Shown here: piece after piece, positions 1-27,240 of the stretch | Layout of the letters: every line of letters starts with the position of its first letter | Position numbering within the stretch: the first letter of the stretch is position 1 | Virus record (IMG/VR): IMGVR_UViG_3300020162_002139 | Location: 1-27,240 of that record | DNA: 27,240 nt | Direction: 5' to 3' (one strand) | Source of the DNA: a virus | The notes under the pieces: generated by a model | Told to the model about the DNA's origin: nothing | The model's database searches: none | Seen by the model: the letters and a program-made list of their open reading frames with translations, nothing else | Made by a program: the position numbers and the translations under genes

Positions 1-172
1 CATACTGATTCATAAAGTCAAGGATACCATTGCTCAAGAACTCCTTGATATCAATACCATCGACCTCATTGCGAATCTCATAGGGCAGAGTTACTGCATA
101 CTGCTCTAATCGTTTGGTCTTATCGTATAGGGGTGCTCTATACTCCCCTTTGTTTATAATTTCGTCTATCAA
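1..172 (-). CDS. Small hypothetical protein, cut by window edge
   Basis: Only the first 57 codons are visible; the gene runs off the left edge. I place the start at a TTG (170-172) because a clear GGAGG lies 7 nt upstream, one of the few good Shine-Dalgarno matches in the window, and the only nearby ATG is followed at once by a stop. The start overlaps the stop of the upstream gene by 3 nt, so translation is probably coupled. The visible residues (LIDEIINKGEYRAPLYDK and onward) are charged and hydrophilic with no motif I recognise. It is the last visible gene of the leftward early operon. Confidence 0.6.
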   Translation of the reverse strand, partial: MIDEIINKGEYRAPLYDKTKRLEQYAVTLPYEIRNEVDGIDIKEFLSNGILDFMNQY

Positions 173-435
173 AACATTTCCTCCCTGTAATCATCGTCAG
201 AAATCATTTCCATGTAATCAGAGATACAATTGTTGATGTACTCGCAAATTGATTCTGCATTTTCTTCCAAGGCTTGGAGAATCACATTCTGTTTCCATTC
301 CTTGGTCATATCGCTAGGCTTGACTCCTTCTCGTTCGAGTACGCTATTGATATCTTCTGAGCCCCACTGCAAACATGGGTGCATTACGATGTCGTGATCT
401 TCACGCAGTTTGGTAATCATTGTTTCCTTTTTCAT
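169..435 (-). CDS. Small acidic hypothetical protein (88 aa)
   Basis: The protein begins MKKETMITKLREDHDIVMHP and is acidic towards the C-terminus (DYMEMISDDDYREEMF). I do not recognise the family. A longer open frame reaches position 495, but I reject it: its extra 20 residues would be encoded by a Bacteroidota-type promoter (454-483) that would start transcription about 10 nt before this ATG. The 3' end overlaps the next gene. Having its own promoter means this gene and the one beyond it can be expressed apart from the upstream early operon. Confidence 0.65.
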   Translation of the reverse strand: MKKETMITKLREDHDIVMHPCLQWGSEDINSVLEREGVKPSDMTKEWKQNVILQALEENAESICEYINNCISDYMEMISDDDYREEMF

Positions 436-453
436 ATTTGTTAATCTTGTGTG

Positions 454-483
454 CAAATGTAGTATAAAAATGTATAAATCAAA
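454..483 (-). promoter_or_regulatory. Bacteroidota-type promoter, leftward
   Basis: On the minus strand, TTTG (483-480) is followed after 18 nt by TACATTTG (461-454), matching the -33/-7 consensus TTTG/TAnnTTTG. The start of transcription would fall near 447, about 12 nt before the ATG at 435. It lies in the 53-nt gap between two early genes and so is an internal promoter of the leftward array. Confidence 0.6.
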
Positions 484-488
484 ATAAT

Positions 489-779
489 TTAGCAATCTTT
501 TACAATTGCTACTACTCCAGGGTTAACCCACTCTCCATACCATCCGTGGTCTCTGAGGAAGTTAACTAACTCTACATGAATACCGAACTCCCAGTGCTCA
601 TAGTTCTGAGTCCAATAGTTGAGCAGATCGTATCCATCTGAAGATAATATACCTGAATCCTCAGCTGATATAGAAAAGATGTTTGGTGATTTTTCAACCC
701 ATCCATTACCATCCTTGAAGATGGTCATCTTGGGGTACTTCTTTTGTAACTTGGTGATTAAACTTACTTTGGTTGTCAT
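489..779 (-). CDS. Hypothetical protein, 96 aa, aromatic-rich
   Basis: The protein begins MTTKVSLITKLQKKYPKMTI and is rich in aromatic residues (YWTQNYEHWEFG at about 54-65; WYGEWVNPGVVAIV near the end). That pattern suggests a compact alpha/beta fold. I recall small phage and plasmid proteins of Bacteroidota with a similar GxxWVNxGVV ending, but cannot name a family. It begins 3 nt after the stop of the preceding gene, as expected in an operon. The product is probably a soluble accessory protein; no catalytic motif is visible. Confidence 0.65.
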   Translation of the reverse strand: MTTKVSLITKLQKKYPKMTIFKDGNGWVEKSPNIFSISAEDSGILSSDGYDLLNYWTQNYEHWEFGIHVELVNFLRDHGWYGEWVNPGVVAIVKDC

Positions 780-782
780 AAT

Positions 783-1337
783 TTATTTTACGGTGTAGTG
801 AATGTAACCTTCTGTGTCTGCCCAATATATGATATCGTCTTGGTCGATGAAAATTGATGATAGTGCTTCCATTAGAGCACCAACACGATGCTGTAAGAAC
901 TCCATAACATATTCGGGATCGCACCAAACATCTACATTATTGCTATGGTGGGACATAAAGCCATCACGTGATGTGTAGTTCTCAAGTATGTACTCTCTGA
1001 TGTCCTCCTTCTTCTCATTAACAATCTCCATAAAGCGATCGAAGTCAATGTCGACCTCAATGTTGATCGTATCATTACTGAAATTGTAGTAGGCAGGGCT
1101 TGAGATACTCTGATACTTAATCTCCGCAGGCATAATCGATTGGAAGTTACGCTCAAAGCATTCAACAAATGCATTGGCTACTCTCTCTCGATAATCTTCG
1201 TAGTGCCAATCAAAGTCATCATAGTCCAAGTCAGTACCATATTCTTGATTGTGGGAGTATATCTCATTCTCCTCATTGGGTTCTAAGTGGGTATTATAGA
1301 ACCCAGGAAACAGCGGGCAATAGGTTTCTATCTTCAT
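783..1337 (-). CDS. Hypothetical early protein, 184 aa
   Basis: The protein is soluble and acidic (EPNEENEIYSHNQEYGTDLDYDDFDW at about 19-44, shown here only to mark the acidic stretch) with several aromatic residues and no membrane segment or signal peptide. The middle (about 66-115) alternates beta-like and helical stretches (INIEVDIDFDRFMEIVNEKK). It is one of the larger genes in the leftward early operon and sits 6 nt downstream of its neighbour. I do not recognise the family. The acidic, surface-rich composition would suit a protein that binds a host target, but that is only a guess. Confidence 0.65.
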   Translation of the reverse strand: MKIETYCPLFPGFYNTHLEPNEENEIYSHNQEYGTDLDYDDFDWHYEDYRERVANAFVECFERNFQSIMPAEIKYQSISSPAYYNFSNDTINIEVDIDFDRFMEIVNEKKEDIREYILENYTSRDGFMSHHSNNVDVWCDPEYVMEFLQHRVGALMEALSSIFIDQDDIIYWADTEGYIHYTVK

Positions 1338-1343
1338 ATCTTT

Positions 1344-1538
1344 TTAATTAAAATGATTAACTTCAGTTGCATACACCGCATCTGCAATGGTAAAATCATA
1401 ATGGGTTAAACATAGGGACTCAGAACCATCATCATGAAGGCGATATACTTCTTTCTCTTGATCATAGAACAAGTCTTTGGCTTCCTCACGGCTCACGATA
1501 TACCATACGTGACCATCATTCATAATTTTTGTGTTCAT
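1344..1538 (-). CDS. Small hypothetical protein (64 aa)
   Basis: The start ATG overlaps the stop of the Api92-like gene upstream (ATGA), so the two are probably co-translated. The sequence has a short beta/alpha pattern (HVWYIVSREEAKDLFYDQEK, residues 10-29) followed by an acidic loop. A second in-frame ATG lies 5 codons in; the first is preferred because of the overlap. No family recognised. One copy of the dispersed GGG(N)CTCAGA motif lies inside it (1415-1424). Confidence 0.6.
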   Translation of the reverse strand: MNTKIMNDGHVWYIVSREEAKDLFYDQEKEVYRLHDDGSESLCLTHYDFTIADAVYATEVNHFN

Positions 1539-2227
1539 TTTAATTCTAATTTATCTAATACATCTTGTGGAACAGGGCAATCTAATTGGTGATCAAAATA
1601 ATAACCAGCCTCAGCACCTTCTCGGAAATAAGATTCCGTGATAGTGGAATTTAACTTAGTGATAAAGCCAAGTTCGCTATCCATTTGAAAGTCAGACCAA
1701 TCGGGTGCATCATTGATTTCGGTTAGTGTGCATATCCCGTTCTCATACACTAAACCACCTGAGAATGAACCACCTTCCTCATCGAAGTGCAACTCAAAAT
1801 TGGGAAAGGTTAGGGCAAAGTCTTCAAGGATATCAAGATCGAACAATCCCCATGCAGTAGCGAAGTTGTAACAAGTCCCATCAATATCATTGTCATAGCA
1901 TCCCCACTTAGTTTGCCAGTTATTATGAGCCCACTCATACCAATTATCCACACCATACTTCTCAAGTAGGGCTTTCTGCATCTTCTTGGTGATGGGTTTG
2001 GGTTCGTAGTAGAAATCTTTAGTGCGATCGATTTTCTCGTTCTCCTTTATAATCTTTTTGTATTCGGTCTCAGATACAATACGGGTAGGAGATGTAGTAT
2101 TACGGATATCGTCAGGCATAGGACGATAGTACTGGCATAGCCCTACTTTAGCAATCTCATTCAATATAACTTTTTGTTCGTCTGTTAGATCAGACATGGC
2201 GAGGTGATAATAAACGTGGTTTGGCAT
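1535..2227 (-). CDS. Api92-like / DUF1281 family protein (230 aa)
   Basis: The N-terminus MPNHVYYHLAM and the block YGVDNWYEWAHNNWQTKWGC (91-110), followed by FATAWGLFD (122-130) and a late EEGGSFSGG (150-158), are the hallmarks of the ferredoxin-like Api92/DUF1281 family. That family is widespread in phages and mobile elements, and I know of no established biochemical role for it. Length fits the family. The protein has no membrane segment. It sits mid-operon between two small unknown genes, with a 4-nt overlap at its 3' end. Assignment is by motif memory only. Confidence 0.7.
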   Translation of the reverse strand: MPNHVYYHLAMSDLTDEQKVILNEIAKVGLCQYYRPMPDDIRNTTSPTRIVSETEYKKIIKENEKIDRTKDFYYEPKPITKKMQKALLEKYGVDNWYEWAHNNWQTKWGCYDNDIDGTCYNFATAWGLFDLDILEDFALTFPNFELHFDEEGGSFSGGLVYENGICTLTEINDAPDWSDFQMDSELGFITKLNSTITESYFREGAEAGYYFDHQLDCPVPQDVLDKLELK

Positions 2228-2229
2228 AA

Positions 2230-2436
2230 TTATTTATTTTTAGTTGGTTGGAACATTGAATTAAAATAGTCAATCATACAATCGTAGGCACTCTTATTTT
2301 CATCGTTGTATAAACTCGTTTCAAATTCCTTATACAAGTGAGGTAGCACATCGTACTGCCAATCATAAGGCTCTTCGGCAAACTGTTTATCGAATTCTTT
2401 CAATAAGCAGGAGAACAAATACATATCGTAGTCCAT
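2230..2436 (-). CDS. Small acidic hypothetical protein (68 aa)
   Basis: The protein begins MDYDMYLFSCLLKEFDKQFA. It is acidic and aromatic, probably mostly helical, with no transmembrane segment. It ends 2 nt before the Api92-like gene and starts 3 nt after the preceding stop, so it is operon-borne. No family recognised. Confidence 0.55.
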   Translation of the reverse strand: MDYDMYLFSCLLKEFDKQFAEEPYDWQYDVLPHLYKEFETSLYNDENKSAYDCMIDYFNSMFQPTKNK

Positions 2437-2439
2437 GAT

Positions 2440-2709
2440 TTATTTGGTGGTTAAACTATTAAATGGTTTCCAATCTAATGCCTCAGTACTTTTCAAGTCA
2501 CAGGCGATATCTATATTTGCAAAGTGTGACCATGCTTCATCACACATTTCAGTTTGCTTTGCGAATGCTTTGTCCATACCATTGGCTGTGATGAACTTTT
2601 GTAGTACAAGACTATCTTCTTTAATCATTGCTAAGCGGTGCTGTAACTCTTTAACTCTTTGCATGGCATGATGTGCTACATCCATAATTTGTTTTACGTC
2701 AGTTTTCAT
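2440..2709 (-). CDS. Small helical hypothetical protein (89 aa)
   Basis: I place the start at MKTDVKQIMDVAHHAMQ (ATG 2707-2709), not at the ATG 13 codons upstream, because the upstream stretch is the 3' end of the 55-aa gene in another frame and this ATG lies 2 nt after that gene's stop. Residues 1-40 look like a long amphipathic helix (VAHHAMQRVKELQHRLAMIK), possibly a coiled coil. No enzymatic motif. Function unknown. Confidence 0.55.
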   Translation of the reverse strand: MKTDVKQIMDVAHHAMQRVKELQHRLAMIKEDSLVLQKFITANGMDKAFAKQTEMCDEAWSHFANIDIACDLKSTEALDWKPFNSLTTK

Positions 2710-2711
2710 TT

Positions 2712-2879
2712 TCAGTCTATAATTATTTCGGTGTGTTGAATATTGCATTGTTCCATTTCTGCCTCATTGATCTCCTCATCGGTTAGATTGTGAGCCTCGT
2801 TGATGGCTTCAAACACGGTCTCAGCATCCACATACATGATAGTGGAATAGGTGCGGTTAATTACTACTCTATATTTCAT
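2712..2879 (-). CDS. Very small hypothetical protein (55 aa)
   Basis: This ORF was found by hand: ATG at 2877-2879, TGA at 2712-2714, translation beginning MKYRVVINRTYSTIMYVDAE and ending HTEIIID. It has a beta-rich start followed by an acidic helix (NLTDEEINEAEMEQ), typical of small phage folded proteins. Its start overlaps the 3' end of the upstream 92-aa gene by 11 nt, and the next gene begins 2 nt after its stop. That continuity is the main support. Family unknown. Confidence 0.6.
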   Translation of the reverse strand: MKYRVVINRTYSTIMYVDAETVFEAINEAHNLTDEEINEAEMEQCNIQHTEIIID

Positions 2880-3147
2880 CGTATTCGGTTATTGAAGAAT
2901 AAAATTTGACTGTGTTCTGATAGGTGCCAGTACTACCCTCTTTTAACTCATCACGTGAGGGAACCTTACTACCATAGGTATCAAAGTAAGATTCTTTGGG
3001 TAGCATACAAGCACCACTCTGTAAGGCAGACATGGCAGTGCGACCCACACTGCCTTCCATCTTCCATGCTATACCTGTATTGATTAATTCTTGTAGATCA
3101 GTATACCCATACTCATCTTGCATCTTCTTAATTGTTTTCCAATTCAT
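2869..3147 (-). CDS. Conserved phage hypothetical protein (92 aa)
   Basis: Features are MNWKTIKKMQDEYGYTDLQE at the start, a central IAWKMEGSVGRTAMSALQSG (28-47), then CMLPKESYFDTYGSKVPSRD (about 48-67). I have seen similar small proteins (EGSVGR-AM, CMLPK, YG--VPSRD) in unrelated phages, often next to Gp88-like genes, but no function is known to me. Here too the Gp88-like gene is directly upstream, with a 4-nt overlap (ATGA), suggesting a functional pair. Confidence 0.65.
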   Translation of the reverse strand: MNWKTIKKMQDEYGYTDLQELINTGIAWKMEGSVGRTAMSALQSGACMLPKESYFDTYGSKVPSRDELKEGSTGTYQNTVKFYSSITEYDEI

Positions 3148-3866
3148 AATCCTAATCCTTTGTTGATTGCTTGAAACATATCCCTTTCTTCTTGGTCTGC
3201 TCGAACTACAAAACCCGTAGTATCTTTCTTTGCTTGACCCTTGGCTTTGAGCCCCAAGATACCACCTTTGATGTCGAGCATCAAATCATCTCTTTCATCA
3301 CCATCGTATACCTCATACCCATTGAAATGTGTAGGCATCTCATCGAACACCATGGCGACAATACCTCCACTTGCAAGGTGCTCCATTGCTTCTTGGTGAT
3401 TGGTCTCAGATCTAGAAAAGGTTACCACATACTTATGACCTGAGGGGAGAATACGAGACCCAGCCTTTTGTAATATCTTGGTATAGTCATAGAACACTAC
3501 ATTGGATGGGATATCAGTAGTAGCAACTTGCTCCACCAACTTGATATCTGATGTACCATTGAGACGTACTGCCAACTCACCATCAGTTCTGCGAGCCTTG
3601 CGAATAATCTCATTGCGAATCTGCATCACAAAGGTGAATCTATCGTTCACATAATAGTTAGCCTTATTGATACGGGCTTGTTGTACATTACTGAATGCAC
3701 CCATACCTGCTGTGAATAGGCAAGATGCTAGGCATCCCTCACTAGCCTTGGGACATAGGTTAACACCTTTATCATTTTGGGTAGATGGAGACAGATACAA
3801 AATAACAGTCTCTCTTAAGTTCTTCTTGGTTTTGGCGTTAGAATCGCCACTGCTCAATAGTTTCAT
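3144..3866 (-). CDS. Gp88-like phage protein with Cys cluster (240 aa)
   Basis: The N-terminal third carries a conserved cysteine cluster, NLCPKASEGCLASCLFTAGM (36-55; C38, C45, C49), followed by VQQARINKANYYVNDRFTF (61-79). This matches the 'gene product 88' family found in many phages and mobile elements, which typically begins LS-GN-K and has this C-x6-C-x3-C cluster. I know of no established role; the cysteines could bind metal or an Fe-S cluster. The rest alternates strands and helices (VVFYDYTKI; KYVVTFSRSETN; GIVAMVFDE), like a barrel-type enzyme. It is the largest gene of the early operon and overlaps both neighbours by 4 nt. Confidence 0.7.
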   Translation of the reverse strand: MKLLSSGDSNAKTKKNLRETVILYLSPSTQNDKGVNLCPKASEGCLASCLFTAGMGAFSNVQQARINKANYYVNDRFTFVMQIRNEIIRKARRTDGELAVRLNGTSDIKLVEQVATTDIPSNVVFYDYTKILQKAGSRILPSGHKYVVTFSRSETNHQEAMEHLASGGIVAMVFDEMPTHFNGYEVYDGDERDDLMLDIKGGILGLKAKGQAKKDTTGFVVRADQEERDMFQAINKGLGL

Positions 3867-4063
3867 AGTCCTTTAGTTTTATATTCGTAGTACAATTCTT
3901 GTAGTTCTTTGGGTTTCATCCAATCGGATGGCATTAAGTTGTCAATCTCACGCATCAAATCTGCGTTTATCTTGACTCCATAGGCATGGGCATCGCTCCT
4001 ATCTAAGAATAGTTTGGAGCGATACTGCTTGCCGATTTGAAATTCGAATGCGTAGGTAATCAT
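3863..4063 (-). CDS. Small hypothetical protein (66 aa)
   Basis: The protein begins MITYAFEFQIGKQYRSKLFL and ends LQELYYEYKTKGL: a short beta hairpin followed by helices, about neutral in charge. Both ends overlap neighbours by 4 nt (ATGA junctions), so it is almost certainly translated as part of the operon. No family recognised. Confidence 0.6.
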   Translation of the reverse strand: MITYAFEFQIGKQYRSKLFLDRSDAHAYGVKINADLMREIDNLMPSDWMKPKELQELYYEYKTKGL

Positions 4064-4314
4064 TTTACTTTTTTGCCGTTGATGATAGTGATGGTTTGCA
4101 AGTTGATAAGGCGATAGTCCTTGGACTGCATATCGTATACTGATAGGTAACCCAACTCGGCTGGATCATAACTACGTCCCTTGGAATTGGGTCTCAGATG
4201 TTTTTTAACACCACTTCTACCTAGTAGGTAACGTACTGAACCATCTTTCTTGGTAAACTCACAGGAGAAGAATCTACCTGACTTAATAATTGCGATTGCT
4301 TGTTTCTTATTCAT
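4060..4314 (-). CDS. WYL_2 / DUF2693-like small protein (84 aa)
   Basis: The pattern is an N-terminal helix (NKKQAIAIIKSGRFFSCEFT), then FTKKDGSVRYLLGRSGVKKH (19-38), then LSVYDMQSKDYRLINLQTIT (56-75). This is the layout of the WYL_2 family (formerly DUF2693), an Sm/SH3-like barrel common in Bacteroidota phages. The WYL relation suggests ligand or nucleic-acid binding, but no function is proven. Basic overall. Overlaps both neighbours by 4 nt. One exact GGGTCTCAGA motif copy lies inside it (4189-4198). Confidence 0.65.
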   Translation of the reverse strand: MNKKQAIAIIKSGRFFSCEFTKKDGSVRYLLGRSGVKKHLRPNSKGRSYDPAELGYLSVYDMQSKDYRLINLQTITIINGKKVK

Positions 4315-4625
4315 ATCTTGTTTATTTCTTTAAAATAGTTAATCACTTCTTCAATTGTGGGATATACACCCAATAACTTGACTTCGAAGTCTGCATCATA
4401 GTCAGTCTCATCCAATAGTACAAACTCAGAGTACTGACCTTTGTAGTCAGACGGAAAGAATAGTTTGTATATTACTCTGTCGATATCAAAACGACATGAT
4501 GGTGACTCATCATTGCCATACGAGTCATCCTCTACAACACACACACCTTGAAACTCATAGTTTAGGATGTTGATGCAGTTCTGGCAATTGTGTTCCCAAT
4601 AAAAATACTTGATGTCGTTTGTCAT
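4311..4625 (-). CDS. Acidic hypothetical protein with Cys pairs (104 aa)
   Basis: The protein carries HNCQNCINILNYEFQGVCVV (12-31), with C14, C17 and C29, then C43 in SPSCRFD. That arrangement could bind zinc or form a small metal site. It is otherwise acidic and aromatic (FVLLDETDYDADFEVKLLGV) with a C-terminal helix. No family recognised. Overlaps the WYL_2-like gene downstream by 4 nt and the 69-aa gene upstream by 4 nt. Confidence 0.6.
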   Translation of the reverse strand: MTNDIKYFYWEHNCQNCINILNYEFQGVCVVEDDSYGNDESPSCRFDIDRVIYKLFFPSDYKGQYSEFVLLDETDYDADFEVKLLGVYPTIEEVINYFKEINKI

Positions 4626-4831
4626 TTCAGTTCTTCAATTACTTTGTTCGCCATACTGACATATGCATGGTGAGATACAATCCAATTGTCGTACGATTTC
4701 GGATCTTCCTCGATATCTTGCAAGGTCAACTTCATCATAGTTTCAATTCGCTCTACAAGGAGAGCAACTTCGATAGTGTGCAGATTCTTGATGATACTGC
4801 GTAATTTCTGTTCGTTAGTTTTACGTGCCAT
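4622..4831 (-). CDS. Small helical basic protein (69 aa)
   Basis: I choose MARKTNEQKLRSIIKNLHTI (ATG 4829-4831) as the start, 1 nt after the stop of the preceding gene. A longer frame upstream would overlap that gene out of frame. The protein looks all-helical, with a basic N-terminus and leucine/isoleucine-rich helices. That would fit a small DNA-binding or oligomerising protein, but there is no clear helix-turn-helix. Function unknown. Confidence 0.55.
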   Translation of the reverse strand: MARKTNEQKLRSIIKNLHTIEVALLVERIETMMKLTLQDIEEDPKSYDNWIVSHHAYVSMANKVIEELK

Positions 4832-4832
4832 A

Positions 4833-5009
4833 TTAGTCTTGTCTATTAAGGTGATTAGTCCATTGTTCTGCTCTGCATTCAATTTCTGACTGAGATAGTT
4901 CTACTGAACAGCACTCAAGTTCTAAGTACATTGAACCAAAGGAGATGTCTACTGAAAAGCCAAGTGATTCAAACCACTGCTTTGCATCGTTTAAAGTTTG
5001 TTCGTTCAT
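4833..5009 (-). CDS. Small acidic hypothetical protein (58 aa)
   Basis: Start chosen at MNEQTLNDAKQWFESLGFSV (ATG 5007-5009), 1 nt after the membrane-protein gene's stop; the frame extends 9 codons further up but would overlap that gene. The sequence has helix, strand, strand (FSVDISFGSMYLELECCSVE) and helix, a plausible small alpha/beta fold. Two adjacent cysteines (CC) are notable. No family recognised. Confidence 0.55.
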   Translation of the reverse strand: MNEQTLNDAKQWFESLGFSVDISFGSMYLELECCSVELSQSEIECRAEQWTNHLNRQD

Positions 5010-5010
5010 A

Positions 5011-5181
5011 TTATTTAGTTTTGGGCTCAGATTCAATTGCTGAAAGGATTAATGCAACAATCGCCACAAAGAAGTAGCAAATGCCATCAAAGAAGTGCTT
5101 GTTCATGATTGAGGTAATGCTCACATAGTACATGACAAGAGCAATACAGATAAGTGCGATAACTTTTAGTGTGATATTCAT
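5011..5181 (-). CDS. Small two-helix membrane protein (56 aa)
   Basis: Start placed at MNITLKVIALICIALVMYYV (ATG 5179-5181). Two hydrophobic segments are visible, about residues 4-20 and 32-48 (YFFVAIVALILSAIES), joined by a short polar loop with KHF, and the C-terminus is charged. This should be an inner-membrane hairpin. Small membrane proteins in early phage operons include superinfection-exclusion proteins and holins, but nothing here decides between them. It is the first gene after the structured noncoding segment. The ATG lies between two copies of TAGTGTGATA (5168-5177 and 5181-5190 on the plus strand), so the start region is duplicated sequence. Confidence 0.6.
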   Translation of the reverse strand: MNITLKVIALICIALVMYYVSITSIMNKHFFDGICYFFVAIVALILSAIESEPKTK

Positions 5182-5508
5182 AGTGTGATAGTGGGTGATG
5201 GCATGGACTCGAACCACATGTATGCCTTTACATTGCCATCACGATATACTTTCCGTATCACCCATATGTCCATACCTTGCGGATTCCTACATATGGCGAT
5301 TTGATACGGGCATCTATCTGCATCGGTATGTCGATGCTCCGATAGTGTTATGTCAAGGAACGATGCATCTGCAATGGGATAACGTCTCCGCTATCTAAGG
5401 ATGTCCGTAGACATCTGCATTGGGACTCAGATACAAGAATCAGAACGATTTTGTAGGTGATATGGGTAATGCTCCCATACTAAGGTCAACTTGACTCACC
5501 TTGGGTAA
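5182..5508 (-). ncRNA. Structured noncoding segment, possible novel RNA
   Basis: These 327 nt between two leftward genes carry no credible ORF but many stable inverted repeats. (a) 5253-5309: an 8-bp stem CCGTATCA/TGATACGG enclosing an 8-bp stem CCATATGT/ACATATGG, with a GCAA loop on the minus strand. (b) 5320-5337: 6-bp stem GCATCG/CGATGC. (c) 5341-5395: GATAG/CTATC with inner GTTAT/ATAAC. (d) 5400-5415: GATGTC/GACATC, with a UACG loop on the minus strand. (e) 5455-5501: AGGTGA/TCACCT enclosing TATGGG/CCCATA and a GTCAACTTGAC palindrome, a three-way-junction layout. (f) 5192-5241: tRNA-like fold. Sense is taken as minus because both flanking genes and the T-arm read that way. It could be one RNA or a row of decayed tRNAs. 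Confidence 0.5.
5192..5241 (-). other. Compact tRNA-like fold with encoded CCA
   Basis: Read on the minus strand: TGATGGC, a stem ATGTA/TACAT with loop AAGGCA, a T-arm-like GTGG-TTCGAGT-CCAT, GCCATCA, then C-CCA. The 7-bp acceptor-like stem is perfect and extends to 9 bp. The T-loop TTCGAGT is canonical. There is no D-arm, and the single middle hairpin has a 6-nt loop with no usable anticodon, so it cannot be an ordinary tRNA. An alternative 71-nt fold using GGGTGAT/ATCACCC leaves two unpaired bases next to the T-stem. It may be a decayed tRNA or a tRNA mimic. Confidence 0.4.
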
Positions 5509-5970
5509 TTAGATAGACTCAATAAGGTCAACAAAGGACTCATCAAGCAAGGTGCGGATGGCTTTGGCTTGGTGCTCCAATGTCCATTCGGCAACCATTA
5601 CATCGGCATCGGGATTGCCAACCATACCTTTGTCCAAAAGAACGTCATACATTGCCTTGGCTAACTTATGACCAAAACGATGTTGACCTTTGGCAGTCAG
5701 TCCGCTTGTTGTCTCATCGGCATACCATACTGACTCACTTGAGGAGATAATGGTATCGCCCAATTGCAAGGAGATTGTAAATGGCTTACGCAAATCAATG
5801 CCTTTGCCTTGCTTACTGCCTTTGGCTAAACACATCTGCTGATGGAGACGGAATGCAACATTGCCAAGGACTTGTCCAAAGGTATCGACATTGCGAATAC
5901 CCATAAGGAATTGACGTGAGAAGTTAGATACTTCGGTTTGCTGTGCGATGGTGATAATTGTGTTTTTCAT
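5509..5970 (-). CDS. Hypothetical protein, 153 aa, first early gene
   Basis: The protein begins MKNTIITIAQQTEVSNFSRQ and contains GIRNVDTFGQVLGNVAFRLH (24-43) and HRFGHKLAKAMYDVLLDKGM (about 97-116). It is soluble, mixed alpha/beta, with no signal peptide or motif I recognise. It is the promoter-proximal gene of the leftward early array: a Bacteroidota-type promoter at 6011-6042 would give a leader of about 35 nt. The structured noncoding segment begins right after its stop, so gene and RNA are probably on one transcript. A longer overlapping frame starting near 6127 is rejected as promoter sequence. Confidence 0.65.
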   Translation of the reverse strand: MKNTIITIAQQTEVSNFSRQFLMGIRNVDTFGQVLGNVAFRLHQQMCLAKGSKQGKGIDLRKPFTISLQLGDTIISSSESVWYADETTSGLTAKGQHRFGHKLAKAMYDVLLDKGMVGNPDADVMVAEWTLEHQAKAIRTLLDESFVDLIESI

Positions 5971-6010
5971 ATTGTTGTGTTTTAAGTTTAGTTGTCTCTG
6001 AAATCTTTGG

Positions 6011-6042
6011 CAAACCTACAACCGATTGGTATTTCGTGTCAA
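6011..6042 (-). promoter_or_regulatory. Leftward early promoter
   Basis: On the minus strand, TTGA (6042-6039) is followed after 20 nt by TAGGTTTG (6018-6011), an exact TAnnTTTG box. It lies about 40 nt upstream of the 153-aa gene and should drive the leftward early array. The -33 box is imperfect. Confidence 0.55.
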
Positions 6043-6175
6043 GCGTTTTTTGTCGTTTCTTTGTGAATGGATGGTTTGGCTTTGTGAATGAACGTTTTTT
6101 CTTTTTTCTGTGACAATCAGATGACATTTCCTCGTGTGCGTGTGCGTGATTCCTTATATCGGGAAAGAATAAATA

Positions 6176-6296
6176 GTTGTTGTAACAAATGTTGTTGAAA
6201 CGATTGTTGTTGTAACAAATGCGAAATTGGGATGGGTTGATGAGAGATAAAAAAATTCGACAGATGATGTGTGAACAAAAGTTGTTGGAACGAATG
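6176..6296. repeat. 15-bp iteron-like repeats
   Basis: Three head-to-tail copies start at 6176, 6191 and 6206: GTTGTTGTAACAAAT, GTTGTTGAAACGATT, GTTGTTGTAACAAAT. A fourth, GTTGTTGGAACGAAT, starts at 6281, exactly 75 nt (five repeat lengths) after the third. Each copy is partly palindromic (TTGTT-n-AACAA). This is what iterons or operators of a dimeric binding protein look like. Confidence 0.65.
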
Positions 6297-6346
6297 TGGG
6301 ATGTCTTACAGATAGAAGTTGCACAGCCTTGGCGATTTCTTTCTTT

Positions 6347-6374
6347 CTATATACGTTTGACCGAATGTATATAG
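6347..6374. promoter_or_regulatory. Inverted repeat, possible operator
   Basis: CTATATAC (6347-6354) and GTATATAG (6367-6374) form a perfect 8-bp inverted repeat with a 12-nt spacer. It lies 16 nt upstream of the -33 box of the rightward promoter, a normal place for an operator. It could also form a weak AT-rich hairpin. Confidence 0.45.
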
Positions 6375-6389
6375 GATTTGGCGTTTCTA

Positions 6390-6422
6390 TTTGACTGATA
6401 ATCAGTGAGTTGTGTAGGTTTG
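6390..6422 (+). promoter_or_regulatory. Rightward promoter with palindromic operator
   Basis: TTTG (6390-6393), 21-nt spacer, TAGGTTTG (6415-6422): a full Bacteroidota promoter. The spacer begins with the perfect palindrome ACTGATAATCAGT (6394-6406), so a dimeric repressor bound there would block the promoter. The nearest rightward gene starts almost 500 nt downstream, which implies a long leader or a noncoding transcript. Confidence 0.55.
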
Positions 6423-6496
6423 ATTTCTATTTGTATTTTAATTTGGTTCGAGTCAAGCCATCGTAACTAATTAATTGTCAGCAAGTTATGGAAACA

Positions 6497-6601
6497 GGGG
6501 GGGGATGTTTTTTTGACTGCCATAGTCTACTGATTTGATCGTATTACCCCCAGCACTCGCAAAAACATTGATTCTCAGACTACTAGGGGGGGGTATTTTT
6601 T
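6497..6601 (+). promoter_or_regulatory. G8 / C5 / G8 element, possible terminator switch
   Basis: A G8 run at 6497-6504 is followed by T7 (6508-6514). A C5 run lies at 6547-6551, and a second G8 run at 6586-6593 is followed by T6 (6596-6601). In a rightward transcript TACCCCC (6545-6551) can pair with GGGGGTA (6589-6595) just before the T-run, giving a terminator-like hairpin. The C5 run could instead pair with the first G8 run. That gives two mutually exclusive folds, about 125 nt into the leader of the upstream promoter. Confidence 0.4.
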
Positions 6602-6710
6602 GCAGTAGGTAGTACTTTTCGCTACTTTGTGCAACAGGGTGCTGCATGAATTTTTCCAAAAACTTCATTCAAACATTCGCCACTATTTTCATTTACTGGC
6701 TTTTCTTAGT

Positions 6711-6878
6711 TGCCAAAGTCGGAAGTAAAAGAGTGCCAAAATCGGAAGTGGTATAATACCGCTCGGTATAAAATGAATACTATGTCTGTACATATTACTG
6801 CTCGGTAACAAATTTATACTTTTATTGTTACAAGATCTGAGAATAATGGGCGCAGCAGTTTAAAAATGGGCGCAGCAG
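6711..6878 (+). repeat. Three pairs of short direct repeats before a promoter
   Basis: Pair 1: TGCCAAAGTCGGAAGT (6711-6726) and TGCCAAAATCGGAAGT (6734-6749), 23 nt apart. Pair 2: TACCGCTCGGTA (6757-6768) and TACTGCTCGGTA (6796-6807), 39 nt apart. Pair 3: AATGGGCGCAGCAG, exact, at 6845-6858 and 6865-6878, 20 nt apart. A 7-bp inverted repeat GTAACAA/TTGTTAC (6805-6811, 6825-6831) lies between. Paired sites spaced roughly two helical turns apart suggest regulator binding upstream of the 6915 gene. Confidence 0.55.
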
Positions 6879-6901
6879 AATAAAGTTCGAAGAAGTTTAT
6901 G

Positions 6902-6909
6902 TAGTTTTG
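6902..6909 (+). promoter_or_regulatory. -7 promoter box before the 6915 gene
   Basis: TAGTTTTG matches TAnnTTTG and ends 5 nt before the ATG at 6915, so the mRNA would be essentially leaderless. No TTTG box lies at the expected -33 distance. The promoter may therefore depend on an activator bound to the repeat pairs just upstream. Confidence 0.45.
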
Positions 6910-6914
6910 TAACT

Positions 6915-7394
6915 ATGTACATCGATCACCTAAAAGAGCACCAGTTAATCCAGACATTGATCCGCAAGATTCCTGTAGTAGACCCATGGACTACCGTAGT
7001 TCTGAATGTATCGCCAGACTATTCTAGTACATTCTCTATGCACATGGCGCATCATTTATCTCAAGGGGGTAAGATGCTTGATATGTATCCTGTCGATGTT
7101 CCCTTTCCTAAAGAAGATAAGCATATGTATGAGGTGAACTTTAGAGAGAACATTGCTCGCTTTCCTGTACTCTATGATAAAATCATTCTATGTGAGGCTG
7201 CTGTCCTATCTGGAAATAACTATAGGTGGATTAAAGAAGTACTCCTAGATCTAGGGTATGAGAATGATGATATTATTACAACGGCTTTGATACAGAATGT
7301 GTCAAGCTGTTTTGAATGTGATTATGTTGGAGAGTATGCTTCCTCTATGCCTGAGTTCTATTATGAACGGTATAATAAGGCGTGGGAGCTCTGA
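6915..7394 (+). CDS. Phosphoribosyltransferase-like phage protein (159 aa)
   Basis: This is a lone rightward gene between two leftward blocks. The core YDKIILCEAAVLSGNNYRWI (87-106), followed by a helix and DDIITTALIQN (118-128), has the layout of a phosphoribosyltransferase Rossmann core: a hydrophobic strand, an acidic residue with a small loop (EAAVLSGNN), a helix, then another strand. E94 stands where the usual acidic pair would be, so activity is uncertain. The C-terminus CDYVGEYASSMPEFYYERYN recalls other phage PRTase-like proteins. If active it could act on nucleotides or on a target molecule. It ends 32 nt before a convergent tRNA-like gene. The assignment is from pattern memory. Confidence 0.5.
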   Translation: MYIDHLKEHQLIQTLIRKIPVVDPWTTVVLNVSPDYSSTFSMHMAHHLSQGGKMLDMYPVDVPFPKEDKHMYEVNFRENIARFPVLYDKIILCEAAVLSGNNYRWIKEVLLDLGYENDDIITTALIQNVSSCFECDYVGEYASSMPEFYYERYNKAWEL

Positions 7395-7426
7395 GACCCA
7401 ATTCGTTGACACCAACAAAATGGTTG

Positions 7427-7499
7427 TAGTCAGTACAGGACTCGAACCTGTATATCCAACATTTGCCGTGTTGGGCGTTCCATTTCCGCCACCTGACTA
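7427..7499 (-). tRNA. tRNA-Cys-like gene (anticodon GCA)
   Basis: A 73-nt cloverleaf on the minus strand: acceptor TAGTCAG/CTGACTA (7 bp), D-arm GGCG/CGCC with GG in the loop, anticodon stem CAACA/TGTTG with loop CGGCAAA, T-arm ACAGG-TTCGAGT-CCTGT. The anticodon GCA (7464-7466) reads Cys codons UGC/UGU. Bacterial tRNA-Cys usually has loop CUGCAAA; here the universally conserved U33 is G. No CCA is encoded directly at the acceptor end (CAACCA follows). It lies downstream of the terminator of the recombination operon, so its expression needs read-through or its own promoter. It may be functional or decaying. Confidence 0.65.
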
Positions 7500-7503
7500 T
7501 TTG

Positions 7504-7543
7504 AAAAAGCCCCACGAGCAGATCTTACGGTATGCAGGTGGGG
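7504..7543 (-). terminator. Rho-independent terminator after the GroES-like gene
   Basis: On the minus strand, CCCCAC (7543-7538) pairs with GTGGGG (7515-7510) across a 22-nt loop, followed by C and T5 (7508-7504). It lies 9 nt past the GroES-like stop codon. On the plus strand the same hairpin is followed by a T-rich stretch, so it may also stop transcription of the 6915 gene. Confidence 0.55.
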
Positions 7544-7551
7544 ACATTTTA

Positions 7552-7836
7552 TTATTTCCAAACAATAGAAATATCTGGAGAGCGCACAATTAAGCGTTCT
7601 GCTCCGTCCATCTCGATTCTTTCTGCGTTCTGAAGGAAGATAGGATTAACATAAACCTTATCTCCTACTTCAATACCTTCTACTTCTGAACCAATGGCGT
7701 ATACCTCTAGGGCACCCCACTTCTTCATTTCCTTTTCCATTAGTTCTCTTTGAAGTTTCTCGTCAACTTCAATAACGCTCTTCTTAATTTCGGGGGGAGT
7801 TAATATAACTCGTGGTCCTCTAACAAATGCTTTCAT
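7552..7836 (-). CDS. GroES-like co-chaperonin-like protein (94 aa)
   Basis: The C-terminal half, LEVYAIGSEVEGIEVGDKVY (43-62), then VNPIFLQNAERIEMDGAERL (63-82) and IVRSPDISIVWK, follows the GroES/Cpn10 barrel: the VGDKV turn, an exposed loop, the DGxERLIVR strand and a final DI strand. The usual GroES N-terminal strand is replaced by FVRGPRVILTPPEIKKSVIE. Length matches Cpn10 (about 95-100). Phage co-chaperonins such as T4 gp31 replace GroES to fold capsid proteins; a similar role is inferred. The mobile loop is not obvious, so a non-chaperonin barrel is possible. Its ATG overlaps the upstream gene's stop. It is the last protein gene before the terminator. Confidence 0.6.
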   Translation of the reverse strand: MKAFVRGPRVILTPPEIKKSVIEVDEKLQRELMEKEMKKWGALEVYAIGSEVEGIEVGDKVYVNPIFLQNAERIEMDGAERLIVRSPDISIVWK

Positions 7837-7991
7837 ACTAGTTTATGGTGAATCATGTAAATTAATGTGTCTATATTACGGGCTTTGATTAGGGTCTCAG
7901 CCGTTCCATTCCAATAAGCAACCCACTCCTCTCTTTTGAAGGCGTGCCATACTTCTTGATACTGGTTGTATACGAATACCCAATTGCTCAC
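7833..7991 (-). CDS. Very small hypothetical protein, GTG start (52 aa)
   Basis: This ORF was found by hand. It starts at GTG 7989-7991, inside a GTGA overlap with the stop of the preceding 67-aa gene, and its TGA overlaps the ATG of the GroES-like gene. Overlaps at both ends are strong evidence that it is translated. The sequence begins MSNWVFVYNQYQEVWHAFKR and continues EEWVAYWNGTAETLIKARNI. It has five tryptophans in 52 residues and looks like two amphipathic helices. No family recognised. It contains one GGGTCTCAG motif copy (7892-7900, plus strand). Confidence 0.6.
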   Translation of the reverse strand: MSNWVFVYNQYQEVWHAFKREEWVAYWNGTAETLIKARNIDTLIYMIHHKLV

Positions 7992-8191
7992 GGTAAGTTA
8001 TTATTTACTTCCTCCCAGTAGCGGATCATCTCCGTCATGTTTATCTTGGCGATCTTCTCCACTTCCTGGAGTTCCTTCTGTATCATTCGTATGGAGTAGG
8101 AGGCTATCTTCCTGAATCGGTAAGTGTCCATCTGGAATCCCAGCTGTTTGATTTCCTGTTCCATCTTCTCTGCTTGTTGTTTGGGTGTCAT
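7988..8191 (-). CDS. Small helical protein nested in another frame (67 aa)
   Basis: Start placed at ATG 8189-8191, preceded by an A/T-rich leader; a TTG three codons up (8198-8200) is the alternative and follows a stop directly. The protein begins MTPKQQAEKMEQEIKQLGFQ and is highly helical and charged with a probable coiled coil (MIQKELQEVEKIAKINMTEM). Its stop overlaps the GTG of the 52-aa gene. Nearly the whole gene (8001-8191) lies inside the 3' part of the 150-aa gene in a different frame, so one stretch seems to encode two proteins. Function unknown. Confidence 0.6.
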   Translation of the reverse strand: MTPKQQAEKMEQEIKQLGFQMDTYRFRKIASYSIRMIQKELQEVEKIAKINMTEMIRYWEEVNNNLP

Positions 8192-8453
8192 TATTTTCAA
8201 TTAAATTAAGTGCTTCCTTTATGGCGTACATATCGGTTATACTGAGGCCCGTTTGACGCAATTGACTCTCCGCATCCATATCTGTTACGGCTTGCTCCAA
8301 ACTAGCAGCAGAAGCCGGGTAGTTATCCATGTGCCTGCCCATAACCACTTTAACCAATTCATCCTTGGTCTGGCGAATTGCCCACAGGTATGTTTTCATA
8401 TACCTGAGGTACTGTTTCTTGTCGATCTTAGGACTTCTCTTATTTATTTGCAT
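8001..8453 (-). CDS. Hypothetical protein with hydrophilic C-terminal tail (150 aa)
   Basis: Residues 1-88 (MQINKRSPKIDKKQYLRYMK to IKEALNLIE) look like a folded helical domain. Residues 89-150 are an unstructured-looking, Gly/Asp/Thr-rich tail (TSREDGTGNQTAGIPDGHLP; GEDRQDKHDGDDPLLGGSK). The tail is exactly the part that overlaps the 67-aa gene in another frame. Either the tail is real and the DNA is dual-coding, or the natural protein ends earlier through a sequence change. The gene starts 3 nt after the HNH gene's stop. No family recognised. Confidence 0.55.
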   Translation of the reverse strand: MQINKRSPKIDKKQYLRYMKTYLWAIRQTKDELVKVVMGRHMDNYPASAASLEQAVTDMDAESQLRQTGLSITDMYAIKEALNLIENNDTQTTSREDGTGNQTAGIPDGHLPIQEDSLLLHTNDTEGTPGSGEDRQDKHDGDDPLLGGSK

Positions 8454-8456
8454 GAT

Positions 8457-8744
8457 TTATCGTGCTTTTTTGTCATGGTACTCTCGTTTTAATCGTTCTG
8501 CTATTTCTGTGGCTTCATCATAGGTCTTCATCGTCTTCCGATTCCCAAATTCCCATTGCTGATGACATGACATACAATAAATCATAAAGTTTTCTGGATG
8601 ATGCCTCAGACTCGGATAACTTCCTTTTGTAATGATATGCGAGATGAACATCGGATGAAAGTGGGACAGTTGTATCCCACATTCCTGGCATTGATGTGGT
8701 CGTGAATTCCACATGGCCTTGTACCATGCTGTATCCTTTGTCAT
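8457..8744 (-). CDS. HNH endonuclease (95 aa)
   Basis: A compact HNH fold with zinc ligands: CQEC (C19, C22), SHIITKG (35-41, H36 in the position of the first HNH histidine), ENFMIYC (N52), and CMSCH (C57, C60, H61). The spacing is that of standalone phage HNH nucleases, which cut DNA with one metal. The start overlaps the YqaJ gene's stop (ATGA), so it is co-translated. Placement next to the exonuclease suggests a part in phage recombination or replication; packaging-associated HNH proteins normally sit next to the terminase, which is not here. A shadow frame at 8518-8775 was discarded. Confidence 0.8.
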   Translation of the reverse strand: MTKDTAWYKAMWNSRPHQCQECGIQLSHFHPMFISHIITKGSYPSLRHHPENFMIYCMSCHQQWEFGNRKTMKTYDEATEIAERLKREYHDKKAR

Positions 8745-9724
8745 CCCACCCTGAAAACTCTTGATCCTTTTGCATTAGGTCTCCATGTTACTTTACCTTC
8801 ATCTGAGGCCAATATCATATTGTTCCCCATATAATTCTTGATGTAATTAGAAGCCTCCCTCTTTTCCTCGTCAAGGCGAGCAATTTCCTCGTTCTTCTGC
8901 TTGTAATGTCGAATATACTCGTCAATTTCATCATTAGAAACAATTGATGCCGATTCAGGGTTCTTGTACTTCTCGTTTAAGAACTCAGAGTAAGCCTCCG
9001 TTCCATCTGGTGGTGGAGCAAACTGATCGTAGTCCTCACCAGTTTCCAAAGCAAGTCTGCCTGACTCAACACGATTCCAAAATTCTGCTGTTACATTGGC
9101 GATCATATCAATCATTTCTTGATCCCTGTCGAACTGATGAACCTTTAGATTTCTACCGTCTTCCAAGGCAACAAGATAGCCAACATCAATACCAAGACCC
9201 ATTAGATACGTCTGCAACTGTAAGTAATAAGACGGTGGAACACCACCAGTCCACTGCTTACTGCTCCAGCCGCTAATCGTCTTAATCTCAATAATAGCTT
9301 CCACATTTTCCAAGTTAATTCTACCATCTCTTATACGTAAGTTTTTAGTTTTGATTTGTAATCTATCAGGCGAAAAAAACAGGTGTGGGTAGTCAGGGTT
9401 TACAACATATCCAACCGGCTCGTACAAAGTTCTAACTTTGGTTTGGGCCTCATAGTTGCGCAACATAGACGCATCATCGCCATCCCAGTACTCAAATATT
9501 TCAGCAACAGTTTTTTCCAAGATAGTCCCCATGAACATAGGAATATTCGGCTCCACCTTCTGAGGGATTAAACCGATCTTCTGATAATATAGTTCTGCTG
9601 GAGATTTCCAGGAGTTGACACCCATCAGGGTACCAATCTCTGAGGCCCCAAGACCACGAGAGCGGAATGCTATCCACTCATCATAAGCCTTGTCCTTATT
9701 GATCTGAATTATCTCAAGACCCAT
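8741..9724 (-). CDS. YqaJ-type viral recombinase / exonuclease (327 aa)
   Basis: It carries the YqaJ (PD-(D/E)XK) signature: RSRGLGASEIGTLMGVNSWK (21-40), MGTILEK (65-71, E70), FFSPDRL (116-122, D120), EAIIEIKT (142-149, E146 and K148 of the EXK motif) and YYLQLQTYLM (166-175). Members degrade one strand from DNA ends to allow single-strand annealing recombination, as lambda exonuclease does. Residues about 260-300 form a charged helix (EYIRHYKQKNEEIARLDEEK), common at the end of this family. It is flanked by an SSB-like gene upstream and an HNH nuclease downstream. I see no Erf, RecT or Redbeta partner in the window. Confidence 0.85.
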   Translation of the reverse strand: MGLEIIQINKDKAYDEWIAFRSRGLGASEIGTLMGVNSWKSPAELYYQKIGLIPQKVEPNIPMFMGTILEKTVAEIFEYWDGDDASMLRNYEAQTKVRTLYEPVGYVVNPDYPHLFFSPDRLQIKTKNLRIRDGRINLENVEAIIEIKTISGWSSKQWTGGVPPSYYLQLQTYLMGLGIDVGYLVALEDGRNLKVHQFDRDQEMIDMIANVTAEFWNRVESGRLALETGEDYDQFAPPPDGTEAYSEFLNEKYKNPESASIVSNDEIDEYIRHYKQKNEEIARLDEEKREASNYIKNYMGNNMILASDEGKVTWRPNAKGSRVFRVG

Positions 9725-9939
9725 TCCTCAAACTGCTCAGCAAGGTGAAACGTCATCTCTTTAACCTCGTCTAGACTCTTGCCTTCCAGACTCATTGAAG
9801 AAACTATATTTACGGCACTTTTTAACGATGACTGCCGAATTATAGAACGCTGTTCCTGCCCATAATGTTTCATATGAGCAGGTTCAACTTTCGCACCGAT
9901 TCTACTAGCTAGTGCCATATCGTGTACGCCTCTAGACAT
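9709..9939 (-). CDS. Small helical hypothetical protein (76 aa)
   Basis: The protein begins MSRGVHDMALASRIGAKVEP and ends MTFHLAEQFEEWVLR, mostly helical. Its ATG overlaps the stop of the SSB-like gene by 1 nt, and its 3' end overlaps the YqaJ gene by 16 nt. I have seen a similar RQSSLKSAV ... EWV pattern in phage proteins coded next to single-strand binding proteins. A role alongside SSB or the exonuclease is a guess from context. Confidence 0.6.
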   Translation of the reverse strand: MSRGVHDMALASRIGAKVEPAHMKHYGQEQRSIIRQSSLKSAVNIVSSMSLEGKSLDEVKEMTFHLAEQFEEWVLR

Positions 9940-10529
9940 TAAAATGGTAAATCATCGATTTCATCAGGAACATTGCTGTTTACAGCGTGCTCTTTAACGA
10001 TATCGTTTGGAACAGTAGGAACCAAGGTGGAGGTAAACTCGTTAACCTTGTCTACACGATAAGCCTCAACCTCAGACCAATCAACAGAGATAACCTCTCC
10101 CTTTTTGTTCTTAAGTTCTTCTGGAGCAGGAACTCCGTCTTGACCAATCTTGTAAGCCCACTTCAACACCTCTCCGTTCTGTTTCAAGAACAAGGCGGAT
10201 CTCTTTTTGTCATCTACGATTTTCAAAGAGGGGATAAATTCCACTCTCTGGTGTGGATTGATACCAGGGCAACAATGGGCAAAAGCGATAAAGTAAGAGG
10301 TCTGCTTACCGCCATCCTCGCCTTTCATCTTAATTTGCAATTGGTACATCTGATCATCTTCCAATGTAACGCACAAATCTGTGCCATACTTGTGTTCCCT
10401 AGTACTAATACCACGGATGTAACCTTCTACTGAGTCAAACAGATGGTAAGCGTCACCTACCTTCTTTGCGATCTTACCTTCTCTGATGGTAAGATAAACT
10501 AATGGAGTTGTTTTTTCTTTTAAAGCCAT
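9939..10529 (-). CDS. Probable single-strand DNA-binding protein (196 aa)
   Basis: The central region (about residues 25-125) alternates beta strands as an OB fold would (SVEGYIRGISTREHKYGTDL, LCVTLEDDQMYQLQIKM, RVEFIPSLKIV). The C-terminus VPDEIDDLPF is an acidic tail ending in Pro-Phe, the typical tip with which SSBs bind partner proteins. The length is close to phage SSBs. As the first gene of the recombination operon, read from its own promoter (10544-10574), it would coat single strands made by the YqaJ exonuclease. The family identity is inferred from tail and context, since the OB core is divergent. Confidence 0.65.
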   Translation of the reverse strand: MALKEKTTPLVYLTIREGKIAKKVGDAYHLFDSVEGYIRGISTREHKYGTDLCVTLEDDQMYQLQIKMKGEDGGKQTSYFIAFAHCCPGINPHQRVEFIPSLKIVDDKKRSALFLKQNGEVLKWAYKIGQDGVPAPEELKNKKGEVISVDWSEVEAYRVDKVNEFTSTLVPTVPNDIVKEHAVNSNVPDEIDDLPF

Positions 10530-10543
10530 AACTATAAGTAAAG

Positions 10544-10574
10544 CGAATATACAACCAAATTTGGAAATACCAAA
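10544..10574 (-). promoter_or_regulatory. Leftward promoter of the SSB operon
   Basis: On the minus strand, TTTG (10574-10571), 19-nt spacer, TATATTCG (10551-10544), one base from TAnnTTTG. The SSB ATG follows 14 nt later. The promoter overlaps the divergent rightward promoter. Confidence 0.5.
10555..10564. promoter_or_regulatory. Palindrome between divergent promoters
   Basis: CCAAATTTGG is a perfect 10-bp palindrome. It includes the -33 box of the rightward promoter and lies in the spacer of the leftward one, so a dimer bound here could shut both. An overlapping inverted repeat TTTGG-AAATA-CCAAA (10560-10574) adds a second half-site. The neighbouring regulator-like gene is a natural candidate for the binder. 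Confidence 0.5.
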
Positions 10575-10591
10575 AAAAATAATTAAAATTG
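10560..10591 (+). promoter_or_regulatory. Rightward promoter of the regulator/RusA genes
   Basis: TTTG (10560-10563), 20-nt spacer, TAAAATTG (10584-10591), one mismatch from TAnnTTTG. The ATG at 10601 follows 9 nt later. It supports starting the gene there instead of at an upstream TTG that lies inside the -7 box. Confidence 0.5.
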
Positions 10592-10600
10592 TATAATATT

Positions 10601-10846
10601 ATGAACAACGAGTTAAAAAATAAAATTACAGAATTAAAGGGTCAGCTACGAAGAGGAGATATGGCTCGAATCGTAGACCGCACCTCGGTCTTCGGTGTAA
10701 AGAAATATGATGTATACAATATCCTGAACGGTAAATCACTTATCGATCAGCAAAAATTAATTATTGTGATGCGTGAGGTGATGAAGTGTATCAAAGAAAA
10801 TGAGAGATACATGGAAGAGTTTGATCTCTCCCTGCAGAACTTATGA
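10601..10846 (+). CDS. Small helix-turn-helix regulator candidate (81 aa)
   Basis: The protein begins MNNELKNKITELKGQLRRGD. Residues about 18-45 (GDMARIVDRTSVFGVKKYDV, then YNILNGKS) have the spacing of a Cro/XRE-type helix-turn-helix ending in the usual LNGK. A final helix (IIVMREVMKCIKENERYMEE) could serve for dimerisation. It is the first gene rightward of a palindromic divergent promoter region, the normal place for an autoregulatory repressor. I place the start at ATG 10601; the TTG at 10589 overlaps the promoter. Its stop overlaps the next gene's start. Confidence 0.55.
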   Translation: MNNELKNKITELKGQLRRGDMARIVDRTSVFGVKKYDVYNILNGKSLIDQQKLIIVMREVMKCIKENERYMEEFDLSLQNL

Positions 10847-11256
10847 CCTTTGACGAACTGGACAGAGAAATCATTGCTATCAAAAGGCAAGGGTTGACTC
10901 CGTATGTTGAAAGACACAAGATCGGACAGGTTCGACAGAAGTACTATCTTTACAAAATCACAGCCGAGAAAGAAAGGTGCACCCAACTCTTTCTCAAGAA
11001 TGTTCGATTTCTGAACAAAATACACAAGAGCTGGTGCAATAAACACAATGTCGAGGAGAACATGGGAATATCTACAGACGATTTCTTCCAAATGCTCCTC
11101 GAAGGAAAAATGAACATCTTCAACTTTGAGCACATCTTACTTTGTGCTGCCTTCTTTGGCATTCCATCAGAACTTATTTTATTTACAGATTTAGAAGCTA
11201 ATGAGCAGACAATCAGGAACGAATATCCTTCTCTTTTCAAACAGAGTAGAGATTAA
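10843..11256 (+). CDS. Possible XRE-like DNA-binding protein (137 aa)
   Basis: The N-terminal third is basic (IIAIKRQGLTPYVERHKIGQ). The C-terminal half, WCNKHNVEENMGISTDDFFQ then MLLEGKMNIFNFEHILLCAA and FFGIPSELILF, resembles a Cro/C1-type five-helix domain: turn, recognition helix, LLEGK, then the last helix ending in FFGIPSELIL. It overlaps the 81-aa gene by 4 nt and the RusA gene by 56 nt. A role as second regulator is inferred; a replication accessory protein is the alternative. Confidence 0.5.
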   Translation: MTFDELDREIIAIKRQGLTPYVERHKIGQVRQKYYLYKITAEKERCTQLFLKNVRFLNKIHKSWCNKHNVEENMGISTDDFFQMLLEGKMNIFNFEHILLCAAFFGIPSELILFTDLEANEQTIRNEYPSLFKQSRD

Positions 11257-11602
11257 ACCAATATCGGTTAACCAGGCTTGGCAAGGGCGCAAGTTTAAAA
11301 GTCCAATTTACAAAGAATATGAAAAGGAGTGCTTGTATAAGTTGCCTCCGCACAAGATTAACTGGGCTAGCGAGCCCATAGAGCTATCTTTGGTCGTTGG
11401 ACTAAGCAATATGGCCTCAGATGTCGATAATGTCGTAAAACCCTTCGTAGACATCTTACAGAAGAAGTACGGATTCAACGATAAATACATCTTCAGATTG
11501 ATTGTGGAAAAGAAGTTAGTCTCGAAAGGGTCTGAGTTTATTGAGTTTTACATAAAAAAGTTGGTCCCAAGACATTATGTGCTTGATTTTTCAGAAGAGT
11601 GA
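11201..11602 (+). CDS. rusA: RusA-family Holliday junction resolvase (133 aa)
   Basis: Motif SNMASDVDNVVKPFVDILQK (69-88) gives D74, D76 and K80, and NDKYI gives D94. These match in spacing the catalytic D70, D72, K76 and D91 of E. coli RusA. The N-terminal strand and SVNQAW (22-27) fit the family's PPSVN-W start, and length is close to normal (about 120). RusA dimers cut four-way junctions symmetrically, clearing phage recombination intermediates before packaging. I keep ATG 11201 as start although it overlaps the upstream gene by 56 nt, because no other start leaves room for the first strand. It pairs functionally with SSB and YqaJ across the divergent promoter. Confidence 0.85.
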   Translation: MSRQSGTNILLFSNRVEIKPISVNQAWQGRKFKSPIYKEYEKECLYKLPPHKINWASEPIELSLVVGLSNMASDVDNVVKPFVDILQKKYGFNDKYIFRLIVEKKLVSKGSEFIEFYIKKLVPRHYVLDFSEE

Positions 11603-11814
11603 TATTATGTTTGTACCGCAGTCCATACTTTTTGATGGGGGTATGTCTTGATGGACTGTGTGGGGATGAACGAGAAAGTGTCTTGGGAATCACAACCACA
11701 CCACCTGAACCAATTTTCACAAAGCTTTTTTTAAGGCTTTAAAGGAAAGGGGGGAAAGGGGGGTATGGTTTAAATAGTGGTTCACCCAAGAAAATGTACT
11801 GACGAAGACTACGA

Positions 11815-11840
11815 AAGGACTCGGAGTATAAGGACTCGGA
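11815..11840 (+). repeat. Direct repeat upstream of the late promoter
   Basis: AAGGACTCGGA occurs twice, at 11815-11825 and 11830-11840, 15 nt apart and 21 nt upstream of the -33 box of the portal promoter. This is where a late activator would be expected to bind. Confidence 0.45.
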
Positions 11841-11860
11841 TTAATTATCTAAATGCCATA

Positions 11861-11893
11861 ATTGTGTTTTCTCGTTAAAATTGCATAAATTTG
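11861..11893 (+). promoter_or_regulatory. Late promoter before the portal gene
   Basis: ATTG (11861-11864), 21-nt spacer, TAAATTTG (11886-11893). The ATG at 11900 follows after 6 nt, so the mRNA would be nearly leaderless. Confidence 0.6.
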
Positions 11894-11899
11894 TAATAA

Positions 11900-14050
11900 A
11901 TGGCGTATACTATAACGAATCAACCAAGTCAATTTTTGGCGGAAAGCGCAAAAGACAAAACTTGGTATAAGGAGAACTTAAAGTTCATTATGTCTCACTT
12001 CAATAAGAGGCACGATAGAATCTCCAGAGTTAGAAAACAAGAAGATTTAGAGAACCCCATTGACGAAGTAGTTCGAATGTTTACTTACTACTTGGGGAGA
12101 CAATACAACAAAGATTATTACTACACCACCCAAGATCAAACTGGTTGTGATTTACCAACAGTTTGGATCAATGGACAAAAGGTGACCTCCTTGGTTGACT
12201 ACATGGTTGGTAATGCTATCAAGATGATTCAGAACATTGAACCATCTGTTAAAAACAACAGTAAGGCTGCGGTGAATAAAAGAACCGAACTGCTTGAAAA
12301 AATGCTGTTGAAGTTTGAAGTACCCGAATTCTTTGAAGCTATGGAAAGTGCCGGTGTGGAATTTAATCCTGCTGGGCCTCAGAACTTTGAAGTAAAGGAA
12401 GATGTATACCGTTGGATGGAGTACGACTACAAAGAGCAAGGCGAGATGCTTGCTATGCGTATTTGTGAAGATATCCTCAATAGAAACAGTGCCACAGAAA
12501 AACTAAAGCAAGCCTTCTTGTATACCTTGCTTGGTGGTTATGTTGGTATTGAGAATAGAATTGAAAACGGCAAACAATATTTCGAAACCGTTCTCCCTCA
12601 CAATTTGATTGTGGATAGGGCGAAAGATGATGATTTCAACTCTGATGCCCGATTTGTGGGTAAAGTAGATTGGTTGAACATCACCGATATTATCGAGAGA
12701 TACCAAGACTCTTTAACCTACGAGGAGATTGAAGAATTGAAGAAGATTAACATGAATAATCTTTACCAATTGTTGGATCTTACCACTCACCCTTATGCTA
12801 CTAACTGGGCGTTCAATATTAACAACTTGCCTACCTTGGCTTGTGTTACTGGATACTGGGTTGGTATGAAGGATTTGGGCTACGAGAAGTCTCAAGATAA
12901 ATTTGGCAATACCCACTACTCTCGCATTCGTAATAATCGAAAAGGTCAGTACTGGACCAAGACTATTTACAAAGGGACTCTGATCGGAAACAAGTACATT
13001 GTTGACGCTGAGGAGATGACCAATATCGTTCGTAAGCATGACAACCCTGGAGACGTTGAACTTCCTTTGAAGGTCTTCATTCCAAACATGGTTATGGGCG
13101 AGAACAGATCTGTTGTGGCTCGTTTGCACCAACACCAAGATCGTATTGATTATATCACCAACGAGATTACTAAGATGATGAACCGTGCCAAGGGTAAGGT
13201 TTATCTGATTAATAAACAGAAACTTGGTACCTCTACGGCTAAGGATGTAATCAGCGATTTCGAAAGAATGGGTATCCACGTAACTGATGGATCAGCAACA
13301 GGTGAAGACTTTGTTGCAGGTCAGGATGCTCGTATGGTCGAAGTTGTTGATATGACTCTTGATCCCAACATCCAACAGCTTGTATCTCTACGCAGAGAAG
13401 AAGAAAGACTGATGGAAGAGATCGTCAATATCCCTAAGGTGGCCCTTGGTCAGCAGAGCGGATATGTCGGAGCCAAAACTCAAGCCGGTACCATTGCTCA
13501 ATCTAACTTGGGTACTACTTACCTATACCAGGGCTTTATCCAGTTTGTGGAGAAGCAGTTGGGATTTGCTGTAAACCAATACAAAATCTCCTTGATTGGA
13601 GAATCTGAGACCGAAATTCCTGTTGTGGGTAGAAGCGGTAAAGAATACTTGCGTCTGACTAAAGATTTTCAGTTCCAGGAACTTGGCGTTTACCTGAAAG
13701 TTAAAGACTTTATCGATGAGCAGTCTAGAGAAAGATTGATCATGTTGGCTCAGGCAGCAATGCAAAACCAACAGATCGATATGCTGGATTACATCAGGAT
13801 CGAAAAAGCCAACTCTTACACTCAACTCATCAACGAGTTGGAGTACTCTTTGAACAAGAGAGAAAGAGAAAAGGAAAAGCAAGAAGCCATGATGCAGATG
13901 ATGCAACAGGCGCAGATGGAACAACAAATGGCACAAGAGCAACAACTAGCCGGAGCAAAAGAAGAAGGAGCGAATTACAGAAAAGAGTTGGATGTTGCAT
14001 CTAAGACAATGCCTCAAGAACCACAACCTGCTGTAGAACAAATACAATAA
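11900..14050 (+). CDS. Portal protein (716 aa)
   Basis: It is the first gene of the virion module. It opens with a short helical region, has an early YYLGRQYNKDYY (63-74), a long mixed alpha/beta core, and a helical C-terminal third with the typical 'QAGTIAQSN' type segment (KTQAGTIAQSNLGTTYLYQG, about 534-553) before a Gln/Met-rich coiled tail (EKQEAMMQMMQQAQMEQQMA). Size and layout fit podovirus and crAss-like portals, the dodecameric DNA gateway of the head, and scaffold-like and capsid genes follow in order. No terminase gene precedes it, which is unusual. Expressed from the promoter at 11861-11893. Confidence 0.7.
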   Translation: MAYTITNQPSQFLAESAKDKTWYKENLKFIMSHFNKRHDRISRVRKQEDLENPIDEVVRMFTYYLGRQYNKDYYYTTQDQTGCDLPTVWINGQKVTSLVDYMVGNAIKMIQNIEPSVKNNSKAAVNKRTELLEKMLLKFEVPEFFEAMESAGVEFNPAGPQNFEVKEDVYRWMEYDYKEQGEMLAMRICEDILNRNSATEKLKQAFLYTLLGGYVGIENRIENGKQYFETVLPHNLIVDRAKDDDFNSDARFVGKVDWLNITDIIERYQDSLTYEEIEELKKINMNNLYQLLDLTTHPYATNWAFNINNLPTLACVTGYWVGMKDLGYEKSQDKFGNTHYSRIRNNRKGQYWTKTIYKGTLIGNKYIVDAEEMTNIVRKHDNPGDVELPLKVFIPNMVMGENRSVVARLHQHQDRIDYITNEITKMMNRAKGKVYLINKQKLGTSTAKDVISDFERMGIHVTDGSATGEDFVAGQDARMVEVVDMTLDPNIQQLVSLRREEERLMEEIVNIPKVALGQQSGYVGAKTQAGTIAQSNLGTTYLYQGFIQFVEKQLGFAVNQYKISLIGESETEIPVVGRSGKEYLRLTKDFQFQELGVYLKVKDFIDEQSRERLIMLAQAAMQNQQIDMLDYIRIEKANSYTQLINELEYSLNKREREKEKQEAMMQMMQQAQMEQQMAQEQQLAGAKEEGANYRKELDVASKTMPQEPQPAVEQIQ

Positions 14051-14082
14051 TTTGGTATTATAGTAAATTTTACTTAAATTTG
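14051..14082 (+). promoter_or_regulatory. Late promoter before the scaffold gene
   Basis: TTTG (14051-14054), 20-nt spacer, TAAATTTG (14075-14082), a perfect match. The ATG at 14090 follows after 7 nt. Confidence 0.65.
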
Positions 14083-14089
14083 AACATAT

Positions 14090-15022
14090 ATGTCAGAAGA
14101 TTTTTTGAAAGATATTGCGGCTGAGCTGAATGCTCAGGTGGCAAAACCTGCTGAAGCACCTGCGGAAATCGCAACAGAGGTAGCTCCAGAACCAGCACCC
14201 GAACCTGCTCCAGAACCTGCTCCCGAACCTGCTCCGCAGCCGGTTGTAGATCCTGCTCCAGTAGTAGTAGAAAAAGAGTGGTGGGAAAAAGATAGCGAGA
14301 CAGTCGCTGATAACAAACCTCAAGTTGAGGAAAAACCTGTTATCGATATGGATGATGATTTGAAACTGATTCTTGAGTACAAGAAGAGTGGAAAAACATT
14401 AGCTGATTTTGTGAAAGAGTATCAAGTAGAAGATGTAAATACTTGGGATGATGCTAAACTAGTTAAACAAGGCTTGAAAGAATTTATGAATCTTTCAGAA
14501 GAAGAACTAGAGCAGGCAACCTACGAGTATGAAAGTGCTTCTATTATCCAAAAGAAACAATGGGCTGAAACATTTAAGCAGCGCTTTGCGGAAAAGAATG
14601 AGAATAAGCTGAAACAGTTGACTTCTTCTAATCAACAGAGTGCCGAAATGCAGAAAGCTATTGCTGATAAATACAATGCTGATTTGGATCAATATGGCAG
14701 AAGTATTGCAAACAAAGAAGTTTATGGTCTTAAAGTTACAGACGAAATGTCTTCAGAACTTAAAAGATACATTAACGAAGAGTTTTCATTACAAAAACCT
14801 GACGGTTCATTTGACATTGAGAAGGTGTATTCCATTGCTCTATGGATGAAATATGGAAAAGACTTAGTAAAAGCTAACGTGACGAAAGCACGCAACGAAG
14901 GTAAAGAACAGGTTATTCGTGAAGTGAGTAACCCTAGTAAGAACATGACTGCTGGTGGACGTTCTGTTGGTTCTGGACTTGAGGCCGCACAAGAGGCTTT
15001 TAATACCTTGTTCCCAGGTTAA
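14090..15022 (+). CDS. Putative scaffold / head-assembly protein (310 aa)
   Basis: An acidic, low-complexity N-terminus contains tandem Pro-Glu-Pro-Ala units (about residues 33-50), coded by 12-bp near-identical repeats (14186-14237). It is followed by a charged helical region rich in Glu, Lys and Gln (EELEQATYEYESASIIQKKQ; ENKLKQLTSS) and a C-terminal ending in GRSVGSGLEAAQEAFNTLF. This composition and its place between portal and major capsid genes are typical of scaffolding proteins, which guide capsid assembly and leave. No protease gene is visible nearby. The PEPA stretch may vary in length between relatives because of the DNA repeats. Confidence 0.6.
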   Translation: MSEDFLKDIAAELNAQVAKPAEAPAEIATEVAPEPAPEPAPEPAPEPAPQPVVDPAPVVVEKEWWEKDSETVADNKPQVEEKPVIDMDDDLKLILEYKKSGKTLADFVKEYQVEDVNTWDDAKLVKQGLKEFMNLSEEELEQATYEYESASIIQKKQWAETFKQRFAEKNENKLKQLTSSNQQSAEMQKAIADKYNADLDQYGRSIANKEVYGLKVTDEMSSELKRYINEEFSLQKPDGSFDIEKVYSIALWMKYGKDLVKANVTKARNEGKEQVIREVSNPSKNMTAGGRSVGSGLEAAQEAFNTLFPG

Positions 15023-15051
15023 TGGGAAAAACCAAAAACAAAAAATAAAAA

Positions 15052-16386
15052 ATGGCAACTATTTCAAATCTTCCTTTGAGTCAATCTCTTTTGCTTAAAG
15101 GACTTTCATTGCCCAACAAAATGGCAATGGTTTATAGTCAAGATTATGGCTATAACGTTTTGACTCAGCTTACCTCTAAATTGGGCAGCTCTATTTCTAC
15201 TCCTCAGGCGAAAGTAGAAGTTAGCTCATTGGGTAACTTGGGTGTGTTCTCTAAAGTAACTACCGCTATCAATACCTCTACTGGTGTTGTAGGTGTTAAC
15301 GATGCGAGCAAATTCCGTGTAGGTGATATCGTAGCTGATGCTAACATGATCCAAGGTTTGGTAACTGATGTTAACTACAGCAACAGCACCATCACTTTGG
15401 TTCCTCACAGTGTTGCTGCTTTCACTAGCGCTCACTTTGCAGTAGGACACAACGCTAAGCGTTTCTTCGATGCTTCTCCTAACCGTTCTTCTTTCGGTAA
15501 GAGCACTTTGAATTACACTCCTAACACTGATTTCGCTTTGACCGCTGTAACTCGTGAGAGTTCACACCAGTCTCGTAGAGATCGTACCTCTTCTTTCGTG
15601 AAGTGGAATGGTGATTTCTGGTGGAGATCTTATGATGATCTTACTTTGAAAGCCTTCGCTAAGCAGTTGGAGTACAAGTATGCTTTCTCTGAGCGTAGCA
15701 TCAAGCAAGGTCCTTACGGTGAGTACTACACTACCGGTGGTTTGCGTTGGTCAATCATCAACAATGGTGGTACCTACTTGCCTTTGACTTCTGAGTTGAC
15801 TCAAGTTGTGTTCAACGATTTCTTGGAGCAAATGGTTCGTGTTTCTGCTGAAGGCGGACGCAAATTGGTTGCTTTGATGGGTAGCGCTGCTATGGCTCGC
15901 TTGCAAACTATCTTGGGTGACTACATTAAGTACGCTGGTACTGCAAACACCTTCGGTGGTGCTTCTGTAACTGGTTTGAACGTAATGAAGTACGCTTACG
16001 CTGGTTTGGAAATCGAGTTTGTACGTTGGTCTTTGTTGGATGACGAGATGTTCCGTAGCGAATTGTCTACCATCAACGGTAAGCCAAAGATGTCAAGCAG
16101 CATCTATTTCTTGGATATGACTTCTGTTCCTGCTGCTGACGGTTCTGGAACCTTGTCTGCATTGCAGAAGTATCACTTCAATAGTGACGAGTTGATCGCC
16201 AACTACGTTCCTGGTATGATCGGTTTGGAAAATAGCGATCCTTCAACTGTAAAAGCTACTATCGCTGGAAGCACTGTTGCTTCTTTGGGTACTAGTGATG
16301 TTGACGGTGTAGATTTCCATATCTTGTCTGACTGTGGTTTGTATTGCATTGCTGACCGTATGGGTCTGATCGAATTCGCATTCTAA
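15052..16386 (+). CDS. Major capsid protein (444 aa)
   Basis: It lies directly after the scaffold-like gene and is preceded by a very A-rich leader, a strong translation start in Bacteroidota. Codon use is notably uniform (GGT, GCT, TTG, CGT, AAC), as expected for a highly expressed protein. The sequence has an N-terminal arm, an early beta-rich domain (about 60-130: VGDIVADANMIQGLVTDVNY), a basic loop (SSHQSRRDRTSSFVKWNGDF) and a long alpha/beta core, consistent with an HK97-fold capsid protein of about 48 kDa. Unlike most of the window it contains no strong copy of the dispersed CTCAGA motif. The family is assigned by position, size and codon bias. Confidence 0.7.
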   Translation: MATISNLPLSQSLLLKGLSLPNKMAMVYSQDYGYNVLTQLTSKLGSSISTPQAKVEVSSLGNLGVFSKVTTAINTSTGVVGVNDASKFRVGDIVADANMIQGLVTDVNYSNSTITLVPHSVAAFTSAHFAVGHNAKRFFDASPNRSSFGKSTLNYTPNTDFALTAVTRESSHQSRRDRTSSFVKWNGDFWWRSYDDLTLKAFAKQLEYKYAFSERSIKQGPYGEYYTTGGLRWSIINNGGTYLPLTSELTQVVFNDFLEQMVRVSAEGGRKLVALMGSAAMARLQTILGDYIKYAGTANTFGGASVTGLNVMKYAYAGLEIEFVRWSLLDDEMFRSELSTINGKPKMSSSIYFLDMTSVPAADGSGTLSALQKYHFNSDELIANYVPGMIGLENSDPSTVKATIAGSTVASLGTSDVDGVDFHILSDCGLYCIADRMGLIEFAF

Positions 16387-16400
16387 TTTAAAAGACGAAA

Positions 16401-17183
16401 ATGAAAAATTATATTGTACAATCTGGCGCAACCTTGACCGGTGCTATGGCTGATGGTGTGTTGAGCATCGCTGGTACTTACGGATCTCCTGTAAAATTGT
16501 TGTGGAGCAACATTAAAAAGGCTGAATACGTAGCTTATAGTGCTGGTACTGCTCAGGTTTCAACTGTTACCATCTCTGGTACTTTGACTCCTGGTAACAT
16601 TGTTTCTTTGCAGATCTCTCAAGATTTGTCTAAAGCGGCTAACAGTGTAGGTCCTCGTGAAAAAGTTGCAATCATCACTCACGTGATTAACGCTGCTGAT
16701 ACTGTTACTACTATTGCTGCTTCTATCGTAGCTCAAGTTAACAATCAGCCTTTGGAAATCGTTGCTACTAACTCTTCTGGAGTTGTAACTTTGACTGCCA
16801 CTTTACCTTACGCTATCTTCAGCGTAGCCGAAGTTAAGGATGATGGAGCAAACTCTGCTTTGGCTACTGGAACTGCTGGTGTTAAGCCAACTGGTTTCAC
16901 TGGTGCCGAGTTAGTTGCTTTGGAAATTCCTGGTGCTGCTGCAAGTTCTAACTATGCTATCTTCAAGTTTATCTACGCTACTCCTAAGGTAGACGATAAA
17001 ATTGTTGCTGAGCATACTGAAGTTTTCAACTTGTATGTAGAGTCTTCAGTTTCTGTAACTGATTTGAGTAACACTTTGAAGTGTTTGGATATTGCTGATC
17101 TTTCTACCAGCAATACTTACACTGATGCGGCTTTGAACGCTGTGTTGGCTCAGATTCGTGAGTACTTGGCAAAGTTGTCTTAA
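16401..17183 (+). CDS. Putative head decoration or structural protein (260 aa)
   Basis: The protein is beta-rich and Ala/Thr/Val/Ser-rich (AQVSTVTISGTLTPGNIVSL; VNNQPLEIVATNSSGVVTLT), begins MKNYIVQSGATLTGAMADGV, and has no cysteine-rich or catalytic motif. It follows the major capsid gene by 14 nt, shares its strong codon bias, and is closed by a terminator, so the two form a highly expressed pair. An accessory capsid (cement or fibre base) protein is most likely; a tail-tube-like protein is the alternative. Confidence 0.5.
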   Translation: MKNYIVQSGATLTGAMADGVLSIAGTYGSPVKLLWSNIKKAEYVAYSAGTAQVSTVTISGTLTPGNIVSLQISQDLSKAANSVGPREKVAIITHVINAADTVTTIAASIVAQVNNQPLEIVATNSSGVVTLTATLPYAIFSVAEVKDDGANSALATGTAGVKPTGFTGAELVALEIPGAAASSNYAIFKFIYATPKVDDKIVAEHTEVFNLYVESSVSVTDLSNTLKCLDIADLSTSNTYTDAALNAVLAQIREYLAKLS

Positions 17184-17200
17184 TCGATCACTTTAAAATT

Positions 17201-17229
17201 AGAGGGGGATTTATTCTCCCTCTTTTTTT
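17201..17229 (+). terminator. Terminator after the capsid genes
   Basis: Stem AGAGGG (17201-17206) with CCCTCT (17218-17223) and an 11-nt loop, followed by a T-run to 17229. The end of the T-run doubles as the -33 box TTTG of the next promoter. Confidence 0.8.
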
Positions 17230-17258
17230 GCTTTTAATTGTAAAATAATTTATATTTG
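17227..17258 (+). promoter_or_regulatory. Promoter fused to the terminator
   Basis: TTTG (17227-17230), 20-nt spacer, TATATTTG (17251-17258), a perfect match. The ATG at 17268 follows after 9 nt. Confidence 0.65.
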
Positions 17259-17267
17259 TAAATACTT

Positions 17268-18116
17268 ATGCGCATCCAAGCTTATTTAGTTCCTCTGAGA
17301 ACCCGTGGTAATGTTACCATCGTTGGTTCTTATCGAGATCGGGCCACTGATAAAGAAGTTTTTCTTTTGGCCTCAGGTAAAAAAGTAGTGTCATCTTTGA
17401 GTGAAGGAGATAGAGTTTATCAGCATACTTTTGAGGAAGGTATGTCTATTCCTTTCAGCTTTGATGAATCTAATTTCCAAGAAAAAGCAGTAGTTGATTT
17501 TTGGAAAAATCATCCATTGGTAGTTACAGATGGGTATAACAACCCAAATTTGATCACCGAGCAATTTAAATTTGAAGTAAAGGCTGAGAAAGTCCGTGTT
17601 GAATATGATGAGTTGTTGGCTCGTTTGCAGTGTGTATCACAAGTGTCTGCCATGACATTCCAGGAGCAGATTAACTTGACTTTTGCATTGGGCTCAGATC
17701 CTCGCAATATGGACCAGAAGGAAATCTATCTTCACCTTATTGGTTTGACATTGAACGGTATGGCAATCGCTAAGAAAAAGTTTGTTGCTAGCTACTTGTC
17801 AGTTAGAGCTAACGAGCGTATTGCAACTGTATACGCAAACAAGGCGATTTCTTACGGTGTTGTAAGTAAGGAGGGTTCTGTTTACAAGATTGCAGGACGT
17901 AACGCAGGTACAACTATTGACGCTGTGGTCGCATTAATTCTGAGCGATACAGAACTGTTTGAGAATTACATCAAACCAGAAGTAGATAAGCACGATGAAA
18001 ATCAATTGCTTAAGTATTCTGTAGACGATACTATTGATCTTCCAGAAGAAATTAAAAATCTTATTCCTGCTAGTGGTGTGGCAGCTAAGAAAAAAGTAAC
18101 CAAGGCTTCCGAGTAA
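17268..18116 (+). CDS. Virion-module protein of unknown role (282 aa)
   Basis: The N-terminus MRIQAYLVPLRTRGNVTIVG is followed by a beta-rich region (residues 1-110), then a helical middle (QKEIYLHLIGLTLNGMAIAK) and a lysine-rich end (PASGVAAKKKVTKASE). It forms a unit of one gene between two terminators with its own promoter, so its amount is set independently of its neighbours. Position between capsid and connector genes suggests a structural or assembly protein. I do not recognise the family. Confidence 0.5.
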   Translation: MRIQAYLVPLRTRGNVTIVGSYRDRATDKEVFLLASGKKVVSSLSEGDRVYQHTFEEGMSIPFSFDESNFQEKAVVDFWKNHPLVVTDGYNNPNLITEQFKFEVKAEKVRVEYDELLARLQCVSQVSAMTFQEQINLTFALGSDPRNMDQKEIYLHLIGLTLNGMAIAKKKFVASYLSVRANERIATVYANKAISYGVVSKEGSVYKIAGRNAGTTIDAVVALILSDTELFENYIKPEVDKHDENQLLKYSVDDTIDLPEEIKNLIPASGVAAKKKVTKASE

Positions 18117-18142
18117 TTGTTATTTTTAAGTTTGACAGAGAG

Positions 18143-18167
18143 AGGGTGGCTACGGCTACCCTTTTTT
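18143..18167 (+). terminator. Terminator with UACG tetraloop
   Basis: Stem AGGGTGGC (18143-18150) with GCTACCCT (18155-18162), one G-U pair, loop TACG, followed by a T6 run ending at 18167. A textbook rho-independent terminator ending the single-gene unit. Confidence 0.8.
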
Positions 18168-18184
18168 CTTTGTTCATTTTTTTG

Positions 18185-18192
18185 TATCTTTG
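18185..18192 (+). promoter_or_regulatory. -7 promoter box before the connector genes
   Basis: TATCTTTG fits TAnnTTTG and ends 6 nt before the ATG at 18199. The -33 region is only T-rich, because it overlaps the terminator's T-run, so this promoter is weaker in match than its neighbours. Confidence 0.45.
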
Positions 18193-18198
18193 ATATAA

Positions 18199-18984
18199 AT
18201 GACAGGCGCACAGTTTTGGTCTTATTTACAGCAAAAGATAGATAAGGCTTATTCAGCATACTTAGACAACACCAAGGCTAACGGCCTGATTAAGGAGTCT
18301 ATGTATCGTTTGGTAGATAAGTACTGGAAAGGCTTATCCTTTGAGCGTGAAGACGATGAGATGATTGCCTTCATGGTTCGTGATTTAAGTGTTACTCCTG
18401 CTGCTGGTATTATTGACATTAAGACCTTGCTTCCGAACTATATGCATATTCTGCGTATGGGAGTTAGATATGAAGTTGATGTTGTGGTTACTCTCGTGAG
18501 CGGTACTACTTTGACATCTGCAAATCACAAACTTAGAAAAGGGAATACAGTTAAGTTGAGTAGTACTCTCTACACAGTTACTAAAGTTAAGGGTGATACT
18601 TTTGACTTGGGTACAAGTGGATTGAGTACAGGAACATACAAACAGATCGTAGACAAAGAAGCAAAGCAAATGGTCGGAGACCGAAAGAACGGTGCTTTCC
18701 ACAAAGCAGATTTTTCAACTCCCCGTTTTGAATCTAGAACTGCTGGCACTACAACTCCTCGGAGTTTTAAAGTTACACCAGCTCCTGCTACTTGTACGAT
18801 TGATTATGTTCGTATTCCTCCTGTTGATATTGACGTGGCGAATACAACAACCATTCTGGAGGATTACTACGGAATGAAGTTCTTGTATCGTTTGATGGAT
18901 GAATGCGTGCTAAACTTTGGGGCTCAGACAAAAGACTACCCAACTAAGCAGAGTGCACAACAAGATATAATTGAAAACCCATGA
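18199..18984 (+). CDS. Putative connector/ring protein (261 aa)
   Basis: It begins MTGAQFWSYLQQKIDKAYSA with a helical N-terminus typical of head-tail connector subunits. It has a small beta insert (VVVTLVSGTTLTSANHKLRK; about 94-150, resembling a Hint-like or SH3-like barrel) and a helical end (LEDYYGMKFLYRLMDECVLN). It opens a set of four overlapping genes (ATGA and TAATG junctions) leading into the giant tail protein, the order seen in crAss-like phages where ring proteins lie between portal and muzzle. The specific ring is not determinable from sequence alone. Confidence 0.5.
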   Translation: MTGAQFWSYLQQKIDKAYSAYLDNTKANGLIKESMYRLVDKYWKGLSFEREDDEMIAFMVRDLSVTPAAGIIDIKTLLPNYMHILRMGVRYEVDVVVTLVSGTTLTSANHKLRKGNTVKLSSTLYTVTKVKGDTFDLGTSGLSTGTYKQIVDKEAKQMVGDRKNGAFHKADFSTPRFESRTAGTTTPRSFKVTPAPATCTIDYVRIPPVDIDVANTTTILEDYYGMKFLYRLMDECVLNFGAQTKDYPTKQSAQQDIIENP

Positions 18985-19619
18985 TTTACTTACAGGAGAT
19001 CGTAGACGAGATTAAGAGTGATCTGCATAGCGGAATGACTTATAACGATAGTCGTTTTGACGATGAGTATATTGAGAATAAGATCCATGCTGCACGTGCC
19101 ACTATCATCATGAATTATATGATGAAGACCGGCAAGTTCATCAACGATGCATGGGTGCAGACATTGGACATTCGTTTCGAGGCAATTGATACTGATTGTG
19201 ATACTCGTACCTTCGAGTGCCCCAACGTTATCTCATTGGATGGACAGGCAGATGGTTTTATCTATGTTGGTCACCTTTCTGGTACAAAACCTTTTGTGCG
19301 TATTCGCAAAGGCTTTAGTACTCTGACTCGCCATTCTATATTCAAGAATAAGACAGAGATTATGTGGGACTACAAGCATTTGACTCAAGGGAATAATGTG
19401 TTACAGTTCTACAATGCAAATCGTTTGACATATATTATGGTTCGGGCTATGTTTAACAACCCAACTACAATACCAAACTTTGACAAAGAAACGGATCACT
19501 ACCCAGTTGACGCATCGATTAAAAAAGATATCGTTGAGATGGTGACCATTGATTTACTTCGTAAAACACGTGTTCCTGTAGAACCAGGAAACGATAATCA
19601 AACATCTATACCTCGATGA
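18981..19619 (+). CDS. Putative connector/ring protein (212 aa)
   Basis: It begins MIYLQEIVDEIKSDLHSGMT and has an early helix followed by FDDEYIENKIHAARATIIMN (26-45), the helical pattern of head-completion and adaptor proteins that bind the portal. The middle is beta-rich (FIYVGHLSGTKPFVRIRKGF). It overlaps the genes on both sides by 4 nt, so it is likely made in fixed ratio with them. Assignment is from position and fold impression. Confidence 0.5.
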   Translation: MIYLQEIVDEIKSDLHSGMTYNDSRFDDEYIENKIHAARATIIMNYMMKTGKFINDAWVQTLDIRFEAIDTDCDTRTFECPNVISLDGQADGFIYVGHLSGTKPFVRIRKGFSTLTRHSIFKNKTEIMWDYKHLTQGNNVLQFYNANRLTYIMVRAMFNNPTTIPNFDKETDHYPVDASIKKDIVEMVTIDLLRKTRVPVEPGNDNQTSIPR

Positions 19620-20113
19620 AAATAGAAGATGTAATAGCAGCGGCCTCAGAAGAACTGAATGCCTCATATGAGAATAATGCTCTGTGGTTTGAAGTACTCA
19701 TTCACCAGGCTGTTCGTTCTCACAAAACTCCTAAGAAGTTTAAGGAGATTCATGTTCGTGTAGAAGCACAGGACAATAAAATACAAATGCCTGATGGTTG
19801 GATTCGTATTTTGGGTTTGTATGATTGTAATACCAGCCTGAAGTATTGCCCTGATATTGACTACGTACTTCAAAATGAGTGTATTGTTTTTGATACTGGA
19901 TTGGCGATTAAAGACGGAACAAAATTTGACTTCAGATATTATGGATTGAACATCAATGATCAAGGCGAGTTGATCATTCCTGATGATTGGGAACGTATGC
20001 TAGTAGCCTATATTGGATGGAAATATACTCGTAGATACATTAAGGACTTTGGTGTAGCTGTAATGCAGAACTACCAAAGGGAATACCAAACACAAAAACT
20101 AGCTAACGTATAA
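19616..20113 (+). CDS. Putative connector/ring protein (165 aa)
   Basis: It begins MKIEDVIAAASEELNASYEN. It has a central beta stretch (EIHVRVEAQDNKIQMPDGWI) and a helical end with WERMLVAYIGWKYTRRYIKD (123-142). The P-x-G-W-I-R-I-L pattern recurs in small tail-connector proteins of podoviruses, where it lies in the DNA-channel barrel. It overlaps its upstream neighbour (ATGA), and its stop shares a base with the next gene's ATG. Probable adaptor between neck and tail. Confidence 0.5.
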   Translation: MKIEDVIAAASEELNASYENNALWFEVLIHQAVRSHKTPKKFKEIHVRVEAQDNKIQMPDGWIRILGLYDCNTSLKYCPDIDYVLQNECIVFDTGLAIKDGTKFDFRYYGLNINDQGELIIPDDWERMLVAYIGWKYTRRYIKDFGVAVMQNYQREYQTQKLANV

Positions 20114-23100
20114 TGGCAGTAGTAAGAGTGACCCCATCAGGTATCATGGATAAAGATACCGATTTGTCTTATATCAATCAAGGTAACTATGTTGATGCAA
20201 ATGATATAAGACATCGCCAGACCGATGGTAATACATTTGGTGGCGTTATGTCTGTTGTGGGAAATACTAGTATGTTACAGTTCCCCAATTATGCTTCTAC
20301 TAATAAAAAGTTTCGTATTTTTTTAGACCTTGCTGATTTTTACGATACTGCGGTTGGAAGTGTAAACTTTACTTGGAAATTACAAGAAGATGGCTCTGGA
20401 TTTATTGGGGTAGCTTCTAATACTGCCTCTTCTATTGCTTCTCTTGCGACTTTTGCTAGTACAGTATATAGTACAATTGATGGATTGGTTGCATATACTA
20501 CCGTTGGAAGTTTTTCTTTTACTGCTACTAAGACAGTAGGAGGAGTTGTTTATGCTGGGTACTTCGATATGGAGTTCAGCGGAAATACAGTTGATTATAA
20601 ATTGTGGGTTGAGAACACAGTAAGCAATGCTGCAACAATTTATGTAACTCAAGAGTGGGTTCCAGCAGCAGCTGATCAAAGTTTTCAAGTTGTTGGGTCT
20701 CAGCAAATAGAAAGTTACTTATTCGTATTCCTCGCCTCAGTTACAAAAAGTACAGGTATTGTCTCTTTATTGAGTGAAGTAGGTGTAGTATACAGCACAG
20801 ATAACGGAGTTAGTTATACATATAGAAGATTAGTACGTAGCAAGCAATTAGGCTTTTCAACAGATAGGCGAATAGAAGCAGAGTTAGAAAGAAACGGATC
20901 GAATGTAAATTTGTATTGGACAGATGGTTTTAATAAGCCACGTGCGATGTACTTAAAATATTCTTTGATTACAACCACAGATGCTTTCTTAGTTGCGGCA
21001 GGTGGTCGTTATGATTTGGAAACAATAAATGATGAAACTTCTTTCTTTTACAAAGGAAGTTCTGCCTACTTTAGTAATGTTGAAGTTATACAAGGAGGAG
21101 GAGCATTAAGTTCTGGAAACAAAAGATATACAGGTCGTTTTTTAACAGAAGACTTTGTTCCTAGTGATTTTATGTATCCAACAAATCCATTAAATATTTA
21201 TAGCGCTTCCTTTAATAAGGCTAGCAAAGTAGAAGGAGATGCAGAAAATATTATTACAAACAAATCTGTAAAAATTACAATAAATAATTTTGAAGCAGAT
21301 ATCTATAAATATTTTGAATTAATAGCAATTGAATATGTAGGTACTGCATTTACAACTAAGATTATCGAGCGCTTTAAAATTGCTACTGGGGCATCGCAAT
21401 TAGTTGTTACTCATACAAATATAGGTCAAGATAATATTACACTTAGCAATCAAGAATTATTGGGGATTACATCTAAATATTTATCTGCTCAAACAATTAA
21501 AATATTTAGTAATAGAATGACAATGAGTAATTTGGTAGAACAAACCGATTACGATTTAAGTTCTTGGGCTTCAACAATTCAACACTCGGTTTGTGAAACG
21601 TATATTCCAGGGTTAGGAATTTCAAAGAACATAAGTAGCGATGATCCAGGTACAGCATTTGGCGAGTACCAAGACCCTAATAATGTATATAGCAAGACTG
21701 GGTATATGTATAATGATACTTATCGTTTTGGTATTCAAGTTCAATGGAAAAATACCGGCAAGTGGAGTTCTCCGTATTGGGTAGAAGATATTCGGTTTGA
21801 TAACTCAGCATCGAATGTTGTTGGGTCAAGGCGGAAAACATTTGGAGGAAGTGTAAGTGCAGTAAATACTAGTACAGAAACAATTACGGTTACAGGACAC
21901 AATTTTTACAATGGTCAACCCGTGTACTTTAGTGCAACTACAATTGGTGGTTTGGCAGCTAATACAGTTTATTATGTTCTCAATAAAACTACGAATACTT
22001 TTCAATTGAGTTCTACTTTTGGTAGTTCTACTGTAATCAATTTAACTAGCAGTGGAACAGGTACAATACTCGATAAGAAAATAGATACCAATTTGACAAA
22101 TGCAGACGCATCCTTAGTAAAAGTATATTATCCTCGTTTTTTTAATATTGATTTAGATTACTTAGTTGATACTGATAACAGCGGAAGTGGAGACACTTAT
22201 CTTAGAAATTTAATTGTAGGCTACAGAATTGTAAGAAGCGAGAGAATTCCAGAAGTTGCAGCAACGGGTTATTTCTTTGTTAGTTCGACCTCGATTAGCC
22301 CCAGTCCTACTATTAATGTCCCAGATGGGATGAGTAATGATCGAGCAATCCCTGGTGGGGGAGCAAATACACAACGCCTTTTCTTCTGGTCTCCCGATGA
22401 TTATTTTGGTAAAACTTACGCATATCAATCGACTGATGCAATTAAAATCTTAGCCCCGCCAGATAGAACAAATATGCTTCAAGTTCAAGGAGTTGCGGAG
22501 GGAGATAATACAACTTATACTACTGTACTTCCGGTTAGTGCTCTAGAGATGAAAGGTCAATTTGCGGATTTTCCAGGTTACTTTGTAAACCCGATGACAA
22601 CAACTTTGAACTTTCAAGATTTTACTCCGAGTGGTCATGTTCATCTTGAATTAGGAGACGATGGGGAAATTGCAGGTACAAAATATTCTATTGGTTACCC
22701 CGATACAGTTGGTTTACAAAAAAGTATTACTTATAGAAGAGCAGAAGTATTTGAAATGGGGTCTGTGATTCCTGCCTTTAGTGCTCCTATTGCATCAAAT
22801 GAATTTGGATTTTACTATGGCCAAATATTTAGAAATTTAGGTGGTAATAAAAAGTACTCTGCTAATAAAGAACTTACCCAATATCAAACCATAGGACATA
22901 TTTATATTTTAGCGTCTGGCCAAACAGGTATTATAAATGCAGAACCCGTATTTGGTGGTGATATATTCAATCAAAAATCATATACGCTCTTAAGAATGGG
23001 TAGCCATTCTAATACTGGCGGTAATCCTCGTTCGGCTGCTACAATGGGTTCTGCGATGGGTTTCTATTCTCAGAATACTTCTAACTTACAGATGCTTACT

Positions 23101-24402
23101 ATCTTAGAAAACGATGGTACATTTACAGGTCCGGGGTATCAGTTTCCTCAAAGTCTAGATACAAGCAAGGGAGGCACATTTCCAGCAGGTTCTTGGGGAT
23201 CTGGAGTATGTTACTGGATTGAACAATGGCCTGAAGTAAGCAATCAGCAAAATTATAATCGTGGTTATGACCCAACTGATAATAGTATTTTAGATACCGG
23301 GTACGATACCAACTTGAATTATAATGGCTACTTACCCTCTCGTGTTACTTGGTCGGCCAAAAAAATTATTGGGTCTCAGAAAGATAACTATCGTCTATTC
23401 AAACCACTAGACTTTGCAGATCTTGATTTAACATTAGGACCTATTGTACACCATGATGTAGTAGATAATAATTTTTACACTTGGCAGCCTTATAGCGTGC
23501 AGAGACAATACTTTAACGATGCTTCTTTATTGGGAGCACAAGAGGGCACAGACATTGTTATTGGAACGGGTTCTATTCTTGGATCCTCAGGTGTACAATT
23601 GACAGCAATCGGAATGTTTAAAAAGTGGAGCCATGTAAAAGGAAAAACCCCTAGTGGAAAAGAGACATTCTATTGGTATAATGATCAATTGCAAAAATTT
23701 GTTCGCTTTGGTCAAGATGGCACACGTGTTATCTCAGATAAAGGAATGATATCTTACTTAACAAATAATGGTAAGTATGTTAGCAATCAAGATTACCACT
23801 TGACAGGTTTAGGAGTACATGGTGTATGGAATGATAAGTACGCAGAAACTATCTTTACTTTTAAATATAATGATGGCGCATCCAACAAGCAGTTTACTGT
23901 GGTATACGATGAGATTAAAAATGGCTTTGTGGCTTTTCATTCTTACTACCCAAATATATATTTAAGATTTAATAATACTTTTTTCTCTCCGAATCCTTCA
24001 TTACCAAAGGCATTGTATCTTCATGATCGGGGCTCAGAATCAACTTACTACGGAACATACGTAACACCATCGCTAACAGGCGTAATGAACTATGACCCGA
24101 ACGTAAGTAAGAACTTCGAAGCGTTACAATTTGTAACGGATACACAACCTTTTGAAGTATTTTTAACTACCGCAAATCATGTATCATACTTAGACGAAAC
24201 AGAGTTTGAAAAGAGAGAGGACCTTTGGTATAGTCCTATTAAAAATGATTCAACTTCAACTGGACTCAACAATGGGGATACTTCTCGTTTATGGGGTAAG
24301 TGGTTGAAAGTGAAGATGACTTTTGAGGCGAGTATTGGAAAACAGAAACTGATCAACTTCATGGTCAAGTTCCGCCCAATGGCTCGTTTGTTTAATCAAT
24401 AA
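20113..24402 (+). CDS. Large tail tube / stabilisation-muzzle protein (1429 aa)
   Basis: This is the largest gene. The N-terminus, VVRVTPSGIMDKDTDLSYIN then QGNYVDANDIRHRQTDGNTF (about 22-41), matches the opening of nozzle/'stabilisation' proteins of crAss-like and T7-like phages (G-MN-D-DL ... G-Y-DA-NIR). These build the end of the short tail and often form a beta-propeller. Nearly the whole chain is beta-rich, Ser/Thr/Tyr/Asn-rich. A repeat-like insert near 575-630 (VSAVNTSTETITVTGHNFYN) resembles a small Ig or beta-sandwich domain as found in receptor-binding parts. Codon use is more A/T-rich than in the capsid genes. Confidence 0.6.
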   Translation: MAVVRVTPSGIMDKDTDLSYINQGNYVDANDIRHRQTDGNTFGGVMSVVGNTSMLQFPNYASTNKKFRIFLDLADFYDTAVGSVNFTWKLQEDGSGFIGVASNTASSIASLATFASTVYSTIDGLVAYTTVGSFSFTATKTVGGVVYAGYFDMEFSGNTVDYKLWVENTVSNAATIYVTQEWVPAAADQSFQVVGSQQIESYLFVFLASVTKSTGIVSLLSEVGVVYSTDNGVSYTYRRLVRSKQLGFSTDRRIEAELERNGSNVNLYWTDGFNKPRAMYLKYSLITTTDAFLVAAGGRYDLETINDETSFFYKGSSAYFSNVEVIQGGGALSSGNKRYTGRFLTEDFVPSDFMYPTNPLNIYSASFNKASKVEGDAENIITNKSVKITINNFEADIYKYFELIAIEYVGTAFTTKIIERFKIATGASQLVVTHTNIGQDNITLSNQELLGITSKYLSAQTIKIFSNRMTMSNLVEQTDYDLSSWASTIQHSVCETYIPGLGISKNISSDDPGTAFGEYQDPNNVYSKTGYMYNDTYRFGIQVQWKNTGKWSSPYWVEDIRFDNSASNVVGSRRKTFGGSVSAVNTSTETITVTGHNFYNGQPVYFSATTIGGLAANTVYYVLNKTTNTFQLSSTFGSSTVINLTSSGTGTILDKKIDTNLTNADASLVKVYYPRFFNIDLDYLVDTDNSGSGDTYLRNLIVGYRIVRSERIPEVAATGYFFVSSTSISPSPTINVPDGMSNDRAIPGGGANTQRLFFWSPDDYFGKTYAYQSTDAIKILAPPDRTNMLQVQGVAEGDNTTYTTVLPVSALEMKGQFADFPGYFVNPMTTTLNFQDFTPSGHVHLELGDDGEIAGTKYSIGYPDTVGLQKSITYRRAEVFEMGSVIPAFSAPIASNEFGFYYGQIFRNLGGNKKYSANKELTQYQTIGHIYILASGQTGIINAEPVFGGDIFNQKSYTLLRMGSHSNTGGNPRSAATMGSAMGFYSQNTSNLQMLTILENDGTFTGPGYQFPQSLDTSKGGTFPAGSWGSGVCYWIEQWPEVSNQQNYNRGYDPTDNSILDTGYDTNLNYNGYLPSRVTWSAKKIIGSQKDNYRLFKPLDFADLDLTLGPIVHHDVVDNNFYTWQPYSVQRQYFNDASLLGAQEGTDIVIGTGSILGSSGVQLTAIGMFKKWSHVKGKTPSGKETFYWYNDQLQKFVRFGQDGTRVISDKGMISYLTNNGKYVSNQDYHLTGLGVHGVWNDKYAETIFTFKYNDGASNKQFTVVYDEIKNGFVAFHSYYPNIYLRFNNTFFSPNPSLPKALYLHDRGSESTYYGTYVTPSLTGVMNYDPNVSKNFEALQFVTDTQPFEVFLTTANHVSYLDETEFEKREDLWYSPIKNDSTSTGLNNGDTSRLWGKWLKVKMTFEASIGKQKLINFMVKFRPMARLFNQ

Positions 24403-24418
24403 TAAATAACTAAATTTG
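24387..24418 (+). promoter_or_regulatory. Late promoter before the internal virion genes
   Basis: TTTG (24387-24390), 20-nt spacer, TAAATTTG (24411-24418), a perfect match. The ATG at 24426 follows after 7 nt. The -33 box lies inside the last codons of the giant tail gene. Confidence 0.65.
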
Positions 24419-24425
24419 TAATTAC

Positions 24426-25262
24426 ATGGCATTTCTACCATTCGTACCACAACTAGCATTAGGAGCAATCCAAACAGGAGTTGCTCTCAGTCAGTTGAAC
24501 AAATTGCGTGGCCAAGCCTTGCCTCGGTACGACTTCTCTCCAACACAAGCTAATGTATCTATGTACAGGCAGCGTTTAGCTCAAGGGTTACCCCCTGCTG
24601 AGATTGCTTCTATGGAACAGGCACAGGCTGCTCAAAATGCTGGTGGGTATCGTCAAGCAACTGACTTATCTGGTGGACAGTTGAGTTCTGCTATCGGTAG
24701 AATTGGTCAATTACAAAATATCAATTTGGCTACTCGTATGGGTCAGATGCAAGCACAGGAAAGAAGAGCCGCTCAATCTAGTTTGGCTGCTTCTCAGTCT
24801 GCCTTGCAGGGTCAGATGAATATGCAGACTCAGTACGATATGCAAAGAAGAGCACAGGAAGAACAGGCTTTGGGTGGTGCTATGAAAGCAGGTTTACAAA
24901 GTATGGGTAATGCTTTGACTTATGGAGCGTTTGATTACTTGGGTGGTTTGAATAAAACAAAAACTACTCCTGAAATAGCAAGCGTAACTCAGCAAAGTGT
25001 GGCAAATGTAACCCCAACACAATTTGCCAATCAAGGACAGTTTCCAATGACCAGCGCTGATTATTTTAATATGGGAACACCATTTAATACACGGGTTGGT
25101 GAAAATGCTTTGTATGCTCCTGATTATCAAGCACCTGCTCCGATGAATACATATGGATTCGCTCCTAGTGCACCAACACTCAGTAGAAATCCATATCAAG
25201 TGAATACTCCTTTTAGTTTTATGTCGGGATACGTACCACCAACAATAGCAGTAAAAAAATAA
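24426..25262 (+). CDS. Putative internal virion protein (278 aa)
   Basis: It begins MAFLPFVPQLALGAIQTGVA, a hydrophobic N-terminus of the type seen in ejected virion proteins. Residues 40-150 form an Ala/Gln-rich helical region (EIASMEQAQAAQNAGGYRQA; QMQAQERRAAQSSLAASQSA), a likely coiled coil. The C-terminal third is Pro/Asn/Thr-rich and disordered-looking. Podoviruses carry such proteins (T7 gp14-like in role) in the head core and eject them to span the cell envelope. Assignment by composition and place; no homology is claimed. Confidence 0.5.
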   Translation: MAFLPFVPQLALGAIQTGVALSQLNKLRGQALPRYDFSPTQANVSMYRQRLAQGLPPAEIASMEQAQAAQNAGGYRQATDLSGGQLSSAIGRIGQLQNINLATRMGQMQAQERRAAQSSLAASQSALQGQMNMQTQYDMQRRAQEEQALGGAMKAGLQSMGNALTYGAFDYLGGLNKTKTTPEIASVTQQSVANVTPTQFANQGQFPMTSADYFNMGTPFNTRVGENALYAPDYQAPAPMNTYGFAPSAPTLSRNPYQVNTPFSFMSGYVPPTIAVKK

Positions 25263-26698
25263 TGGCAAGCAACGTAAATGTAGGTTTAGGTATAGGATTG
25301 CAGGCTCAACTACAAGCCCCAGCACAAGTATTCGCAAGACAGCAACAGCAAAAGATTGCAGCACAACAAGCTGCCCTAAAGCGAGCTGCTGAGGATGAGG
25401 ATTTATTGTCTCGCTTACAGAAAGACGTAAGTGTGAATTCGAAAGAGTTGCACCGTTTGGTTAAAAAGCCCGTTGCCGATATTAGTGCTAATGCAATCAA
25501 TGAGTTGATCAAGGCTAAAAGTAGCGGAGACTTGAACTGGAGAAATAAGGCTGTAGACATCACAAACAATTACAAGAATGAGTTAGCTCACCTTTCTGGG
25601 CTGAGCGATCAATATAAGAACTTTGAGAAAAACTACGAGACTTTGGGTAACTACAAGACTCGTGAGCAACAAAGTCTACGTGAGTTGATGAATGGGTCTC
25701 AGACCTATACAGAGATGCTCGACAAGGCAAAGAAAGCAAACATGGCAGGTGTAGATGTAGAGAGCGGATTAATCCTTTCTAATCAGTTTATGCCTCGTGT
25801 AGATTTGAATAGAACATTGGATGGCACCTTCTCTAAGGTAAGTCCTATTGAAACAAGTGTTAAAACAGTCAAGGAGGGAGGAAATGAGTATCAAGAAGTA
25901 AGAAGTCGTGTTCCTCTGATGAAATCCGAGGCTGATTTGATTGCCGGTCAAAGAGGTCTTACATTCATCCCATCTATTGAGAGTACAGCAGAAGAAATTA
26001 TTGCTGATCCTACCTTGCGTACACAATACGCTGATACATACGGTATCAATCCTCAAGATGAAGCAGCACTTAAGAGCAGTATTATGAACGAGGGTCGTAA
26101 GTTTGTAGAAGAAGGAATTAAGCGCAGAAACTTGGGTAATCAAAACATACGTGTTGTTGTAAATACAGGCGGAGAGCAAGATATATTAGGGTTTAATAAA
26201 TCAGTACAAACCCTTGACACAGGTGGATTTAAAACCGCCTCTGCCGCTGTATTGGGTGTGAATGCTCCTGGCTACTCAACAGTAAAAAGTGGAAACTTGG
26301 TAAATCAAGTTGGAAATCTTGCTCCTGGAGGTACAATCACAGGGGCGGATGTAAATGAGGTGCGTGTAATGCCTTGGGTTCAAGATCCTAAATCAAAAGC
26401 AATACGACCAGCTAAGATTGGAGAAAAACCAGCAGGTTATCAGACATTTGTAATGTTTGGTATGGAAGGAAGCAAGTTTTTCTTGCCCGCTGAAGAATTT
26501 AGTTATACTGGTTTGATGAAAGGCGGAAAAGATATTTCTATGACTATTCAAAACTCTGTTACAGATATGAATAATTATGCAGAGCAATTAAATGAATTGT
26601 ATATTGCAGAAAGAAAGAAACCAGGTGCCGTTAAGGACGCCTTTGGTAAGGGAGATATATACACTATGACAAACGAACTTAAAAAGAAAGTTAAATAA
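25262..26698 (+). CDS. Putative internal virion / ejected protein (478 aa)
   Basis: It begins MASNVNVGLGIGLQAQLQAP, then a Gln/Ala-rich coiled coil (FARQQQQKIAAQQAALKRAA, 24-43) and long helices (KNFEKNYETLGNYKTREQQS). The C-terminal part (about 230-440) turns to mixed alpha/beta with many beta strands (FVMFGMEGSKFFLPAEEF). It overlaps the upstream gene (TAATG) and the downstream gene by one base. Similar helical proteins follow the tail gene in many Bacteroidota podoviruses and are packed in the head. It contains an exact GGGTCTCAGA motif copy (25694-25703). Confidence 0.45.
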   Translation: MASNVNVGLGIGLQAQLQAPAQVFARQQQQKIAAQQAALKRAAEDEDLLSRLQKDVSVNSKELHRLVKKPVADISANAINELIKAKSSGDLNWRNKAVDITNNYKNELAHLSGLSDQYKNFEKNYETLGNYKTREQQSLRELMNGSQTYTEMLDKAKKANMAGVDVESGLILSNQFMPRVDLNRTLDGTFSKVSPIETSVKTVKEGGNEYQEVRSRVPLMKSEADLIAGQRGLTFIPSIESTAEEIIADPTLRTQYADTYGINPQDEAALKSSIMNEGRKFVEEGIKRRNLGNQNIRVVVNTGGEQDILGFNKSVQTLDTGGFKTASAAVLGVNAPGYSTVKSGNLVNQVGNLAPGGTITGADVNEVRVMPWVQDPKSKAIRPAKIGEKPAGYQTFVMFGMEGSKFFLPAEEFSYTGLMKGGKDISMTIQNSVTDMNNYAEQLNELYIAERKKPGAVKDAFGKGDIYTMTNELKKKVK

Positions 26699-27240
26699 TG
26701 GCCAATAATATAAACGAACTTTACGATTCACTTAGCGATGATCCGCTATTCACAGAAAATTTCAAAAGCGCAGATGATTTGGAAACTTATCTCAAAGCGC
26801 CTGCGAACGTAAAAGATTTCAGAAAAGTTTATGGAGCCGAGTTAGATGAAACCCAATTGATGGGTTTAAAAAAAAAAGAAGACACTTCTTCATCGAGTTC
26901 AGTTTCGGTTGGCGCTGAGCCGATGGTGGAAACTCCCCAAATGGGAGTTCAAGATAACAATCCAGTTCTAGAGGTTCCCAGCGGTGCTGCGGACCAAGGT
27001 ATTGACCTTAGCGGTCAGCCATTGCCTGAGATGGGTTATGGTAAGGGTATTCCATTGCCCGATCCAACCAAGCAAAAGTATGTTGATGGTGAGTTGATTA
27101 AGATTCAAAAGTTCTTAGAATCTAACAATCCCGGCGCAGCCTTTGCACAACTGCGTCAGTTGAAGATGCAGAATCCCGATTTGAAATTAACTCCTGAGCA
27201 GAACGCTACTCTTACTGTTCCTTTAAACAAGTTCCTGGAA
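26698..27240 (+). CDS. Large virion protein, N-terminal part only
   Basis: The frame is open for all 181 visible codons, begins MANNINELYDSLSDDPLFTE, and runs off the right edge. The N-terminus is acidic and helical (FKSADDLETYLKAPANVKDF); a Ser/Pro/Gly-rich linker (about 62-110) is followed by another helical part (QKFLESNNPGAAFAQLRQLK). In related phages this place is held by very long internal virion proteins, sometimes with lytic or polymerase domains, but nothing in the visible part shows one. An A10 run at codons 57-60 (26868-26877) follows TTT and makes a T-TTA-AAA slippery heptamer (26865-26871). The start overlaps the upstream stop by 1 nt. Confidence 0.6.
   Translation, partial: MANNINELYDSLSDDPLFTENFKSADDLETYLKAPANVKDFRKVYGAELDETQLMGLKKKEDTSSSSSVSVGAEPMVETPQMGVQDNNPVLEVPSGAADQGIDLSGQPLPEMGYGKGIPLPDPTKQKYVDGELIKIQKFLESNNPGAAFAQLRQLKMQNPDLKLTPEQNATLTVPLNKFLE

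Follow-up and report, generated by a model that had tools for sequence, protein, structure and literature searches.

A short, asymmetric DNA word, TTGGGNCTCAGA (12 letters, with the core GGNCTCAG), is dispersed over the window, a 27,240-base virus record that holds a 27-kb fragment of a tailed phage, and recurs across a family of uncultured phages whose host phylum is probably Bacteroidota. The fuller consensus of the word in this family is TT[G/C]GGNCTC[A/C]GA. The data support a DNA-level signal beyond codon use and show that selection maintains the word, silent codon positions included. In the window, genes for the portal, a capsid-like protein, and the tail run rightward, and replication and recombination genes run leftward together with small genes. 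Bacteroidota are the likely host phylum because of phage kinship and because the phage DNA contains TAnnTTTG-type -7 boxes, the Bacteroidota form (e.g., TAAATTTG, upstream of the portal gene).

The first-pass annotation had reported a recurrent word dispersed over the window, and every full word that it quoted was found in place: GGGTCTCAGA at 4189, 23371, and 25694 (+) and 7390-7399 (-); GGGTCTCAGC at 7892 and 20695; GGGCTCAGA at 5023, 17690, 18920, and 24030 (+) and 356-364 (-); GGGACTCAGA at 1415 and 5422; and GGGCCTCAGA at 12374 (+) and 9639-9648 (-). The words stand, but their division into forms with and without N does not; they represent a single motif, GG-N-CTCAG, in which N may be G (Table 1). 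The core GGNCTCAG was observed 25 times (18 rightward, 7 leftward), versus 4.9±1.3 expected from codon-preserving shuffles, with a maximum of 8 in 60 shuffles. The shuffles fall short of the observed counts, in agreement with the earlier claim that codon use cannot explain the word. With expected counts taken from a second-order Markov model of the window, the two most over-represented 8-mers were GGTCTCAG (10 vs 0.49 expected; p=1.5e-10, which holds after correcting for all 8-mers) and GGCCTCAG (7 vs 0.31 expected), and the 9-mers and 10-mers were topped by the same word family. AATTGGGTCTCAGA is present as one copy on each strand. As a control, the pattern was read backwards and gave 0 matches in the window.

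Table 1. Motif sites and genes discussed in the text (positions in the window)
Feature	Position	Strand	Remark
Motif site, GGGGCTCAGA form	357..364	-	
Motif core GGACTCAG	606..613	-	
Motif core, GGGACTCAGA form	1416..1423	+	
Motif core, CGGTCTCAGA form	2066..2073	+	
Motif core, CGGTCTCAGC form	2817..2824	+	
Motif core, TTGGTCTCAGA form	3402..3409	+	
Strict motif AATTGGGTCTCAGA	4185..4198	+	
Motif site, TTTGGGCTCAGA	5023..5031	+	
Strict motif TTGGGACTCAGA	5422..5431	+	Between leftward genes
Strict motif AATTGGGTCTCAGA	7390..7403	-	
Motif site GGGTCTCAGC	7892..7901	+	
Motif core (GGNCTC[A/C]G)	8242..8249	-	
RecE/YqaJ-like exonuclease, candidate reader	8741..9724	-	PHROG 434 E 1.2e-65; PF09588 above cut-off
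Motif core GGCCTCAG	8803..8810	-	
Motif site GGGCCTCAGA	9639..9648	-	Within exonuclease gene
SSB-like protein (putative), acidic LPF tail	9939..10529	-	C-terminus DDLPF
137-aa protein, probable lambda-repressor-like HTH, candidate reader	10843..11256	+	AlphaFold pLDDT 90.7
RusA-like resolvase	11201..11602	+	PF05866 22.7 bits, just under 22.8 cut-off
Motif core GGCCTCAG	11413..11420	+	
Motif site GGGCCTCAGA	12374..12383	+	Portal gene; same alignment column in 10/29 portals
Motif core GGTCTCAG	13605..13612	-	Portal gene
Motif core (GGNCTC[A/C]G)	17369..17376	+	
Strict motif, TTGGGCTCAGA form	17690..17698	+	
Motif core (GGNCTC[A/C]G)	18675..18682	-	
Motif site GGGGCTCAGA	18919..18928	+	
Motif core GGCCTCAG	19642..19649	+	
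Motif site GGGTCTCAGC	20695..20704	+	
Strict motif TTGGGTCTCAGA	23371..23380	+	
Motif site GGGGCTCAGA	24029..24038	+	
Motif site GGGTCTCAGA	25694..25703	+	

The motif was present in all 21 further family contigs analysed in full, with a weak residue alone in one of them. A search with the portal identified 34 relatives at 67-92% identity and one partial match, and nearly all of these loci were above expectation. Counting of twelve whole records gave 12-39 sites in the phage contigs versus 0-3 for the backwards control. Synonymous codons were permuted among all genes of each contig, with non-coding and overlapping bases untouched; the shuffles are conservative because these bases retain their sites. 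In ten relatives, 12-39 copies of GGNCTCAG were observed versus 0.9-3.9 after shuffling, and the core exceeded the shuffle maximum in each of 11 contigs individually. Pooled over the 11 contigs, GGNCTCAGA occurred 168 times versus 18 after codon shuffles, although some sites are homologous between contigs and the pooled counts are not independent. In the same pool, substituting most of the fixed core letters of GGNCTCAGA removed the excess mostly or wholly; an excess persisted with C in the seventh place (GGNCTCCGA; 12-fold) and, at 5-6-fold, with other letters in the ninth. Sites occur about once per 1-2 kb and number about 12-54 per contig. Their spacing in most close relatives is slightly more even than random, so the even spacing described in the first-pass annotation holds, but no more than slightly.

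A sister group, 53-57% identical by portal alignment, gave whole-contig counts from 37 in 67 kb down to 6 in 65 kb (core sites in the weakest contig, G013), with 0-8 for the backwards control. The sister-clade consensus has drifted to TGGGGNNTCAGA with its length and register unchanged, and GGGGNNTCAG was found 36 times versus 5.6 in four low-count genomes of this group. The consensus therefore shifts with phage phylogeny.

Motif enrichment is restricted to this phage family. IMG/VR was scanned with three exact consensus 14-mers and one reversed control as probes, and 303 consensus-bearing loci were classified, 33 with a significant excess of further copies. All 33 enriched contigs encode proteins of this family; none of the unrelated viral contigs with a consensus 14-mer was enriched, and the reversed 14-mer yielded no enriched contigs. 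A Bacteroidota-wide motif was rejected, given 0 copies in Flavobacterium phage Fpv1, 1 copy in Cellulophaga phage phi14:2, and 2 copies of GGGNCTCAGA in 3.6 Mb of Bacteroidota megaplasmids and chromids (replicons not known to share the host). One family contig is held in a Sphingomonadaceae MAG, and the motif was also rejected as a property of that MAG, as 20 of its 21 strict matches are confined to seven contigs (C18, C22, C34, C40, C41, C45, and C47); the remaining match is in C35 and there are none in C1-C8. The seven motif-rich contigs are presumably phage contigs binned along.

Retention at silent positions was assessed in codon-aligned orthologs from nine closer relatives, using alignment windows with identical residues only. 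The motif was retained in 188 of 232 cases (81%), versus 71 (31%) expected from GC-matched windows in the same frames; the pairs are not independent, so these figures show strength rather than an exact probability. When relatives were checked for the word, as the first-pass annotation had proposed, it was present, including at aligned synonymous positions. Portal sites fall in few alignment columns, several of them common to 7-12 relatives and missing from others. Motif sites are thus gained and lost between relatives, yet are retained far above matched windows.

The location of the sites indicates that the signal acts as DNA, because 547 of 615 sites lie within supported genes, where they occupy either strand and every allowed frame. 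One wider consensus, TT[G/C]GGNCTC[A/C]GA(T), describes sense, antisense, and non-coding sites alike, and a few sites adjoin translation starts. An RNA-only element was rejected because antisense sites carry the same extended consensus. Codon use and amino-acid repeats were rejected by the codon-preserving shuffles and by the occurrence of sites in all allowed frames on both strands, and base composition by the Markov models and the reversed-pattern control. Promoters, operators, and start-associated elements were rejected because the sites are mostly intragenic and show no intergenic concentration.

The orientation of the word differs between the arms. In rightward (late-gene) arms, rightward copies outnumbered leftward ones 41:4 for strict TTGGGNCTCAGA and 34:2 for the sister-clade form; in the leftward arms of the whole family, the ratios were 17:14 for the strict word and 125:112 for the core. 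The late-arm bias is real, because codon shuffles predict only 1.6:1 for the core in rightward arms and 1.1:1 in leftward arms. The overall rightward bias claimed in the first-pass annotation is therefore strong in the rightward arm but about 1:1 in the family's leftward arms, and the bias claimed inside leftward genes holds at the left end of the window but not family-wide (98 rightward vs 105 leftward). Sites in non-coding gaps between leftward genes are 24:9 rightward, i.e., against transcription. In the main clade, sites located between 2 and about 24 kb beyond the start of the portal point rightward, whereas those within the portal itself and in the RecE/SSB block point leftward. Because orientation is strong in the late arm but evens out in the leftward arm, neither transcription nor the genome axis by itself accounts for it.

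Our tentative preference, held at somewhat less than even confidence, is that TTGGGNCTCAGA works in a Chi-like manner, as a polar signal in end-processing or recombination whose probable reader is a phage protein. The likeness to Chi lies in a word that is asymmetric, polar, dispersed in coding DNA, and spaced slightly evenly, in phages with their own recombination genes. As a selected asymmetric mark in double-stranded DNA scattered over the phage genomes, the polar word would be met by a protein that travels along the phage DNA after starting at an end, and the behavior of that protein would change: it might pause, stop degradation, load a recombinase, or become oriented. The outcome would be productive processing of phage ends in concatemer formation, recombination, and packaging. 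It is possible, and we hold this more loosely, that the word is a phage-encoded polar "self" code, a drifting 12-bp word with which the family marks its own genome and which a phage protein reads directionally in end-processing, recombination, or packaging, a viral equivalent of Chi with no need for host RecBCD/AddAB. Known Chi sites are 5-8 bases long, and the twelve positions with graded flanks seen here exceed that length; the uneven polarity (close to 1:1 in the leftward arms, and leftward in the portal and the RecE/SSB block) also speaks against a Chi-like reading. Chi is over-represented in Rec+ phages that lack RecBCD inhibitors, and in Rec+ Inh- lambdoid phages it resembles the family motif as a short polar word, dispersed in coding DNA and over-represented alongside phage-borne recombination genes (PMC3784561). 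The family motif, which is polar in rightward arms, differs in its higher enrichment (observed/expected about 9 pooled vs a lambdoid median near 2-3) and in its absence of enrichment from the other phages examined, Fpv1 and phi14:2.

A phage-encoded reader is favored over a host-encoded one because enrichment is restricted to one phage family. The first candidates would be the RecE/YqaJ exonuclease and the repressor-fold protein (Table 1). The exonuclease is encoded by all 16 family contigs compared. Lambda exonuclease, an end-processing enzyme of a phage, shows strand-specific pausing at GGCGATTCT (PMC7496540), which sets a precedent for a phage exonuclease of recombination that senses sequence; GGCGATTCT differs from the family motif and was reported from the left cos site, not as a signal dispersed genome-wide. 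All 16 contigs also encode the neighboring protein, tentatively assigned as SSB-like on its C-terminal sequence, for which Pfam and PHROG searches gave no match. The 137-aa protein, encoded where the divergent arms meet, has a high-confidence all-helical model with mostly XRE/repressor domains among its PDB matches, which are weak (best E 0.14); a Pfam search with this protein and an 85-aa protein at the junction gave no match. Its apparent sister-clade counterpart is about 20% identical, and such low identity might fit a reader of a drifting motif. Many family members encode a standalone DnaA C-terminal domain, which was rejected as the reader since the DnaA box, TTATNCACA, is spaced differently and such boxes occur separately. 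A reader gene confined to high-motif phages was sought among the 16 contigs, with no clean fit.

Known genome-wide polar words (Chi, KOPS, and stoperators) each opened the way to a mechanism, and a family-wide, selected, evolving phage word is a handle for direct testing. If a phage protein reads the word, these phages would own a Chi-like form of self-recognition. If the host reads it, the word would be a candidate Bacteroidota Chi, of which a literature search turned up no description, and an aid to identifying the host.

Rather than a Chi-like signal, the word could mark stoperator-like or nucleoid-like sites, i.e., dispersed asymmetric sites for a phage DNA-binding protein, such as the 10843-11256 product, that silences or organizes phage DNA. 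Stoperators in Cluster A mycobacteriophages are asymmetric ~13-bp scattered sites in similar numbers and with lineage drift (PMC6550527, PMC9283540), and they co-vary with their repressor (PMC6550527). The asymmetric 12-bp consensus, its tens of copies per phage genome, its drift with phage lineage, and the presence at the arm junction of a probable lambda-repressor-fold protein with an apparent sister-clade counterpart all fit this explanation. Stoperators are predominantly in one orientation relative to transcription, which is not the pattern of the leftward arms here, with ratios of about 1:1 and non-coding sites that oppose transcription. The gap at 10530-10588, ahead of the candidate gene, also contains no motif site, and the weakness of the protein's repressor-fold matches adds to the reasons for which we regard this explanation as rather unlikely.

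Known Chi sites are polar and G-rich at the 5' side, as is this word, which raises the prospect of a true host Chi: a recognition site of host RecBCD/AddAB, over-represented by the phage for protection. Such over-representation is documented for the Rec+ Inh- lambdoid phages (PMC3784561), and the clade-to-clade drift could track different hosts. We nevertheless consider a host Chi unlikely, given the unenriched unrelated viral contigs, the 0 and 1 copies in Fpv1 and phi14:2, and the 2 copies of GGGNCTCAGA in Bacteroidota replicons, although a shared host is not known for any of them.

Another polar function, either in replication (priming or fork signals) or in the orientation of packaging or segregation, would call for a reader such as the primase-helicase, terminase, or serine recombinase. 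The terminase, polymerase, and primase-helicase were found without exception in the eleven large contigs covering these genes, 14 of 16 contigs encode the serine recombinase, and motif orientation is regional. Known primase sites, however, are short (about 3-5 bases) and known pac sites are single, unlike the motif, and an orientation flip at the replication origin was not borne out, there being no clear single flip at candidate DnaA-box clusters; this explanation is improbable. An artefact of composition or codon use, or common descent of a few unselected sites, could draw on the homologous sites that make pooled counts non-independent, but is highly implausible, being rejected already within single contigs by codon-preserving shuffles and Markov models, by the lack of enrichment of the reversed pattern, and by the turnover of sites that are still kept far above matched windows.

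The DNA uptake sequences of Haemophilus and Neisseria resemble the family motif in density (about 1 per kb), in having a long consensus flanked by AT-rich sequence, and in occurring on both strands, but are cellular rather than phage signals and are without its polarity. The Start Associated Sequences of Cluster K mycobacteriophages are likewise short, asymmetric repeats of a single phage group and were reported to be absent from the host genomes tested (PMC3203893); they differ in being located at translation starts, whereas the family motif is mostly intragenic. For the recruitment of contigs belonging to this phage family, the motif is also a strong sequence marker.

The alignment of the window with its relatives revealed a conserved sequence, GGAAAGGGGGGAAAGGGGGGTATGG, in the non-coding gap that separates the portal gene from the RusA-like gene, with a loop, ATGGGGGTATG, located upstream of it. 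The apparent stems flanking this loop vary among relatives (CAGTCC/GGACTG vs. CACGGC/GCCG). These features suggest an RNA structure or a regulatory element of the late region; Rfam gave no match within the window.

The 12-base motif directly abuts the start codon (GGTCTCAGATG) of a large downstream gene in three distantly related members of the family. A second, palindromic word, AACCnnnGGTT, is strongly over-represented in contigs of the sister clade (G024, G018, G013, and G025), with 40 occurrences in G024 (7.4 after codon shuffles) and 30 in G018 (3.4 after codon shuffles). The clade enriched in this palindrome is the one in which the main word is weak. DnaA boxes adjoin a motif site in G018 and G024. 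Five family contigs encode standalone proteins with the C-terminal, box-binding domain of DnaA and no ATPase part, confirmed or putative. A small protein of the window resembles the GroES co-chaperonin by eye and had no match in Pfam or in the phage collection.

Coordinates of the additional features (G0xx, contigs of the phage family; G009 in portal-oriented coordinates)
Feature	Location	Strand	Basis
Conserved non-coding stretch, RusA-like gene to portal	window 11600-11900		alignment with equivalent pre-portal gap in relatives
Standalone DnaA C-terminal domain protein	G009:18560-18952		PF08299 confirmed
Standalone DnaA C-terminal domain protein	G013:9721		PF08299 confirmed
Putative standalone DnaA C-terminal domain protein	G008:1577-1912		motif only
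Putative standalone DnaA C-terminal domain protein	G006:1135-1470		motif only
Putative standalone DnaA C-terminal domain protein	G025:49757		motif only
GroES-like small protein	window 7552-7836	(-)	visual inspection
Motif abutting start codon	G014:43587		
Motif abutting start codon	G025:34600		
Motif abutting start codon	G027:57846		

The sole GTDB genome contig found to carry the portal of the window phage (locus L043, contig RFPL01000025.1; 88% identity) lies in the bin of a Sphingomonadaceae MAG. Strict motif matches in this MAG are concentrated in seven contigs of the bin, so phage contigs were probably binned into it.

Follow-up and report, generated by a model that had tools for sequence, protein, structure and literature searches.

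Among the known systems closest to the RNA described here are the boxA of rRNA operons, the lambda nut sites and the HK022 put RNA, with which it shares a host-type boxA, a position near the start of an early operon and a structured RNA. It differs from these systems in being far larger and in having a tRNA-like end; no boxB–N pair has been shown for it, and antitermination is inferred. The tRNA-like domain of tmRNA (RF00023) likewise keeps an acceptor and T-arm in the absence of an anticodon arm, whereas the phage RNA has no tag reading frame, long connecting helix or CCA and holds both acceptor strands together at its 3′ end. Long non-coding RNAs with a tRNA-like domain on the 3′ side are also represented by mascRNA and menRNA (3′ ends of MALAT1 and NEAT1), and the MALAT1 domain is cut by tRNA-processing enzymes; those RNAs are animal and keep an anticodon-like arm, whereas cutting of the phage RNA has not been shown. 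Viral tRNA mimicry at an RNA end is familiar from the tRNA-like structures of plant RNA viruses (TYMV and others), which are an RNase P substrate (PMC12710915). TYMV-type structures differ from the phage RNA in their pseudoknot acceptor, CCA end and position at the genome end. GOLLD and ROOL are also a class of structured phage RNA, large and often near tRNA genes, but they are much longer and their covariance models do not match the RNA studied here, and we know of no such tRNA-like domain in either.

The window analyzed here, a stretch of 27,240 nucleotides, is a 27.2-kb virus record of an uncultured phage that probably infects a Bacteroidota bacterium, the host being inferred. Its portal protein matches phrog_6547 and is about 20% identical to that of the Flavobacterium phages Fpv1/FpV4, a distant relative, and among annotated phages we found no direct DNA relatives and no direct structural-gene relatives. 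A Bacteroidota-type promoter-like sequence, TTG-N21-TAGGTTTG, can be read upstream of an operon at positions 6011–6042 (minus strand), and the same motif precedes the homologous gene in the related locus L008. Bacteroidota promoters have the consensus TTTG / TAnnTTTG, and the conserved motif at the operon start fits a Bacteroidota host. The promoter is followed by the gene for P0001 (5509–5970, minus strand; 153 aa), which matched no known family, by the structured RNA (5192–5508, minus strand) and by a gene for a small putative membrane protein of 56 aa (5011–5181, minus strand) whose ATG lies 24 nt past the T-arm core. The first-pass annotation had argued that co-directional flanking genes imply transcription of the region, and both neighbors do lie on the minus strand, which places the RNA on that strand with its 5′ end near 5508. 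The best explanation of the arrangement, without transcript data, is an operon that reads leftward from the Bacteroidota-type promoter through P0001 and the RNA into small genes. Upstream of the promoter, positions 6150–6300 hold repeated GTTGTTGTAACAAATG-like strings that also occur in L008 and could be operators, and an isolated T-arm-like string with a poor stem, ATTTGGTTCGAGTCAAGCCA, lies at 6441–6460 (plus strand) in the gap between divergent operons.

On the minus strand, the RNA forms a series of conserved domains, the last of which is a tRNA top half without an anticodon arm. At its 5′ end is a three-way junction (5455–5501) closed by helix P1 (AGGUGA/UCACCU) and containing the hairpins GUC-AAGUU-GAC and GUAUGGG-AGCAUUA-CCCAUAU, the latter with a conserved loop. 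A first boxA-like copy, GUUCUGA (5440–5446), is followed by a UACG-loop hairpin, GAUGUC-UACG-GACAUC (5400–5415), which recurs with an altered stem in group A relatives, and by the hairpin GAUAGCG-GAGA-CGUUAUC (5378–5395), replaced in relatives by AAUGUAG-GUGA-CUACAUU. Beyond a second boxA copy, GUUCCUUGA (5353–5361), lie a CUAUC...GAUAG hairpin around GCAUCG/CGAUGC (5314–5345), kept in L048 with an altered stem, and a two-part 8+8 bp hairpin with a GCAA loop, CCGTATCA/TGATACGG and CCATATGT/ACATATGG (5253–5309). The latter is an optional module, and the inner part of this GCAA/UCUGA hairpin is absent from L051 and present in the otherwise similar L056. The tRNA-like 3′ domain (5195–5242) consists of a 7-bp acceptor, GUGAUGG/CCAUCAC (5242–5236 with 5201–5195), a D-like hairpin, AUGU-AAAG-GCAU (5233–5222), and a 5-bp T-stem, UGUGG/CCAUG, with the canonical T-loop UUCGAGU (5218–5202), all on the minus strand. 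Each stem named in the first-pass annotation is thus present, from the 8+8 bp GCAA hairpin and the UACG hairpin to the three-way junction and the T-arm fold; that reading was right about the T-arm and missed the strand, the anticodon-less tRNA top half and the boxA motifs.

Nine related loci keep this architecture (L008/L059, L048, L057, L067, L060, L051, L056, L017 and L032). Most were recovered by a scan of viral contigs with the tRNA-like core followed by inspection (L048, L051, L056, L057, L060, L067, L032), and L017 was identified through its boxA and P0001 homolog. L008 is 79% identical over the RNA, and the near-identical L002 contig (99.9%) is uninformative. A search with a single protein from L051 yielded one further fragment only. 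In every related locus except L032 the RNA lies directly 3′ of the P0001 gene or homolog, and in L032 it lies 5′ of the P0001 homolog. The family is mosaic, L060 combining an L051/L056-type 5′ half with an L057-type 3′ half. Across the 5′ three-way junction, pairing holds in 96.1% of cells, both partners have changed in 11 of the 15 pairs and the covariation score is 0.737; with slid partners, pairing reaches no more than 57%, doubly changed pairs no more than two and the score no more than 0.140. Six of seven sequences retain the AGCAUUA loop that lies between the varying stems. The tRNA-like domain shows double changes at four T-stem pairs. All seven members checked form 7/7 acceptor pairs, the T-stem forms 4–5 of 5 pairs in six of them and 3/5 in L017, and in six members no extra base separates acceptor from T-stem, giving the proportions of a real tRNA in varied sequences. 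In L017 this domain contains a bulge and an insert of greater length, and its D-like hairpin reads AAGU-AAAG-GCUU, a compensatory change. The sequences are few, several are mutually close and alignments A6 and A7 come from hand-trimmed stretches, so we regard the slid controls as the safer comparison. Long-range RNAalifold pairs joining 173–186 with 349–397 were not accepted because they compete with the exact acceptor stem.

It is this covariation in relatives, and not folding energy, that leads us to judge the RNA beyond chance. Folding of the minus strand gives −99.4 kcal/mol (z −3.56), with none of 100 shuffles as good, and the plus strand is weaker (z −1.65); that value and the opposite orientation of the genes led us to reject a plus-strand RNA. 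In a scan of the entire window in 327-nt steps on both strands (mean z −0.66, s.d. 1.42), the region scored about −3.1 (30 shuffles), about 12th of 168 segments and within the best tenth. The claim that its stem density is far above that of the flanks is overstated, and energy, not being exceptional within the window, was dropped as the main argument. The segment with the lowest z, 17005–17331, is an ordinary terminator and promoter. Against Rfam 15, positions 5182–5508 had no match that reached the gathering score, and those at E ≤ 10 did not rise above chance level. The SpF41 sRNA was rejected (E 0.32, under its cut-off, with a match mostly to the T-arm), as was tmRNA, for which neither ARAGORN nor a covariance model gave a match. 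GOLLD and ROOL were rejected for want of a match at the gathering score or at E ≤ 10 and for the length of the RNA, only about 320–400 nt, in keeping with the earlier failure to see any likeness to them. An ordinary tRNA (RF00005) was likewise excluded: ARAGORN and Rfam make no call at 5182–5508, and the fold has only acceptor, D-like hairpin and T-arm with no anticodon arm, so the stems are not a row of ordinary tRNAs, one of two outcomes that would have refuted the idea of a new structured RNA. The other, an absence of covariation across relatives, did not occur either, and that idea is supported by strong covariation together with the lack of an Rfam match. The RNA is best explained as a phage RNA family that is new and has no entry in Rfam 15; a literature search found no description of either RNA element reported here, an absence that is not proof of novelty.

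The sole ARAGORN call in the window is a tRNA-Cys at 7426–7498 (minus strand), a position whose identity shifts among relatives (Thr in L022, L024 and L026, Met in L030, Glu and Met in L006, Gln in L032). Beside it, at 7503–7548 (minus strand), is a 46-nt hairpin, CCCCAC...GUGGGG, with a U-run, whose identity across many relatives is 91–98% against just 65–85% for their coding DNA, a conservation that exceeds the need of a plain terminator.

In relatives of the RNA, one or two copies of the 9-mer GUUCUUUGA occupy conserved positions; the window has GUUCCUUGA and a weaker first copy, at whose place L051 and L056 have the exact motif. The same 9-mer occurs in 11 of 18 distinct Bacteroidota rRNA leaders, 82–217 nt upstream of the 16S gene, in 16 of 18 when near forms are included, and in none of the 18 on the reverse strand. 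The second boxA of the window has one change, which is shared by the rRNA leader L216, where GTTCCTTGAC and the window's GTTCCTTGA are present. Judged by relatives and leaders, and with Bacteroidota as the inferred host, the boxA is of the host-rRNA-leader type. A longer string, CATCGTTCTTTGACATATTGG, precedes the tRNA in phages L231, L238 and L241, and a 17-mer boxA scan returned unrelated matches in addition to the RNA family and tRNA leaders; phages seem to use rRNA-type boxA ahead of tRNA arrays. In these three phages and in L234 and L243, the boxA [AC]ATCGTTCTTTGACATA stands immediately before a tRNA or just past a promoter-like sequence. Separately, two relatives carry a boxA-like AACGTTCTTTGAAT directly 3′ of the portal gene (L027:5027, L028:6805). 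The predicted mean unpaired probability of the second boxA is 0.30–0.67, not clearly above the RNA average of about 0.41. We call the motif boxA because of its place in rRNA leaders and the E. coli literature, in which boxA suffices for the rRNA antitermination complex (PMC10250234). Recruitment of NusB–S10 is inferred on these same two grounds, with no binding data.

Our leading reading, held tentatively and short of conviction, is that this early-operon non-coding RNA combines boxA for Rho-resistant elongation with a tRNA-like end handled by host tRNA-processing enzymes. One or two host-rRNA-type boxA copies, a motif that is present and whose action is inferred, would recruit NusB–S10, and polymerase would cross the untranslated 300 nt and the later genes without Rho-dependent termination, by analogy with rRNA operons and lambda nut sites. 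RNase P and/or RNase Z may then recognize the 12-bp acceptor/T stack and elbow and cut there, which would free a separate RNA and give the following mRNA a short leader, about 15–25 nt long. The reading is supported by the conserved structure, by boxA in relatives, rRNA leaders and phage tRNA leaders, and by the exact 7+5 bp geometry. The processing step gains support from a start codon that stays 17–29 nt past the same T-arm point in seven members, even though the gene that follows is not the same in all of them (L056 versus the others). Counted against it are the lack of transcript or cleavage data, the absence of an encoded CCA, boxA accessibility that is not clearly raised and the one change in the second boxA.

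The same locus could instead be a pure cis antitermination element of nut, put or EAR type, in which boxA and the RNA domains bind Nus factors, perhaps with P0001 as an N-like partner, and the tRNA-like end is structural and uncut. P0001 is a constant neighbor on either side of the RNA, and the order of promoter, small protein, boxA RNA and early genes is one that we take to resemble lambda pR-cro-nutR. However, lambda nut sites are far smaller, P0001 has no match to a known family, and the last domain has exact tRNA geometry, which to our knowledge nothing in antitermination requires; we consider this explanation unlikely, if still worth serious attention.

A second, widespread tRNA-like form bears on the processing step. 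The first search with the core also returned L041, L052 and L062, which have GGCAUACA and a T-arm in common and a shorter first stem. The pattern GGCATACA-N4,5-GTTCGARTC found 108 stretches in viral contigs and 134 sites over all loci collected at that point; a slightly relaxed version found 129 distinct sites among the collected loci, and in 120 of these both stems can form, although pairing is no part of the pattern. In a non-redundant set (n = 76), pairing holds in 99.3% of cells, both partners have changed in 10 of the 11 pairs and covariation is 0.944 versus at most 0.192 when slid; the set was pre-filtered for pairing (120/129 kept), which slightly inflates the percentage, and the invariance of the octamer is partly caused by the search. 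The linker AAY-GG-CAKACA resembles the D-loop of tRNA-Leu. The first stem begins 6–11 nt past the stop codon of the preceding same-strand ORF in about half of the 108 stretches (mode 7), with no such peak in an antisense control, and the next start is mostly within about 10–45 nt.

A Blast search with one consensus copy matched records of Streptomyces, Microbacterium and Mycobacterium phages, as a rule more than once per record, and nearly all listed places have no annotated feature beneath them. Seven copies apiece lie in Streptomyces phage Lannister and Mycobacterium phage Damien, all in early-region intergenic gaps, and the count in other phage records ranges from one to ten. Sites are also present in genome contigs, among them those of Tenacibaculum, Flavobacterium, Hymenobacter, Jiangella, Amycolatopsis and Microbacterium, and the form also occurs in (pro)phages of Bacteroidota; a scan of 395 Bacteroidota genomes gave just one match, already known, so the second form is not a common host feature. 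It is unknown to Rfam. In many gaps of L183 and L184, a second hairpin follows the tRNA-like element by about 10 nt. L184 (phage Damien) also holds variants at 15009–15101, 16280–16416 and 17542–17670 with the linker AUGGUCGAA or little beyond GG; model R1, built from the second form with the window left out, scores these low or misses them, and the class is therefore broader than the search core.

Applied to the window, R1 ranks the tRNA-like domain first (21.2 bits, E 4e-4), but the T-arm of the ordinary tRNA-Cys scores 20.3 bits; it gives 27–29 bits in the relatives L060, L057 and L067. Both forms have GGCAUACA and a T-loop beside a coaxial acceptor-like stem; stem lengths differ, the window form having 7+5 bp with a D-like hairpin and the second form 5+6 bp without one. 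That the two forms share an ancestor is suggested and not proven, and convergence on the tRNA elbow is not excluded.

The stems of the second form are followed by A in 78% of sites and then by C in 93%. The N73–C74 position takes part in the RCCA–RPR interaction, pairing with RNase P RNA, and RNase P depends on R73-C74-C75 contacts (PMC12710915). Its non-tRNA substrates include phage M3 RNA, phage C4 antisense RNA and mRNAs (PMC11143913). The place of the second form at gene junctions, followed by a conserved A-C at the N73–C74 place, is counted in favor of the proposed RNase P step; of R73-C74-C75 only R-C is present, in the second form alone, and the window form has no constant R-C.

These placements also weigh on a trans-acting small RNA or RNP with P0001 as its binding protein, for example a host regulator or a tRNA decoy against host tRNA-cutting defenses. 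The RNA always adjoins P0001 and a tRNA top half is plausible as a decoy, but the anticodon loop, the usual target of tRNA-cutting defense nucleases, is missing and the fixed stop-to-start position favors a cis role, so that we find this possibility distinctly improbable. Poorer still, if only slightly, is the idea of an uncut translation or mRNA-end element, in which the tRNA-like fold protects the end of the mRNA or influences ribosomes where two genes meet: the distances of the second form from the preceding stop and the next start would suit it, yet no ribosome-binding feature has been shown, and the window form, at its constant distance from the start codon, is far from the preceding stop. 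A decayed tRNA gene surrounded by chance hairpins is barely conceivable, since the tRNA-like T-arm sequence has to be set against several helices with compensatory changes, the absence of a tRNA call and covariation that already contradicts it.

The RNA family of the window brings together, within a single phage RNA, two known signals: boxA of the host type and the top half of a tRNA. It is possible, though we would lean against asserting it, that phages of at least two phyla punctuate early polycistronic transcripts with anticodon-less tRNA mimics cut or capped by the host tRNA-processing machinery, the window RNA being an elaborate version combined with a boxA signal for antitermination. In cultured phages of Streptomyces and Mycobacterium, the second form recurs without annotation between early genes, and because these phages grow in laboratory strains, whether phages borrow host tRNA processing to cut their messages is directly testable.
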